A stretch of 64,000 nt of DNA, taken from IMG/VR virus record IMGVR_UViG_3300021959_000022, positions 1 through 64,000 of that record; one strand, given 5' to 3'. A program made the position numbers and the translations under genes. Positions 1 to 64,000 of this stretch are shown here, in pieces (the stretch's first letter is position 1; every line of letters begins with the position of its first letter). Under the pieces are notes generated by a model. It saw nothing but the letters and a program-made list of their open reading frames with translations. It was not told the origin of the DNA and ran no database searches. The DNA is from a virus.

Positions 1-510
1 GAATACGATCCGGAAGTGGGTCGAGCCATAGGACAGGCCGCCTACAACATCAAAAACAGGGCCGCCCGACGACTGCAACAACCCTTGAAATTATCACAGA
101 TGCAGGACAAGGTAGCCAGAGCCGTGGACAGTTTGAACAAGTTCAAGGACGAGGCAGGCAATCAAAACAAAGACTTCAAATTGGTTTTCCAGGATTTCCT
201 CAACCAGGAAAAGAAAAAAGCCGGCGTCGACGGCAGGATGGGGTTCCGATACGACACCAAGAAATTGCAGAATCCGGACGGATCATACAACGCGGGCCAC
301 ATCAGGAAAGTGCTGACAGACTTCTACGGACAGTTCAGGGCATCCGCGGGTATCGGCCGGAAAGTGGCGGGGATCAACATAGACTCCAAGGACAAGTTCA
401 TGCCCATCGGCACCATCAAAAAAGGATCCGACGGTGAAGACTATGAGTGGCAGGGTGGGCAATGGTCGAGTGTAAAAACCGGCAAGATGGCCGGCGCCAA
501 ATTACCGTAG
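1..510 (+). CDS. Unrecognised protein, C-terminal part (5' truncated by window edge)
   Basis: The reading frame is open from base 1 and stops at 508-510, so about 169 residues of the C-terminal part are visible. A GTG at 16 could serve as a start, but the uninterrupted frame before it makes truncation by the window edge more likely. The protein is basic and rich in Lys, Arg and Gln. It ends in a Trp/Gly-rich stretch (EYEWQGGQW-like) followed by KTGKMAG. There is no signal peptide, membrane segment or cysteine. I do not recognise a family. It is the only gene upstream of the structured intergenic region and lies on the same strand as the late genes. Confidence 0.6.
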   Translation, partial: EYDPEVGRAIGQAAYNIKNRAARRLQQPLKLSQMQDKVARAVDSLNKFKDEAGNQNKDFKLVFQDFLNQEKKKAGVDGRMGFRYDTKKLQNPDGSYNAGHIRKVLTDFYGQFRASAGIGRKVAGINIDSKDKFMPIGTIKKGSDGEDYEWQGGQWSSVKTGKMAGAKLP

Positions 511-561
511 ATTATCATACAATTTAAATCATATCGATGTTAACATTAACTAATAATACGA

Positions 562-771
562 ATGGCAATAATTAAGTCAAAACATGCTGTCATAACCAAA
601 CAGGATCTTCACTCACAGTGTGTGATGGTGATCAAACGCATGTTGTTGGATCATTCTCCCAAAGAAGTTGCCGAAATGATGAGTGAATTTTTAGAATCAC
701 ACTGTTCGGATTCACGTCCTGATGTTGAACTGCAAGAGTTTATTACCAAGTTCCACAAGCAACATCGTTAA
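562..771 (+). CDS. Small hypothetical protein (69 aa)
   Basis: A short ATG-started ORF begins 51 bases after the preceding stop. The product is 69 residues, soluble and mostly helical in appearance, with two cysteines (in SQCV and SHCS) and a run of acidic and His residues. No known family is recognised. It ends directly before the hairpin-rich region, whose first stem begins three bases after the stop codon. Coding is supported only by the clean ATG frame and co-orientation with its neighbours. Confidence 0.5.
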   Translation: MAIIKSKHAVITKQDLHSQCVMVIKRMLLDHSPKEVAEMMSEFLESHCSDSRPDVELQEFITKFHKQHR

Positions 772-1196
772 CTGATTGACTTCGTCAATCGCTTGTCGCT
801 TACGCTCAAGCATTTTCTTTTACGAAGTAAAGTCGTCGTCATCACGTTGATGAGCAGTCATAATTCTGCTTCACAGCAGAACTATGTTTCCTTGATACAT
901 CACGTTTGTATCGCAGTCATCCAATCTCGCTACCGTAGTCGGGCGGTTGTGCTGTACCCGTTAGCTCATTCTATACAACGCGATCAGTCCACACCTTGAT
1001 TGAATAATTTATGGACTGACTGTGGGTGCTTCTGTTTCATTGCAGAGCCACATCTTTTTTGCCTTGTGCATCAAGGGATTCGCCGCCATTCTTCATGGAG
1101 TAGTTCCCTGTTACCAGCGATGCTATGTAGCCTTAAGTTGTGTTTGAAGTTTTTGCCTTGATTGCCTAGCACTCATATATACACTTGTATTTCGAG
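772..1196. other. Gene-free, hairpin-dense intergenic region
   Basis: This roughly 420-base stretch holds no convincing gene. It contains a closely spaced series of perfect short inverted repeats: 774-780/784-790 (loop TTC), 791-795/807-811, 819-823/827-831 (loop GAA), 839-844/848-853 (loop CGT), 864-870/875-881 (loop TCAC), 894-899/907-912 (7-base loop), 985-991/1012-1018, 1021-1025/1048-1052 with 1031-1034/1043-1046 inside it, 1062-1066/1072-1076 and 1086-1089/1095-1098. No tRNA-like cloverleaf or typical intrinsic terminator was found. It could encode a structured RNA, carry regulatory hairpins or be decayed sequence. The stems are seen directly; the function is unknown. Confidence 0.55.
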
Positions 1197-2270
1197 ATGG
1201 ACCTTCAAAGTGAATTTAATGTTTGGTGCAAGTGGGATCCACTGCAATCTGTCATGGTTGGCAACTGTGTTAACCAGAATTTTTTCGAGCAGGTTGCCAA
1301 CAGTGAGATCAAGGATAAACTCACAACCATGTTGGTAGAGACGCAGGAAGACTTGGATAACTTGGCGGATGTTTTCAGACAGCACGGAGTCAGAGTGTAC
1401 AGACAGAACATAGACCATGATCTAAGGCTGGATCCAGACAAGCCGGCCACCAGACACCAAAACATTCAAATGCAACCCAGAGACGAATGGATGGTACTGG
1501 GCAGGCATTTTCTCGGAACCAACGATGGCATGGATGATGGCGACACATCTATTTTTTCCACCGTGCGACGACAAGAATACACCGCTTGGAAAGAGCTGTG
1601 CAGGATTCCGGAATTTTTGATAATACCATGTAGTTGGACCATGGTGGGGCGTGACCTGTTCATCGACCTGTGGGACGTGAGAAATGCCATATCGCACAAC
1701 TCTGGCACAACCTCGTTGCAATCGGTACAACGGCATGTGGATCAATGGGCGAGAAAATGGTTGCCGGAGGTCAAGGTGCATTGGATAGAAGTAGGCGGTC
1801 ACAATGATGCCTGTTTCCATACCTGTAAACCAGGAGTCATATTGTCCATCGTTGACGTGATTGACTATAACCAATCTTTTCCTGGTTGGAACGTCTTGGT
1901 AATACCTCCCGAGGAGAGTGCGGACAACATAGAAAAATTTTCCATGATAAAACACAAAACATCTGGCAAGTTCTGGATGCCCGGCGAGGAGGACAACACA
2001 GAACTCTTGGAATACATCAACACCTGGCTGGATGACTGGGTGGGATATGTGGCGGAAACTGTGTTTGATGTGAATGTGATGATGATAGACGAAAAAACTT
2101 GTGTGGTAAGCAATCACAACAAAATGGTGTTTGACTATTTCAAAAAACACAACATAGAACCCATAATTGCCCCTTTGCGGCACAGATATTTTTGGGATGG
2201 CGGCATACACTGTTGCACTCTCGATCTTTACAGACAGGGCGAATGCCAACAGTACATTAATTGGTCGTAA
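1197..2270 (+). CDS. Amidinotransferase-family protein (glycine amidinotransferase-like)
   Basis: This 357-residue protein belongs to the amidinotransferase (pentein) family, whose members move the amidino group of arginine to an amine or hydrolyse guanidino groups. The N-terminus has the family's W-D-P-L-x-x-V-x-V-G pattern. The likely catalytic set is D153 (GRDLFIDLWD), H202 (VGGHNDACF) and the nucleophile C339 in WDGGIHCCT near the C-terminus. The length fits the family. ATG 1197 is chosen over an in-frame TTG at 1185. It stands alone after the hairpin region and 31 bases before the ATE-like gene. A distant paralogue lies at 57326. The acceptor substrate cannot be read from the sequence. 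Confidence 0.85.
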   Translation: MDLQSEFNVWCKWDPLQSVMVGNCVNQNFFEQVANSEIKDKLTTMLVETQEDLDNLADVFRQHGVRVYRQNIDHDLRLDPDKPATRHQNIQMQPRDEWMVLGRHFLGTNDGMDDGDTSIFSTVRRQEYTAWKELCRIPEFLIIPCSWTMVGRDLFIDLWDVRNAISHNSGTTSLQSVQRHVDQWARKWLPEVKVHWIEVGGHNDACFHTCKPGVILSIVDVIDYNQSFPGWNVLVIPPEESADNIEKFSMIKHKTSGKFWMPGEEDNTELLEYINTWLDDWVGYVAETVFDVNVMMIDEKTCVVSNHNKMVFDYFKKHNIEPIIAPLRHRYFWDGGIHCCTLDLYRQGECQQYINWS

Positions 2271-2301
2271 TTTTTAACAAAATCTCGTATAATAAATTTA
2301 A

Positions 2302-3051
2302 ATGAAGATATGGTACGAACATCCGTTTGGTGTAGTAAGCACAGCAGACATGCAGATAGTCAAAGTGCTGGCAGAAGTCAAACCTGAAGAACAAGAACAA
2401 GCACTCACACAAGGATTTATAGAAAAACCTTATGGTGTGTGGCAACAAGTACGGTCCACAAGGATCGACATCAAAAAATACATCGAGTCCGCCAAGCGTT
2501 TTTCTCAACGCAAAGATGTCACGGTGTCGAAGTGGGACGGTGTGTTTGCACAAACCAATCGTAATTTATTAATTCACATCTACGATGAATACATCAACAA
2601 AAAAGGATACCAAGACCATTTTATATTCAATGACTATGAATTCACCAACAAAGATGTGTTCTACATCTATTCACACGATGACAATGTGCATGCTTGGTCC
2701 GTGTGGACCAAGTACGGCCAATCTGTAGAAAATTGGCAATTTGCATGGGACTATGTCAGACCTGAATTACAACTTGGTTCGTTTTCGATCGATCATGAAA
2801 TACGTCAAGCACACGAAAAAAACTACAACTACTTTTATCTATCTGAAGGCTATGACAACTCGTCTGCCTGGAAAGCAGACATGCCTGGATTCGAATGGTG
2901 GAATGGTTCTGAATGGAGTCAGGAAGCAGATCGTTTTGCTTTCTTGTGTGATGCCGAAGATGGCGCCACAGATCTAAAAGACATCCTTGATGTTTACGAA
3001 AATCCCTGCACCAGAGAAAAGTTTTGGAGCAAGAAAAACATCAGTCGTTAA
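2302..3051 (+). CDS. GNAT-fold arginyl/leucyl-tRNA-protein transferase (ATE/Bpt)-like protein
   Basis: This 249-residue protein resembles the ATE/Bpt family, which adds an amino acid from charged tRNA to protein N-termini and marks them for degradation. The middle (about residues 50-80) reads R-S-T-R-I-D...F-S-Q-R-K, like the ATE R-x-x-R-I...S-R-x-Q-R-R block. The C-terminal half has L-G-S-F-S-I-x-x-E-I followed by Y-F-Y-L-S-E-G-Y, W-K-A-D-M-P and a terminal Trp-rich segment, like the GNAT-type ATE C-domain. The N-terminal cysteine motif of true ATEs is absent. It follows the amidinotransferase by 31 bases and overlaps the convergent minus-strand gene by 11 bases. The assignment is a by-eye family match. 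Confidence 0.5.
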   Translation: MKIWYEHPFGVVSTADMQIVKVLAEVKPEEQEQALTQGFIEKPYGVWQQVRSTRIDIKKYIESAKRFSQRKDVTVSKWDGVFAQTNRNLLIHIYDEYINKKGYQDHFIFNDYEFTNKDVFYIYSHDDNVHAWSVWTKYGQSVENWQFAWDYVRPELQLGSFSIDHEIRQAHEKNYNYFYLSEGYDNSSAWKADMPGFEWWNGSEWSQEADRFAFLCDAEDGATDLKDILDVYENPCTREKFWSKKNISR

Positions 3052-3544
3052 AACGCCACCGCACTACATCGTCGAGATTTTCTTCACTCCATTGGTCATA
3101 GTATTTTGTTGCTCGTAGATTTTTGCTGAATTGATTTAATCTTTTGAGTCTTTGGATAATCACCAACACAAGTTCGCCATGATTCATTTTCACACCATTG
3201 ATCAATTCTTCGTCATCGGGGTGATCTTCCATAGCCACAACATCGTGTGATTTGAAATGTTTGTTTAATTTGCGGATCTGTTCTGATAATAAACCTGGTG
3301 AAATTTCCCTGCGTGTGGATGCAAGAATAATGGCTTCCCATTCATCCGTCCAGTCTCGCATTTGTGCTTTGCATTCATCCCAGATTGCAGAATTGCACTC
3401 AACGATTTTGACTTTGTTTTGCAGTCTGAATTGACGAGCATATGGACAAGGAGGCATGTTGCCGAACGATGGATGCGGCACTTCCACAAATGTTTCCATC
3501 CATTTGTTTATCGATTCAACAATGTGGTCAGAGGCCTGGTGCAT
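3041..3544 (-). CDS. Conserved 'CPYAR' protein of unknown function
   Basis: A 167-residue minus-strand protein starts at ATG 3544-3542. It shares a layout with the product of 61408-61881: a short N-terminal helix, P-C-P-Y-A-R followed by R-L-x-N (about residues 32-42), a middle segment on DNA-free acidic helices, and a C-terminal R-x-x-x-Y-Y-D-x-W-x-x-E block. The function is not known to me. The 16-base gap to the divergent GIY-YIG gene contains TATAAT-like bases on the minus strand just before the start. Its 3' end overlaps the ATE-like gene by 11 bases. Confidence 0.7.
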   Translation of the reverse strand: MHQASDHIVESINKWMETFVEVPHPSFGNMPPCPYARQFRLQNKVKIVECNSAIWDECKAQMRDWTDEWEAIILASTRREISPGLLSEQIRKLNKHFKSHDVVAMEDHPDDEELINGVKMNHGELVLVIIQRLKRLNQFSKNLRATKYYDQWSEENLDDVVRWRFND

Positions 3545-3560
3545 GTATTATATACTTAAT

Positions 3561-3965
3561 ATGACTTGGATGTATCAAGGAAAACCTGTTGAACAAATAC
3601 CCGAAGGGTACGTGGGGTTCGTGTATGAAATCACCAACACACAGTCGGGCAGGAAATACATCGGCAAAAAACTTGTGGAATTCAAAAAGTCCCGTCCACC
3701 GCTCAAAGGCAGGAAAAACAGACGCAGATACAAAGTTGAGTCGGATTGGCGAGAATACTATGGTTCATCTGATGCACTCACTGAGGATGTTGAACAGTTG
3801 GGTCGTGACAATTTCACCCGTGAGATATTATTTTACTGTAAAAATAAAGCAGAACTATCTTACATAGAAGCCAGAGAACAGTTCGCTCGAAAAGTGCTGG
3901 AATCAGATGCCTACTACAATGGACACATCCGTGTCAGAGTGCATGGCAACATGTTCAAAAAATAG
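3561..3965 (+). CDS. GIY-YIG-type endonuclease-like protein
   Basis: A 134-residue protein. The N-terminal G-F-V-Y-E-I-T-N (GIY part) and R-K-Y-I-G-K-K (YIG part) lie about 15 residues apart, as in GIY-YIG nucleases. A W-R-E-Y-Y-G-S-S motif and a later Y-I-E-A-R-E glutamate follow the arrangement seen in phage GIY-YIG proteins. ATG 3561 is preferred because upstream codons in the same frame overlap the divergent gene. Such nucleases act as homing endonucleases or in phage DNA metabolism. No self-splicing intron is visible nearby, so this is a free-standing gene, 26 bases before the transporter gene. Confidence 0.75.
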   Translation: MTWMYQGKPVEQIPEGYVGFVYEITNTQSGRKYIGKKLVEFKKSRPPLKGRKNRRRYKVESDWREYYGSSDALTEDVEQLGRDNFTREILFYCKNKAELSYIEAREQFARKVLESDAYYNGHIRVRVHGNMFKK

Positions 3966-3991
3966 TATATAAACACTATAAGGACATCATC

Positions 3992-5428
3992 ATGATAGAG
4001 ACACTATTTCCATTATTTGCTCCCTCCACCGGCATCGGCATTCTGGCTGTGTATGGTGCATTTGCCCTATCAATGACCTATTGGTACTCGAGGGGTTACA
4101 ACGATTCAAAAACCAGTTTCCTTGTTGCGAGACGAGAACTGGGCACATTCCAAGGTTCACTCAGTGTGGCAGCCGCTTGGCTGTGGGCACCTGGACTTTT
4201 TATTAGCACACAACAGGCCTACGTGAATGGCTTGGTGGGACTGTTTTGGTTCTGCCTGGGCAACTTCCTCACCCTGGGAGCATTTGCCTATTTTGCAAAA
4301 AAGATAAGATCAAATGAACCAGAAGGATTCACATTTTCTGGATATCTGCGTAAGAGATTTTCCGGCCGTGTGCAGTCACTATTTGTGGCAGAAATGATGC
4401 TACTGGCCACCTGTGCTTTTGCCATCAATCTGTTGGCAGGTTCGAAAACTGTGGAAGTTTTGACAGGCATCGATTACACACTGGCCACTTTCCTAATGGC
4501 AGGTGTGGCCATCCTTTATTCATTCAGAACAGGCCTCAAAGCCACAGTGATCACAGAAGTCATCAAAATTGTTGTGGTATGGACCGGTGTCATCATATTG
4601 GTGCCGTGGGTGATATCATCAGCAGGCGGTTGGGACACAGTCATCGCAGGCTTGGGAGGCAAGTCCGGTCAAGGTGCTCAAATATTTGGCACACCATTTG
4701 CTTGGGGAGTGTTCACAGGATTTGGTGCGGCAGCTTTCTTGGGTCATATGGGAGGACCATGGGGAGACAATTCGTTCTATCAGCGAGCATTTGCCATCAA
4801 GAAAGATTCTATCATTCCTTCTTATGTGTTGGCATCGTTTGTGTTCATTGTGGTGCCCATCATGATGGGACTGCTCGGATTTGTGGCCGCGGGTGCTGGA
4901 TTAGAAATTCCGGGTGCGATGGTTGGCACAACCAATGCCATCACAATTGCCACATTCCTGCCACCCGCAGCTGCCATTGTATTTGTGTTCATGGTGTTTG
5001 CTGGATTGGTGGCAATCCTTGATTCACAGTTTGCTTCTGTGGCCAACATGACTGGTCATGACATATTCAATCAATTCAAGGGCGGTTCAGAAATTGCATG
5101 GGCTCGTTGGGGTATGATCGCATTGGCAATAGCAGGATTGATTGTTGCAAATATTCCAGGCATGCAGTTGGTATATCTGTTCCTTTTCTTTGCTGTGTTG
5201 AGAGCGGCTGTTTGGTTGCCATCGATGATAGCACTGTTAAAACCAACATGGATCACAGAACAGGGCATGTTCTGGGGAATTGCCATCTGTGCCACAGTTG
5301 GAGAAATCATGTTTGTAATGGGTAAATTAGGATACTCAGACACAGCATTCCAAGGAACTCTGGTTGCAATATTCGGTTCACCTGTGTTAACATTGTTGAT
5401 AAGCAATGTCGGAAAACAAAAAACCTAA
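3992..5428 (+). CDS. Sodium:solute symporter (SSS/SLC5) family transporter
   Basis: A 478-residue, very hydrophobic protein with about 12-13 membrane segments, matching the length of SSS-family carriers. The family block F-A-G-L-V-A-I-L-D-S...S-V-A-N-M-T-G-H-D-I-F (about 336-359) is the TM8 region that forms the Na2 site in PutP and vSGLT. By hand alignment the two Na2 Ser/Thr residues are A341 and I342 here, so sodium coupling may be altered. SD-like AAGGA at 3980-3984 lies 7 bases before ATG 3992. The next gene overlaps its 3' end by 23 bases. The solute is not predictable. A full-length SSS carrier is unusual in a phage. Confidence 0.9.
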   Translation: MIETLFPLFAPSTGIGILAVYGAFALSMTYWYSRGYNDSKTSFLVARRELGTFQGSLSVAAAWLWAPGLFISTQQAYVNGLVGLFWFCLGNFLTLGAFAYFAKKIRSNEPEGFTFSGYLRKRFSGRVQSLFVAEMMLLATCAFAINLLAGSKTVEVLTGIDYTLATFLMAGVAILYSFRTGLKATVITEVIKIVVVWTGVIILVPWVISSAGGWDTVIAGLGGKSGQGAQIFGTPFAWGVFTGFGAAAFLGHMGGPWGDNSFYQRAFAIKKDSIIPSYVLASFVFIVVPIMMGLLGFVAAGAGLEIPGAMVGTTNAITIATFLPPAAAIVFVFMVFAGLVAILDSQFASVANMTGHDIFNQFKGGSEIAWARWGMIALAIAGLIVANIPGMQLVYLFLFFAVLRAAVWLPSMIALLKPTWITEQGMFWGIAICATVGEIMFVMGKLGYSDTAFQGTLVAIFGSPVLTLLISNVGKQKT

Positions 5429-6038
5429 ATTATTAATTGTTACAGGTCCCCAAGGATCTGGAAATCATCTATTTGCCAAAATCTTTAACATGCATCCAAG
5501 TGTTAAAGGTTGGCAGATGGAGTGGAAGGAATGGCAAGGACATCATCAAGAACCCTTCCAGGAATATTGGCAGGATCCGTCAAAACTAAAAGACTTTGTG
5601 GTAGCCCCGTTCGAAAACTTCGTGACCTCCATATCATGTCCTTACTACAAAGATAAAAAACCTCAAACTCCCAAGTACGGTGAATTTATCAGTGAAGCAA
5701 AAAAGTATTTTGAAGTCAAAGTTTTAATAATCGCTAGAGACAGGAACATCTTGAAGTTGCAACAACAACGATTAAGGGGAGAACACACCACTCCCAAGTT
5801 TATGGATCAGATGGAAAACTTTGATGATGTACATTTTGTTTCACACGAAGCATTGTACTTGTATCAAGGAAAATACTTAGAAAGTCTTGCAAAACAATTA
5901 GATTTTCCTATTGCACACAATCACACCACACTGTTGGATGACTTTTTGAAAAAAGATGCTAACATAAAGTATGTCAAACCAATCGAAAAGGGAGATTTCG
6001 ACGACCAAGCAACACAGTCATCGTTGATAGATTCATGA
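5406..6038 (+). CDS. P-loop protein, sulfotransferase/kinase-like
   Basis: A 210-residue soluble protein starts inside the 3' end of the transporter gene. The N-terminal strand L-L-I-V-T is followed by a P-loop-like G-P-Q-G-S-G-N-H (about residues 14-21), as in sulfotransferases that bind PAPS or small nucleotide kinases. A second hydrophobic strand, V-K-V-L-I-I-A-R-D-R, at about 105-115 resembles the sulfotransferase 'x-x-x-R-x-P/R-x' strand. It is coupled to the transporter upstream and to the methyltransferase downstream by a 4-base overlap. The exact reaction is unknown. Confidence 0.55.
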   Translation: MSENKKPKLLIVTGPQGSGNHLFAKIFNMHPSVKGWQMEWKEWQGHHQEPFQEYWQDPSKLKDFVVAPFENFVTSISCPYYKDKKPQTPKYGEFISEAKKYFEVKVLIIARDRNILKLQQQRLRGEHTTPKFMDQMENFDDVHFVSHEALYLYQGKYLESLAKQLDFPIAHNHTTLLDDFLKKDANIKYVKPIEKGDFDDQATQSSLIDS

Positions 6039-6547
6039 AGAAATTTGAAAAGGTTTGGACAGATGGTTGGTATCCAGATTACACCAAATTCTTATATTCT
6101 GGATGGGCAATTCTTGACAAAATTCAACCCCATGATAGAATATTAGATATTGGGTGTGGATATAATCTTTTTAAAAAACATTTTGGTGATAGGTTGTATG
6201 GCATAGATCCTTATAATCCCGCGGCAGACGAGTTAGTTAGTTGGGAAGATTATCAACCTACACAAAAATTTAATGTGTATTTTGCACTCGGAAGTCTGCA
6301 CTTTGGTGACGATGAATTGGTAGAATCCCAAATTAAAAAGTTATCCCATTTGACCAATCCGGGAGATGTTATTTTTTGGAGGCAAAACCCTGGCACACAG
6401 CCTTGCTTTGTACACGAAACCGAAATGGGATTCAACGGCTGGACTTTTGAAAAAAATTATTTGTGGTCCGAAAAGTATGATTTTACAATCAGAGAATTAC
6501 AACAAGACACCGGCGATAGAATTTACGCTGAGTGGGTAAAAAATTAA
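6035..6547 (+). CDS. Class I SAM-dependent methyltransferase-like protein
   Basis: A 170-residue protein with an I-L-D-I-G-C-G-Y-N motif I at about residues 36-44, then Y-G-I-D-P (motif II acidic residue) and a hydrophobic strand with a central F-x-L-G-S-L-H segment. These are features of small Rossmann-fold methyltransferases. It begins with an ATGA overlap with the P-loop gene and ends one base before the convergent gp46 stop codon. The target is unknown. It lies at the end of the transporter-linked accessory operon. Confidence 0.75.
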   Translation: MKKFEKVWTDGWYPDYTKFLYSGWAILDKIQPHDRILDIGCGYNLFKKHFGDRLYGIDPYNPAADELVSWEDYQPTQKFNVYFALGSLHFGDDELVESQIKKLSHLTNPGDVIFWRQNPGTQPCFVHETEMGFNGWTFEKNYLWSEKYDFTIRELQQDTGDRIYAEWVKN

Positions 6548-8311
6548 TCACTCTACAACATCTGTGAACGCATAAGAAGTAAACCCATTTTCCTTGGTCA
6601 CTTTCAACACATTATTCACACGACCTTGCAGTTCGTCTCTGTGTGATATTAGGTAGATGTTCTTGTGGCGCTCACGGGCAATCTGTTTTAGAATACCAAT
6701 GGCATTTTCCACACCTGCTGTGTCCATGCCCGAATCAACCAATTCATCGATGAACATGGTGTTGATGTTGTGATACAGCATTTCCCACACATCTCTGAAT
6801 GCCCAACATAAGCTTAAAATTAATCGGTTTCTTTCACCTCTGCTCAAATTATCAAAGTCGAGATCTCTGCCCAACTCTGTAATTTCCACAGTGAGATCAG
6901 ACAAGAATTTTACTTCATGCGGCAGTCCGGTTTTGTCCAAATAGTAGGCCAATCTCATATTCAAATAAGTCAAGTTTTGGTCGATCACTCTCTTTCGCAC
7001 AAACGAGTCTTTAGAAGTCAACAGTTTGTATAAAAACTCTTGATGATCCTGCAGTTTGCGTAGGTTGTTCATTTTGACATATGACAGTTCCTGCACAGCA
7101 GAAGTTTTCAGTTCGTCAATTTGTTCTTGGTATGGGTCAGTTTCTACTGTCTTTTTTTCCAACTGTTCGCCCAAGTATTCTACCGTGTTTTCATGCTTGT
7201 AAGCCTGCTGTGCGGTGTCGTAATAGGTTTCCGGCTGTTCTAAGTCACCTATGGATTTTATCTTTGCTGTGAGGCTGGATTCCTGCGAAACCAAGTCTTC
7301 TATGTACTTTTCGAATTCTTGACGATCTGTCTCTAATTTGCTGACCATGGCATGATGCTTGTCATCTTCCATGGCACCGCCGCATGTGGGACAGGTTTTG
7401 TTTTGAGTTTTTTCGATTGAATCCAGTATTTCTGTTAACTGTTTGGTTGACTGTTTGACAGCAGTTTGCACGGTGGCAAGTTCACGCTCCCAAGTGCGTT
7501 TCTTTTCATAATTTTCATTGTATGCGTCTAATTTTTTATGTCGTTCGATTTCATCCTTGATGTCAACTTTCATCAGTTCTTCCAATGATAGGGTGAGTTT
7601 CTCTATGTCTTCCTTCTGCTGTGCTTTCCAGCCACGCTGACGTGTTTCCAGTGCGTCGATCGATGATTGTATTTTTTCATTGTTGCGTTGAATTTCATCC
7701 AATCTAATTTCTTCTTCTTTGATGACTTCTTTGGTTTCTTTGATTTCTTCTTTGAGCACTTCTGCTTTTTCTGACAACACAGTAATACCCAACAGCTGTT
7801 CTATGATGTCTTTTTGTTCGTTAGCCTTCAACCCAAAAAATGGCGGAGCGTATGTGTGCAGTGCCACAATGTTTTGAAACATAATATGTGACATGCCCAA
7901 TATCTTTGTGATGTCTTTTTGTGTTTCGCGAGAATCACCTTGTGCTTCGTCTGATGCTTCTTCTTCACCATCCACATAAAATTTTATGATGGCAGGTTTT
8001 CTGCCACGCTCTATCTTGTATTTTTTGCCATCTATCTCAAACTCACAGGAAACCACCATACCACGTTCATTGGTTTTGTTGACAAGATTATCTCTTTTTA
8101 TATTAGTGAGTGCATCACCGAACAGTGCGAACGACAGTGCATTTAGAATAGTAGTTTTTCCTGTGCCGTTCCTTGATCCCGCATCATCACCACCCAAGTC
8201 GATGTTTTGTCCCAACACCAGTGTCAAATCCTGTCCCTCGAAGTTGATGGCCTGTGTGACATTGCCCACCGACATAAAGTTTTTTACTGTGAGTGTTTTA
8301 AATTTGATCAT
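6548..8311 (-). CDS. 46: Recombination endonuclease subunit gp46 (Rad50/SbcC-like)
   Basis: A 587-residue SMC-like ATPase. The N-terminal Walker A is G-S-R-N-G-T-G-K-T-T (about 46-55). Long coiled-coil arms flank a zinc hook C-P-T-C at about residue 307. The C-terminal lobe has the ABC signature L-S-R-G-E-R-N (about 488) and Walker B T-M-F-I-D-E-L (about 517). In T4, gp46 with gp47 resects DNA ends for recombination-dependent replication and host DNA breakdown. The start overlaps the gp47 stop by 4 bases. The minus-strand order gp55, (P-loop-like gene), gp47, gp46 matches T4. Confidence 0.95.
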   Translation of the reverse strand: MIKFKTLTVKNFMSVGNVTQAINFEGQDLTLVLGQNIDLGGDDAGSRNGTGKTTILNALSFALFGDALTNIKRDNLVNKTNERGMVVSCEFEIDGKKYKIERGRKPAIIKFYVDGEEEASDEAQGDSRETQKDITKILGMSHIMFQNIVALHTYAPPFFGLKANEQKDIIEQLLGITVLSEKAEVLKEEIKETKEVIKEEEIRLDEIQRNNEKIQSSIDALETRQRGWKAQQKEDIEKLTLSLEELMKVDIKDEIERHKKLDAYNENYEKKRTWERELATVQTAVKQSTKQLTEILDSIEKTQNKTCPTCGGAMEDDKHHAMVSKLETDRQEFEKYIEDLVSQESSLTAKIKSIGDLEQPETYYDTAQQAYKHENTVEYLGEQLEKKTVETDPYQEQIDELKTSAVQELSYVKMNNLRKLQDHQEFLYKLLTSKDSFVRKRVIDQNLTYLNMRLAYYLDKTGLPHEVKFLSDLTVEITELGRDLDFDNLSRGERNRLILSLCWAFRDVWEMLYHNINTMFIDELVDSGMDTAGVENAIGILKQIARERHKNIYLISHRDELQGRVNNVLKVTKENGFTSYAFTDVVE

Positions 8312-9317
8312 AGATTCTTATAAATTTCCAATAACAAGTTGCGATCATAGTGTTCCGAATCCACTGCCATCAGTTGTGAATGCACGATTTCATCTATGGA
8401 TTCGAATGATTGTGTCAAATCTGTGGAGTCGTATTGTGTGATGTCTCTCTGCTGGATGAACGTCATCTCACGCAGTTTGTATTGACTGCTGAATGTGTCT
8501 TTGATGAAGTTGGATTCTTCGTAGGTTATTTCTGTGTCTATGTCCACACGCACATATGCTCGTTTTTTTAAAACAGATGCGTTGTGCAGTATTTCACTTA
8601 ATTTTAAAGTTTGGTAAACAGGCATGTCCGGCCAGTCGTGATATCGAGGATCGCCTCCATGTTCCAATTCCATGTAACCACGCCTGAAATCGTTGGCGTC
8701 TGAATAGTTGTGCGGAAAAGCATTGCCTATGTAATGGATGTTGCCCTTCATCTGTCGCTTGTGGAAGTGACCCGAGAAAACATAGCCATGATGATTCAAG
8801 TCATCTGCAGTGAGCTCGTTTGTGTCGGGCATGGAGACCATTGCGTTCATAAGGAAGTGTGGCAACTCAAAGTGTCCGAAAACGTACGGTTTGGCGGGCA
8901 TGTCCTTGAGTTGCTTCCATTCCTCTGACACCAGCCACGGGATAAACGCACAATCCTCTGTGTGGAATGGTTCCAGAATTAGTTTCAAATTTTTGATGTG
9001 TTTGGCGAATTCGATCGAATTCACTGAACGTGAATCCTTGTAGTACAAATCATGATTGCCCACAATGAAATAATTTTTTTCGAAGGAACTCGCGATCTTT
9101 TCTAAATTTTTTAATGAGTGTTGCAGTGTGGTGATGTTGATGGTCGCCCTCTGATGATGCCAGTCGCCCAAAAAGATACAGGTTTCGCAACCTTGTTGCT
9201 GTGCGTGTGGATGAACCAATCCACATATCTGTCGCAGTCTTCATTGAACTGTCTGGAGTTTCCTTTGTTGCCAAAGTGTATGTCTCCAAACACCGCCGCA
9301 CGTTTAAATGTTTGCAT
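8308..9317 (-). pseudogene. 47: Recombination endonuclease subunit gp47 (Mre11-like), reading frame interrupted
   Basis: This is the Mre11/SbcD-type nuclease partner of gp46. The first metal-binding motif, G-D-I-H (V-F-G-D-I-H-F-G), is in a frame that starts at ATG 9317. The other motifs, L-G-D-W-H, V-G-N-H-D and S-G-H-F-H, are in a second frame that continues to 8308. The two frames join around 9195-9215, where the first reads ...W-F-I-H-T-H and the second H-A-Q-Q-Q-G-C-E-T. A one-base change restores a normal protein of about 336 residues. This may be a sequencing error, a true mutation or, less likely, recoding. There is no obvious slippery run at the site. Confidence 0.85.
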
Positions 9318-9356
9318 TATGAATAAGTTTACTACAAAAAAATTTGTTTGTCTATC

Positions 9357-10325
9357 TTAATTGGTGGTATTGGTTAAATGATTTCTTGCTCGGTCCAGGT
9401 AATTTCTGAAACCTTTGGATATGTATAAATTCTTTACGAAACTCTCGACCAATTCTAAGTTCTTGAGGCTGTAAGCCTTGATCACTTCGGGATCAAAATT
9501 TTTGACATGCTTGATGAAATTGTAGGGAAAATTTGCTTGGAAAAATATTTCGGAGTATGGCATCCTTACCACAGTCAAATCCAACCCATCATCGTCTATC
9601 TTTATGTTGTCGGTACTGTATGCTTGGAAATGGGGGTGGATGTTGAATTCTTCCTTTATTGTTTTGATGAAATGATCTTTGTCGGGCCTCACTACGCCTT
9701 CCCGCACACACCTCGCGACGTACAACAGATGCCCGTTGGTGACGGGATATTGGAATCCCTTGCCCCAATGATCTTCACTGCTCCAACCGGGAAAGTACTG
9801 ATTCAGGTAGTGACCCAATACCTCACGCTCCAGGTCCTCCGACTCGTCGAACAGAGATTTCCATCTTTCGTAGTTGCGTTCCATGGATGATTCGCTCCAA
9901 CTCCAATTTGTGGCAAGCGAGGCGATGGTTTCGAATGCGAAATGGCGATCCTTCAAGGCCGCATACACCCATTTTTTAGCGAAATTCAAGGCCAGGCAGA
10001 ATTCAACGTCCGATGGATTGCAGTCCACAACGAAAAAATGTTTTTTGCCGATGTACTGTGACAGCCTGTTGGAGATTATGTGGTCCAGTGGCAGGGAATG
10101 GAATCCCAAAATAGGGTAATAGGATGGATTGTTCTTTATGAAACTGTCAAGGCCCTCTACCGACAAGTCGAACCGATCAAATGATGCCCAGAAATTATGA
10201 TCTGTGTTGAACTCGTTGCTGGACTTTTGTTTGATCCTATCAGGAAACAGCAGTCCTGCTAAAAAGTTTCCGCCCGCGCCAGGTATCCAGTAAAGGCCGT
10301 AATCACACGAGAATCGAGAGGCCAT
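9357..10325 (-). CDS. Hypothetical protein with P-loop-like N-terminus
   Basis: A 322-residue protein. Near the N-terminus W-I-P-G-A-G-G-N-F-L-A-G resembles the phosphate-binding loop of sulfotransferase-like proteins. The rest is rich in aromatic residues and shows no motif I can name. A strong Shine-Dalgarno AAGGAG (minus strand, about 10330-10335) lies just before ATG 10325 and overlaps the end of the gp55 gene, so translation is coupled to gp55. It sits between gp55 and gp47, where T4 carries small 55.x genes. Confidence 0.65.
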   Translation of the reverse strand: MASRFSCDYGLYWIPGAGGNFLAGLLFPDRIKQKSSNEFNTDHNFWASFDRFDLSVEGLDSFIKNNPSYYPILGFHSLPLDHIISNRLSQYIGKKHFFVVDCNPSDVEFCLALNFAKKWVYAALKDRHFAFETIASLATNWSWSESSMERNYERWKSLFDESEDLEREVLGHYLNQYFPGWSSEDHWGKGFQYPVTNGHLLYVARCVREGVVRPDKDHFIKTIKEEFNIHPHFQAYSTDNIKIDDDGLDLTVVRMPYSEIFFQANFPYNFIKHVKNFDPEVIKAYSLKNLELVESFVKNLYISKGFRNYLDRARNHLTNTTN

Positions 10326-10334
10326 GTTGACTCC

Positions 10335-11114
10335 TTAGCTGTCTTTGTCCGATAAATCTCTTTCCGCTTTCTGTTGGATTTCCCATTCTATCTGTCTGGT
10401 ATGAGAAGGCATCATGCCATTCTCTTGCAGGATGTCGTCTCTGAGAGATTGATTTTTCTTCTCCACATTCAAGATCCTTGTGAAAGAGTTTGTTATGGCC
10501 GCTGTGTAATAAGCAAATGGATTGTCTGACTTGGATTCATCGAACTGCAATCCGATCTGGCTGAGTTGCATGAGTGCTTGGCCCTGCATCTCGTCATTGT
10601 ATGTGTAACCACGCCAGTTGCCTCTGGTTCCGTACCTCTGTGTCAACAGTATGAACATCTTGGCCAGAGTGTTGGTCATCTTGCCATGATCAGGAGAGAA
10701 GTGTCCATTGGACAGTCCGCCCTTCCAGTGCGATTTGCCCACGCAGACCAATTTTTCCTTGTCGTCGTATTTCCAGTGCTGATAGGGTGGAAAGTTCACC
10801 TTGGCCTTGGATTCTGCTATGTTCTTGGGATTCACCTTGCGTTTGGAGTTGGGCACATGGTCGAATGTCATCACTCGGAACACGATATCTGACTTTTCTA
10901 TCTTCTTTGGATCATGTTTCTCACCGGTCTCACGTTCTAATCTTTTAGCCCGTTCTCTCTTGCCCTGTGCAACCGATCGTATGTTGATCTTGTCTATGGA
11001 TGGCACGATGATGTCATAGTTCCTGTACTCTTCGGACAGATATTCGCTGTAAGTGGCCTTGCTCAGGTGTATTTGCTTGAGCATGTCTCTGTTGTTTAGA
11101 TATTTTGTGGCCAT
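10335..11114 (-). CDS. 55: Late-transcription sigma factor gp55-like
   Basis: A 259-residue protein matching the T4-like late sigma factor. The N-terminus has T-K-Y-L-N-N-R-D-M-L-K-Q-I. The sigma region 2-like core lies in the C-terminal third, with N-P-F-A-Y-Y-T-A-A-I-T-N-S-F and K-K-N-Q-S-L-R-D-D. It is longer than T4 gp55 (185 residues), as in marine T4-like phages, owing to a Lys-rich middle. gp55 directs host RNA polymerase to TATAAATA-type late promoters; candidate sites are noted below. It is divergent from the baseplate operon and heads the minus-strand gp55-gp47-gp46 unit. Confidence 0.92.
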   Translation of the reverse strand: MATKYLNNRDMLKQIHLSKATYSEYLSEEYRNYDIIVPSIDKINIRSVAQGKRERAKRLERETGEKHDPKKIEKSDIVFRVMTFDHVPNSKRKVNPKNIAESKAKVNFPPYQHWKYDDKEKLVCVGKSHWKGGLSNGHFSPDHGKMTNTLAKMFILLTQRYGTRGNWRGYTYNDEMQGQALMQLSQIGLQFDESKSDNPFAYYTAAITNSFTRILNVEKKNQSLRDDILQENGMMPSHTRQIEWEIQQKAERDLSDKDS

Positions 11115-11165
11115 AAATTGCAGTATTTGTTTGTTAGCATGTACAAATTATAATATATGTAGTTA
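11115..11165. promoter_or_regulatory. Divergent promoter region between gp55 and the baseplate operon
   Basis: This 51-base AT-rich gap separates the divergent gp55 and gp48 genes. A TATAAT at 11149-11154 on the plus strand could be a -10 element for the baseplate genes, with only a weak TTTGTT-like -35 upstream. The plus-strand ATAAAT near 11113-11118 is not in the right place for a clear call. The position makes promoters in both directions likely, but the elements themselves are weak. Confidence 0.4.
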
Positions 11166-11189
11166 ATGATTGCAAAAAATATCTGCAAT

Positions 11190-12110
11190 ATGATAACAAA
11201 TTTTTTCAACAAGGGTTCGGAGTATTTAAAAAAGGGCGTTGGCAAGATAGGTTCCGTCACGGGCATAGGCCAAACCATAGGCAGCAGATTGGCAGCGGCC
11301 GGCCTTCCTTTGGGAGGCATATTTGGCAGGCAAGAGTCTGCACTGCCACAGCAGGCATCTATATCATCCGGCACAACTGATTGGGCAGTTACCATAGGTT
11401 GTCCACAGTTCGACACACTGATGGCCGATTCCAAGATACTAAAAGTCATGGCGGACAAACCCTACAAGGGTGTGAGATTCCCCACAACTCCTGCCGTGTT
11501 CATGTCTCATTCTGCGTCATATGATTCTCGTGCTGTGTTGCACAACAACTATCCTTACTATTCATACCAAAATTCGCAGGTGGATTCCATGACCATCAAT
11601 GGTAATTTCCCCGTTATGAACAAGACCGATGGACAAAATTGGTTGGCAGCCATACACTTCCTACGAACAGTAACCAAGATGTACTACGGAAGAGGAGATA
11701 ATCAAGGCAATCCTCCTCCGGTGTGTAAATTGAACGGTTATGGCGAACATGTCTTTCAAAATGTGCCTGTCATCATCACGAACTTCACTGTGGATCTCAG
11801 AGCAGACGTAGACTACATTCCTGTAAGCCTAACTTCCACAAAAACAGAAACTTTGGTGCAGGGTGGAGAAATAACAATTGAGCAAATGGCTCCCATTGCG
11901 TCGACTCCTATTGGTGGTTTCGATTATAGGCCGAGTAAAAAATACGGCCCGATCGCAGGACAAGTGGAAGTGGACGGCATCACTTATGTGCCGACCGATT
12001 CTATGATAACTGTTCAGTGTGTACCTGTGTACTCACGCAACAAGATTTCCAAATTCTTTAACCTAAAAGATTTTGCAGCCGGTAGCTTGGCCAAAGATGG
12101 ATTCATTTAA
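11190..12110 (+). CDS. 48: Baseplate tail-tube cap protein gp48-like
   Basis: About 306 residues from ATG 11190. An in-frame ATG at 11166 would add eight residues, but M-I-T-N-F-F-N-K-G looks like the usual start of these proteins. The C-terminal two thirds (F-P-T-T-P-A-V-F, the N-Y-P-Y-Y-S-Y block, T-K-M-Y-Y-G-R-G) are typical of marine T4-like gp48. In T4, gp48 caps the hub and wedge assembly and starts tail-tube polymerisation together with gp54. It is the first gene of the plus-strand late module and overlaps gp53 by one base. Confidence 0.8.
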   Translation: MITNFFNKGSEYLKKGVGKIGSVTGIGQTIGSRLAAAGLPLGGIFGRQESALPQQASISSGTTDWAVTIGCPQFDTLMADSKILKVMADKPYKGVRFPTTPAVFMSHSASYDSRAVLHNNYPYYSYQNSQVDSMTINGNFPVMNKTDGQNWLAAIHFLRTVTKMYYGRGDNQGNPPPVCKLNGYGEHVFQNVPVIITNFTVDLRADVDYIPVSLTSTKTETLVQGGEITIEQMAPIASTPIGGFDYRPSKKYGPIAGQVEVDGITYVPTDSMITVQCVPVYSRNKISKFFNLKDFAAGSLAKDGFI

Positions 12111-12409
12111 TGGCAACATACAAAAACACATCACCTTATGCTAAGACAGGACAGGGAGTAGAGTCTCTCGCTGTGTTGAACAAAAGAATGTTTGCTTTCG
12201 AGCCGGACGACATCGAGTATGAAATCGACTCTTGGTATCAGAACCGTCCTGATCTATTAGCACATGATCTTTACGGTGATGCTAAACTGTGGTGGGTGTT
12301 CATGCACAGAAACATGGACGTGATAACAGATCCGATTTGGTCGTTCTCGGCGGGTGCTGTGATCAGGATACCTAAGAAGCCAACATTAGAAAAGTATTTG
12401 GGAATATAA
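12110..12409 (+). CDS. 53: Baseplate wedge protein gp53
   Basis: A 99-residue protein. The features Y-x-x-T...A-F-E-P-D-D-I-E-Y-E-I and the W-W-V-F-M-H-R-N segment with a short C-terminal LysM-like end (I-R-I-P) match gp53 of T4-like phages. T4 gp53 is longer. In T4 it joins neighbouring wedges around the hub. Its ATG shares the last base of the gp48 stop codon (TAATG arrangement), and the next start follows one base after its stop. Confidence 0.88.
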   Translation: MATYKNTSPYAKTGQGVESLAVLNKRMFAFEPDDIEYEIDSWYQNRPDLLAHDLYGDAKLWWVFMHRNMDVITDPIWSFSAGAVIRIPKKPTLEKYLGI

Positions 12410-12410
12410 T

Positions 12411-15020
12411 ATGTCAACGCGATCAAACTTGACCAATGTAAGCGATGTGGTCAACAACAAGAGATTAGAAAACAGCTACAAGTTGCCATATGACCTTAGT
12501 GGCTTTGGATATGCCAAAGCATTCAAATCCAAGACAAAATCTCCTGGTGTTCATCCCAACATCAGCAAGGGAAACATCACAATAAACGAAGACGGAAGCA
12601 GGAATGGCACAGTCACCAATTCGTTGATGGGGTCGGCCGAACAGGAACAGATACAGTTCTACAAAAAAGATTTAGGTGACACATCTCATCCCTTCTCGCT
12701 CAATCGTGAACCTGAGCAAGACACACTGATAGGTGCCAACAATGAAGTGACAGACAAATTGGGCAATGGTTACACACACCCATTCAGCCAAAACACAGAA
12801 GTGGGCGGGTTCGGAGGAAACTCCACTGGCAACACTTCTACATCATCCAACACACAATTGCCAAATGGCAATGTTTTGCTTGATTATGAACCAATGAATT
12901 ACATCATCACCTTGTCGTGTTTGAGCAAGCAAGCATTCAACACAGGAGTGAACGGAACCGAAACGGTCATTCTGCAAAGCGGAGGTAAAGGAAAACAAGG
13001 CGACGGACCTTTGGGCGTTGATTATTACATAGACAACTTGGTTATTAGGAACAGCGTTGCCCCCAACGAAGTTACCGCGTCAGGCAGTATGTATCAAATT
13101 TTGTTTGATGTGACAGAGCCCTACGGCACTTCCTTCATAGATGCCTTGATACAAGCGGCCAAGATACAAGGATACAAAGATCATACCACCGCCGTGTACA
13201 ATCTAAGGATAGAATTCAAAGGTTATGATGAAAATCAACAACCAAAGTCCAACATACCGTTTTCTACCAGAGATGTTCCCATGAACATCTATGATGTCAA
13301 GATGAACATCGATGCAGGAGTTACAACTTATCAGTGTCAGTGCAGACCAGGCACTGCTCTTCCATTGACGGATTTGTATCAAACACTACAAGCCAGTGTG
13401 ACATGCTCGGGCGACACGGTGGGAGACCTGATAGAAGATTTCTTGAACAAATACTCACAAGAATTATCCAGCTTGCAGACCAACAGCAATCTAAAATTCA
13501 AGCCAGGCAAAACTGATCAGTACGTTTTGGACAGATCCGGTAGCATGAAAGACATATTGTCATCACCGATCAACTATTCTGAGTCATCGTCACTGATCAA
13601 GATGTTCGCTGTTTCCAACTTGGGAGTGAATCAAGCACCTCCCGGTTACGCGAGGATAGTTACCGTTAACAAAGGCACCAAGATCCAGACATTCATTGAA
13701 GCAGTGGTCAAGGAGAGTAGATTTTATAGGGATCAGTTCGTTGGCAACCGACCCAAGACTCTTGAGTTGACAACACTGAGGCTTGAGACACAGTTGGAAA
13801 TTGGTGAAGACAACGGCAACGGAAGGGACCAGTACACATTTGTTTATGTGTTGAGATCGCAAGTGTACACTTCGGATTTGATGGACGGAACCATTGACAT
13901 CACCAACTATTTGACCCCTTCAAGGACTTATAATTACAGTTTCACGGGTGCCAACAGGGATGTGTTGAATTTCAACCTGAATTATCAATTTTCTTACTAC
14001 CAGGTTATTCCTTATCTTGTAGATGATGGATCCGCAGGAGATCTCACAGGATCCGCCGGCGGCGAAGTTGGACAAGATATAAATCTTGGTGACCAAACCA
14101 AAAAGTCAACAGTGGGAGATGTTAAGAACGAAGTTCAGAACATTGGACAGCAGGACTTGATAGACGGACTCAATGATTCCAACGGACAGATAGTACAGTC
14201 CTTCCAGGATCTAATACAGAATCCACGTGCTGACTTGGTTGTCACCAACATTGAAATTTTAGGTGATCCTTACTGGATACCACAAAAAAACGTCAGCAAT
14301 AGGTCATTCCAAAACACATTCACTGGCACCACAAACACAGATGCAAGTGGAGCCGTGGCCACCGACGAAGGTCAATTGGTCATCAAGATAAACGTGAAGC
14401 AACCCGTGGATCTCGATGACGAATCCGGACTGTTTAAGAATTTACAAGACATACAAGGATTCCAAGGATTCTACAGAGTTTATCTGTGTGAACACAGATT
14501 TGAAAACGGCATTTACACAACTGTGCTGTCGTGCTACAGAGTAAAAAATCAAAGCTCTGAAACCAAAAAGGAAGTGTCAAAATCGTCACTCACAAATGAT
14601 TCCATCATTAAGGTCTATGATCTACCAACTTTGGCAGATGTGGGTGCATCAGGAGAAGGCGAAGGTTTTTCTCCTCAGGTTGAAATAATAAGCATGGCGG
14701 GAGATGCCTTTGGTGGTGGCACAAAATGGTGGGAGTCGGGTAATGTGGTCAAGATGCCAATCAACGAGGCGGTGTCAAATGGCGGAACCGGCGGTGCAGT
14801 TGGCATCGTTAAAAAATCAACTGTGGGGCAAAGTTTGAACTCGATGGGTCCTGATGTGATAACCCCAAAAATCGATGTGGAATTTGTTGCTAACAAGTCT
14901 GCGAATTTGGACAAATATTTGGGAGAAGGGCAAAGGAATAGGTTACAAGAAAATTTAGGCACCTCGCCACAAGCTACTCAACTTGCGGGTGAGAGAGGCT
15001 ACATAATAGGTGGATTATAA
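12411..15020 (+). CDS. Large baseplate hub-like protein (possible gp27 counterpart)
   Basis: An 869-residue protein with no Cys-rich or membrane regions. The N-terminal 150 residues are low-complexity Asn/Ser/Gly/Thr. The middle (about 160-480) has beta-rich segments such as D-V-T-E-P-Y-G-T-S-F and P-M-N-I-Y-D-V-K-M. It lies between gp53 and gp5, the position of large hub proteins in marine T4-like phages, and is the best candidate partner of gp5 (the gp27 role). This is inferred from position and style, not from a recognised domain. It overlaps the gp5 start by one base. Confidence 0.6.
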   Translation: MSTRSNLTNVSDVVNNKRLENSYKLPYDLSGFGYAKAFKSKTKSPGVHPNISKGNITINEDGSRNGTVTNSLMGSAEQEQIQFYKKDLGDTSHPFSLNREPEQDTLIGANNEVTDKLGNGYTHPFSQNTEVGGFGGNSTGNTSTSSNTQLPNGNVLLDYEPMNYIITLSCLSKQAFNTGVNGTETVILQSGGKGKQGDGPLGVDYYIDNLVIRNSVAPNEVTASGSMYQILFDVTEPYGTSFIDALIQAAKIQGYKDHTTAVYNLRIEFKGYDENQQPKSNIPFSTRDVPMNIYDVKMNIDAGVTTYQCQCRPGTALPLTDLYQTLQASVTCSGDTVGDLIEDFLNKYSQELSSLQTNSNLKFKPGKTDQYVLDRSGSMKDILSSPINYSESSSLIKMFAVSNLGVNQAPPGYARIVTVNKGTKIQTFIEAVVKESRFYRDQFVGNRPKTLELTTLRLETQLEIGEDNGNGRDQYTFVYVLRSQVYTSDLMDGTIDITNYLTPSRTYNYSFTGANRDVLNFNLNYQFSYYQVIPYLVDDGSAGDLTGSAGGEVGQDINLGDQTKKSTVGDVKNEVQNIGQQDLIDGLNDSNGQIVQSFQDLIQNPRADLVVTNIEILGDPYWIPQKNVSNRSFQNTFTGTTNTDASGAVATDEGQLVIKINVKQPVDLDDESGLFKNLQDIQGFQGFYRVYLCEHRFENGIYTTVLSCYRVKNQSSETKKEVSKSSLTNDSIIKVYDLPTLADVGASGEGEGFSPQVEIISMAGDAFGGGTKWWESGNVVKMPINEAVSNGGTGGAVGIVKKSTVGQSLNSMGPDVITPKIDVEFVANKSANLDKYLGEGQRNRLQENLGTSPQATQLAGERGYIIGGL

Positions 15021-16609
15021 TGCCAGTCAATAAAAGATCAGCGACAGACATCAGCAACAGAATAAAAACTTTTCCCGGACCGTATGTGGCATATGTCAAA
15101 AGCGCCACAGATGTCAACAGGATGGGGAGACTGGCAGTGCATATTCCGGAACTGCATGGAACATACGATGAAGTTTCCAAGACCCTGGGAGCCGCGACCA
15201 TTATGGTCTCATACTGCTCGCCCTTCGCGGGCACAACTCCGCTGAGCGAAACCACCGACGGAAATCGAGAGTATGGCAACACCCAGAAGTCGTATGGATT
15301 CTGGATGGTACCACCAGACATAGACACCAAAGTTTTGGTCATGTTCGCCAACGGTGACATAAACCGTGGATATTGGATGGGATGTGTGTTCGAGGAATAC
15401 ATGAATCACATGACTCCGGGCAACGCAAACAGTCAACCCAACAAGTATGTTGGCACCTCTTTTGAAAACGACAGATATTACAGTGAATTTGGCATGGAGT
15501 CGGCGCCTGTGGCCGAAGCACAAAGGAAAGCCGAAACGAATTTGGTGAGCAGGGGAAACCTTGACCCGGACAAAGACTCCGTGTACACAGTCCGCCCGGT
15601 CAACCCCTACATGGCGGATGCACTGATCGGCCAAGGCCTGCACAATGACAATGTGCGTGGAGGCACATCATCTTCTGCACGACGCGAAACACCATCTCAG
15701 GTGTTCGGCATATCCACACCAGGACCCATAGACTTTGAAGGCCAACAGACTCCACCTCGCGAATCCATCAACAGGCACGGCAAAATTTTCAGTGGCGGCG
15801 GACCAAACCCCGGCAACACCATAGGCAAGGTGGCACACTCTCGCCTTGGAGGACATCAGTTCGTCATGGATGACGGTACTCCAGCGAAGAAAGTCAACAG
15901 ATCCATCACCCAACCCATAACAAATGAACTGATAAGATTGAGAACCAGAAGCGGCGCCCAACTCTTACTGCACAACACCGAAGGGTTGGTGTACATCACA
16001 AACAATGATGGCACAGCTTGGATAGAATTCACTCAGGACGGCAAGATAGATATCTGGTCACAGGACAGCATCAGCGTACATACCAGAATGGATTACAACA
16101 TGAAGGCGGACAGGGACATAAACTTGGAAGCCGGAAGGAACATCAACATAAAAGCCATCGGCACATCACCATTCTCTGATGACACAGCCACCAAGGGCAG
16201 GATCCACATCGATGCGGGTTCCAACATAGAAATGAAGGCGGCGGCGGACATCAAACAAAAAGCCGCTGTTGATTTCAAACTGTATGCTGGAGTGAATGGC
16301 AAGATAGAAGTTGGCACCAACATAAATTTCTATGCCGGCGTAGACTTCCTTGCCAATACAGGAAATGAAATACACATGAACACAGCCGGCAAGGTTTCGG
16401 CGGGACACGTGGGAAGCACCAATGTTGAAAGCCTAACAACTTACACCAACCAGGGAATATATTTCAATGACACACTTGCTCAGGCACAGTCGATATTGAA
16501 AAGGGTGCCGACCAAAGAGCCTTACGCTGAACATGAAAACAAAAGACCAGACAAGACCACTTGGCATGAAACTGACAGAGAATTGCCAGATGAAAGAGAG
16601 ATAACATAA
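15020..16609 (+). CDS. 5: gp5-like baseplate hub/spike protein without a lysozyme domain
   Basis: A 529-residue protein. The N-terminal OB-fold (about 18-130) has V-K-S-A-x-D-x-x-R-M-G-R-L and D-T-K-V-L-V-M-F-A-N-G-D. The C-terminal third (about 320-470) has repeated beta-helix strands of D-I-N-L-E-A-G / N-I-N-I-K-A type ending in an N-x-x-S-G-H-V-like tail, as in the VgrG/gp5 needle. The linker between them lacks the Glu-Asp-Thr lysozyme domain found in T4 gp5, so cell-wall cleavage must come from another protein. It is followed directly by the PAAR tip gene. Confidence 0.85.
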   Translation: MPVNKRSATDISNRIKTFPGPYVAYVKSATDVNRMGRLAVHIPELHGTYDEVSKTLGAATIMVSYCSPFAGTTPLSETTDGNREYGNTQKSYGFWMVPPDIDTKVLVMFANGDINRGYWMGCVFEEYMNHMTPGNANSQPNKYVGTSFENDRYYSEFGMESAPVAEAQRKAETNLVSRGNLDPDKDSVYTVRPVNPYMADALIGQGLHNDNVRGGTSSSARRETPSQVFGISTPGPIDFEGQQTPPRESINRHGKIFSGGGPNPGNTIGKVAHSRLGGHQFVMDDGTPAKKVNRSITQPITNELIRLRTRSGAQLLLHNTEGLVYITNNDGTAWIEFTQDGKIDIWSQDSISVHTRMDYNMKADRDINLEAGRNINIKAIGTSPFSDDTATKGRIHIDAGSNIEMKAAADIKQKAAVDFKLYAGVNGKIEVGTNINFYAGVDFLANTGNEIHMNTAGKVSAGHVGSTNVESLTTYTNQGIYFNDTLAQAQSILKRVPTKEPYAEHENKRPDKTTWHETDRELPDEREIT

Positions 16610-16908
16610 TGCCTTTGGCAGCTAGACAAACAGATGCTGTGGCAACGGGCCACGGTTGTGATGGCACAACTACATTGGCAGCCCCTGGACAAAGCACTGT
16701 GTACGCAGAAGGTTTGTTGTGGTGTAGGTTAGGAGATGTGACTGTCAGCCATTTGGTACCATCAGGTGAAGACTGCGTGGCTCACGTCGCTTCCATTTCA
16801 GGATCCAGCAGTTCTGTTTATGTGGAGGGAGTTTTATGTGCAAGGAAAGGCGATGGTTGTGATGCTGGTTCTATTACAGGCAGTGCGGCCACAGTTTATG
16901 CAGGTTAA
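16609..16908 (+). CDS. 5.4: PAAR-repeat spike tip protein (gp5.4-like)
   Basis: A 99-residue protein built from PAAR-type repeats. It starts with P-L-A-A-R-Q-T-D, then G-H-G-C, H-L-V-P-S-G-E-D-C and G-D-G-C-D-A-G-S. The His and Cys residues are placed to bind the metal ion that sharpens the cone on the gp5 needle. Its ATG overlaps the gp5 stop by one base, as expected for the partner that caps the spike. gp25 follows after nine bases. Confidence 0.88.
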   Translation: MPLAARQTDAVATGHGCDGTTTLAAPGQSTVYAEGLLWCRLGDVTVSHLVPSGEDCVAHVASISGSSSSVYVEGVLCARKGDGCDAGSITGSAATVYAG

Positions 16909-16917
16909 ATATAAAAT

Positions 16918-17370
16918 ATGTCCACAGTAACTTACAAATCAAAATCAACAGTGCAGAAGAACACTTCCGCAAGGACACAACTGTTCAAGGGGTTTTCCAC
17001 ACAGGGCAACAACTTCAAGGACACTAAACTGTATGATTTCGAGTTGGTTAAACAGGATCTGTTCAATCATTTCAACATAAGGAAGGGAGAGAAGTTGGAA
17101 AATCCGGAGTTCGGAACCAACATCTGGCAGTACATATTCGACCCGTTGGACGATCAAACCCGAGAAGCCATCACACAGGATGTGCAAAACGTCATAAACT
17201 ATGATCCCAGAGTCGTTTTAGACAGTTTACAGCTGGATGAATACGAGCACGGAATTCAGATCACCATCGGAGTGGTGTATGTGGCCTATGGAGTCGCAGA
17301 GCGAATGAACCTTTTGTTCGATCAAAACCAAGGTTTGATGACACAATCTTCTCAATTGTATCCAGTCTAA
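16918..17370 (+). CDS. 25: Baseplate wedge protein gp25
   Basis: A 150-residue protein of the GpW/gp25 family. The core has G-E-K-L-E-N-P-E-F-G-T-N-I-W (about 59-72), the EPR-like D-P-L-D-D-Q-T-R-E-A segment and D-P-R-V-V-L-D-S-L. In contractile tails gp25 joins gp6 and gp7 in the wedge and helps start sheath assembly. The N-terminal 40 residues are polar and Lys/Thr-rich. It sits before gp6, as in other marine T4-like phages. Confidence 0.92.
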   Translation: MSTVTYKSKSTVQKNTSARTQLFKGFSTQGNNFKDTKLYDFELVKQDLFNHFNIRKGEKLENPEFGTNIWQYIFDPLDDQTREAITQDVQNVINYDPRVVLDSLQLDEYEHGIQITIGVVYVAYGVAERMNLLFDQNQGLMTQSSQLYPV

Positions 17371-17402
17371 AAGGTAGAATAAAGTGCTTACATTATTTCT
17401 AC

Positions 17403-17410
17403 AATAAATA
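17403..17410 (+). promoter_or_regulatory. Possible T4-type late promoter before gp6
   Basis: AATAAATA lies at 17403-17410, six bases before the gp6 ATG at 17417. This matches the gp55-dependent late element TATAAATA at seven of eight positions. Transcription from such an element would start at or next to the start codon. The 46-base gap between gp25 and gp6 is one of the few spaces in the module where a promoter could lie. Confidence 0.45.
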
Positions 17411-17416
17411 TTAACA

Positions 17417-20400
17417 ATGGCTGTAGACACAAGACAAAACACTTTATTATCATCATCTGCCTGGCAGAAGATTTATAGAACATTCAGTGAAACTGATTTC
17501 AAATCATATGATTTTGACACCATCAGACGCACCCTAATAGACTATCTACAAATAAACTATCCTGAATCATTTAATGACTATATAGATTCTTCGGAGTTTG
17601 TTGCACTGATCGACTTGATAGCATACGTTGGTCAGTCTATTTCTTACAGGGTCGACTTAAACGCCAGAGAAAATTTCATCGATCTTGCTGAGCGTAAAGA
17701 GTCAGTGCTGAGATTGGCCAGATTGATTTCCTACCAACCAAAAAGGAACGTGGCGGCATCTGGTTTTTTAAAAATTGATTCGGTCATCACCACAGAATCT
17801 GTGTTTGATGCCAACGGACAAAATCTTGCCAGCACTCCGGTGTTGTGGAACGACATCACCAATGCCAATTGGCAGGAACAATTTAATTCGATATTGAATG
17901 CGGCTCTTAGCAGGGAGCAGTTCATAGGCAAACCACAGGCCGGTGAAACAATCTTCGGCATACCCACAGAAATGTACAGATTAAATTCCGCCAACATCTC
18001 AGAACCATTGTATGGTTTTAACAGAAACATCGGTGGAGTCAACATGCCGTTCGAAGTGGTGCCTTGTAGTTTCTTAAATGAGAAATACATCTATGAAGAA
18101 TCACCTATTCCAGGCAACGGTCTATCATTCATATACAAGAATGATTCTCAGGGTTATGGTTCGGCCAACACCGGTTACTTTTTACATTTCAAGCAAGGGT
18201 CTGTGGGATTCCAAGATTTCACAGTTACTAATGCATCGCCGAACACAGTGGTTGCTATCGATCAAACCAACATCAACAATTCAGACGTATGGTTGTTTGG
18301 CCTTGACGAAAACGGCATAATTGAAAACAGATGGACCAAGGTGCCTGCGATCACAGGCAACAATGTCATCTATAATTCATTGTCACAAAACATCAACAAC
18401 CAATACGCAGTGATCACCAGACCAAACGATCAGGTCAGTCTTGTGTTTTCAGATGGTGTGTACGGCACACTGCCAAAAGGCAATTTCAGATGTGTGTTTA
18501 GAGCCAGCAACAATTTGACATACTCTATACAAAAATCTTCAATGTCGAACATCAGCATCTCTGTGGACTACATATCCAGATCTGGCCAGACCAACACACT
18601 GACCATCAACGCTTCATTGCAAGGCACAGTAACTAATGCATCTCGTTCACAGTCCATACAGGAGATCAAGACTCTGGCACCGCAGTCATACTACACAAAC
18701 AATAGGATGATAACTCCTGAAGATTATCAGATAGTCCCGTTGACAGAGAATCCATCCATTGCGAAAGCAAAGTCGCAGGTTAGAACAAGTTCTGGCATAT
18801 CGAGATTTTTAGATGTTGTAGATCCGACCGGAGTCTATTCACAGACAGATATTTTTGCTGACGACGGAATCCTTTACAGAGATGAAAAAGATCAAACTTT
18901 TGATTTCCAATTCAGCAACAACAATGACATACAACAGATGATCAACACCACACTTACAGATGTGATGAAGTCTGCAACATTTAGACACTTTTACTACAAG
19001 AATTATCCGTCTTTGACATCACCAAACAAGACTTGGAACAGATCAACCATATCCACAAATTCATGTACAGGATACTTCCTTGAAGGATCCACTCCTGTAT
19101 CGGTTGGAGCACAATCAAGTTCCAACTTGAAATATGTCACAGCAGACTCTCTGATCAAATTTACAGCACCTTCCGGTTATCATTTCATGAACAATGGTAC
19201 TTTGATGTTGGGTTCAGCCAATCATCCAAATTCCAGAGATAGTTGGTGGAGCAAGATTGTTTCTGTCGAGGGAGATGGCTCCAACGTGGGGCAAGGCAAT
19301 CTCGGTGACGGCACTGGTCCTATTCAACTTAATGATAATTTGCCAACCACAAGTGTGTTGTCGGAGATTATACCAAAATTTATTACATCTGTCAGCACCA
19401 CACTGTCAGCGTCCATCATCGACAATGTCAAGAATTACAGGAATTTTGGATTATCATACAATTATCTCACATCTACATGGTCTGTGATCAACGAGGACAA
19501 TCTAAACACGGGCACTTTCAGTCTTGCTAATCAGGGATCAACAGCAAACACACAATTGGATTCATCATGGATGATAAGATTTACTACAAATGGCGTTTCT
19601 TACACTGTGTATTACCGTTCCACAGATTATGTTTTCCAATCCAAATCCAGAAATAAGTTTTACTTCGACGAATCAGTCAAGATATATGATCCTACCACAG
19701 GTAAAACCATTAAGGATAAGATACAGATACTTTCCACCAACCTCGGACCAGATCTAACTTCTTCCTTGCAGAGAAACTACGATTGGCAGATAGTTAAAAA
19801 CTTTCAGGGTGTAGATGGTTACTACGATACAAGAAAGATGAAAATTGGATTTTTCGATTCAGATGATGACGGAGTAGTGGATGATCCTGATCTTTTCGAC
19901 ACAGTTGTAGGAGAACTGACATCACCCACATCCAAGTATGTGTTCTTCCAGACAGTGACCAGAAATGGTTTCGAAGAGCAAGATCCTGTGCTGAACAGTG
20001 ATTTTGTTGTGACATCCATAGAAGGTGACATCACTGATCTTAAAGTGTACGCAAATGGTCAAAAATTTTATTTTTCCTCGACTAAAACATTCAAACAGTA
20101 CAACAGCACCACTGGCACACTGACAACCCTGTCTGGATACAGTGCGTACATAGGTAGAGATTCACTATACTACAGATACAACCATGGGGCTCCAAGATCT
20201 CGAAGAATTGATCCTGCTGTGTCAAACATGATAGATGTGTATGTGATGACAAAAACTTATGATCAGGAATTTAGAACCTGGCTTAAAAAGAATCAATCAA
20301 CTACAAAGCCTGTGCCTCCGACCATCGCTACCCTAAACGAAACATATACAGCAAGCTTGAATCAGTTAAAAAGCGTTTCGGATGAAATAATCTTTAATCC

Positions 20401-20884
20401 AGGAAAATACAAATTAGTGTTCGGTCCTGGCGCCGAGTCTGAACTGCAAGCAACATTCAAGATTGTTAAAAATCCTGCCACCAACGTCAGCGACAATCAA
20501 TTGAAATCATCTGTGGTGGAATCGATTAACACTTATTTTAGTTTGGGGCTCTGGGATTTTGGAGACACTTTTTATTTTTCAGAATTAGCCGCATTCTTGC
20601 ATAATTCATTGACACCTGATGTGTTGAGCGTGGTCATAGTACCTGCTCAGGCATCGAGTGGATTTGGTTCATTGTTTCAGATCAACTCTTCGGAGAATGA
20701 AATTTTGATATCATCAGCCACTGTGGATAATGTTGAGATGATCACATCGATAACTGCTGAAAAAATCAAAGCCACAGGCAATGTTGTAGTATCGACTGGT
20801 ACATCATCATCGACTACTGGCACAGCAACAGTAACATCCACAGCAACTTCTAGCAGTTCTAGCAGTTCTGGGGGTTACTACTAA
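17417..20884 (+). CDS. 6: Baseplate wedge protein gp6-like
   Basis: A 1155-residue protein, longer than T4 gp6 (660). The N-terminal 130 residues ([33 protein letters not shown]) are the conserved gp6/baseplate J-like block that forms the inner wedge ring. The C-terminal region has I[13 protein letters not shown] and a Ser/Thr low-complexity tail of about 40 residues. The middle insert is beta-rich. It overlaps the next gene by one base. Confidence 0.88.
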
Positions 20885-23800
20885 TGGCAAAATCAACTCG
20901 CCCTTCACATAAACTATTACCACAAACTTTTCAAACCGAAAAGAATAAAAAATTCCTATCCTCCACTCTGGATCAATACATAGAACCATCCACATTGGAT
21001 AAGGTTAATGCTTATGTAGGACAAAAGTATCACAGCAGTTTTAGGAAGGATGACACATATCTTCAAGAACAGAGCAAAGAGAGACAAAATTATCAACTGG
21101 AAACAGCTACAACTTATAAATCTAATGGTTCCGAAATTGATTTCATTGCACCATACATAGATGTGGTCAATGAAATAGGTGCACGCGGTGGTGACAAGTA
21201 CAGACACGACAAACTATGGCAAAGTGATTTTTACTCATATGCTCCGCCGGTAGACGCAGACAAACTCATCAACTTCAGAGAGTATTACTGGATCCCTAAT
21301 GGTCCTATCTCGGTGCAGTCTAACATAGACAACCCCGGAAGTGTGATCACTATTAATGTAACAAATGAAGGTTTAACGGGATGGAAGTTCAACAACAAGG
21401 CCAATGTAAATCCTGACATCACTGTGTACAGAGGCAACACTTACAAGTTTGTAATCAACGCTCCGGGCATGAATTTTTGGATCAAGACAGATTATGGCAC
21501 AGGACGTGACAGCACAGCTAACACAGATTACGTGAACAACAACGGAGCCTCGTCGGGCGAGGTAACTTTGTACATTCCGACGTCGGATTCGTCTACTATA
21601 CCGGAAACTGTTTTATATTACCAATGCGAAGATCATCAACCTATGCAGGGTCGATTAATAATCAAAGACCTTGCCAATGAAAATTTCGACATCCAGGAAA
21701 ACCTTATAGGAGTAAATGGATTCACAGACAGTCTTGGCCTTGTTTATTCATCAGGGCAGAAGATAACATTCCAGGGTGATCCAGTGTCCGACAGACCACA
21801 GACGTTCTACGTTGAAAATGTTGGCAGAAGTATCATGTTGGTAGAGCAGAAAGATCAATTGGTTTATGAGCTTTATGGAATCAGCGAGATTGAACCATGG
21901 GACTACAACGGAGTGACTGGTTGGGATTCCAAGGGTTGGGGCGAAACCATAGGTATAATTGAGTTTCCTGATTACTGGACCATAAACAGAGCATCACAGG
22001 ATTTGAACGCATGGTCCAGAGGCAACAGATGGTTCCACAGATCGGTCATAGAGACAGCCAATCTTAAAAACAATCTTCAAACAACTCTGAATGAAAACCA
22101 GAGAGCCAAAAGACCTATAGTAGAATTCATACCAGGATTGCAACTGTTCAATCACGGTAGCAGAGGCAAGGGAGTTGATTTTGTCGATACCAAGACCACT
22201 GATGCATTCAGCAATCTGCAGGGTGCGTTAGGATTGAGCATTGATCAGACCACAGTGACCGAAGGCTCCACTATCGTGTTTCCTAATGATCCTGAGCAAA
22301 AGAATAAAATTTTTACCGTCAAGTTTGTAGTTCTGGGAGACAGCAGTCTAAGGATCACGTTCGATGATGATTCCACCACTGTGCAAGAGGGACAGAGCAT
22401 ATTCGTCAAAAAAGGTAAAACGCAAAAAGGCAAGACATACCATTACAAAAACGGTGCATGGGTGTCGAGCCAGGCAAAGACAAAGTTGCAACAGAAGCCT
22501 TTGTTTGATGTTTTCGATGATGCCGGAATAAGTTTATCAAAAAATGACACCTATCTGTCGACTACATTTGCTGGTTCCACACTGTTCGAAGTTGCCACTG
22601 ATTCGACTCAAGGAACTCCTGACACTGTGTACAACACAAATGTGATTTACCAAAGATATGGATTGTTGTCGGACATTCAGCTGAATGATTCTTTCAACAA
22701 GGACACATTCCAGCACATAACAGACCAAGGCCTTGAAACATTCAACCTCAGACAGTATTTTTTGAAAGTGAATTCGGGTAGTTCGTACACACTTTCCAAC
22801 AACTGGAAGAAAAATGTAATCGAACATCCTCAACAACGCATAGAAGAATACACAGCCAACAAGGATCAAACAGACTTTGAAGTCAAGGCGTGGAGAAATT
22901 CTGCACAATTGACCGACATCACACTACAAGTTTTCATAGACGGTGAGTTGACCAAAGATTATGTGAGGAAGAACACCAACAAGAACTTGATAGTCCGGTT
23001 GAACAAAAAACAACCACAAGGAACTCAGATAACCATCAAGTCTTACTCTGAGAGAGATTTTCCTACCACAAATGGTTTTTGGGAAGTTCCTGTGACAGTG
23101 GTCGGAAACCCATTGAACAAGAATCTTTTATCTTTCACACACGGTGACATATCTTCACACTATAAGACCGGTGTGCAAAACCACCCCTCATTCACTGGAT
23201 TGGTATCGGGGGCCAACAACAGCAGAGATCTTGACAATGTTTTTGCTTATTCTACTAAATTTTTGCAACATTCCAGCAGTGCACCATTGGCGTCTGTGTT
23301 GACCAGAGATCCTGTTTTGGACATTGTGTCTGCGTTCAGATCTTCGTCCAATGACTATGAAAAAATCAAGAAATCTTTAATTTCAGCTTGCGACACTGTG
23401 ACACTCAACGGCACAGTGGCCGAACAGTTGGACCTACTTTTGTCATACATCAATTCTAACAAAAACAGTTCTATGCCATACTTTTCATCTGACATGTTGG
23501 CATATGGCACCAATAAGAACACACTGTCCTACACAGTAACTGACGCAAACATCACTTCGTATCCTATCACAAGTGCTTTCGATCTGGAAAAATTATCGGA
23601 GAAAAGTGTGTACGTTTACATCAACAATGTGCAGATACTAAACGGAACAGATTATGTGTTTACTGATCTACAAGATTCGACAGCGATCATCGGTGTGGAC
23701 ATAAAAAAAAGTTTGAATGTGGGAGATGTCATCATCATAGACGAATATGTTTCTACACAAGGATCGTACATCCCGGCAACACCCGCCAATCTGGGTTTGG

Positions 23801-26800
23801 CTCCTAAATACACCCCGAGAAAGTTTTTGGATGACACTTATCAATCAGAGGATTCTACAACACAAGGCATCAATGTGATAGAAGGACATGATGGTTCCAT
23901 CACAGTGGCATATGATGATTTCCGTGATGACATATTATTAGAGTTTGAAAAGAGAATATACAACAATATCAAAACTATCTACAAGGATGACATCATCAAC
24001 TTAGAACCAGGCTTCTATAGATTGAATGATTACAGCACTGACCAGTATGACACTTTGATAGCCAGAGAATTTTACACATGGTCGGGCGTGAATGCTATCG
24101 ATTACTCCACTAATTCTACATATGATTCTGGAAACCCATGGACGTACAAATGGACAGGCTATCAAGCCAAGTTCGATGATTCGCAACTCAAGGGTTTTTG
24201 GAGAAGGATATACCACCTATGGTTTGACACAGACAGACCACACACCGCTCCTTGGGAGATGTTTGAATTTTCAGAAAAACCAGAATGGTGGGATTCAGTG
24301 TATGGACCAGCTCCTTACACAGGAGGCAACCTACTGCTTTGGAAACACGTTGAACAAGGGTTCATACCGCAAGGATCGAGAAAAGGATACTACAGGAGGT
24401 ATGCCAGAAACGGAGTCCTTTCCAACATACCAGTAGACGATGCTGGAAGATTGTTGGATCCTGCCAATGCAGGAATCATCAAAGGCGGCACATCATCTGA
24501 ACAACTGCAATCATCTTCTTGGGTTTTTGGAGATTGGGGCCCACCAGAGACTGCATGGAGGAAATCGTCATCATTCAGATTCGCACTACAGATAGCAAAA
24601 TTTTTGGCCAGACCCGGGCAGTATTCAGGATTGTATTTCGACACGTCCAGAATTAAAAAGAACACAATAGATCAATATGTTTACGACGGCAAATATCGAG
24701 ACACCATCACAAACTATGCCCTTCCTTCGGGGACAACTTTAACCGCAGGTTATGTCAATGTGTTGTATGATTATGTCAAAGGTTTGGGTTTCGGCATCGA
24801 TTACATAGCCAATAGGTTATCCAATCTTGATGTGCAGTTGGCCTACAAACTGGGTGGATTCAGCAACAAGGAAAATATGAATGTTGTGGTAGGCAGCTAC
24901 AGTCCTTCTTCGACTAACAAGAGTGTATACATTCCTAAAGAAAATTTCAATTTATACTTGTTTAAAAGTGCACCTATCGACAATGTCAATTACTCGGGTG
25001 TGATAGTTGAAAAATCCGCCGGTGGATACAAACTGAGTGGATACAACAACTTTGATAGATCATTTTCATATTACCCACCTCGGATCAACAACAACAATAG
25101 TGTTGTGGTGGTGGGTGCAACAACAGAATCGTACGTGGATTGGCGAGCGAATGGATTCTATGCTTCCGGATCGGTTGTCAAGAACGGCGGATTCTTCTAC
25201 AGAGCCAACAACAATATTTCCAGCGGACAAACCTTCGAAGAGGACAATTGGAGCAAGATAGGCGCAAGCCTTCCTCTCAAGGGTGGAGTAAGGGTCAACA
25301 AATACAAGGATTACCTGCAGAATGTCGCAACCATAACATACGGCACTGAAGTAAGTTCCACACAGGAAGTGGCCAACTTCTTGTACGGTTATGATCAATA
25401 TCTTAAAACCAAAGGGTTCGTGTTTGACGAGTTTTCAACAGAACTCAACACTCCCATTGACTGGGATCTTTCAGTCAAGGAGTTTTTGTTTTGGAGCACC
25501 CAGGAATGGGAAAATTCAGCAGTCATAACACTTTCGCCGGCATCGGCCAAATTAAAATTCCAGAAGGAAAACACAATTGGTGATGATCTCATAGGCGGTG
25601 ATAATTTTTATACAGTATTACAACAGGATGGATTCCCCATCCAGCCCACAAACTTGTCCACCAACAGAACTAATGGACAATTTGTGATAGAAACCAATCC
25701 AGATGAGGATGGAATCTATAACGCAGACATCAGGGCCATACAGAAAGAACATGTGCTGATACTGGACAACAAGACTTCATTCAAAGATGTGATATATGAT
25801 GACTTGATGGGAGTCAGACAGGACCGTGTAAAATTGGTGGGGTGGAAAACATCCAACTGGAACGGAGATATTTACGCTCCCGGTTACATCGTGGACACTG
25901 CAAAAGTTTATTCCTGGACAACATTTACAGATTACAAGAAAGGCGATGTAATCAGCCATCAAAGCAACACATACGTTGTGTTGAGTAATCATAATTCCGG
26001 AGAAAACTTCAACAATTCTTACTACAGGTTGAAAACAAGTGAGCCGCAAAAAGACCTACTACCGAACTGGGACGCCAAGGCCGAATCGTTTAGAGATTTT
26101 TACTCCTTAGATACAGAAAACTTTGATGCAGAACAACAAAAGTATGCACAGCACTTGATAGGTTTCCAGACCAGAACGTATTGGGAGAACTTGGGATTGG
26201 ATGATTTGACCCAATACAAATTCTACCAAGGAATGATCAAGGACAAAGGCACAATCAAACCCATACAGCGATTCAAGTCTCCGACCACTGTGCAAGATGC
26301 AGTTGAGTACAATGTGTACGAAGAAAATGCTTTCAGAGTGGGAGAGTTTGGGTCATACAGGACAGATCAAAATTATCTCTTTGCTTTGGATGACAAAACA
26401 CACAGACAGCAACAGCAAGTATACAACATCACGCAAAGTGTTGTCGATGACACACAAAATATCATAAATGTTTCAGCATCTGAGATGCAGGACAGACCCT
26501 ACGAATTACAGTTTCCTACTTTTGCAAAATATTCATATGACACACTTAACACCCCGGATCATATTTTCCAGTATCCGATGGCTGGTTATGTACAACCACA
26601 TCAAGCAAAATTTAACGCCTATGACGAATCACAGTTGCTTAATCTTTCAGTCGCAAATATGTTCGAAGGAGATAGGATCTGGTTGGCCAACACTGCCAAC
26701 AAGGACTGGGAGATTTATAGAGCTACGACCATAGACAATTATATAGAATTTTATGAAGCCAGAGATGGAATACTTCAGTTCACCACATATAACCCACACG

Positions 26801-29800
26801 GACTTAATCCCGGAGATTACATTGTGGTCAAGAATTTTGACAATGCCATCGATGGCATCCACAAGGTAACTGAATCACCGGACAGCACAGATGGATTGTA
26901 CAAGTTCAGTGTTCCATTCGTTGAAACATTCGACAGCACAAAGCAAAACGGCACCATCATGAAATTGACTTCTGTGAGACTTTCGAGTGTGGATGACATT
27001 GTAAACATCACTCCCATCAATGGATTTTCAACAGGCGACACCGTGTTTGTTGATAATGGATACAAGACTAACACAGGCTTATGGAAGATATATCAACTCA
27101 ACAACAACTCTGTGTTCGAGAAAAAACAAAAATTTAAGAGTTTAATATCTACAGCGGCAGACACTAATTTTGGTTCTGCAGTGGGAATCAATTCAAACAA
27201 CGGTACAGTATTAGTGATAGGATCACCCAACGAAAATGCCGCGGTGATTTACACAAGGAACTCTGATGCAGACAATTTCAAGCTCAAAAACGAAGTGGTG
27301 TACACATATTTGAATTCAGATTCTTCAGACAAAAATGGCACCAGTGTTGCAGTGTCAGGCGACGGAAACACAGTATACTCTGGTTCACCTTATTCCAAGT
27401 CCATTATGAGATTGAATCTTGCTTCCGCTTACACATCTTTTGTACCCGGACAACTCATATACGGCACAGACAGTGAAGCCACAGGAAGGATCTTGATAAA
27501 CGACACAACAAATAATGTGTTGTATGTCAAGGTAATAAGTGGAGTTTTCACCACAGAAAATTTATGGTTAGAAGATTCGTCCAGTTTGGTATCCATATCG
27601 TCAGTGGTAGGTACCACAACAGAAACTAATCAAGGTTTGGTGCACATTATGACCAAAGATCAGTATGGCAGTTGGGGTATCACCCAATCTGTGGCATCCC
27701 CGACATTAGGCAGCGACGAGTACTTTGGATGGTCTGTGGCTTCTTCGTCTGATGGCACATATCTGTTTGTTGGAGCGCCGTCCAGCACCACACTTGCCAG
27801 TGATTCCGGATTGCATTCAGGCAAAGTTTACGTTTACAAGAAGACAAGCGGCAAGTACATATACAATCAAACACTCACACCAGGCAGTTCATCCCAATCG
27901 ATAGATAAGTTTGGATTCTCCATAGCAGTCAGCGATGATGCTAAGGTGCTCACAATCAGTTCGCCATATTATGATCTCGACTCATCGTCATTCGGCGACA
28001 GCGCCACAGACTCTGGTTCTGTCTATGTTTATAGATTAAACGATGACACTTACTACTATCAAACACAAGAAATAACCAGTCCTAATAATCAAGGCGCCAA
28101 CTTCGGGTATTCAGTGGGCATCAGCGCCACAGACAAGGACTTGTTGATCGGGTCACCACAAACCATAGTAAATGAAAATCCACAAGGCGCTGTGTATTAT
28201 TACAAATTAAATTCATCCTCGCACATCGGGGACGGATCCACAAACGCATTCACTCCAAACTTCACTGTGTCATCTGATACAGTTTCGGTTTCTGTGAACG
28301 GCAACACAGTATATGATTATACCACGTCGGGCAATGTTGTGACATTCGGAACAACTCCTTCGATAGGTGATGCCATAGTGATTTCGCAGTACAAGTTGTA
28401 TCAGACAATCAATCAACCCGTGTACAAAGCCAACAGCAAGTTTGGTCAGCGTGTTGCTGTTGATGGCAAAAGATTAATTGTGCATTCTTTAAATTTCGGA
28501 CCCAAGCAAAAAACAACTTTTGACAAATTTTTGACGGATGGGTCTACTGTGACTGCGGAAACAACATTCGACGGCAAAGCAACTTCATTTGTAAGCACTG
28601 TTTCTAACACCGGCGCCGCATTTGTGTTTTCTAAATTAGATACTAAATTTGTTTACGAATCTGAATTACAACCCAAGGATCTTTCATCCAATGACAAGTT
28701 TGGTTCGGCGCTGGCATCATACAACAGATCGATATTTGTTGGTGCACCCGGCCAGAGCGTGATTGGATCCGGAGACTCCACTTATTCGGGAGCGGGTCAA
28801 GTATATTGGTTTAAAAAACAATCAACAGATGCGAGTGGATGGGAATTGATACAAACTCAACCAACTTTGGTGGATCATAATAAAACTAAAACAGTGCAGG
28901 TTGTGAACAAACAGCGTCCATCATTGATATCAAGATTAGAACACATAGACCCAGCCAAAGGCAAATTATTCGGTAGAGTCGAGCAAAACATATCTTACAA
29001 AACTCCTTACGATCCTGCAGATTACGATTCATGGACACAAACTAACACCGGGCAGGTCTGGTTGGACACTTCCAAGTTTAAGTTTGCTTGGTACGAACAG
29101 GGTGATTTGAATTTTAGATTGTTGAATTGGGGCAAACTTCATCCGAGTTCCACAGTGCAGGCAAATGAATGGACAGAAAGCGAGTACACTCCGGAACAGT
29201 ACAACAACCTTGCAGGAACGCAAGAAGGAGAAAGTTTAGGAATCACAGGAACTGCACAATCAAACTACGTGGCCAAATCAGTTTACGATCCCAATGTGCA
29301 ACAGTTCAAGAACAAATATTTCTTCTGGGTTTCTAACCCAACTGTGTTACCGCAAGTGTTGTTTAGAACAGTCACAGCCAATCAGATTGCACAGTCCATA
29401 ATTGATCCGAAATCATACAGCCAAGAATACAGTGCTGTGGTTAGAGATGATGCACTCTTAGTTTCATACAATCCTAACAGGATAACCAATGAATTGAGTC
29501 TGCGTTTTGAAAACCAAAGCGAGTCTGAGATACAACCACACAAAGAGTATGTTTTAATTTCTGAAAATGACACCACCACAAACATTCCGACACAGCTGAT
29601 TGAAAAAATGAAGGACTCATTGGAGGGCAACGACATAAATGGTAGAACAGTGCCAGACGTCAGTTTCCCATCCACCATGTGGTATGGTATATTGAACAGA
29701 CCGAGACAGTCTATGTTCAAAGACAGATTCGCGGCGTTGCAAAATATGATCGAGTTCGCCAACAAAGCATTGGCAAAAAAACAATACGCTGGCAACAAGA

Positions 29801-32800
29801 CACTGACAAATTGGCTCAAGCAGGAACCATTGCCGAGCAAGATCGTGGAAGGTTACAAAATCAAAGTTGATACTGACACCGATCTCACATATCTAAACAC
29901 AGAAACCTACAACACCAATGACAAAGTCTTGGTTGAATTCGACTCACGTGCCGGCAATCGATGGACCATAAACACTTTCGATGAGAACAGGAAGTTCAGA
30001 ACCACCAAAGTTCAATCATATGACACCAAAAGGTATTGGGAATACACTGATTGGTACGCAAGCGGATACGATTCTACCCTGACTCCTGATTACACGGTGG
30101 CAAATGAGCGTGCAATGAGAACCACCGAATATGCGATAGGCACAATCATAAAGGTCAAATCCAGTTATGATGGAAAATTTAGATTTTACAAGAAGACATA
30201 CAACAGTTTCGACACAATAGCATCCGAGGATGGCACTTTAAAAATCAAAACTAATCTGTATGACACCAGCGGATCTAATCTTGGATACGATGGTGACACA
30301 TATTCTAATAATGTGTTCGATGAAAGAGCAACCACTGAAATAAGATTCTTGTTTGATGGACTGCAGAAGGACATATTCATCGACGCAGACTTGTTAGAAT
30401 TCAACAAGATGTTCTTCACACTCGTAAGATATGCTGAACAAGAACAGAAAAACCTTGATTGGTTGTTCAAGTCATCTTTCGTCAAACTGATCAGCACATA
30501 CAACAAGTTAGAGCAACCACCGGAATTTAGGCTGAACACAACATCGGCTGTCACAGAATTCATCCAAGAAGTGTTGCCATTTAAAACCAAGATAAGGGAA
30601 ACATTAGAACAGCACAAAAATTTAGAAACTCTCGAAGGCGATGTGACAGACTTCGATAACAAATCTTACTATGACAGTCAAAACAAAACTTATGTAGCAC
30701 CAAGAGTATTTGAAGACGACAGCACTTATTTTGATGTGTACAATTACAATCCATGGAAGTTCTATTCAGACAATTACAAGTTTAAAGTAGGATCCATAGA
30801 TGTAGGAACCAAAGGTTCTGGTTACACTTCTACTCCTACTGTCACTATCACAGGCGGAGGCGGTTCCGGAGCTGTCGCAACTGCTGTTGTGAGTGGTGGT
30901 GAAATAACATCGATCAAAGTCACAGCATCTGGCAGCGGTTATACCACAACACCAACAGTCACCCTAACTGGTGGCGATCCAACAACACCTGCTGTTGTGG
31001 CGGCAAGATTGGTCAACAACAAGGTAAGAAGTTTCGACAGCATCATCAAGTTTGATAGATTGAACAGCAACAAAGAAATATCGAATTCTGTGATCAAGGA
31101 ATGGGCTCAGTTCACACCATATGCTGTAAACGACAACATACGAGTTGGTAAAAAAATATACAGGGTACACACAGCATTCACCAGTGACTTGACATATGAC
31201 AAGGACGTGTTGTTGTCTGATTCATCCACGGCTGGATATCTTACTGTGCTCACTGAATGGTCGGCAACAGACAGAATCAATTCATACTATTCGCCTACAG
31301 CGGGAATGGCAGGACTCATCGGTGATGGTTCAACAAACATAGATGCGTATGCACAATTGATGACGGGTTTAGAATATCCTGGCACTAGATTAGTAGGATT
31401 GAAGTTCGAAGAAGGCGAAGGATACGATGTTGAGCCATACGATATTGCAAGATATGACGCAACTGAGCAGGATGTGATTGATCCTACTGAACTAAGAAAT
31501 GTTGACCAAGTGGTTGATTCCAAATCTTTCACCACAACATTGGGCACCAAAGCGGAAGACATTGAAGTAGTAGGCGATGCATTCATTTCAGAATATTCTG
31601 CACATGCACCTGAGGAAGTGTTGCCGGGCGGAGTGTATGACACGCTGGACATGAAAATTTACACAGCACCATCCACGGGCAGTGGAATGATGGCCAGAGC
31701 AACTTACTATGGAGATGGTTCGACCAAGTCGTTCAATGTGCCAGGAAAGATCAGCACCCTGGACAGTGTGAGAGTGTATGTTGACAATCAGTTCAACCAG
31801 GCAGATTCCACAGACTACGAACTCGATGTTGTGGCAAAGACAGTGACATTCAACACTGCTCCTGCTAACATGGCAGTGGTGACTGTACACACGGTGGACG
31901 CATCTGTGGACACGCTGGTAGCAGAATTTGAGTTAGATGGCGATGGCAGTACCACGCAGTTTAATCTTAATGTGTCCAGAGATTCCATCCAACAGACTTA
32001 TGTCACAGTCAACGGAATTAAGACATCGGTCACACTCAACCAACTCACACCCACTTGTGATGACACCACATTTACTGCTGACAACACAAACATCACCGCA
32101 GACGAAACAGGCGACAGCGGCATAACCAAAATTACTTTCTCTTCCGCTCCTGCAGAAGGATCCAAGATATTCGTGCATTTCTTCAATGTTTCCGGAAGCA
32201 TAGCATACAGCGAGATGGTCACCACTGAGTACACAGTGCCGACCACAGGAGCTAACAAAAATAAAGTTTCGCTCAATCCAAGACCTGGATTGATCGGACC
32301 ATACGAACACAAAATCATCGTTGAAGGAGTGTCCGGCACATCATCGACCAACAGATACAGATTGAGTCCACCGGTGGTTAGATATTTCAGCGGAGATGGA
32401 TCCACAAGGACTTTCTTCGTGCCCAACAACAATTTCAAAAAGATTGAGGCAACTGACAGCACGGTCGAAGTTTGGGTGAATGGAATTTACCAAGGAGATG
32501 ACTCTTCAGTCAATTCTGACTACACATTGAACAATGACTCGTCCGATGTTGTAACAGTGACCCTAAACACAGCTCCGGCGGTTGGAGAGACTGTGGCAGT
32601 CATGCTCAAGATAGGACACGATTATGAATTAGACACCAACGCATCAGTTATGACTCTACGTGATGGTTGGTCTTCGATAACTGGCAATGATTCATCGAGC
32701 ATCAACAATGAAAAAATATATGTGACAACTTTTAGAAACCACAACCAGATGAACATGAGAACAGAGCGTTGGGAAGATTACGCATATGATCAAGGTCAGG

Positions 32801-33669
32801 GAGACGTCCATTTTACTTTGGCCAATGCTCCTGTCAGTGCAGATTACACATTCGTGCATCTCGACAAACAGCACCTAACTGCCAACCATGATTATAGGGT
32901 TGAAGGAAACGAGATAATCATTCCTGAATCGGTCATAGGGGACGGCACAGTCAAGGATGTAGTGATTTCGTATGTGACCGGCACAGTTTCACAACCAGCC
33001 ATGGGTTATAGAATTTTCAAAGATATTCTCAACAGATATCATTATAGAAGATTAAGCAAGACACACACCACCACGCTGGCTCAAGCTCTCACACAAACAG
33101 ACACCAGCATAATCGTTGCAGATGCTTCGGTGCTGGCTAATCCAAATCCTTCCGCGAACATACCCGGTGTTGTCTGGATAGGCAAAGAAAGGATCACATA
33201 TTTTACCAAAGATGGGAACACTTTGGGACAGATCATGCGTGGAACTTTGGGCACAGCCATTTCAAACACTTTGGTGAGTGGAACCAAGGTGGTAGATGCT
33301 TCATTGGTGCAAAATATTCCTTACACAGATACTGTAAAAGTTTCTACATTTAAGGGTGATGGAAGCACCACAGCCTTCACAATGGTCAATGATGCTGACA
33401 GTGTGTCATTCACTGCATCAGCAACAAATCAGTTGGTGGTACAATTGGGAGGAACCAAGATCACCGACTACACAGTGGATGGATCAAGCACTATTACATT
33501 GGGAACTGCTCCTGCTACTGGTGTGATGGTAAGAGTAACCAAGAAAACAGGCACAACATGGTACAATGCAGGATCCGGCACAGCCGCTGATGGGTTAGGA
33601 CTGCAAGCATCTACAGGAGAAGAGGTATCATTCTTACAACAACATCCCGCAGAACTGCCCGAAAATTAA
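20884..33669 (+). CDS. Giant baseplate/adhesin protein (4261 aa), gp7 position
   Basis: One open frame of 12.8 kb encodes 4261 residues. The N-terminal part (about 1-160) resembles a wedge protein. A cupredoxin-like domain at about 172-260 has a V-Y-R-G-N-T-Y-K-F start and a Y-Y-Q-C-E-D-H...M-Q-G end. A series of FG-GAP-like propeller repeats (G-x-A-V/S-x-x...V-G-A/S-P) spans about 2095-2630. Two G-S-G-Y-T-x-T-P-T-V-T repeats lie at about 3308-3375. Repeated G-D-G-S-T-x-x-F beta modules occur at about 2449, 3610, 3686, 3838 and 4158. By position it replaces T4 gp7, with added adhesin-type domains. The exact role is inferred. Confidence 0.75.
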
Positions 33670-33690
33670 AACACATGAGAAAAGGACTCG

Positions 33691-33697
33691 CTAAATA
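33691..33697 (+). promoter_or_regulatory. Possible late promoter (CTAAATA)
   Basis: CTAAATA, the form of late element reported for T4-like cyanophages, lies five bases before ATG 33703 in the short gap after the giant gene. Used as a -10 element it would give a nearly leaderless message. It is a short motif, so chance occurrence in this AT-rich genome is possible. Confidence 0.4.
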
Positions 33698-33702
33698 ACA
33701 AG

Positions 33703-34350
33703 ATGTCACAGCAAGAACAAACACCACAACCGGAATCTAAGAAGCCAGACGAACAGCAAGGCATAGATATTCAAGGTTACATCAAAATTCATGACCCTGA
33801 AACAGGTCAAGTGTATGTGGACAAGAAGAATGCCATCCACTATGAAAATTTTTCCGTGGCATTGGCACAATCCTTGGCCAACAGGACCACTGGCTTCATG
33901 GAAGAAATGCATTTTGGAAATGGTGGAACCACAGTAGACGCTTCAGGTAATATCACATATTTGACACCCAACGCCACTGGTTCCAATGCTAATCTTTACA
34001 ATCGAACTTATTACAAGACTATAAACGACACATCATCATCCAATACTGACACAGCAAGAAACAAGTTAACAATTTCACACACTACAGGAAACACCTACAC
34101 AGATTTGATAGCAACATGTTTATTAGATTTCGGTGAGCCTGCAGGCCAACAAGCTTTTGATAATACAACCACGTTGAATGACACATATGTGTTTGATGAA
34201 TTGGGACTATTCACAAATGAAGGCACAGCGGGGGCTGGCAAACTCTTGACACACGTCATATTCCATCCCGTCCAAAAGTCGTTGAACAGGTTGATACAGA
34301 TCGATTACACTATCAGAATCCAATCATTAACAAATTTTGTGGACGTATAG
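33703..34350 (+). CDS. Virion structural protein, baseplate wedge gp8-like by position
   Basis: A 215-residue protein. The N-terminus is a polar Gln/Glu/Pro linker. The body has E-E-M-H-F-G-N-G-G, D-E-L-G-L-F-T-N-E-G and a C-terminal L-T-H-V-I-F-H-P-V...I-D-Y-T-I-R-I-Q beta sheet. This pattern is seen in tail and baseplate attachment proteins, where the E-L-G/A-L-F strand and the final 'x-D-Y-T-x-R' strand are conserved. It lies between the giant wedge protein and the fibre genes, so it may connect fibres to the baseplate. The family name is uncertain. Confidence 0.55.
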   Translation: MSQQEQTPQPESKKPDEQQGIDIQGYIKIHDPETGQVYVDKKNAIHYENFSVALAQSLANRTTGFMEEMHFGNGGTTVDASGNITYLTPNATGSNANLYNRTYYKTINDTSSSNTDTARNKLTISHTTGNTYTDLIATCLLDFGEPAGQQAFDNTTTLNDTYVFDELGLFTNEGTAGAGKLLTHVIFHPVQKSLNRLIQIDYTIRIQSLTNFVDV

Positions 34351-34353
34351 TAA

Positions 34354-36345
34354 ATGGCATACACTATTAACAAAACAGATGGAACAGTAGTAGCAACAGT
34401 CGAAGACGGCACACTCAATACTTCCACCTCGATCAGTTTGGTTGGACAGAATTATCAAGGCTATGGCGAAGCAATTGGCGAAAATTTTATTACTCTATTA
34501 GAAAATTCTGCGAATACATCAGCACCTACTAATCCTATCACTGGTGAACTTTGGTATGATAAAACTAATAATTCACTCAAAGTGTATGATGGTGTTTATT
34601 TCGAATACATCAATACAGTAAGACCATCTTCCAGCCAACCCACACAAAGTTTAAGAACAGGTGTATTGTGGTATGACACATCCAATTCATTATTAAAATT
34701 ATACAACGGTACATCTTTCGTAACAGTTGGTCCTGTGACAGTTTTGGACGAAGACAACATGGCTTCGAATTCTGCAACTGCTGTCGCATCACAGCAATCA
34801 GTCAAAAAATATGTGGATGATCAAATTGTAGCAAGTAACACTTTGCCGGTGGTTGGTGATGATTCCACCACAATAGAAGTACCTTTTACAACAGGTTTAA
34901 CTGTGAGAGGTGGAACAAATATTTCAACCACCACAGACATAGACAGTTCAGCAGAATTGATCACGGCATACAGATTGACAGTCAATTTAGATTCGAACAT
35001 CACAGTCAATCAAATTGGAGCTGCAGATTCGTCATCAGTTTCGATAACATCTCCATTGCAGGTTACCGGATCTCTGCAAACCACAGGAGCTTTTAAAACA
35101 GGCACATCCTTGCAGATAGCAGGCACCACTGCGGTGACATCGATATTAGACGAAGATGCCATGGGATCTAACTCAGCAACCGCACTGGCCACTCAACAAT
35201 CAATCAAAGCATATGTTGATTCAGCAGTGTCTGGATTGACAACCACATTTAGTTTTTCAGATTCCGCTTCCAACACAGGTTCCATCACACTTGGTACCAC
35301 AGACATGGAATTCAGATCGGGAGATTCGATCACGACCACGGTGGCGGGGACGGGCGTAACATTCGATCTCAACGAAACCATTTCTGTTGACCAAATCAAT
35401 GCCGGCGACTCATCAGTCATCACAATGGGTGCGCCTATCAGAGTATTATCAGATTCAGGCATCACGCTTGGTGCCGACGATGACGTCAGTTTGACTCAGA
35501 GTGGTGCTAACTTCACCCTAAAAAATAAAACAGAGGACGGAAACATTTTAATCAACGTGAATGATGGTGGAGTTGATTCCACAGCAGTCACAGTCAACGG
35601 ATCCACCAAAGCAGTTACATTTGCAGGCAATTGTACAGTGCAAGGAGACTTAAACGTCACAGGAACAACATTCACAAACAACTCGGAAACTTTAACAATC
35701 ACAGATCCTTTGATCGTTCTCAATCAAGGAGCATCCATCATCCAAGGTTATGATGCTGGAATAATCGTGGACAGAGGTGTTGGAGATTCAGCCAATCAGC
35801 AGAATGCGGCCCTACTATGGGACGAGTCTGCCAACACATTTGCTTTTGTGTTCACTCCTGAAGATGGAACCACAGCAGGCAACGTGGCAATTTCACAGTA
35901 TGCAGAATTGAGAGTGAGCGAACTCACTGGTAAGGCATCATCGGCCACTTACGCTGACTTGGCGGAAAGATATGAAGCAGATGTGCCCATGGACATAGGA
36001 GATTGTGTAAAGATAGGTGGTTCGAAAGAAATCACAAAAACAGATAAGGAATACGACACAGATGTGTTTGGAGTTATCGCAGAAAACCCAGCATTCAAGA
36101 TGAATGCAGATGCGGGCACTGACGACTCACATCCGTATGTAACACTGACAGGCAGAACTGTGTGCAAGGTGCAAGGACCCATCGCTAAAGGCGATCGCAT
36201 TGTCACCAGCGATGTGCCGGGAGTTGCAAAAAAGTGCGACTTAAATGACCCTAAATTCCACACTTTGACTATTATTGGCAGGAGTTTGGGCAGTCATGCC
36301 ACCACAGCTGTGGCCATGATAGAAGTGGTTTTAGGAAGGAACTAA
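34354..36345 (+). CDS. Tail-fibre-like structural protein A
   Basis: A 663-residue fibre protein. The N-terminal head domain M-A-Y-T-I-N-K-T-D-G (residues 1-60) and L-W-Y-D repeat modules (about 65-125) are shared with the next gene. The middle has two copies of an N-S-A-T-A-x-A-x-Q-Q-S segment (about 135 and 275) and long beta repeats. The C-terminal domain, from A-T-Y-A-D-L-A-E-R-Y-E (about 530 on) to the end, is also shared and resembles C-terminal caps of trimeric fibres. It follows the previous gene by three bases. Confidence 0.75.
   Translation: MAYTINKTDGTVVATVEDGTLNTSTSISLVGQNYQGYGEAIGENFITLLENSANTSAPTNPITGELWYDKTNNSLKVYDGVYFEYINTVRPSSSQPTQSLRTGVLWYDTSNSLLKLYNGTSFVTVGPVTVLDEDNMASNSATAVASQQSVKKYVDDQIVASNTLPVVGDDSTTIEVPFTTGLTVRGGTNISTTTDIDSSAELITAYRLTVNLDSNITVNQIGAADSSSVSITSPLQVTGSLQTTGAFKTGTSLQIAGTTAVTSILDEDAMGSNSATALATQQSIKAYVDSAVSGLTTTFSFSDSASNTGSITLGTTDMEFRSGDSITTTVAGTGVTFDLNETISVDQINAGDSSVITMGAPIRVLSDSGITLGADDDVSLTQSGANFTLKNKTEDGNILINVNDGGVDSTAVTVNGSTKAVTFAGNCTVQGDLNVTGTTFTNNSETLTITDPLIVLNQGASIIQGYDAGIIVDRGVGDSANQQNAALLWDESANTFAFVFTPEDGTTAGNVAISQYAELRVSELTGKASSATYADLAERYEADVPMDIGDCVKIGGSKEITKTDKEYDTDVFGVIAENPAFKMNADAGTDDSHPYVTLTGRTVCKVQGPIAKGDRIVTSDVPGVAKKCDLNDPKFHTLTIIGRSLGSHATTAVAMIEVVLGRN
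35935..35975 (+). repeat. 41-base exact repeat in fibre A (copy 1)
   Basis: These 41 bases, encoding the S-S-A-T-Y-A-D-L-A-E-R-Y segment at the start of the C-terminal domain, are identical to 37571-37611 in the next fibre gene. They lie in the same reading frame. Upstream bases are also close to identical, with two differences within the preceding six. Such a block can allow recombination or gene conversion between the two fibre genes. Confidence 0.85.
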
Positions 36346-36371
36346 CTTTTTTTATACTAATATAAACTAAG

Positions 36372-36379
36372 GATAAATA
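36372..36379 (+). promoter_or_regulatory. Possible late promoter before fibre B
   Basis: GATAAATA lies six bases before ATG 36386, in the 40-base AT-rich gap between the two fibre genes. It matches the T4 late consensus at seven of eight positions. Spacing to the start codon is the same as at the gp6 site. Confidence 0.45.
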
Positions 36380-36385
36380 TTTTAA

Positions 36386-37981
36386 ATGGCTTATACAATT
36401 AACAAGACCGACGGATCGATCTTAACTACCATCGCTGACGGTACAATCGATACCACCACTAATCTTTCATTATTTGGTAAGAATTATGCCGGCTACGGTG
36501 AGCCATTGAACGAAAACTTGGTGGCACTATTAGAAAATTTTGCGAACTCCACAGCAAACGCTCCTACCAAAGCAATCAAGGGACAATTATTTTATGACAC
36601 CACACTGAATCAGATGCAGGTGTACAACGGTTCTGCCTTCAAGGCAGTGAGTGGCTCGATTGTGAGCACTTCGGAACCTTCCACAGGATCGCAGGGTGAC
36701 TTATGGTATGATTCCACTAATGAACAAATTTATGTGTACACAGGATCGACTTGGGTGTTGGTTGGACCAGCTGCCACAGCAGGTGCAGGTGTTTCAGGTT
36801 CCATCGTCAGAGTAATCACAGACAACACAGGCACAGACAGAGTTGTTCTGGAATTGACCACTTCGGACACGATAGTTGGAATGGTTTCATCTGTGGAATT
36901 TACTCCACAATCTGCTATATCAGGATATTCTGTGATCAAGAAAGGTATCACACTTGGCACCAATGTGACATCGAACAAATTCCAAGGCACAGCAACAGAT
37001 TCGGATGCATTGGGAGGAATATCAGCGGCAAGTTTTTTAAGATCAGATGCTTCGGACACCACATCAGGTACACTGACAATCCAAGCAGACTCTTCATTGA
37101 TTTTAGGACAAGACGGCGACGTGTCCATGACACAGAGCGGTGCTAATTTTACATTAAGAAATTCAACAGAAGATGGCAACATAATTTTCTCAGTCAATGA
37201 CGGAGGTGTAACATCTACCGTGATGACAATGACAGGTGCAGATGCATCGGTGACTGTTGCAAACAACCTCACTGTGACAGGCAACTTAACAGTCAATGGA
37301 ACAACAACTTCTGTAAATGCAACCAACACAACAATTTCGGATCCGCTTATTGTTTTAAATCAGGGAGCATCGATCATATCTGGTTACGACTCCGGACTTA
37401 TTATAGACAGGGGATTAGGAGATTCTGCCGCACAAAGAAATGCGGCCATGTTATGGGATGAATCTGCCAACGAATTCGCTTTTGTGTTCACGACTGAAAC
37501 AGGAAGCACAGCAGGCAACGTGGCAATATCTCAATATGCCAACCTGCAGGTAAGCGAACTCACTGGTCAAGCATCATCGGCCACTTACGCTGACTTGGCG
37601 GAAAGATATGAGTCAGACAGCCAATTGGAACCAGGTGATGTTGTTAAATTGGGAGGTGAAAAAGAAATTACCAAAACTACTGCTCCATATGACAAAGACG
37701 TGTTTGGAGTAGTGTCAACAGATCCAGCATTCAAGATGAATTCCAGTGCTGGAGACGACAGCACACATCCTTATGTGGCACTGTCAGGAAGAGTTTACTG
37801 CAAGGTAAAAGGACCTATCAACAAAGGTGACAGGTTAACCACTTCAGATGAACCTGGAGTAGCACAAAAAGCCGATATTGACAGTGAATTACATTCAGTG
37901 TATGCTGTAATAGGTAGATCATTAGAATCGAGTCAAGAGCATGGAATCAGAAAACTCGAAATAGTGGTTGGAAAGTTATAA
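36386..37981 (+). CDS. Tail-fibre-like structural protein B (paralogue of A)
   Basis: A 531-residue protein with the same plan as its upstream neighbour. It has the N-terminal M-A-Y-T-I-N-K-T-D-G head, one or two L-W-Y-D modules, a beta-repeat middle and the S-A-T-Y-A-D-L-A-E-R-Y-E C-terminal domain. The middle also shares D-D/G-D-V-S-M-T-Q-S-G-A-N-F and D-P-L-I-V-L-N-Q-G-A-S-I-I with protein A. The centre is shorter and differs, as expected if the ends anchor and trimerise while the middle or tip varies. Probably a receptor-binding fibre or its adaptor. Confidence 0.75.
   Translation: MAYTINKTDGSILTTIADGTIDTTTNLSLFGKNYAGYGEPLNENLVALLENFANSTANAPTKAIKGQLFYDTTLNQMQVYNGSAFKAVSGSIVSTSEPSTGSQGDLWYDSTNEQIYVYTGSTWVLVGPAATAGAGVSGSIVRVITDNTGTDRVVLELTTSDTIVGMVSSVEFTPQSAISGYSVIKKGITLGTNVTSNKFQGTATDSDALGGISAASFLRSDASDTTSGTLTIQADSSLILGQDGDVSMTQSGANFTLRNSTEDGNIIFSVNDGGVTSTVMTMTGADASVTVANNLTVTGNLTVNGTTTSVNATNTTISDPLIVLNQGASIISGYDSGLIIDRGLGDSAAQRNAAMLWDESANEFAFVFTTETGSTAGNVAISQYANLQVSELTGQASSATYADLAERYESDSQLEPGDVVKLGGEKEITKTTAPYDKDVFGVVSTDPAFKMNSSAGDDSTHPYVALSGRVYCKVKGPINKGDRLTTSDEPGVAQKADIDSELHSVYAVIGRSLESSQEHGIRKLEIVVGKL
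37571..37611 (+). repeat. 41-base exact repeat in fibre B (copy 2)
   Basis: The second copy of the block at 35935-35975, identical over 41 bases and in the same frame. The copies are 1636 bases apart and mark the border of the shared C-terminal domain. Confidence 0.85.
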
Positions 37982-38028
37982 AAAAGAATATATAAAAAAG
38001 TAAAAAAGGGCAAAGGTAGAAAAAGAAA

Positions 38029-38934
38029 ATGACAATAGCATCAGGAAGTTTAGTATTAGCAACAGACTACAACGCAATACGAACCACTGTAGATAATGTC
38101 CTGGGCACTGGCTCGGGAGACAGCGGATACGGGCAATCATTAACATCATCAGCAAAGACAACATCGGATATTATCTTAGATGATGACATCAATCAATTAT
38201 ACGCTGACATACAAGTTGCTCACACCCATCAACAAGGATCTGCCACTTCACTTATTGCCCAAGTGACAACTGCTGACCTTATTGAAGCCAACAACGGAGT
38301 TTCGTTCAAGGGTTGGACACAATATCAAACAGCGGCCAACCTCATCCAAACAAACAGATTGACTGCCAATGCGGCATCCATGACTGCCACAGCGGCCAAG
38401 ACCACAGAAACCAAAGCGGCAGGCTGGAACGGTTCCAACAACCAGATTGTCACAGTGACATTTTCATCTGCGGAAGCGAGAAGATTTTTCTTCAACTCGG
38501 GTGGTGAAATAAGAATTTCTGCATCAGTGGCTTCGGGTGGTAACACCAAATCCGTAGACTGGGCGACCATGTGTTCATCAGTGGGCACTTTAAAAATTTC
38601 AAAATCATCCATCACCAAAACAGGTGCTTCAGGCACAATTTATGGTTCATACAACGAATCCACAATACCAGGATCTACCACAAAGATCATGGACAGATAC
38701 GGTTCAGGCAACTACGCAGAAAACTACTGGCAAGTAGATGCCGCAAACACATCTGCCACAGTCATCACAATCACTCAAACATTCAACGATGCTGACACAG
38801 GTGACCAAACTGGTACAGGACCAGCGGTGGACGAGAACGTGGACAGAGCACTCACAGTGAATGTGGGCGAGTTGAGAGCAACAACATCACTGACCATTGC
38901 TTCACCAACTTTCGCAGTAACCAACTCAATCTAA
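38029..38934 (+). CDS. Virion structural protein (cyanophage-style, fibre region)
   Basis: A 301-residue protein. The N-terminus A-T-D-Y-N-A-I-R-x-x-V-D-N-V-L-G, followed by G-S-G-D-S-G-Y-G-Q and an H-T-H-Q segment, is a pattern I associate with structural proteins of T4-like marine phages. The rest is Ser/Thr/Ala-rich beta sequence without cysteine until C198. The 47-base gap before it is nearly all A and G and holds no clear terminator. It closes the recognised virion module; the accessory island begins 37 bases later. Confidence 0.65.
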   Translation: MTIASGSLVLATDYNAIRTTVDNVLGTGSGDSGYGQSLTSSAKTTSDIILDDDINQLYADIQVAHTHQQGSATSLIAQVTTADLIEANNGVSFKGWTQYQTAANLIQTNRLTANAASMTATAAKTTETKAAGWNGSNNQIVTVTFSSAEARRFFFNSGGEIRISASVASGGNTKSVDWATMCSSVGTLKISKSSITKTGASGTIYGSYNESTIPGSTTKIMDRYGSGNYAENYWQVDAANTSATVITITQTFNDADTGDQTGTGPAVDENVDRALTVNVGELRATTSLTIASPTFAVTNSI

Positions 38935-38971
38935 TATTGACAGATTTTAACTTTTAAGTTACAATATTCGT

Positions 38972-39325
38972 ATGGATAATAGACTTAGCAAGGCCTTGGA
39001 GTTTGGCAACTACATGGTCACACTCAACAACCAAAAAAGATTGCTCAAGGAAAAATTTTTGGATCAATCTGTCCATTATGTGGATGGCCACAAGTTTGAG
39101 ATTACCAAAGCACTGATCACATACTGCAAGACACTGATCGATCTTGGACACACCACCGACGTGGTTGTGGTGGATTCTTTGGATGCACCCTATCGTGTGC
39201 CAGATCTCAACCAGTTCCTTGAACAAATACTCGACGTGTACATGGGCAATCTAAATGCATACCACACTGAATACAACAAAATCAAAAACAAACGATCCAT
39301 ACAAGAAATTGTAGACAATGAATAA
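38972..39325 (+). CDS. Hypothetical protein (117 aa), first gene of the island
   Basis: A 117-residue, mostly helical, charged protein. It begins M-D-N-R-L-S-K-A-L-E-F-G-N-Y and has a central V-V-V-V-D-S-L-D strand. No known family is recognised. Its stop overlaps the ATG of the first glycosyltransferase-like gene by eight bases, so it is translationally coupled to the island. Alternatively it belongs to the tail module as a small chaperone. Confidence 0.6.
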   Translation: MDNRLSKALEFGNYMVTLNNQKRLLKEKFLDQSVHYVDGHKFEITKALITYCKTLIDLGHTTDVVVVDSLDAPYRVPDLNQFLEQILDVYMGNLNAYHTEYNKIKNKRSIQEIVDNE

Positions 39326-40178
39326 TGGTGTCCTACTATTTGCCAACAACAATGATCAAATTGACTATGTCAAACAGGCGGTATTCTTAGCCACACAGAT
39401 CAAACGCCACATGAATTGTGGTGTGGCCATAGCAACAGATTCACCGGATTACCTCAAAGACGGGTTCACAAAACACAATTCTGCAGTGGATCACATCATC
39501 CCCATTGACTGGCACGTGACCCAAACCACACAATACAAGAGATTCAGAGATGGAACCAAAGCAGAAAAGAGCCTTATGTGGAAAAACACCAATAGGTCAT
39601 CGGCATATGAACTGACCCCATTCGATCAAACCATAGTTTTGGACACTGATGTCATGATCAACAATTCGAAACTGCAGGACTGTTTCCAACAACCGCACGA
39701 TTTCCTGATAGACAGGCATCCTGTGGACATACATCCGACCAGACACGATCCTACTTTCGAAAGGATTTCGGACAAGTCCGTGCAATTCTTCTGGGCCACC
39801 GCTTTCTTTTTTAAGAAAACACATCTCACACACATGCTGTTCGAAATCATAGCACACGTCAAGGAAAATTATAATTTTTATAGGATGATGTATCAAATCC
39901 AACCCACTAAATTGAGGAATGATTTTGTGTTTTCTATAGCAATTCACATTCTAAATGGCTTCCAGACCAATCCTGATTGGCCGTACTCCATGCCGGCTCG
40001 GATGTTTATGACCACTGACAAGGACATCCTGCACAAGATCAAGGACAACAAGATGACATTTTTGTTGGACAAGGAAACCCATCCTGGGCAGTACACAGTC
40101 AATTCTGTTCAAGGAGTCAATGTGCATTGTATGAACAAGTTTTCTTTGGGCAGATGCATCGATGAGGTATGGTCTTGA
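39318..40178 (+). CDS. GT-A-fold glycosyltransferase-like protein (GT8 style)
   Basis: A 286-residue protein. An N-terminal Rossmann-like half has A-V-F-L-A-T-Q-I-K and G-V-A-I-A-T-D-S. The D-x-D motif is D109-T-D111 in V-L-D-T-D-V-M-I, the usual metal and nucleotide-sugar site. A late V-H-C-M-N-K-F segment may close the active site. It is related in layout to the next gene, with which it overlaps by 10 bases. Donor and acceptor are unknown. A role in decorating virion or host surface is possible. Confidence 0.65.
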   Translation: MNNGVLLFANNNDQIDYVKQAVFLATQIKRHMNCGVAIATDSPDYLKDGFTKHNSAVDHIIPIDWHVTQTTQYKRFRDGTKAEKSLMWKNTNRSSAYELTPFDQTIVLDTDVMINNSKLQDCFQQPHDFLIDRHPVDIHPTRHDPTFERISDKSVQFFWATAFFFKKTHLTHMLFEIIAHVKENYNFYRMMYQIQPTKLRNDFVFSIAIHILNGFQTNPDWPYSMPARMFMTTDKDILHKIKDNKMTFLLDKETHPGQYTVNSVQGVNVHCMNKFSLGRCIDEVWS

Positions 40179-41020
40179 GCAAAGGTTTTGGAATTTTCGC
40201 ACAGAATGTCTACAATGAAGGTCATGAGTGTGACTATCTGACCCAGGCTTATGCCCTTGCACTCAGCATCAAGATCAATTGCGGCAAGCAATGGCCGGTG
40301 TTTGTGATGACCAATGACCAAGTACCTGAACAATACAAGGAAGTGTTTGACGAGATAGTACCGATACCTTGGGGAGACATGGCGGAAAATTCACTGTGGA
40401 AGATTGAAAACCGATGGAAGATGTATCACAAGACACCCTATCGAGAAACCATCGTGCTGGATTCGGATTGTTTGGTCATGCGTGACATTTCACATTGGTG
40501 GGATCTGTTGGAGGGAAGGACTGTGAGTTATGGAAACAACCCCATCACATACACAGGCCAACCCATACAAGACACATACAGGAAAACTTTCATAGCAAAT
40601 GATCTTCCTGATGTGTACAACACCATATTTTACTTTAAAAAATCTCCGGAAGCCAAAGCATTTTTCACAATGGTGGAAATAATTGTAAACAATTGGAAGG
40701 AATTCTATCTGAGATATGCTCCAAAAGAATTCCAGAAATTCCCTTCCATGGATTTGACCTGTGCCATAGCGGCCAAACTCACAGGCATGCAGGATGAATT
40801 CACAGACAGAAATTTTATCCCCTTCATCCACATGAAACCCAAATGCCAAGGATGGTCCAACGCACCTTTGAATTGGACCAACGTGATCGGATCTTACATC
40901 AACAATCAGGGAGAACTAAAATTGGGCAATCACAGAATCACTGATGTTTTACACTATGTTGAATCCGAATTCTTGACTCCGAAAATCATCAACACATTGG
41001 AGAACTTGTACCATGTCTAA
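40169..41020 (+). CDS. GT-A-fold glycosyltransferase-like protein, second copy
   Basis: A 283-residue protein with the same plan as the preceding gene: Y-A-L-A-L-S-I-K, V-F-V-M-T-N-D, then V-L-D-S-D-C-L-V with D98 and D100 as the D-x-D pair. The C-terminal part has F-I-H-M-K-P-K-C. The two genes look like an old tandem duplication; similarity outside the motifs is low by eye. It overlaps its neighbours at both ends. Confidence 0.65.
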   Translation: MVLSKGFGIFAQNVYNEGHECDYLTQAYALALSIKINCGKQWPVFVMTNDQVPEQYKEVFDEIVPIPWGDMAENSLWKIENRWKMYHKTPYRETIVLDSDCLVMRDISHWWDLLEGRTVSYGNNPITYTGQPIQDTYRKTFIANDLPDVYNTIFYFKKSPEAKAFFTMVEIIVNNWKEFYLRYAPKEFQKFPSMDLTCAIAAKLTGMQDEFTDRNFIPFIHMKPKCQGWSNAPLNWTNVIGSYINNQGELKLGNHRITDVLHYVESEFLTPKIINTLENLYHV

Positions 41021-41579
41021 CATGTGGATCAGATATGATGCCGAATCTGGCACCATCCATTCCATAGGTGGTGGCCGAGACGACACGTTGGAAGGATCCT
41101 GGGCAACCATAGATCTTTTCACAGCCACAGAATTCATCGATGGAGTCAAACAGATCATGGATTACATCGCGGTGCCAGTGCCCGGTGACGAAGGCACAGT
41201 GAAAATTGTAAACACCAAAGAAGAACAGATTGATTACGACATCGCCAAATCCATTTACCAGATTGAAAAGGGGTATTATCCAGAAGGTGAAAGTTGTATA
41301 GTCACGCAAGAACCGGACAAGTGGACTGTGAGCCTATCGGAAAAACTAAGATCCATGTTGAAAAACAATGACTACTATGAGAAAAAAGTGTATAATTTTT
41401 ACATCACTGAAGAGAATGATCCTAATGTGTTGTTGGACAAGTTCCAGATTACCATTGGTGATCTAATCCAAGGGGACTGTGTGATCAAAGACATAGATAC
41501 TAATGTATGCCAGAGGCAAGATGTGAGTGTGTTCGCATTCAGACTCTTTGACACCTACAAACATGTGGTAAAAATATGA
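41013..41579 (+). CDS. Unrecognised protein (188 aa)
   Basis: A 188-residue acidic protein without membrane segments. It starts M-S-N-M-W-I-R-Y-D-A and has two cysteines in its C-terminal third (D-C-V-I and N-V-C-Q). I do not recognise a family. Start and stop overlap the flanking glycosyltransferase-like genes (8 and 4 bases), so it belongs to the same transcript and is probably produced along with them. Confidence 0.6.
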   Translation: MSNMWIRYDAESGTIHSIGGGRDDTLEGSWATIDLFTATEFIDGVKQIMDYIAVPVPGDEGTVKIVNTKEEQIDYDIAKSIYQIEKGYYPEGESCIVTQEPDKWTVSLSEKLRSMLKNNDYYEKKVYNFYITEENDPNVLLDKFQITIGDLIQGDCVIKDIDTNVCQRQDVSVFAFRLFDTYKHVVKI

Positions 41580-42499
41580 AACAAGTAAAAATTGCAGACT
41601 GCGACATAGTTTTCCTGTCATACGATGAACCAAACTGCGAACAGAATTGGGCAGACTTGGCGGCCAAAGTGCCATGGGCCAAACGAGTGCATGGCGTCAA
41701 AGGACCTGACAGAGCACACAAAGAATGTGCCATGATCGCAGAAACGGACAGATTCGTCACAGTGGATGGAGATTCCATCATTGATCCGAGATTCATTGAA
41801 CAGATCATCACTGTGGAAGATGACGTGGACGTCGAAAATTCCGTGCTGTCATGGTGTGGACAAAATTCCGTGAATGGCCTGCTGTATGGCAACGGTGGCC
41901 TCAAGGGTTGGCCCAAACATTATGTGTTGACCATGAAGAGCCATGAAGCCGCTGACACAGATCGTGCTCGAGTTGATTTTTGTTGGGAAGGAAACTACAT
42001 TCATTTGAACAAGTGTTTCTGTAAGACAGTGATCAATTCAACTCCCGAACAGGCATGGCGGGCAGGATTCAGGGAAGGCGTCAAGATGACGCTGGATCGT
42101 GGGTTAAAAGTTGATCCGCATGCCATCAATCAAAATCATTGGAAGAACATGGACAGATTGTACATATGGCAGATGGTGGGCGCTGATGTTGACAACGGAT
42201 TGTGGGCCATCCTTGGAGCAAGGCAGGGATCATATCTGACCAATCTCACAGACTTTGATTGGGTACAGATCAGGGATTCGGACTACCTAAGCACATACTT
42301 CAAGAGCGAAGTTTCCACCACCATAAATGACGCTAATATCATGGAAAAAATACATGAGTATGGTCGATCTTTGGTGGAACAACTACACTTCCCCATCGCT
42401 GTGGAACCGCTGAGTCCACAGCAGAGCATATTCCACAAGTCGGTGTACAGGAATCCGGAAAGGACCATCAAGGGATTTATGGACTACACAAATGGATGA
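41576..42499 (+). CDS. Glycosyltransferase-like protein (GT2 style)
   Basis: A 307-residue protein. The N-terminal strand D-I-V-F-L-S-Y-D-E-P and W-A-K-R-V-H-G-V-K-G are followed by the metal-binding-like V-D-G-D-S (D64 and D66) and W-C-G-Q-N-S-V-N-G-L-L-Y-G-N-G-G-L-K. The whole motif series reappears in 47969-48649, so the two are paralogues. The D-x-D and strand order fit a GT-A fold, but the family is divergent and the function is unproven. ATGA overlap with the previous gene. Confidence 0.6.
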   Translation: MKQVKIADCDIVFLSYDEPNCEQNWADLAAKVPWAKRVHGVKGPDRAHKECAMIAETDRFVTVDGDSIIDPRFIEQIITVEDDVDVENSVLSWCGQNSVNGLLYGNGGLKGWPKHYVLTMKSHEAADTDRARVDFCWEGNYIHLNKCFCKTVINSTPEQAWRAGFREGVKMTLDRGLKVDPHAINQNHWKNMDRLYIWQMVGADVDNGLWAILGARQGSYLTNLTDFDWVQIRDSDYLSTYFKSEVSTTINDANIMEKIHEYGRSLVEQLHFPIAVEPLSPQQSIFHKSVYRNPERTIKGFMDYTNG

Positions 42500-43892
42500 G
42501 TTTCAGGACGTTAAAAAATTTTCCAATGAGTTGGATGCTATCAGTCCCAGCATGTGTTTCGCCAAATGGAAGCAGGTCACACTACATCTGCAAACAGGAC
42601 ACAATCATTCATGCCATCACCCCAAGACACACAAGACACCCATCGAAGAATTAAAGCAGGATCCTTCTGCCCTACACAACACAGAGTTCAAAAAATCACA
42701 GCGAGCACTCATGCTCAAAGGACAGAGACCCGCAGAGTGTGACTACTGCTGGCGAGTGGAAGATTCGTCACCCAACAAACAGGTTTTGTCTGACAGATAC
42801 ACCAAGAGTTATGAACCATGGGCACAGGATTATCGTGATGAGATCGTAAAGACTGGCACGGGCAACATCAATCCTTCGTATCTTGAAGTTTCGTTTTCCA
42901 ATGTGTGTAATTTCAAATGTTCCTACTGTGCGCCTGAGATATCCTCAAAGTGGATGGAAGAAATCAAACAGCATGGAGCGTACCCCACTTCCACGAGATT
43001 CAATAATTTGGAAAACGTGGAAAAACAAAACAAGATGCCCATACCACACAAAGACCCAAATCCATATGTGGACGCTTTTTGGGAATGGTGGCCCGAGCTG
43101 TACAAGGATCTGAGGGTGTTTAGGATCACGGGCGGAGAGCCGTTGATGACCAAGAACACGTTCAAGGTGCTGGACTATGTGATAGAAAATCCAAATCCCA
43201 AGATATCGATCAACATCAACTCCAATCTGTGTGTGCCCAAAGACATATTAGACAAATTCATAGAAAAAGTCAAAAGGATACAAGGCGAAAACATGATCGC
43301 ACAGTTCCAATTGTACACATCTAATGAAGCCAAAGGATCGAGGGCAGAATATATAAGACACGGGTTAGATTACAACCAATGGTTGGATAATTGTAGACGT
43401 ATTTTATCTGAAATCCCCAAATCCAAACTCACAAACATGGCCACATACAATGCTCTCAGTGTGACATCATTCCAAGAATTCATGCAGGATTGGTTACAGT
43501 TGAGAAAAGAATTCATGTCTGGTCCTGAAAGACGCAATCCTGTCAGCCTTGATGTGGCATATCTGAGATGGCCATGGCATCAAAACATACACATCCTGCC
43601 CAAATCCTACAGACAAATGATTGAATCACAGGTGACTTGGATGTACCAAAACAAGGAAGTTGGCGATTGGCCTCCACTGTGTGGCAATGGTTGGTATGAT
43701 CATGAAATCAATAGAATGAAACGCATATATTTTGTGGCCAAGCAAGGTCCGGATCAATCATTTGATGTTGAACAGGCCAAGAAAGATTTTGTTAAGTTTG
43801 TGGATGAACATGATCGCAGACGTGGCACGAACTTTTTAAAAACATTTCCTGAAATGACTGCTTTCTATCATGAGGTGAAAGATGCAATTTGA
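42492..43892 (+). CDS. Radical SAM protein 1 (N-terminal twitch-like region)
   Basis: A 466-residue radical SAM enzyme. The [4Fe-4S] cluster cysteines are C139, C143 and C146 (V-C-N-F-K-C-S-Y-C). The SAM-binding I-T-G-G-E-P-L lies about 70 residues later. The N-terminal 100 residues have P-S-M-C-F-A-K-W, N-H-S-C-H-H-P and E-C-D-Y-C-W, a cysteine set like the N-terminal twitch region of twitch-type radical SAM proteins. It is closest to the product of 44504. Radical SAM enzymes start radical chemistry on peptides, cofactors or sugars; the substrate here is unknown. Confidence 0.88.
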   Translation: MDEFQDVKKFSNELDAISPSMCFAKWKQVTLHLQTGHNHSCHHPKTHKTPIEELKQDPSALHNTEFKKSQRALMLKGQRPAECDYCWRVEDSSPNKQVLSDRYTKSYEPWAQDYRDEIVKTGTGNINPSYLEVSFSNVCNFKCSYCAPEISSKWMEEIKQHGAYPTSTRFNNLENVEKQNKMPIPHKDPNPYVDAFWEWWPELYKDLRVFRITGGEPLMTKNTFKVLDYVIENPNPKISININSNLCVPKDILDKFIEKVKRIQGENMIAQFQLYTSNEAKGSRAEYIRHGLDYNQWLDNCRRILSEIPKSKLTNMATYNALSVTSFQEFMQDWLQLRKEFMSGPERRNPVSLDVAYLRWPWHQNIHILPKSYRQMIESQVTWMYQNKEVGDWPPLCGNGWYDHEINRMKRIYFVAKQGPDQSFDVEQAKKDFVKFVDEHDRRRGTNFLKTFPEMTAFYHEVKDAI

Positions 43893-44514
43893 TTATATAT
43901 TAGATAATATAGCCAAAGCAGAACTCAAACTCAAACCATGGCCATACATCTCAGTACAAAATTTCCTCAAGGAAGAACATTTGCAACTTTTTATCGATGA
44001 TTGGCACAGCATTGATTGGTTAGAGCATGAAGATAAAAAGGAAGAGTACAAGAGAAATTGGGAAGAACCAAACTGGGTGCGTGATTATTATTCTGAAGAG
44101 CACAGCAAAGAATTAAAAAACTTTTTATCAAGTTTTGAAGTGTTTGACATCATGCAACAGAAATTTGATAGATGGTTTGATTGGAAAAACATATGGGTAA
44201 AACGCATGTTCAAACGTGATGATCCTGGATGCGGCGATTACAGTCACACAGATGTTTGGATTCATTCGTACATGGTGTTACAAATCTTTTTTCCTGATCA
44301 ATCATATGATAAATTTGGCACAGTGTTGCAGGAATATGAGCATCAGCCACATGATGAAGCAGTTGAACTTCCTCTAAGGAGGAACCAAATGTCGGGTTTT
44401 GCAAACACACCAACTACTTGGCATGCGGTCAGACCGGGCAACAGGCTAAGGAAAAGTTACATCCAAAGATTTTTATACAAGGACGGACACAACCCATATT
44501 ACAATGAGCAGTGA
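43882..44514 (+). CDS. 2-oxoglutarate/Fe(II) oxygenase-like protein 1
   Basis: A 210-residue protein with the iron-binding facial triad pattern. H122 and D124 lie in Y-S-H-T-D-V-W, the distal H181 in T-T-W-H-A-V, and R/K residues in the following R-K-S-Y-I-Q-R-F strand are placed to bind 2-oxoglutarate. The size and the jelly-roll-like strand order fit prolyl-hydroxylase-type enzymes. It is sandwiched, with overlaps, between two related radical SAM genes, which suggests action on the same substrate. Confidence 0.72.
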   Translation: MQFDYILDNIAKAELKLKPWPYISVQNFLKEEHLQLFIDDWHSIDWLEHEDKKEEYKRNWEEPNWVRDYYSEEHSKELKNFLSSFEVFDIMQQKFDRWFDWKNIWVKRMFKRDDPGCGDYSHTDVWIHSYMVLQIFFPDQSYDKFGTVLQEYEHQPHDEAVELPLRRNQMSGFANTPTTWHAVRPGNRLRKSYIQRFLYKDGHNPYYNEQ

Positions 44515-45913
44515 TTTATACAATTGGCGTAAAAAAACATTAGACTCTGTGAGTCCTTCTTTCTGTGCGGCCAAATGGTTGAATGCTTCCATACATTTGG
44601 GCCATGGCTACACACATTCCTGTCATTTGCCCATACCACATCCCATAGATCGTGAAGCCATCAAAACAGATCCTTCTGCCATCCACAACACAGAACACAA
44701 GAAGAAACAGCGAGCCAAGATGCTGTCAGGCATCAGACCCGCTGAGTGTGAATACTGCTGGAAGATTGAAGACATCGGTAGAGAAAACATTTCAGACAGG
44801 GTGTACAAATCCAAGATATACAATCAAGAAGACATTGATGCCATAGCCAAACTGCCACCACAACAGAATGTGATGCCAAGGACACTGGAGATATCATTCG
44901 ATCGTGTGTGCAACTTTGCTTGTTCATACTGCAACGCCGGCTATTCCACCACCTGGGGCAAGGACATCAAGACAAATGGAGCCTATCAAAATTTGGTCAC
45001 AGATGGTGCGGGTGCTTATCACAACACGGGTGAATGGGCAGAACCATACGGACCATTAAATGAAGGCAATCCCTATGTGGAAGCATTCTTCCGTTGGTGG
45101 CCAGAACTTTCTAAACACCTACAAGAGTTACGAATAACTGGTGGCGAGCCCATGATGGGCAACGGATTATGGCGACTACTCCAATCCATGTCCAAACAAT
45201 CATTGCCATCGATGAGATTCGCGGTGAACAGCAATTTGGGTATCAAGAAAGAACTTTTGAACAAATTGATTGGATACACACATCAATTGGACGTCAAGTC
45301 TTTCGATTTGTACACTTCTTGTGAAGCATACGGCACACAGGCGGAATACATCCGCGATGGATTGAATTACAACGAATGGAGATCGAATCTTGTGGCTTTC
45401 ATGGACAATGCAAATTTTAGATCAGTGACTATGATGATGACGATAACTTCTTTGAGTCTATTTTCTATTGTTGATTTTATGGATGATATGATCGAGTTGA
45501 AAGAAAAATACGGTCACAATCGACCTTTGCTTGATCTAAACATATTAAGGTGGCCGTCATTTATGAGTCCTCTGGCATTACCTGATGACATCAAAGATTA
45601 TTGCAGAACAAAATTAAAATATTGGTATGCCACCCATAAGCATCATGAATTACTGGGTGAAGGTGAGTTGGCACAGATACAAAGATTGATTGACTACATA
45701 GAAACAGTGGATAAACCACATCGCAGAACCACAGAAGACAAGGCCAAACTACAGGCAGATTTTAAAAGTTTTTATCAACAATATGATCAGAGACGTGGCA
45801 AAGACATCAACAAGGCCTTTCCACCTGTACTAACTGACTGGCTGAACACTGTTGAAATACAGCATAAAGAATCCAAAACCATATCACAGGGTATTTCTAA
45901 CTATGAAGATTAA
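44504..45913 (+). CDS. Radical SAM protein 2 (paralogue of protein 1)
   Basis: A 469-residue radical SAM enzyme with C136, C140 and C143 (V-C-N-F-A-C-S-Y-C) and I-T-G-G-E-P-M. The N-terminal region S-P-S-F-C-A-A-K-W, H-S-C-H-L-P and E-C-E-Y-C-W aligns with protein 1, as do the G-A-Y and F-F-R/W-W-W-P-E-L segments and the C-terminal Q-R-R-G-K/T-D/N. This is a clear duplication. Eleven-base overlap with the oxygenase gene upstream. Confidence 0.88.
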   Translation: MSSDLYNWRKKTLDSVSPSFCAAKWLNASIHLGHGYTHSCHLPIPHPIDREAIKTDPSAIHNTEHKKKQRAKMLSGIRPAECEYCWKIEDIGRENISDRVYKSKIYNQEDIDAIAKLPPQQNVMPRTLEISFDRVCNFACSYCNAGYSTTWGKDIKTNGAYQNLVTDGAGAYHNTGEWAEPYGPLNEGNPYVEAFFRWWPELSKHLQELRITGGEPMMGNGLWRLLQSMSKQSLPSMRFAVNSNLGIKKELLNKLIGYTHQLDVKSFDLYTSCEAYGTQAEYIRDGLNYNEWRSNLVAFMDNANFRSVTMMMTITSLSLFSIVDFMDDMIELKEKYGHNRPLLDLNILRWPSFMSPLALPDDIKDYCRTKLKYWYATHKHHELLGEGELAQIQRLIDYIETVDKPHRRTTEDKAKLQADFKSFYQQYDQRRGKDINKAFPPVLTDWLNTVEIQHKESKTISQGISNYED

Positions 45914-47177
45914 TGTTGCATATGATAGGTTGGGTGAGTATAATCTATCTCACACGGAACTCCATGATCGTTTCAAGAATGCACCAAAATGGATAGAGTT
46001 TGACTTTGATCAAGTCGAGGAAAACACAATACAATATTTTTGCTCCAAGAATGAAAAATTTGTGTACAATCTCGGCACCATCGGTGGACCAAAATGGTGG
46101 TTGTGTGGCGGCAAAGGCAAATTGTTTGACTACTTTTCTACCGAATTGATTGCACAAGCACAACAAGGCAATGCTTGGATACACATTGATCAATCCATGG
46201 AGGGATTTCCCCTTTTAGAAATTCAAACACCATACAACAAAACAAGGATAGTTGATGCATTTAAAATGTTGCATGATAATCTTGAAACCTATAATATCAA
46301 TCCGAGTCAATTGATCTACAGCACATCCAATTTGATAGAAAGATACAATTATCATTCTTGGTGCAGGGAACACAATGTGAGTAAAAAATTCCATATGGTC
46401 ATTATACCGTTTTTTGCCTGTGCGACTCAGCAGAGTGGATTCTTTGATTGGGTGGATAGACCAGACTACAGAGATGATCCGCACAATGTTCTGCTCCAAG
46501 ATCAGATCAACTATAAGGCCACACACGAAATTTCACTGCTGAACTGTTTGAATCGTGTGCAAAGGACACACAGAGCACCGTTCGTGGCCATGCTAAATTA
46601 CTATAATTTGATCGAAGGAAATATAGTGAGCCATGACAATCTTGAAACTCATTTGAAAAACACAATTAAAATTTACAATTGGTCGGATCATCCTTCTTTC
46701 AATGACCCTAATTTTTCCGATTTGAAATCTAAACTTCCTTTGACGTATGACATGAAAGATTTTTCTGTAAATCATGCACAAAATTTGAACAAGGAAATAT
46801 ATCTTAAAACATATGTGAGTGTGATTACTGAAACTCTTTATGAAGATTGGAAACCAACAGTGTTCTTTTCTGAAAAGATATTCAAACCCATGAGAGCACA
46901 TCACCCATTTATATTAGTGTGCCATCAACACGGCCTGCATTGGCTTAAAAGATTAGGGTTTAAAACTTTTAACCAATGGTGGGATGAATCCTACGATGAT
47001 GAATCCGATCCAGTAAAAAGAATGGAAAAAGTTTGCATGGTTTTGAAAGATCTCAAAAAGTTATCTGTGCATGAATGGGTATGGTTGTATGAACAAATGA
47101 GCGAAACACTGACACACAATTACAACCATTTATTGAATACTAAGTGGTTCCAAGGAAAATATCATGACATCTTTTAA
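45903..47177 (+). CDS. Glycosyltransferase-like protein (GT10/fucosyltransferase-style C-terminus)
   Basis: About 424 residues from ATG 45903, which overlaps the preceding stop by 11 bases; an upstream in-frame extension lies inside the neighbouring gene. The middle has S-L-L-N-C-L-N-R-V-Q-R-T-H-R. The C-terminal part has V-I-T-E-T-L...F-S-E-K-I-F-K-P-M-R-A-H-H-P-F-I, which resembles the nucleotide-binding 'E-K-x-x-x-P' block of GT10 enzymes, then F-N-Q-W-W-D-E-S-Y-D. No membrane segment. Transfer of a sugar is inferred from this block alone. Confidence 0.55.
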   Translation: MKINVAYDRLGEYNLSHTELHDRFKNAPKWIEFDFDQVEENTIQYFCSKNEKFVYNLGTIGGPKWWLCGGKGKLFDYFSTELIAQAQQGNAWIHIDQSMEGFPLLEIQTPYNKTRIVDAFKMLHDNLETYNINPSQLIYSTSNLIERYNYHSWCREHNVSKKFHMVIIPFFACATQQSGFFDWVDRPDYRDDPHNVLLQDQINYKATHEISLLNCLNRVQRTHRAPFVAMLNYYNLIEGNIVSHDNLETHLKNTIKIYNWSDHPSFNDPNFSDLKSKLPLTYDMKDFSVNHAQNLNKEIYLKTYVSVITETLYEDWKPTVFFSEKIFKPMRAHHPFILVCHQHGLHWLKRLGFKTFNQWWDESYDDESDPVKRMEKVCMVLKDLKKLSVHEWVWLYEQMSETLTHNYNHLLNTKWFQGKYHDIF

Positions 47178-47976
47178 AAGAGTGTTTTGTTTTGGTTGTT
47201 CGTTCACAGAGTATCAATGGCCCACGTGGGCGACCATTCTGCAAAAAGATCTCGATGTACCTGTGTACAATTGGGGGCTGTGTGGCATAGGCAACAGGGG
47301 AATACTTTCCAAAATGGTGCAGGCAGATGTCAAGCATGGTTTCAACCAAGATGATCTAATCATGGTGGTTTGGACTTCATGGACCAGAGAGGACAGATAC
47401 ATCCAGGGGCATTGGCGTAATCATGGTAATTTGCTCAACCAGGATTTCTATGACAGGAACTTCATCAGCAGATATTGGGATTGGGAAAACGATATAATCA
47501 ACAACTCAACCTGCATAATCTCTGCCAATCTTGCTTACAAACCATGGTTAAATGGATCGATTGTAAAAACTGATAAACCACAAGATCTTTACATACCAAA
47601 TCAAACAGACAAGGACAAGATAGAACTGCAAAACCAGAGGAACATGATAGATTTTTATGTGTCAAAATTACCAAAGATGCAATACTTTGACATGAACGAG
47701 AATTCGTATTATAATAACACAACAACAGATGGTCATCCGGATATTATGTTGCACAAAAAATTTGTTTTAGAAAAAATTTATCAACCATTGGGTATAGAAA
47801 TGAAGAATACCACCCATCAAGACATACAAACATTCTATGATCATGCTGTTGAAAAGTTTTCTTCCTTCAAAGATCAAAAGTATGCTTGGGAAAAAATGGT
47901 AGATGCCTGCAAGGATCTTTGGCACCACGGAGATTGGCAGAGATCGAGGATAGACGATTGGAACACAAATGTATGA
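47164..47976 (+). CDS. SGNH/GDSL hydrolase-like protein
   Basis: A 270-residue protein. The N-terminal F-G-C-S-F-T (S13) resembles GDSL block I, G-I-G-N-R-G (about 41-46) matches the oxyanion-hole block with its Asn, and T-T-D-G-H-P-D (D189 and H191) matches the catalytic D-x-x-H-type block V. SGNH hydrolases remove or transfer acyl groups on glycans or lipids. It lies between two glycosyltransferase-like genes, consistent with acetylation or deacetylation of a glycan. The motif match is by eye. Confidence 0.62.
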   Translation: MTSFKRVFCFGCSFTEYQWPTWATILQKDLDVPVYNWGLCGIGNRGILSKMVQADVKHGFNQDDLIMVVWTSWTREDRYIQGHWRNHGNLLNQDFYDRNFISRYWDWENDIINNSTCIISANLAYKPWLNGSIVKTDKPQDLYIPNQTDKDKIELQNQRNMIDFYVSKLPKMQYFDMNENSYYNNTTTDGHPDIMLHKKFVLEKIYQPLGIEMKNTTHQDIQTFYDHAVEKFSSFKDQKYAWEKMVDACKDLWHHGDWQRSRIDDWNTNV

Positions 47977-48649
47977 TGTAATCTTTATAAGTTACAATGA
48001 ACCGGCCGCTGATCAGGCCTGGAAAAAATTATTAGCAAGATGTCCGATGGCCAAAAGGGTGCATGGAATCAAAGGCATACACAACGCTCACGTGGCGGGC
48101 GCCAAATTGGCATTCACAAAAATGGTATGGTTTGTTGATGCTGATGCTGACGTGATGGATGATTTCGACTTTGGATACACAGTCAGCCAATGGGATTTAG
48201 AAACAGTGCATGTGTGGAGATCACAAAATCCTGTGAACGGATTGATATATGGCTATGGAGGACTCAAACTGTTTCCAAGGCACTTGACAATCAATCAAGA
48301 CACTTCGAGACCCGACATGACAACATCGCTGTCAAAAAGTTTTAAAGCAATGAAAACAATTTCATGTACTACAGCGTTTAATGTTGATCCTTTCAATACA
48401 TTTAAATCTGCTTTCAGAGAATGCTGTAAGTTATCGTCAAAGGTAATTGACAGACAAAAGGACACAGAAACAGAACACAGATTGGATGTATGGTGTACTG
48501 TAGGCGAAGACAAGCCATTCGGCAAGTATGCTCTGCAAGGAGCCCAACTCGGTCGTCAGTATGGGTACGACAACAAAAATGATGTTCAGGCATTATACAA
48601 AATTAATGATTATGAATGGTTAAAGGAGCAGTTTGATGGATCCTGTTGA
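47969..48649 (+). CDS. Glycosyltransferase-like protein, shorter paralogue of 41576
   Basis: A 226-residue protein repeating the motifs of the 41576 product: D-V-I-F-I-S-Y-N-E-P, M-A-K-R-V-H-G-I-K-G, V-D-A-D-A-D (D57 and D59), R-S-Q-N-P-V-N-G-L-I-Y-G-Y-G-G-L-K. It lacks about 80 residues, mainly from the C-terminal side. It may be a second transferase of different specificity. It overlaps neighbours at both ends. Confidence 0.6.
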   Translation: MYDVIFISYNEPAADQAWKKLLARCPMAKRVHGIKGIHNAHVAGAKLAFTKMVWFVDADADVMDDFDFGYTVSQWDLETVHVWRSQNPVNGLIYGYGGLKLFPRHLTINQDTSRPDMTTSLSKSFKAMKTISCTTAFNVDPFNTFKSAFRECCKLSSKVIDRQKDTETEHRLDVWCTVGEDKPFGKYALQGAQLGRQYGYDNKNDVQALYKINDYEWLKEQFDGSC

Positions 48650-49538
48650 AATACTGTCGAGGTGTAAACTACTTTTCGAGGAAAACCAACAGTTCGATGA
48701 CCTAAGGAAATCTGTCGTAAATCAAGATCTCAACAGCATCTTTAGACACATTGGTGATGACAAGTTTGAAGATCTTAGGAAAGCAGTTGTAGAAAATAAT
48801 TTACACAGTCTTTTTAGACTGCTGGGTGACGAACATGAAGATTTGAGGAAAATGGTGATAGAAAAAAATCATTTTTCATTGATTAGATCATTGCAGAATT
48901 TATCCGATTCGAGGATGATAGATGTGTTCGACATGATAACCAAGGATGAAACCATTGATCCGGACTGCGTGAGCAGGAGTCAGATACGATGCAAAAAATG
49001 GTTGGTTGAAGAATTGGAAAAACACAACTTGGACTTGGGCACTGTGTTCTTGTGTGCGGGTTGGTATGGTTTGTTGGCTGTGATGATGTTCGAATCTAAA
49101 CTCAAATTCACTAAGATAAGAAACTTCGATGTGGATGACAAGTGTAGGTTGATCGCTGAAAAGTTTAACAATCCGTGGGTGGTAGATGATTGGAAGTACA
49201 AACACTGCACCCAAGACATCCATGAAATAAATTATGACACACATGTCTACAATGTGTTGCGTGGAAATGGCACTCCTTGTGAATTGACCGACTCACCAGA
49301 TACCATCATCAACACCAGTTGTGAACACATAGAAAATTTTGATGCATGGTACAGCAAAATCCCCGCTGGCAAGTTGGTGATACTGCAAACAAACAATTAC
49401 AAAGACATCCAAGAACACATCAACTGCGTCAAGGATGTAGACGAGTTCGTTGGGCAAACACCCATGAACCAAAGACTGTTCCACGGAGAACTCGAAACCC
49501 CTAATTACAAAAGGTTTATGACATTTGGATACAAGTAA
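48636..49538 (+). CDS. Methyltransferase-like protein with N-terminal helical repeats
   Basis: A 300-residue protein. ATG 48636 is chosen over an upstream TTG because an SD sequence AAGGAG (48623-48628) lies seven bases before it. The first 90 residues hold three repeats of the form D/E-D-L-R-K-x-V-x-x-x-x-L/F-x-S-L/I-x-R (about 29 residues apart). The rest has V-F-L-C-A-G-W-Y-G-L and I-R-N-F-D-V-D-D, as in a class I methyltransferase SAM pocket (motif I modified), then a late I-N-T-S-C-E-H strand. The methyltransferase call rests on fold-like features only. The repeat region may bind a partner. Confidence 0.5.
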   Translation: MDPVEILSRCKLLFEENQQFDDLRKSVVNQDLNSIFRHIGDDKFEDLRKAVVENNLHSLFRLLGDEHEDLRKMVIEKNHFSLIRSLQNLSDSRMIDVFDMITKDETIDPDCVSRSQIRCKKWLVEELEKHNLDLGTVFLCAGWYGLLAVMMFESKLKFTKIRNFDVDDKCRLIAEKFNNPWVVDDWKYKHCTQDIHEINYDTHVYNVLRGNGTPCELTDSPDTIINTSCEHIENFDAWYSKIPAGKLVILQTNNYKDIQEHINCVKDVDEFVGQTPMNQRLFHGELETPNYKRFMTFGYK

Positions 49539-49554
49539 TCTCACTCTCAGACAA

Positions 49555-49746
49555 ATGCAAATGGAGTCTGCCCGGGCGTTAGTGGTCATGGAAGCAACCA
49601 ATAACAATCTTTCCAAGTTCAACCACACAGCCAGCCACGACAGCCAAAATTGGTACAGAGCCGTGATAGAATGGTATGTTGATCAATACGGAGATCTGCC
49701 CAGCAAGACAGGTCCGGCCAAAGATGTCAAATTATTGGCCGAATAA
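49555..49746 (+). CDS. Small hypothetical protein (63 aa)
   Basis: A small basic protein. ATG 49555 is used; an in-frame TTG at 49525 inside the upstream gene would add ten residues, and neither has a clear SD. The features are M-Q-M-E-S-A-R-A-L-V-V-M-E and N-W-Y-R-A-V-I-E-W-Y-V-D-Q-Y, with no cysteine. The family is unknown. It sits between the methyltransferase-like and nitroreductase-like genes. A role as a small partner or carrier is possible but unsupported. Confidence 0.5.
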   Translation: MQMESARALVVMEATNNNLSKFNHTASHDSQNWYRAVIEWYVDQYGDLPSKTGPAKDVKLLAE

Positions 49747-49749
49747 ATA
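49743..49749 (+). promoter_or_regulatory. Possible late promoter inside the island (ATAAATA)
   Basis: ATAAATA spans the stop of the small gene and lies five bases before ATG 49755. Spacing matches the sites before gp6 and fibre B. It could refresh transcription midway through the island. Chance occurrence cannot be excluded. Confidence 0.35.
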
Positions 49750-49754
49750 TCCAT

Positions 49755-50378
49755 ATGCAATGGGAAGATATTCTAAAATCCAAACATCAAACATTTACTT
49801 TTACTGATCGAGTTCCTGACAAATCATTAATAGACAAGATAGTCCAGGAAATCCATGCCAAGTGCCCGTCAAAACAGAACAGAGTGCTGTATGATCTTAA
49901 AATATTAGATTGGTCCGACGAAGAACTTCGTTTGGATTTGTACAAGAGCACAGAACGAGACCCTAATGGAAGGAGGGCCGGCGAGTACAATCCTCAGACG
50001 TTAGCCCCATATCTGTTCGTTTGGTCTGCACGTGAAATAAAACCAATGACAAATTCATACGGTGAAGACTCGAACCCTGAATACAAAGATCCACAATGGC
50101 AGTTTAGTGTTACCAACATGGAGATAGGAATTTGTAGCATGTTCACAGTTTTGTCCGCACAGGCCAAAGGTTTGTCGTCAGGATTCTGCAAGTGCATCCA
50201 AACACCATCCATAGAAGAAAAATATGGTTTTACACCATTGCTGTTTTTAGGAATTGGTTACAGTTATGATCTACCAAAGAAAATGTTCTATTGTCCTGTG
50301 AACAAAAAAAATATGGAAGTGCCCTATGGCAGTGAGGTAAAGCCAGAGGTTGATTCTTACATATCTTATAGTGTATAA
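49755..50378 (+). CDS. Nitroreductase-fold-like protein
   Basis: A 207-residue protein. The N-terminus D-R-V-P-D-K-S-L-I-D-K-I-V followed by K-C-P-S-K-Q-N-R-V-L-Y-D-L-K resembles the FMN-binding 'A-P-S-x-x-N-x-Q-x-W' start of nitroreductases. The C-terminal half has M-E-I-G-I-C-S-M-F-T-V-L-S-A-Q-A-K-G-L-S-S-G and L-L-F-L-G-I-G-Y, like the family's 'x-A-x-x-x-G-L-G-x' helix and 'I-G-Y' strand. Such flavoproteins include dehydrogenases acting on modified peptides. It precedes radical SAM protein 3 by eight bases. Confidence 0.55.
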   Translation: MQWEDILKSKHQTFTFTDRVPDKSLIDKIVQEIHAKCPSKQNRVLYDLKILDWSDEELRLDLYKSTERDPNGRRAGEYNPQTLAPYLFVWSAREIKPMTNSYGEDSNPEYKDPQWQFSVTNMEIGICSMFTVLSAQAKGLSSGFCKCIQTPSIEEKYGFTPLLFLGIGYSYDLPKKMFYCPVNKKNMEVPYGSEVKPEVDSYISYSV

Positions 50379-50386
50379 TAGTTTTA

Positions 50387-51463
50387 ATGTATAGATTGCA
50401 AGACATCAGACAGGTACATCTTGAGATCACACAAAAATGCCAAGCGGCTTGCCCGATGTGTGACAGGAACCAGAATGGGGGTGCTCTCAATCCACACATC
50501 AATCTTGATGAATTAAGTCTAAAGGATTGCATGGATATCTTTCCATTTTCTTTTGTTCAACAACTGGATTCAATGTACATGTGTGGCAATTTGGGAGATG
50601 CCATCGTGGCAAAGGATACGCTTGAAGTGTTCGAGTACTTTAGGAACTGCAATCCAAACATGCATTTGAGTTTGAACACAAACGCCGGTGCCAGAGAGCC
50701 GGAATGGTGGGATAATTTAGCAAAGGTTCTTGGTAAGAATGGACACGTCATCTTCTCAGTGGATGGTTTGCAAGACACCAATCACATCTATAGGCAACAT
50801 GTGCAATGGTCAAAAGTGGAGCAATCCATGGATGCATTCATCGGAGCAGGTGGAAGGGCACGATGGGATTTCCTCATATTTGAGCACAATCAACATCAAG
50901 TCGAGGAGGCTGAAAAAATTGCCAAGCAAAAAGGGTTCGAGAAGTTTGTGGCCAAGAAGACAGGTAGATTCGTGACCACCCAGAGCGATGCCAAACAATC
51001 GCATCAAGCAAAAAACAGGAAAGGCGATGACACTGCTGAATTAAAGAAACCCGATGAAAAGTATCAAAACGAAGCACTCAAAAAACAACAGTCCATAATC
51101 GACAAGTATGGTTCGATGGATGCTTACTATGACGCTGTGCCGATATCATGCAAGGTGGCCAAATCTAAGTCAATATATGTTTCGGCGGAAGGCTTGGTGC
51201 TTCCCTGTTGCTGGACCGCAGGCAGGATGTACAAATGGTGGCACAAAGATCCCAAGGTGGAACCAATATGGTCATTGATCGACGGATTGGGAGGCAAGCA
51301 GGTTCTCGATGCAAAGAATGGTATATCTAAAGTTTTTGACAGTGGCATATTCGATCAAATACAAGACAGTTGGAATCAATCTTCTTGTTCACAAGGCAAA
51401 CTCAAAGTCTGTGCGATGAAGTGCGGAGTAGAATGGGATCCTTACACAGAGCAATTTAGGTAG
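50387..51463 (+). CDS. Radical SAM protein 3 (SPASM-like C-terminus)
   Basis: A 358-residue enzyme without the N-terminal twitch region. The cluster cysteines C18, C22 and C25 (K-C-Q-A-A-C-P-M-C-D-R) lie at the very N-terminus. The C-terminal 110 residues have I-S-C-K, L-P-C-C-W-T and C-A-M-K-C-G, a cysteine set like a SPASM/twitch auxiliary-cluster domain. The usual G-G-E motif is replaced by M-C-G-N-L-G-D. A Lys/Gln-rich linker (about 205-240) separates the barrel from the SPASM part. Related to the split pair at 52469-53390. Confidence 0.85.
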   Translation: MYRLQDIRQVHLEITQKCQAACPMCDRNQNGGALNPHINLDELSLKDCMDIFPFSFVQQLDSMYMCGNLGDAIVAKDTLEVFEYFRNCNPNMHLSLNTNAGAREPEWWDNLAKVLGKNGHVIFSVDGLQDTNHIYRQHVQWSKVEQSMDAFIGAGGRARWDFLIFEHNQHQVEEAEKIAKQKGFEKFVAKKTGRFVTTQSDAKQSHQAKNRKGDDTAELKKPDEKYQNEALKKQQSIIDKYGSMDAYYDAVPISCKVAKSKSIYVSAEGLVLPCCWTAGRMYKWWHKDPKVEPIWSLIDGLGGKQVLDAKNGISKVFDSGIFDQIQDSWNQSSCSQGKLKVCAMKCGVEWDPYTEQFR

Positions 51464-51467
51464 TAAC

Positions 51468-52469
51468 ATGGAAGTACACAAAAAACCTTACGCACATTTG
51501 ATTATCAAGAATCACATGCCAGATGTAGATTTTCAACGCTGTAAAGACAGCATCGTGTTTGATGAGATAAAGGCATACTGCGATGATCCCCAAGTGCATG
51601 AACACGACAACGCACTGCACGGAAACTATTCTATGCCAACCGATTTGACCAAAGACGCACAATGGCTGTTCGATTATTTTGCAAACCAGGAAATGTATGA
51701 TATGGTCACACAGGCACTGTATGGACAAAGATTACAGCCGGATCATTCCTACATCAATCTGCATTGGGACAATGCAGACACCAGACTCGGAATCCACAAC
51801 GATCAAAAAAAATATAGATGGTTGGTCACTGGCCAGTTGTACATCAGTGGATACGAAAAGGACGGAGTGATTTTGCAGGATGACAATCTCAACGAAATAA
51901 CACAAGTCCCGTTGGAACCAAATCTTTTCTACGCCATGGCGACATCCATGTATTCATGGCATCACGTTAAGCACCTCAAAGAAGACAAGGTCAGCATACT
52001 GGTGAGGTTTGGCAAGAAACAAATCAACACCATTACGAATTATGATGAAGGTACGGATTACGGTATAATCATACACAATGACAATCACTTCGATGGACAT
52101 TATAGCAAGATTGGGATGAGAATGGCCAACATCACTGAAGCATGGTTGTATAATCAAGGATACAAGAACATACACATGAGTGAATGGCGCAATCCTGCAA
52201 GTTTAGAAAAATTGAAATCGTACTGCGACAAGTATTACAAAAGAACTATAATTGTCCCCAGTGGTTATCTATCCAACAAAAACATTTTGACAGACAGCAT
52301 AAACGAAAATGATGTTGAAAGAATAACAGAAGACAACATAAAGAAACACGCCGAGTTGATATTTTCGCGAGACAAGTACGTGAATTCGAGATTCAGAGCG
52401 GGAGAGATCATAATGAAAAGTTTCAATCCACTCGCCCACTTTACAAACACAAAGGAAAAGATACTGTAA
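51468..52469 (+). CDS. 2-oxoglutarate/Fe(II) oxygenase-like protein 2, with extra C-terminal domain
   Basis: A 333-residue protein. The N-terminal 185 residues hold H110 and D112 (L-G-I-H-N-D-Q), H165 or H166 (S-W-H-H-V-K-H) and V-S-I-L-V-R-F-G-K-K, an arrangement typical of 2OG/Fe(II) oxygenases. The last 145 residues (from about Y189) form a separate unrecognised region with D-Y-G-I-I-I-H-N-D-N-H-F and N-I-T-E-A-W-L-Y-N-Q-G. The gene lies between two related radical SAM genes and is joined to the next by a TAATG overlap. Confidence 0.65.
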   Translation: MEVHKKPYAHLIIKNHMPDVDFQRCKDSIVFDEIKAYCDDPQVHEHDNALHGNYSMPTDLTKDAQWLFDYFANQEMYDMVTQALYGQRLQPDHSYINLHWDNADTRLGIHNDQKKYRWLVTGQLYISGYEKDGVILQDDNLNEITQVPLEPNLFYAMATSMYSWHHVKHLKEDKVSILVRFGKKQINTITNYDEGTDYGIIIHNDNHFDGHYSKIGMRMANITEAWLYNQGYKNIHMSEWRNPASLEKLKSYCDKYYKRTIIVPSGYLSNKNILTDSINENDVERITEDNIKKHAELIFSRDKYVNSRFRAGEIIMKSFNPLAHFTNTKEKIL

Positions 52470-53149
52470 TGAACTGGAAGGGTTTGAAAATATTAGAAGT
52501 TTCCTTCACCACTTATTGCAATGCGAATTGTCCATTGTGCATGAGGACAGATAAAAAAACCGGCAAGAAAAAAGAAAGTTTGCCACTGTGGCACTATGAT
52601 ATAGACAAGTTCAAGACACTGTGCGATCAATTGGACAAAACTGAAATAAGGAGCATACACTTCTGTGGCGATTATGGCGATCCCATGATGCACCCACACA
52701 TAGAAGAAGCCATAGACTACGCCATCCTGCAGAAGGGCATGTTGGTGCAAGTTGACACCAACGGAGGTGTGCGTGACAAGGATTGGTACAAGAAAATGGC
52801 GGAAAAATACGAAGGCAATCTCTACATAAATTTCTCTATCGACGGTTTTGATCAATCGACCAACTCCATCTACAGGATTGATGTTGATTTTGAAAAGGCC
52901 AAAGAAAATTGCACAACATTCGCCAAATACAATCTGTGGCCGGGTAACTGCAATTGGCAGATGTTGATATTCAATCACAACTACCACCAGATCGATGAAG
53001 TTGCCAACTACTGCAAGGCAAACGGCATAAGATTTGACTTCAAATTGAACAAAAGACACTGGCACAGGTACACAGTCAAGAACCCCGACATCATAGAGTT
53101 TGTAAAAGCTAAACAAAAAGAGTACAGTTATTTGACAGATGAATATTAA
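52469..53149 (+). CDS. Radical SAM protein 4, catalytic part of a split gene
   Basis: A 226-residue radical SAM domain with C17, C21 and C24 (Y-C-N-A-N-C-P-L-C-M-R) and F-C-G-D-Y-G-D-P instead of G-G-E, as in protein 3. It stops before any SPASM-like region. The missing part is encoded by the next ORF, which starts 11 bases before this stop in the +1 frame. It could work as a two-chain enzyme, be joined by +1 frameshifting, or reflect a single-base indel. Confidence 0.8.
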   Translation: MNWKGLKILEVSFTTYCNANCPLCMRTDKKTGKKKESLPLWHYDIDKFKTLCDQLDKTEIRSIHFCGDYGDPMMHPHIEEAIDYAILQKGMLVQVDTNGGVRDKDWYKKMAEKYEGNLYINFSIDGFDQSTNSIYRIDVDFEKAKENCTTFAKYNLWPGNCNWQMLIFNHNYHQIDEVANYCKANGIRFDFKLNKRHWHRYTVKNPDIIEFVKAKQKEYSYLTDEY

Positions 53150-53390
53150 ATGTAAATCAAAAAAATTAATGATCAACTATGACAACACGGTGTGGCCTTG
53201 TTGTTGGGTGTGTACCAACCGTAGAGGTGATTATCTACAGTCATTACCAAAAGATTGGAACAGTCTGGATCATCACACCTTGGAAGAAATTTTAAATCAT
53301 GAAGCATTCACAAAGCACTACAACACAGAACATTGGAACGATGAGACCAAAGTAGACATAGAATGTAAGAGGGAGTGTGACCATGACTGA
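53139..53390 (+). CDS. Radical SAM protein 4, SPASM-like C-terminal part
   Basis: An 83-residue ORF with I-K-C-K-S, V-W-P-C-C-W-V-C and E-C-K-R-E-C-D. It matches the C-terminal I-S-C-K / L-P-C-C-W / C-A-M-K-C layout of protein 3. Cysteine-rich short ORFs of this kind make no sense alone, so it is the auxiliary-cluster half of the upstream enzyme. ATG 53139 lies inside the upstream gene, allowing translational coupling. It overlaps the following radical SAM gene by eight bases. Confidence 0.75.
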   Translation: MNIKCKSKKLMINYDNTVWPCCWVCTNRRGDYLQSLPKDWNSLDHHTLEEILNHEAFTKHYNTEHWNDETKVDIECKRECDHD

Positions 53391-54732
53391 GACAAAAAAA
53401 TTGAGCGAAGATCTTAAGGTCGGAATAATCAAGGAAATTCTGGAGAGATACAATTTATCACCCCAAACATTTTGCTTGGCTCCTTACATGCACTTGGATT
53501 ATGATCAGTCCGGGGAGATGCATTCCTGTTTCGAAGGCAAGTCTAAAATGGGAAATTGGAGGACTAATTCTGTGTTCGAGCAATTCAATAATGAAGAATA
53601 TCAGAAATTGAGGAAATCACACAGGATTGGAGACATAGTAAGCACACAGAAAAATTGTGAAACTTGTTACACGCACGAAGATCACAATGTGTATTCACAT
53701 AGATTGAGAAACTTGGTGGACAAGTACAACATTATGGGGCACGCAAGGTTCGAAAGCTTGATTGAAACACTGTCAAAGGCAGACATCTCTTCGATTGAAC
53801 CCAACAATCTTGACCATGTAGAAATGAGATTGTCTAATTTCTGTAATCTGAGATGTATGCATTGCGATCATAGATCTTCCACTCAGTGGCTAAATTTCTA
53901 CACCAATCAAGAAAATATTGATAAAGCCAGAGAAGTTGGCATTGCGATTCATCCCGATGCGAACGCTGAAAATATCATGCAGTTCTTCAATGATCATCAA
54001 CACAGCACTGCCAAACATTTCGACGAGATAGTCAAGACGCTACAGAATTCAAAACTCATTACTTTTTCGGGCGGTGAGCCGTTGCTGGATCCATACTACA
54101 AGCCATTAATGGACGAAATAGTAAAAAGTAAAAATTGTTCTACAAAGTCCTTGGATATCCATTCGAATTTGAACATAAAAGACATCACTGCATATTTTGA
54201 TCACTGGAAGAAATTCAAAAAGGTATCCATTTATGTAAGCATAGACTGTCCTCCATCCACATACAAATATTTCAGGAGAAATGGAGACTGGAATTTGGTC
54301 GCCAGCAACATTAAGAAAATTAAGAATGAATGTTCGCAAGTCAGCGTGATAGGACATCTTACGTTCAGCCTTTTCGGTGCACTGCGGTACAAAGAAATTG
54401 CAGACACATGGGAGGACATGGCCCTCGAACCAAACTCGAGCATTGTAATCTTAGGACCAACCAGTTCGAGGTATCTATCAGATCCTCTCAAACAATCAGC
54501 ATTGTCGCAGATGAATGAAGTGTTGCAGAACAAAGATGGAAAATATTCCAATGGTTTGGTTAGAATGACTGATAAATGCAAGACATACCTGCTGAACACA
54601 GAAAGTTATGGAGAAAATATACATCATGAAGTCATCGGTTGGTGCAAATTGCACGATAAAAAAACAAACTTGCAAACTTTAGACTTTTATCCTGAGCTCA
54701 AAATGTACTATAATAATAACAATGTCAAATAA
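53383..54732 (+). CDS. Radical SAM protein 5 (N-terminal twitch type)
   Basis: A 449-residue enzyme. ATG 53383 is preferred over a GTG six bases upstream; GAGG-like bases lie nine or so bases before it. The N-terminal twitch-like region has F-C-L-A-P-Y-M-H-L, H-S-C-F-E-G and N-C-E-T-C-Y. The cluster site is C154, C158 and C161 (F-C-N-L-R-C-M-H-C-D) followed by F-S-G-G-E-P-L. The D-H-R-S-S-T-Q-W after the cluster site is shared with proteins 6 to 9. Confidence 0.88.
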   Translation: MTETKKLSEDLKVGIIKEILERYNLSPQTFCLAPYMHLDYDQSGEMHSCFEGKSKMGNWRTNSVFEQFNNEEYQKLRKSHRIGDIVSTQKNCETCYTHEDHNVYSHRLRNLVDKYNIMGHARFESLIETLSKADISSIEPNNLDHVEMRLSNFCNLRCMHCDHRSSTQWLNFYTNQENIDKAREVGIAIHPDANAENIMQFFNDHQHSTAKHFDEIVKTLQNSKLITFSGGEPLLDPYYKPLMDEIVKSKNCSTKSLDIHSNLNIKDITAYFDHWKKFKKVSIYVSIDCPPSTYKYFRRNGDWNLVASNIKKIKNECSQVSVIGHLTFSLFGALRYKEIADTWEDMALEPNSSIVILGPTSSRYLSDPLKQSALSQMNEVLQNKDGKYSNGLVRMTDKCKTYLLNTESYGENIHHEVIGWCKLHDKKTNLQTLDFYPELKMYYNNNNVK

Positions 54733-56131
54733 ACTTCCTTCTAACACTTTCTGCATACTGCCATGGATGCATCTATCCACGAGACCGGATGGGTCAATGC
54801 GTGTGTGTTGCACAGCCAATGCATCTTCCGTGGGGGCCACAAATGACAAAAAGCATGGAGGACAGGTAGGCATCCTCAAAGACGAAGAGGGTAGACCAAA
54901 CAATTTGAATGTGAGTGATTTCCTTTCTTCTTGGAATTCTACATACATGAAGAATGTTCGCAAACAGATGTTGGCAGGCGAACAACCGCCATCATGTTTG
55001 AAATGTTATAAGGAAGAGGCCGCAGGACACAGAAGCAAAAGGCAATGGGAAACAGAGTATTGGCTGAACAACGGTGCCGATCTCGAGACTCTGATAAAAG
55101 ACACAACTCCCGAAGGAGAAGTACCGCCGCGTTTGGAATACATTGATTTGAGATTCGGCACCAAATGCCAGTTGGCCTGCATCATGTGTTCACCACATGA
55201 TTCTTCGGGTTGGATCAAGGACTGGAAGGCAGTGTTCCCCAAGGTGCAGAATCCCGAACTTAAAGAAATCATGCAGTGGGAGAACAAAGGATCCACCAAC
55301 AATTCATCCTACAATTGGCACAAGAACAATCCTACATTCTGGAAGCAGTTCTATGATCAAATTCCACACATGAAACAGGTTTACTTCGCTGGCGGAGAAA
55401 GTTTGATCATTGAGGAACATTATGAGATATTAGAAGAGATCATCAGGCAAGGTCACAATGACAGGATCGAATTGCGATACAACTCCAATGGTGTTGAATG
55501 GCGTGATGACTTGTTCGAACTATGGAGCAAGTTTAGGAAAGTTCGATTCCACTACTCGGTTGATTCGATAGGTGCAATGAATGAATACATAAGGTATCCT
55601 TCCAAGTGGAAACGCACAGAAGAAGTGTTCCACATACTGGACAAACAAACCACAAACAACGTAGAAGTCACAGTGGCGTGTGCAGTCCAACTGCTGAACA
55701 TCTATTACATTCCAGACTTTATCCAATGGAAACTTGAACAGGGATTTAATAAAATTAACATGTGGCCGTTTGGTGCAGGTGGTATCAACTATCATTTTGT
55801 GTATTGGCCGGGACATCTCAATGTCAAAGTATTGCCCGAGTGGTTCAAGAAGAAATGCAGAGACAAGTATGAAGCATGGTATCCATGGTGGGAAAAGAAT
55901 TGGGAAAAGGGAATTCCAACATGGCACGAAGGCAAAGTCGAACACAGCGAATGGCGTGATGCAAACTATGGCATCAAAAGATTAGAAGGAATGCTATCTT
56001 TCATGGAATCGGAAGACTGGAGCCAAAGGCTGCCACAGACAAGAGAGTTCTTGCAATTGAACGATGCTCACAGATCAAACTCTTTTGCAGACACCTTTCC
56101 GGAAATGAAGGACATATTCCGTGACATCTAA
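54722..56131 (+). CDS. Radical SAM protein 6 (N-terminal twitch type)
   Basis: A 469-residue enzyme. N-terminal F-C-I-L-P-W-M-H-L-S, M-R-V-C-C-T-A and S-C-L-K-C-Y-K-E-E form the twitch-like cysteine set. The cluster site is C149, C153 and C156 (K-C-Q-L-A-C-I-M-C-S) and the SAM motif is F-A-G-G-E-S-L. The C-terminal end has N-S-F-A-D-T-F-P-E-M, similar to proteins 1 and 2. Closest in style to protein 9. ATG lies 11 bases inside the previous gene. Confidence 0.88.
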   Translation: MSNKLPSNTFCILPWMHLSTRPDGSMRVCCTANASSVGATNDKKHGGQVGILKDEEGRPNNLNVSDFLSSWNSTYMKNVRKQMLAGEQPPSCLKCYKEEAAGHRSKRQWETEYWLNNGADLETLIKDTTPEGEVPPRLEYIDLRFGTKCQLACIMCSPHDSSGWIKDWKAVFPKVQNPELKEIMQWENKGSTNNSSYNWHKNNPTFWKQFYDQIPHMKQVYFAGGESLIIEEHYEILEEIIRQGHNDRIELRYNSNGVEWRDDLFELWSKFRKVRFHYSVDSIGAMNEYIRYPSKWKRTEEVFHILDKQTTNNVEVTVACAVQLLNIYYIPDFIQWKLEQGFNKINMWPFGAGGINYHFVYWPGHLNVKVLPEWFKKKCRDKYEAWYPWWEKNWEKGIPTWHEGKVEHSEWRDANYGIKRLEGMLSFMESEDWSQRLPQTREFLQLNDAHRSNSFADTFPEMKDIFRDI

Positions 56132-57329
56132 AGTACCATCAACAGTTTGTGCGGCACCTTGGATGCACTTCGCAGTCAGTACTCATCCTGACGGATTTAT
56201 CACAATGCCTTGTTGTAGATTTAGACTGGGCAGTGATTCGGAATATCGCAAACACAAGTTCCAACAGCCAGAACTCGCTGTAAGCCAGAGAGGTTACTTC
56301 GAAGACATAAGGCAGAGAATGTTGGCCGGGGAAAAATTAACCGGTTGCAACAAGTGTTGGCGTGAAGAAGAGCACAAAGGGTACAGTTATAGGACGCTCA
56401 TGTTCGACCGACTGGGCATAGATGAGATCGATCACCAAGCAGGATTCAATCTCAAGTATTTGGAGATTTTCTTTTCAAATTTATGCAACCTATCATGCAG
56501 GATGTGTGATATAATGCAGTCCAGCCAATGGGCAAATCTATACAATAATGCATTTATACCCGCTGGTATCACAGACAATCAAGTTGTGCCCGAAGAATAT
56601 TTGGACGAAACCGGGCGTGCCAAGACCAGTCCTGTGAGCTTTGATTTATCACTCTTAGACAAACTGGATCTCAGTGACCTCATCGAAGTCAAGATACTTG
56701 GCGGAGAACCAATGATCACTCCGGATCACTTGGTGTTCTTGGAAAGATTGATGAAGGACAGCAAACAACCCAACAAGATAAAATTGGTGTATCACACCAA
56801 TGCCACCAAACGACCACCCAAGCAAGTGGTAGATTATTGGAAACAAATGGAAAAGATAGAAATCGTTTGTAGCATCGATGGTTACGGAGAGGTCAACGAA
56901 TACCAACGGATAGGTAGCAACTTCGATACGATCCAAGACACGATCGATTGGTACAAATCACTGGACGCAAACATTGAACTGAGAATACATTCTACCATTA
57001 GCCTTTTGAACGTGTGGAAGATCGATGAATTGGTAAAATGGAGCAAGACAATCACAACTGAGAACATATCCTTCGACTTCGTACAACGACCGTCCTATTT
57101 GGATGCAACCATAATGCCTGATGAAGCCAAAGTTAAGTGTAATGAAGTGATCCAAAATTCAACCGATCTTTCACAATCACAAAAGCAGTTTATTCTTGCA
57201 TATTTGAATTCTAAAAGTTATAATATACCGTACTGGAAGGAGTTTTGGAACAGGATGACAGCGATTGACAAATACACCAAACAGTCATTGAAAAACATAG
57301 CACCACAATTAGAGGAATACAGAATATGA
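56121..57329 (+). CDS. Radical SAM protein 7 (N-terminal twitch type)
   Basis: A 402-residue enzyme from a GTG start that overlaps the previous stop by 11 bases. N-terminal V-C-A-A-P-W-M-H-F, M-P-C-C-R-F and G-C-N-K-C-W-R-E-E give the twitch set. C122, C126 and C129 (L-C-N-L-S-C-R-M-C-D) bind the cluster and I-L-G-G-E-P-M the SAM. It ends with an ATGA overlap with the amidinotransferase gene, so both products are made together. Confidence 0.88.
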   Translation: MTSKVPSTVCAAPWMHFAVSTHPDGFITMPCCRFRLGSDSEYRKHKFQQPELAVSQRGYFEDIRQRMLAGEKLTGCNKCWREEEHKGYSYRTLMFDRLGIDEIDHQAGFNLKYLEIFFSNLCNLSCRMCDIMQSSQWANLYNNAFIPAGITDNQVVPEEYLDETGRAKTSPVSFDLSLLDKLDLSDLIEVKILGGEPMITPDHLVFLERLMKDSKQPNKIKLVYHTNATKRPPKQVVDYWKQMEKIEIVCSIDGYGEVNEYQRIGSNFDTIQDTIDWYKSLDANIELRIHSTISLLNVWKIDELVKWSKTITTENISFDFVQRPSYLDATIMPDEAKVKCNEVIQNSTDLSQSQKQFILAYLNSKSYNIPYWKEFWNRMTAIDKYTKQSLKNIAPQLEEYRI

Positions 57330-58381
57330 CCATAGCGACCTACACAGAATTCCAACCGTTAAAAGAAGTATTGGTTGGATCAGCATTTGAAACATCTAAT
57401 TTTGATCATGTTGAAGATCTTGAAGCAAGAGATCTGTTCAAACGAGTCTTTGAGGAAACCAACGAAGATTTGGAAACGCTGTGTGGTATTTTAAAACAAG
57501 CAGGTGTGACTGTACACAGACCCAAACAAATATTCAATTTCAGTGAAGAACAAACAGTGATCACACCATGGATGAAATCTTGGTTTCCAAATCACCCATT
57601 GATGCCAAGGGACATAATGGGAGTGTATGGTTCCAATGTGGTTGAACACTTCACCGGTGATGCTGGAAGATTCTTTGAGAACCTGGCATATCAACCCATC
57701 AGCAGATCGTTGTATGACAGGGGTATGAGATGGCTGAGCATGCCGATGCCGTATGTGACCACAGACAAGATCCCATACAAAGACATGAACAACAGCCAAA
57801 TCTTTTATCATGCCGCAAATGTCATCAAATGTGGCAAGGATCTATTTTACAGCCTTCCCGGCGATGTTGATTTCGTTAAAGGCAAAGGCACTTCAGCAGG
57901 CATAGAATGGCTACAACGTGAGTTGGGCGATCAATTCAGATGGACAAAGATTCCAACTGGCGGCCACGCGGACGGCAAAATTGCACTGTTAAAACCCGGT
58001 GTGTTGATGACCTGGAACAGGAATTGGGTTCCAGAGAAGTTGCAGGATTGGGACATCATCGAAGTCAGATCCGAAACCGAACTGCCAAATGAAATACAGT
58101 ACATGAAAAAACAGAGATACTACAAAAACTTCATCCAAGAATGGTTCTCGCATTGGATAGGTTGTGTGGAAGAAACTGTGTTCGATGTCAATGTGTTTTC
58201 CATAGACGAATCCACAGTAATCTGCACAGGCAAGAATCAGTACGCATTCCGTAGGATGGAGAAGCATGGCATCACCCCTATATATTGGAAGTTCAGACAT
58301 CAATATTTTTGGGATGGCGGCATACACTGTGTCACACAGGATCTTGTGAGAGAAGGCAATCAAGAGGATTATTTTGCTTAA
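57326..58381 (+). CDS. Amidinotransferase-family protein, second copy
   Basis: A 351-residue amidinotransferase-family protein. The likely catalytic residues are D172 (C-G-K-D-L-F), H214 (T-G-G-H-A-D-G-K) and C335 (W-D-G-G-I-H-C-V-T-Q-D). The C-terminal W-D-G-G-I-H-C and E-T-V-F-D-V-N-V segments are shared with the 1197 product, but overall similarity is modest, so the two are old paralogues, perhaps with different acceptors. Placement among radical SAM genes suggests that arginine-derived amidino transfer is one step of the island's pathway. Confidence 0.85.
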   Translation: MTIATYTEFQPLKEVLVGSAFETSNFDHVEDLEARDLFKRVFEETNEDLETLCGILKQAGVTVHRPKQIFNFSEEQTVITPWMKSWFPNHPLMPRDIMGVYGSNVVEHFTGDAGRFFENLAYQPISRSLYDRGMRWLSMPMPYVTTDKIPYKDMNNSQIFYHAANVIKCGKDLFYSLPGDVDFVKGKGTSAGIEWLQRELGDQFRWTKIPTGGHADGKIALLKPGVLMTWNRNWVPEKLQDWDIIEVRSETELPNEIQYMKKQRYYKNFIQEWFSHWIGCVEETVFDVNVFSIDESTVICTGKNQYAFRRMEKHGITPIYWKFRHQYFWDGGIHCVTQDLVREGNQEDYFA

Positions 58382-59702
58382 GAGCCAATTAAAATATGAC
58401 ATACTTTTAGACTCGTTGGGTCATACCGACGGCACTCTACTGCAACCATCACCTCGATGCATCGCTCCATTCTTGTGCCTCACAATAGATCCCAATGGAG
58501 ATGTTTTCACGGACTCTGTGTACAGATTGGCATTAGGCAATCTGCATGAACAGTCTCTCAAGGAAATCTGGGAAGGCGACACTTGGAAACAACTGAGGCA
58601 GGATCAGATAGACAGGAAGATAAATCCTGGGTGTGTTGATTGTGCAAACAAAGACAAGATGATAGGCCACAGTCGTAGAAGATTCTATGACACTTTTTTT
58701 ATGTACAGGATGCCACGGAATCAAATGGAACCGATCACAGACGACCAAGGCTGGAATCTCACCCTAAGACCCAAAGTGACAGATTACAATAATCCCAATT
58801 TCCTTTATCTCGATATCAGCACATCAAACAAGTGTAATTTAAAATGTGTACATTGCAGAGGAGCCGTCAGCACAGGATGGATACCCGACGAAAAGAAACT
58901 TCAAAAGTCTGACATCAAGGATTTGAGGATGAACAGGTTTGGTGTGTACAGCATGGAAACTGATGTGATTGATAAGATATTCCAATTTCCAGAGTACTTT
59001 AAGAATCTAAGATATGTTGCACTGCGTGGCGGTGAACCCACATACGAAGCCAAGAACAAGATCATCCTCAAAAAATTGATCGATCTTGGTTGGAACAGCC
59101 AGATCACCATAGACATTTCGACCAACGCCACAGTGAACGACGAGGAATTCATGGACCTGTTAGGACAGTTTGAAAGTGTGATGCTCTACATCAGCATCGA
59201 GGGAGTCGGTGAAATGTATGAGTATTGTAGAGGTGGCAAGCAGTACAAGATAGACGATCTCGAGAAGATGATATTCAAATACGCAAACTTGCGAAACAAC
59301 GAAATTTGTGTTACATTTACAAGCATGGCCACAAACATATTCAACATCAGGGCAACTTGGGATTGGCTACAGAAGTACAGGGATTATTGCACCTTCTCAT
59401 TCTCCAACACAGTGAGCCAGCCGGAATATCTCAGCCTTGGAGCATTGAACAATGAAATGAGGAAAGAAGCATACGACATGATACAGGACATACACGAAGA
59501 CATGCCATGGCCGGGCGAGTTCAACAGAAGTTATCAAGCGGGGATAGACAAGTTGAAGGTCAATCTCAACAAGCCTGAGCTACCGAACTGGCAAACATAT
59601 TTTAACAATTTCAAAAGGTACATCACTGCCATAGACAAAGTGAGAAACACAGACTTTTTAGAAATAGAACCAACATACAGGAAATTTTGGGAGATAAAAT
59701 GA
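58374..59702 (+). CDS. Radical SAM protein 8 (N-terminal twitch type)
   Basis: A 442-residue enzyme. The start is TTG 58374 inside the amidinotransferase gene, since no in-frame ATG precedes the conserved R-C-I-A-P-F-L-C-L. Its twitch region has only one early cysteine motif plus G-C-V-D-C-A-N. L-G-N-L-H-E-Q-S-L-K-E-I-W is typical of twitch/SPASM proteins. Cluster: C154, C158, C161 (K-C-N-L-K-C-V-H-C-R); SAM: L-R-G-G-E-P-T. It ends with an ATGA overlap with the aminotransferase gene. Confidence 0.87.
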   Translation: MLKSQLKYDILLDSLGHTDGTLLQPSPRCIAPFLCLTIDPNGDVFTDSVYRLALGNLHEQSLKEIWEGDTWKQLRQDQIDRKINPGCVDCANKDKMIGHSRRRFYDTFFMYRMPRNQMEPITDDQGWNLTLRPKVTDYNNPNFLYLDISTSNKCNLKCVHCRGAVSTGWIPDEKKLQKSDIKDLRMNRFGVYSMETDVIDKIFQFPEYFKNLRYVALRGGEPTYEAKNKIILKKLIDLGWNSQITIDISTNATVNDEEFMDLLGQFESVMLYISIEGVGEMYEYCRGGKQYKIDDLEKMIFKYANLRNNEICVTFTSMATNIFNIRATWDWLQKYRDYCTFSFSNTVSQPEYLSLGALNNEMRKEAYDMIQDIHEDMPWPGEFNRSYQAGIDKLKVNLNKPELPNWQTYFNNFKRYITAIDKVRNTDFLEIEPTYRKFWEIK

Positions 59703-60640
59703 GCAACAAATTCTCGGGACTTTTTAAAGACTACTTGGGCACTACTGGCAACAGCACTACCATAGAACCACCCTTTAAATTCTTACAGGATCATGTCAAG
59801 GAACATGGATGGTTCAATATCGATTACGATGTACAAGACGAGTATCTGGACACTTTCACACAATGGATCAAGTCTTCCAAGTTGAACAAGGTGGAAGGCC
59901 TCGACACTTTTCCATTCAAGTATGTGAGCCTTGGTGCCACACAAACACTGGATTGGTTCCATTATGAATGTGCAAGGAACAAATGGCGACTCAGAATGCT
60001 CAGAGGCGAGTACCCGTACAACAGAGATGTACATGAATTCTATTGGGAATGGTTCATAGACGATGAAAACGAACCACTACAAAAAAATGATGCGGTGGTG
60101 ATGAGTGTGCCTTTTTCTGGTGCAGGTCACATCCATCCGAGGTATTATGAAATATTAGAAAAGTGTGATCAACTCAATATTCCTGTTATGATTGATTGTG
60201 CATGGTTTGGTACTTGTTATGGTCTTGAGTGGACTTTGGATTTCAACTGCATCAAAGTGGTTGCTTTCTCCACAACCAAGGGTTTGGGCACAGGACAATT
60301 CAGATCTGGCATCTGCTACACCAAATGGAAATACGGCCCGATGGCTGTGCAAACAGAATGGCATCATGGCATCCATTTGAACACATATGTTGGTAACATG
60401 CTGATGAAAGAATTCAGTCCTGACACTGTGCCAAACTTGTACAGAGAATCTCAGCACGAGGTGTGCAAATACTTTGGTTTAGTACCATCGCCCACAATCC
60501 ATATAGCATCTGGCAGAAAACCAGATTGGGATTTTTTCCATAGAGATAGTTCATACAACAGAATCAACATAAGGAAGCCTGTGTTTGACTATTATAAAAA
60601 TAAGTTTTATAATGTAGTTGAGGAAAGATTGAATGGCTAA
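59699..60640 (+). CDS. PLP-dependent aminotransferase-like protein (fold type I)
   Basis: A 313-residue protein from ATG 59699, which shares ATGA with the previous stop. V-S-L-G-A-T-Q-T-L-D-W-F (about 74-85) resembles the cofactor-phosphate loop. D166 (V-M-I-D-C-A-W-F) is placed to pair with the pyridine nitrogen. K194 in F-S-T-T-K-G-L-G-T-G-Q-F-R-S-G, with R202, matches the Schiff-base lysine and phosphate-binding arginine of class I/II aminotransferases. It is shorter than usual (about 400), with a reduced C-terminal domain. Confidence 0.72.
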   Translation: MSNKFSGLFKDYLGTTGNSTTIEPPFKFLQDHVKEHGWFNIDYDVQDEYLDTFTQWIKSSKLNKVEGLDTFPFKYVSLGATQTLDWFHYECARNKWRLRMLRGEYPYNRDVHEFYWEWFIDDENEPLQKNDAVVMSVPFSGAGHIHPRYYEILEKCDQLNIPVMIDCAWFGTCYGLEWTLDFNCIKVVAFSTTKGLGTGQFRSGICYTKWKYGPMAVQTEWHHGIHLNTYVGNMLMKEFSPDTVPNLYRESQHEVCKYFGLVPSPTIHIASGRKPDWDFFHRDSSYNRINIRKPVFDYYKNKFYNVVEERLNG

Positions 60641-61430
60641 CTTAAGATACATCACCTGTTGCAAGAATTACAGACAGCAAATTATCGAACGATTCAGACC
60701 TGCACAAAAGATACCAAAGTTCTTCAGCAAGAGCGAAATAGAAAAGATAAGGCTGTATCAATTTCAAAATGCACACAGAGCCAAGTTTCAAGAAACAGCA
60801 TCCAACATACAGTCTGTAGTTGATATGACAGACATGTTTAAAAAGATGCCATGGTTGCAGTATAGATTCGAAGAATTATTCGGCAGGGGAGAATTTTCTA
60901 CTGAACACAGCGGTAACTTTTACATCACCACACAGCCACACGATTGCCACGTTGATTTGCCCACTGAGGATGAACACACATATAGATGGTATGACAACAT
61001 GATTCCGTGGAAGAGTGTGATTATTCCTCTGTTCTTAAGACATGGAACTAAAGCTTGGACAGCATTTTACAAACAAAGACGCATTGGCTATTCAGTGACG
61101 TTTGACAGAGATTTTTCCAGCAGTCAAGATAATTCTGCATACAGGATAGCAAGAGTGTATGATGGACTTATTGATCAGTTCGGCAATCCCACAGATCCTG
61201 AAAAAGATTATGGACAGTGGAGCGAACAAAGATATCCACATGTGTCACAAAATAATTTGAGAGGTTTCGAAGAGGAAACAATATTAGAACACGAAACAGG
61301 AAGTTTATTTGTGTTTGATGCTTGTCAGATACATGCCAGTGTGCTTCACGATGGTAAACCTGCCGACTGGATGAAGAACGGAATCAACATACAATTTTAC
61401 AAATATCATGACAGTTCAAAAGAGTTTTGA
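60633..61430 (+). CDS. 2-oxoglutarate/Fe(II) oxygenase-like protein 3
   Basis: A 265-residue protein. H106 and D108 (D-C-H-V-D-L-P) with H234 (A-C-Q-I-H-A-S-V) form the iron-binding pattern, followed by G-I-N-I-Q-F-Y-K as the closing strand. It is longer than oxygenase 1 and looks like a phytanoyl-CoA dioxygenase-type member. The arginine usually 10 residues after the distal His is not obvious, so 2OG binding is less certain. It overlaps both neighbours. Confidence 0.6.
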   Translation: MANLRYITCCKNYRQQIIERFRPAQKIPKFFSKSEIEKIRLYQFQNAHRAKFQETASNIQSVVDMTDMFKKMPWLQYRFEELFGRGEFSTEHSGNFYITTQPHDCHVDLPTEDEHTYRWYDNMIPWKSVIIPLFLRHGTKAWTAFYKQRRIGYSVTFDRDFSSSQDNSAYRIARVYDGLIDQFGNPTDPEKDYGQWSEQRYPHVSQNNLRGFEEETILEHETGSLFVFDACQIHASVLHDGKPADWMKNGINIQFYKYHDSSKEF

Positions 61431-61881
61431 TGAGTTCAGAGATAAGTTTCTTGCATGGAGCGAATCTCACATAGAAAAGGTGAAACCCAACGGGTTTCCT
61501 GTTTGTCCATACGCAAGAAAAGCCAGACTGGGCAATGAGATACAGTTCATTGATGCACGGGAAAATATAAACTCTTGTGTGGACGAATTAGATCTCAAGA
61601 AATACATGATAGCCATATGCTGGTTGGGAGACGAGATGGCATACACCCAAAAATACATCGACAAGAAGATCAAAGAGTTTTCAGAAGATCCCAAGCACAC
61701 CAATCTATTATTCTTTATCAGCAATAAAGAATCAGGTGCTTTTGTTAAGAACTTTACCAACTGCATATTTGTGCAGATCAAAAGCGATATCATGAGCAGG
61801 AGAGCCTATCTAAAACACACTAATTACTACGATAATTGGCCTGCGGAGTATTACAAGTACATTACAGGCGAGGACAAGTAA
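61408..61881 (+). CDS. Conserved 'CPYAR' protein, second copy
   Basis: A 157-residue protein related to the product of 3041-3544. It has F-P-V-C-P-Y-A-R-K-A-R-L-G-N (about 30-43) and a C-terminal R-R-A-Y-L-K-H-T-N-Y-Y-D-N-W-P-A-E-Y. The conserved cysteine and YYDxW block suggest a shared, unknown function. It overlaps the oxygenase gene by 23 bases and is 11 bases before radical SAM protein 9. Confidence 0.7.
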   Translation: MTVQKSFDEFRDKFLAWSESHIEKVKPNGFPVCPYARKARLGNEIQFIDARENINSCVDELDLKKYMIAICWLGDEMAYTQKYIDKKIKEFSEDPKHTNLLFFISNKESGAFVKNFTNCIFVQIKSDIMSRRAYLKHTNYYDNWPAEYYKYITGEDK

Positions 61882-61892
61882 AACACCGCTGT

Positions 61893-63143
61893 ATGACGCT
61901 TAAACCACCATTAAAACAGCAGATATCCGAGGATCCTACTGCTGATATATCGCCTACTTTCTGCGTGTTACCTTTCATGCATTTGGCAACAAACGCCAGT
62001 GGCAAGTACAGAGTTTGCTGTAATTCAACACCTGGTAAAAACCATATTGTTGATGAGAACAATGAACCCATGAAATTAGATCAGCACGACATAGAAGAAG
62101 TTTGGAACCTTCCTTATTATCAAAAAATCAGACAGCAGTTTATTAATGGAGAACGTCCTGAAATTTGCCAGAGATGTTTTTCAGAAGAAGATGCGGGCGT
62201 TAAAAGTGCGAGGCAGAGTTACAACGAATCATGGTACAATGACACCATAGACATCCAAACAGAGTATGCTCATCCTGATATAAGATACATTGATCTAAGA
62301 CTGGGCAATCTGTGTAATTTAAAATGTAGGATGTGCAATCCGTATGCAAGTTCACAGTGGGTGAAAGAATGGAACGATGTCGTTAGCACAGCAGAATTGG
62401 TGCCCAATGAAAAATTACCCGAAGATGAAATCAAAAGGCTATCCAACATGGACTGGTTTGAAAACAGCAAGGTATGGGATAACATTTCTAAAATTGCTGA
62501 CTGCATAGAAGAAATATATCTGACCGGAGGAGAGCCGACACTCGCCACAAAACAATATGACCTGTTCCAATACTTGCAGGACAAGGATTTCGCCAAACAC
62601 ATACGTTTGAAATACAACACCAATCTTACAAACATTCCGGACAGGATGGTTTGGTACTGGCACTTCTTTAAAATGGTCAAGATAAATGCTTCAATAGATG
62701 CTGTTGGAGATTTGGATAGGTACGTGAGATATCCATCTTCGTGGAACAAGATTGAAGAAAACTTTAAGAAACTGAGAAGACTTAGAAACACCAGACTCCA
62801 GATTCATTCTACCGTGCAGACTTATAACATCTTAGCACTTCCTAAATTGTATGAATGGTGCGATTCCATCATGTTCGATGATGTGTACTTAAATATTTTA
62901 AATCATCCCAAGTGCTTGAACATAAAAACACTACCTTTAGAGTTGAAAAAATTAGTTGAGGAAAGACTTCAACCATACACAAACAGGCCAAAGGTCAAAC
63001 AAGTCATCCAATACATGTACTCTGAAGATTGGTACGCAACGTACTGGAAGGAGTTTGTTGATTACACAAACGCCCTTGATAAAAGCAGAGGAGAAAATAT
63101 CTTAGATTTAGTTCCTGAGTTCAAGGAGTTCTGGAATGTCTAA
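61893..63143 (+). CDS. Radical SAM protein 9 (N-terminal twitch type)
   Basis: A 416-residue enzyme from ATG 61893; a longer frame from TTG 61836 would run into the previous gene and adds no conserved residue. The twitch-like set is F-C-V-L-P-F-M-H-L, Y-R-V-C-C-N-S and I-C-Q-R-C-F-S-E-E. Cluster: C141, C145, C148 (L-C-N-L-K-C-R-M-C-N); SAM: L-T-G-G-E-P-T. The C-terminus ends L-V-P-E-F-K-E-F-W like other family members. It overlaps the last gene of the window by eight bases. Confidence 0.88.
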   Translation: MTLKPPLKQQISEDPTADISPTFCVLPFMHLATNASGKYRVCCNSTPGKNHIVDENNEPMKLDQHDIEEVWNLPYYQKIRQQFINGERPEICQRCFSEEDAGVKSARQSYNESWYNDTIDIQTEYAHPDIRYIDLRLGNLCNLKCRMCNPYASSQWVKEWNDVVSTAELVPNEKLPEDEIKRLSNMDWFENSKVWDNISKIADCIEEIYLTGGEPTLATKQYDLFQYLQDKDFAKHIRLKYNTNLTNIPDRMVWYWHFFKMVKINASIDAVGDLDRYVRYPSSWNKIEENFKKLRRLRNTRLQIHSTVQTYNILALPKLYEWCDSIMFDDVYLNILNHPKCLNIKTLPLELKKLVEERLQPYTNRPKVKQVIQYMYSEDWYATYWKEFVDYTNALDKSRGENILDLVPEFKEFWNV

Positions 63144-64000
63144 CTTGGCAACATCGGAATACGATTTCAGTGCGATTCCGTTTGATGATATCGTTAGTGT
63201 TGGACAAAGGACACTGCTGTACAGAGATATATTTTCTGTGAGTTGGTTGTTGGGGAGATTTTGTAATTACAGATGTTCGTACTGCTGGCCATACGCCAGA
63301 TCCAACACCAAGGACCATAGACCAACTGAGTTGTGTTTACAAACCATCGACGAAATCAAAAGACAGGCCAGGGAAAGATCATTCAATTCATTCCATTTTT
63401 CATTGAGTGGCGGCGAACCAACCTTCCATCCCGGATATCTGGACATAATGAAGCATCTTGCAGATGATGTTTCCAACACCAACTACACATCTGTACACAT
63501 GACATCCAATTGTTCAAGGCCGATGAAATGGTTCGAAACATATGTTGATCATGCGTCTAAGTTTCACAGGGCATCCATCACTGCCAGCCTACACGTGGAA
63601 CACGTCAACACTCCCGACCGCATGCAGGACTTCGCCGACAAGTTAATTTACTGTCAAGAACACGATGTGCAAGTCACTATCAATATGGTTATGGTTCCGG
63701 AATCATTTGATCGCTACTATGAAAATGCTTTGTTCTTCCACAACCAAGGCATAAATGTCACACTCAAGCCACAGTCGGACACCACCGCATCTAAGATTGT
63801 AGACGGCTACACGGATGAAATGAAGGAAAAATTATACAACGGCATGCCGCAGAGAGCATTCACTGAAGTTAAAAACAAATATGTCATGAGACCCAAACCC
63901 AAATTCCCTATAGAATCAAAAGAAAACATCACTCACAACACGGAAGTTCCGCAACACTTTCAAGTGGAGTTCCAAGATTCCAAGGGCAAGAAATGGTACA
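63136..64000 (+). CDS. Radical SAM protein 10 (no twitch N-terminus, 3' truncated by window edge)
   Basis: The frame starts at ATG 63136 (overlapping the previous stop) and is open to the window end, giving 288 visible residues. C43, C47 and C50 (F-C-N-Y-R-C-S-Y-C-W-P) are close to the N-terminus. S-L-S-G-G-E-P-T follows at about 93. There is no N-terminal cysteine region, so this is a different radical SAM subtype from proteins 5 to 9. The last visible part (from about 215) is Lys-rich and ends within Q-V-E-F-Q-D-S-K-G-K-K-W-Y. The island therefore continues beyond the window. Confidence 0.87.
   Translation, partial: MSNLATSEYDFSAIPFDDIVSVGQRTLLYRDIFSVSWLLGRFCNYRCSYCWPYARSNTKDHRPTELCLQTIDEIKRQARERSFNSFHFSLSGGEPTFHPGYLDIMKHLADDVSNTNYTSVHMTSNCSRPMKWFETYVDHASKFHRASITASLHVEHVNTPDRMQDFADKLIYCQEHDVQVTINMVMVPESFDRYYENALFFHNQGINVTLKPQSDTTASKIVDGYTDEMKEKLYNGMPQRAFTEVKNKYVMRPKPKFPIESKENITHNTEVPQHFQVEFQDSKGKKWY

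What the first reader, a model, noticed from the sequence alone, without database searches (positions are those of the whole stretch)
39318..64000. A phage island with ten radical SAM enzymes
Ten radical SAM proteins, each with a C-x3-C-x2-C site, lie in about 21 kb of a T4-like phage genome directly after the tail-fibre genes. They are interleaved with 2OG/Fe(II) oxygenase-like proteins, glycosyltransferase-like proteins, an amidinotransferase, a PLP aminotransferase, a nitroreductase-like and an SGNH-like protein. Phage lipopolysaccharide-type clusters are known at this genome position, but I know of none dominated by radical SAM enzymes. It looks like a complete modification or biosynthetic pathway made late in infection. 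The target (virion protein, host glycan, small peptide) is not visible.
Basis: partly seen in the sequence, partly recalled or inferred. Interest (0 to 1): 0.93.

Follow-up and report, generated by a model that had tools for sequence, protein, structure and literature searches.

The report
Phage radical-SAM and glycosyltransferase island
Beside its tail-fibre genes, a large marine T4-like phage carries one tightly packed block of 27 genes with ten radical-SAM enzymes; the block is real and belongs to a widespread family with a fixed core shared with some Bdellovibrio-like bacteria, but phage modules of this general kind have been reported since 2010 and what they make is still unknown.

Summary
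All ten proteins match Pfam Radical_SAM; seven pass NCBIfam's N-terminal-twitch model. From 39318 to 64000 they form one packed gene block behind tail-fibre genes. The record continues to 81.6 kb into phage replication genes, and the upstream junction recurs in 68 of 68 related loci, so it is no chimera.

The claim of no precedent is wrong. Campylobacter phages CP220/CPt10 (2010) carry swap modules of five radical-SAM genes plus an amidinotransferase; marine and Aeromonas phages are also reported.

Between them lies a payload of other enzymes that differs in nearly every phage. Trio and transferases also co-occur on Bdellovibrionota chromosomes (13 genomes have both; P about 5e-17, uncorrected for phylogeny). 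Of viral loci selected by the transferase alone, 75 of 79 carry radical-SAM genes nearby.

Best reading: the core makes or transfers a glycoconjugate that the variable enzymes decorate, displayed on the host surface or the fibres. The link to transferases is shown; product and target are inferred.

The parts
34354..37981 (+). two tail-fibre-like genes upstream of the island (34354-36345, 36386-37981)
   Evidence: PHROG tail-fibre matches
38029..38934 (+). small fibre-like protein (fib301 family)
   Evidence: conserved family upstream of the island; a copy lies on one Bdellovibrionota contig
38972..39325 (+). 117-aa protein (ch117), possible fibre chaperone (inferred)
   Evidence: directly precedes g01 in 68 of 68 loci with a g01 relative
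39318..41020 (+). g01 and g02, GT8-type glycosyltransferases (39318-40178; 40169-41020)
   Evidence: profile matches glycogenin, E 2e-6
41013..41579 (+). g03, unknown, conserved position
41576..42499 (+). GT3, GT-A-like transferase, paralogue of GT4
42492..43892 (+). rS1, N-twitch radical SAM
   Evidence: NF033640 334 bits
43882..44514 (+). OG1, 2OG/Fe(II) oxygenase-like (by eye)
   Evidence: sequence pattern only; no profile hit
44504..45913 (+). rS2, N-twitch radical SAM
   Evidence: NF033640 309 bits
45852..47177 (+). g05, unknown, possible glycosyltransferase (by eye)
   Evidence: no profile hit
47164..47976 (+). SGNH-hydrolase-like (by eye)
   Evidence: no profile hit
47969..48649 (+). 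GT4, GT-A fold transferase (core)
   Evidence: model pLDDT 91; PDB matches with E below 0.001 are GT-A glycosyltransferases, TM about 0.4
48633..49538 (+). MT, class I methyltransferase-like with N-terminal LRKAVxExNLHSxFR repeats (core; fold assigned by eye)
   Evidence: conserved in 93 of 103 long loci; fused to GT3-GT4 in many phages
49525..49746 (+). SM, conserved 73-aa all-helical protein, TTG start overlapping MT (core)
49755..50378 (+). NR, nitroreductase-like
   Evidence: by eye; sister-island proteins match PF00881
50387..51463 (+). rS3, radical SAM (core)
   Evidence: PF04055; orthologue in 98 of 103 long loci
51468..52469 (+). OG2, 2OG oxygenase-like (by eye)
   Evidence: no profile hit
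52469..53390 (+). rS4 plus rS4C: radical SAM core and separate SPASM subunit (52469-53149; 53139-53390)
   Evidence: the same split in independent phages and a similar one in Bdellovibrionota
53377..54732 (+). rS5, N-twitch radical SAM
54722..56131 (+). rS6, N-twitch radical SAM (core)
   Evidence: 203 viral contigs; 58-61% identical copies in Bdellovibrionota
56121..57329 (+). rS7, N-twitch radical SAM
57326..58381 (+). AmT, amidinotransferase
   Evidence: StrB1 E 4e-26, HsvA, SxtG, AGAT; C-terminal GGxHC present; phrog_25854
58374..59702 (+). rS8, N-twitch radical SAM
59687..60640 (+). AT, PLP aminotransferase-like (by eye)
   Evidence: conserved family with invariant Lys; no PDB match
60633..61430 (+). 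OG3, 2OG oxygenase-like (by eye)
   Evidence: no profile or PDB hit
61408..61881 (+). g61, small CP[YF]A protein that travels with AmT
   Evidence: such a protein within 4 genes of 15 of 17 AmT genes
61836..63143 (+). rS9, N-twitch radical SAM
63136..64000 (+). rS10, radical SAM (core), continues to about 64278 of the record
   Evidence: full length in L001:1136-2278; at least 587 viral contigs

Best explanation
The island is a phage-borne biosynthetic module that makes, transfers and decorates an unusual glycoconjugate. The fixed core (GT3/GT4 GT-A transferases with the methyltransferase-like protein, the 73-aa helical protein SM, and radical-SAM enzymes rS3, rS6, rS10) is proposed to build or transfer a conserved unit. 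The variable payload (further radical-SAM enzymes, oxygenase-, aminotransferase-, nitroreductase- and SGNH-like proteins, amidinotransferase plus g61) then modifies it differently in each phage. The product would be shown on the surface of the infected host (blocking rival phages) or on the tail fibres. Shown: co-linearity, core and payload structure, linkage of radical SAM with transferases in phages and in Bdellovibrionota. Inferred: that the transferred unit is a sugar, that the payload acts on it, and where it ends up.
For: One co-linear block in which neighbours overlap or lie at most 8 nt apart. GT4 model has a GT-A fold; g01/g02 are GT8-like. Viral loci picked by the transferase alone carry a radical-SAM gene within 5 kb in 75 of 79. 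In 241 Bdellovibrionota genomes rS10 is in 16, the transferase in 15, both in 13, often adjacent. Core genes in 84-98 of 103 long loci while payload genes recur in 22 at most. Sister islands hold cytidylyltransferases, UDP-glucose dehydrogenase, FkbM methyltransferases and a sulfotransferase, common in glycan pathways. Position after the fibre genes matches the pelagimyophage host-recognition cluster, where glycosyltransferases are common (PMC7029224).
Against: No nucleotide-sugar synthesis, flippase, polymerase or ligase gene was recognised in the window island. TM-scores to known GTs are only about 0.4. Closest solved N-twitch relatives are mainly peptide-modifying enzymes (SkfB, 6efn; 5wgg) as well as BtrN and cytosylglucuronate decarboxylase. 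The strictly conserved SM protein has no obvious role in glycan synthesis. Loci chosen by rS6 or SM contain those genes by selection, and the Bdellovibrionota P-value ignores phylogeny.
Confidence: 0.45

Rival explanations
1. Peptide or protein modification: the twitch/SPASM enzymes act on a ribosomally made substrate, either the 73-aa SM protein or a tail-fibre or other virion protein, and the GT-like proteins glycosylate that same protein.
For: Closest solved relatives of the N-twitch set include peptide maturases such as SkfB. SM starts inside the MT gene, is almost always next to MT or GT3 and usually just before rS3, and is highly conserved. The ch117-g01 order behind the fibre genes is fixed and recurs on one bacterial contig.
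Against: SM is conserved over its whole length and folds confidently (pLDDT 89), unlike a typical precursor with a variable core. The block leaves no room between genes for another precursor. SM was not found in the two Bdellovibrionota genomes tested although they hold the trio, and the fibre gene is in only one of 241.
Confidence: 0.27
2. A diffusible small molecule (for example an aminocyclitol- or guanidino-containing compound) is made during infection and acts on the host or on competitors.
For: The amidinotransferase resembles StrB1 and SxtG; BtrN-like twitch match; aminotransferase- and nitroreductase-like partners.
Against: Amidinotransferase is in only 12 of 103 long loci, so it is decoration, not core. 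No exporter or resistance gene was recognised in the island.
Confidence: 0.15
3. Hypermodification of phage DNA bases, since radical-SAM and PLP enzymes do this in some phages (own knowledge).
For: The same record has GTP cyclohydrolase and QueE-like genes downstream, suggesting DNA base modification in this phage.
Against: The island lies with fibre genes, not with those replication-side genes; the enzymes do not match known DNA hypermodification families in the searches made; bacterial chromosomes carry the same core.
Confidence: 0.05
4. Assembly chimera of phage and bacterial contigs.
For: Core genes also occur on Bdellovibrionota chromosomes.
Against: Phage genes on both sides; the same upstream neighbour in 68 of 68 loci; viral copies form one clade in all three core trees, supports 0.97-0.99.
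Confidence: 0.01

Closest known systems
Swap module of Campylobacter phages CP220 and CPt10 (Timms 2010, PMC2853527)
   Same: T4-like phage; five radical-SAM genes, an amidinotransferase and nucleotide-sugar-transferase-like genes in one module with tail/baseplate genes nearby; contents differ between close relatives
   Different: No relative of GT3/GT4, MT, SM or of the core rS3/rS6/rS10 at orthologue level; radical-SAM proteins only 24-28% similar, amidinotransferase 25%
Pelagimyophage host recognition cluster (PMC7029224)
   Same: Hypervariable island with tail fibres, glycosyltransferases and radical-SAM cassettes
   Different: Different phage lineage as far as tested: the hub protein here is nearest to jumbo phages such as PA5oct, 36%; radical SAM is mentioned there only in passing and no core is described in the passages read
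T4-like TARA_ERS488813_N000010 (PMC5332604) and Aeromonas phage 332-Vera (PMC12390700)
   Same: 12 radical-SAM genes in one T4-like genome; 8 in a structural cluster with tail fibres
   Different: No core or partner analysis in the passages read; 332-Vera belongs to Chimallinviridae; sequences not compared here
NCBIfam NF033640 N-terminal twitch radical SAM proteins
   Same: Seven of ten proteins are members by score
   Different: A family name without a tested function that I know of
Bdellovibrionota chromosomal rS10-rS6-rS3-GT clusters
   Same: Same core enzymes, mostly 42-64% identical, with GT, MT and AT relatives nearby
   Different: SM not found in the two genomes searched for it; fibre gene in only one genome

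Membership tests
Radical SAM superfamily | CxxxCxxC cluster motif and PF04055 domain | tested here: met
   ten of ten
NF033640 N-twitch radical SAM | score above 170 bits | tested here: met
   seven of ten; rS3, rS4 and rS10 are not members
CP220-type radical-SAM swap module | several radical-SAM genes with an amidinotransferase and sugar-transferase-like genes in a T4-like phage | tested here: met
CP220-type radical-SAM swap module | orthologous genes | tested here: not met
   only distant radical-SAM and amidinotransferase similarity
GT-A glycosyltransferase (GT3/GT4) | GT-A fold with Asp-rich metal site | tested here: met
   fold matches to GT2/GT27-type enzymes, TM about 0.4; invariant D57 and D59
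GT-A glycosyltransferase (GT3/GT4) | transfer of a sugar | not testable with these tools
   needs an assay
RiPP cluster | short precursor with conserved leader and variable core | tested here: not met
   no intergenic room; SM conserved throughout and folded
Lipopolysaccharide/O-antigen locus | flippase, polymerase or ligase and sugar-nucleotide synthesis | tested here: not met
   none found in the window island; some sister islands have sugar-nucleotide genes
Viperin | viperin profile over cut-off | tested here: not met
   rS10 47.6 bits against 180 (window part of rS10)

The most novel reading that the evidence does not exclude
A previously undescribed biosynthetic system, shared by large marine phages and some Bdellovibrionota, in which a fixed set of three radical-SAM enzymes and GT-A transferases, with a phage-specific 73-aa helical scaffold or adaptor, builds a conserved unit that many interchangeable radical-SAM enzymes diversify, giving each phage its own chemical signature at the cell or virion surface.
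Probability: 0.3. Interest if true: 0.88.

Novelty: new variant of a known kind. Interest (0 to 1): 0.66.

Why it matters
Radical-SAM-rich modules in phages have been noted since 2010 with no function assigned in the papers read. Finding a fixed core, its partners and a chromosomal bacterial counterpart turns a catalogue of oddities into a defined, testable pathway. If the glycoconjugate reading is right, hundreds of marine phage genomes carry a hypervariable chemical toolkit for surface disguise or exclusion, and a large source of uncharacterised radical-SAM chemistry.

Tried and rejected
Chimera: rejected (both flanks phage, upstream neighbour the same in 68 of 68). Frameshift artefact for rS4/rS4C: rejected, because the split recurs in independent phages with its own start codon. 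SM as a carrier protein like ACP: no fold support; the PDB fold search gave no match below E 3.8 and the sequence-profile hits were short or to designed repeat and antibody chains. Fibre as the obligatory target in bacteria: rejected, fibre family in 1 of 241 genomes. T4 late promoter: none found. Viperin for rS10: below cut-off. DNA search of cultured phages in near mode: no match; tblastn of rS10 and GT4 against cultured phages: no match. Profiles for AT and MT, and the OG3 sequence, against the PDB gave nothing useful.
Full report
WHAT IS THERE. The window is the first 64,000 bases of an 81,607-base virus record. Ten radical-SAM genes lie at 42492-64278. Every one matches Pfam PF04055, seven pass NCBIfam NF033640, the N-terminal-twitch subfamily, and a six-frame search of the whole record finds the same ten and no more. 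From g01 (39318) to rS10 the 27 genes run on one strand, each overlapping the next or separated by at most 8 nt, which suggests one polycistronic unit. Expression itself was not tested.

CONTEXT. Upstream are tail-fibre-like genes, a giant 4261-aa virion protein, baseplate wedge and hub genes. Downstream on the minus strand are phage genes, including an exonuclease-family gene and GTP cyclohydrolase. The hub protein is closest to jumbo phages such as Pseudomonas PA5oct (36%) and Agrobacterium Atu_ph07 (32%). Relatives of rS10 sit on contigs of up to 382 kb. In every one of 68 loci with a g01 relative the preceding gene is of the 117-aa ch117 family. A chimera is therefore very unlikely.

PARTNERS. 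g01/g02 match glycogenin-type GT8 enzymes. GT4 gives a confident model (pLDDT 91) whose best PDB matches are GT-A glycosyltransferases (WrtF, GalNAc-transferases, GtrB, ArnC, ThuS/SunS; TM about 0.4). The amidinotransferase matches StrB1, HsvA, SxtG and AGAT. The 2OG-oxygenase, aminotransferase, nitroreductase, SGNH and methyltransferase labels rest on sequence patterns; profile searches of the window proteins did not confirm them.

CORE AND PAYLOAD. Scans of IMG/VR found 203 contigs with an rS6 relative, 486 with the small protein SM and at least 587 with rS10. In 103 loci longer than 17 kb, orthologues of rS3 (98), rS6 (96), MT (93), GT4 (90), SM (84) and GT3 (56) recur; rS10 is seen in 50, an undercount because many loci end before it. 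No other radical-SAM or tailoring gene recurs in more than 22. The loci were chosen through rS6, SM or the amidinotransferase, which inflates rS6 and SM; in the SM-chosen set rS3 is in 72, MT in 61 and rS6 in 60 of 79, many truncated. The rS6- and amidinotransferase-chosen loci hold 2 to 14 radical-SAM genes. In many phages GT3, GT4 and MT are one fused protein, which ties them to one task.

THE SMALL PROTEIN. SM (49525-49746) starts with TTG inside the end of MT. It is 53-73% identical to 34 relatives, with 20 invariant residues. The model is a confident all-helical fold (pLDDT 89) with no PDB fold match, no informative Pfam family and no cultured-phage match. It is next to MT or GT3 in all 71 cases counted and is usually followed by rS3. 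Its role is unknown; adaptor or scaffold is my guess.

BACTERIAL COUNTERPART. rS6 relatives (58-59%) sit on contigs of Bdellovibrionota MAGs among chromosomal-looking genes, next to rS10 and rS3. In 241 genomes of the phylum rS10 occurs in 16, the GT3/GT4 family in 15 and both in 13 (hypergeometric P 5e-17, not corrected for relatedness). The GT, MT, AT and further radical-SAM genes often lie beside the trio. In trees of rS3, rS6 and rS10 the viral copies form one clade (support 0.97-0.99) while bacterial ones do not under midpoint rooting, compatible with one transfer into phages. SM was searched in two of these genomes and not found.

INDEPENDENT LINK. To avoid circularity the transferase alone was used as bait: 75 of 79 viral loci have a radical-SAM gene within 5 kb. 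This is the strongest evidence that radical-SAM chemistry and the transferases serve one pathway.

PRIOR ART. Timms 2010 (PMC2853527) describes the swap module in CP220/CPt10 with five radical-SAM genes and an amidinotransferase, and 11-12 radical-SAM genes per genome; the annotation of CP220 shows nucleotide-sugar-transferase-like neighbours. Similar notes are in PMC5332604, PMC7029224, PMC12390700 and PMC7150976. None of the passages read shows a function by experiment. The CP220 module shares only distant radical-SAM and amidinotransferase similarity with this island. I therefore rate this a new variant of a known kind.

MECHANISM. Best reading (0.45): the core makes or transfers a conserved glycoconjugate unit and the payload decorates it, as a variable surface signature on the infected host or on fibres. 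Rivals: peptide/protein modification (0.27), small molecule (0.15), DNA modification (0.05). Which atoms are changed, on what, and where the product goes are all unshown.

Noticed in passing
window 1185-2270 and 3041-3544 (minus): A second amidinotransferase-like gene (phrog_25854) and a second CPYA-type small protein lie near the start of the record.
   Followed up: partly
window 3992-5428: A sodium:solute symporter (PF00474, E 2e-20) in a phage genome.
   Followed up: no
L001:13451-14137, L001:11035-11931, L001:16912-18372: GTP cyclohydrolase I (Pfam), a QueE-like and a transglycosylase/DpdA-like gene (last two by eye) suggest 7-deazaguanine DNA modification.
   Followed up: no
window 52469-53390; L025, L032, L043, L197, L094: Split radical-SAM enzyme: core and SPASM domain as separate overlapping genes, conserved across phages, with a similar split in one bacterium.
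   Followed up: partly
L202 (G182:C21): A Bdellovibrionota contig carries a fibre-like gene, ch117, g01, g02, a g03-like gene, GT3 and core rS6/rS10 in phage-like order, next to what look by eye like pheST genes.
   Followed up: partly
L197 (G001, 328 kb virus record): Huge viral contig with genes that look by eye like EF-G, L11, IF-3, ClpX, DnaK and SAM decarboxylase, plus 21 N-twitch matches; whether it is truly a phage was not tested.
   Followed up: no
window 48633-48950 and fused relatives (L038, L014): MT carries a roughly 23-residue LRKAVxExNLHSxFR repeat whose copy number varies strongly between phages.
   Followed up: no
window 57326-58381 with 61408-61881: Amidinotransferase and CP[YF]A small protein travel together: 15 of 17 cases.
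   Followed up: partly
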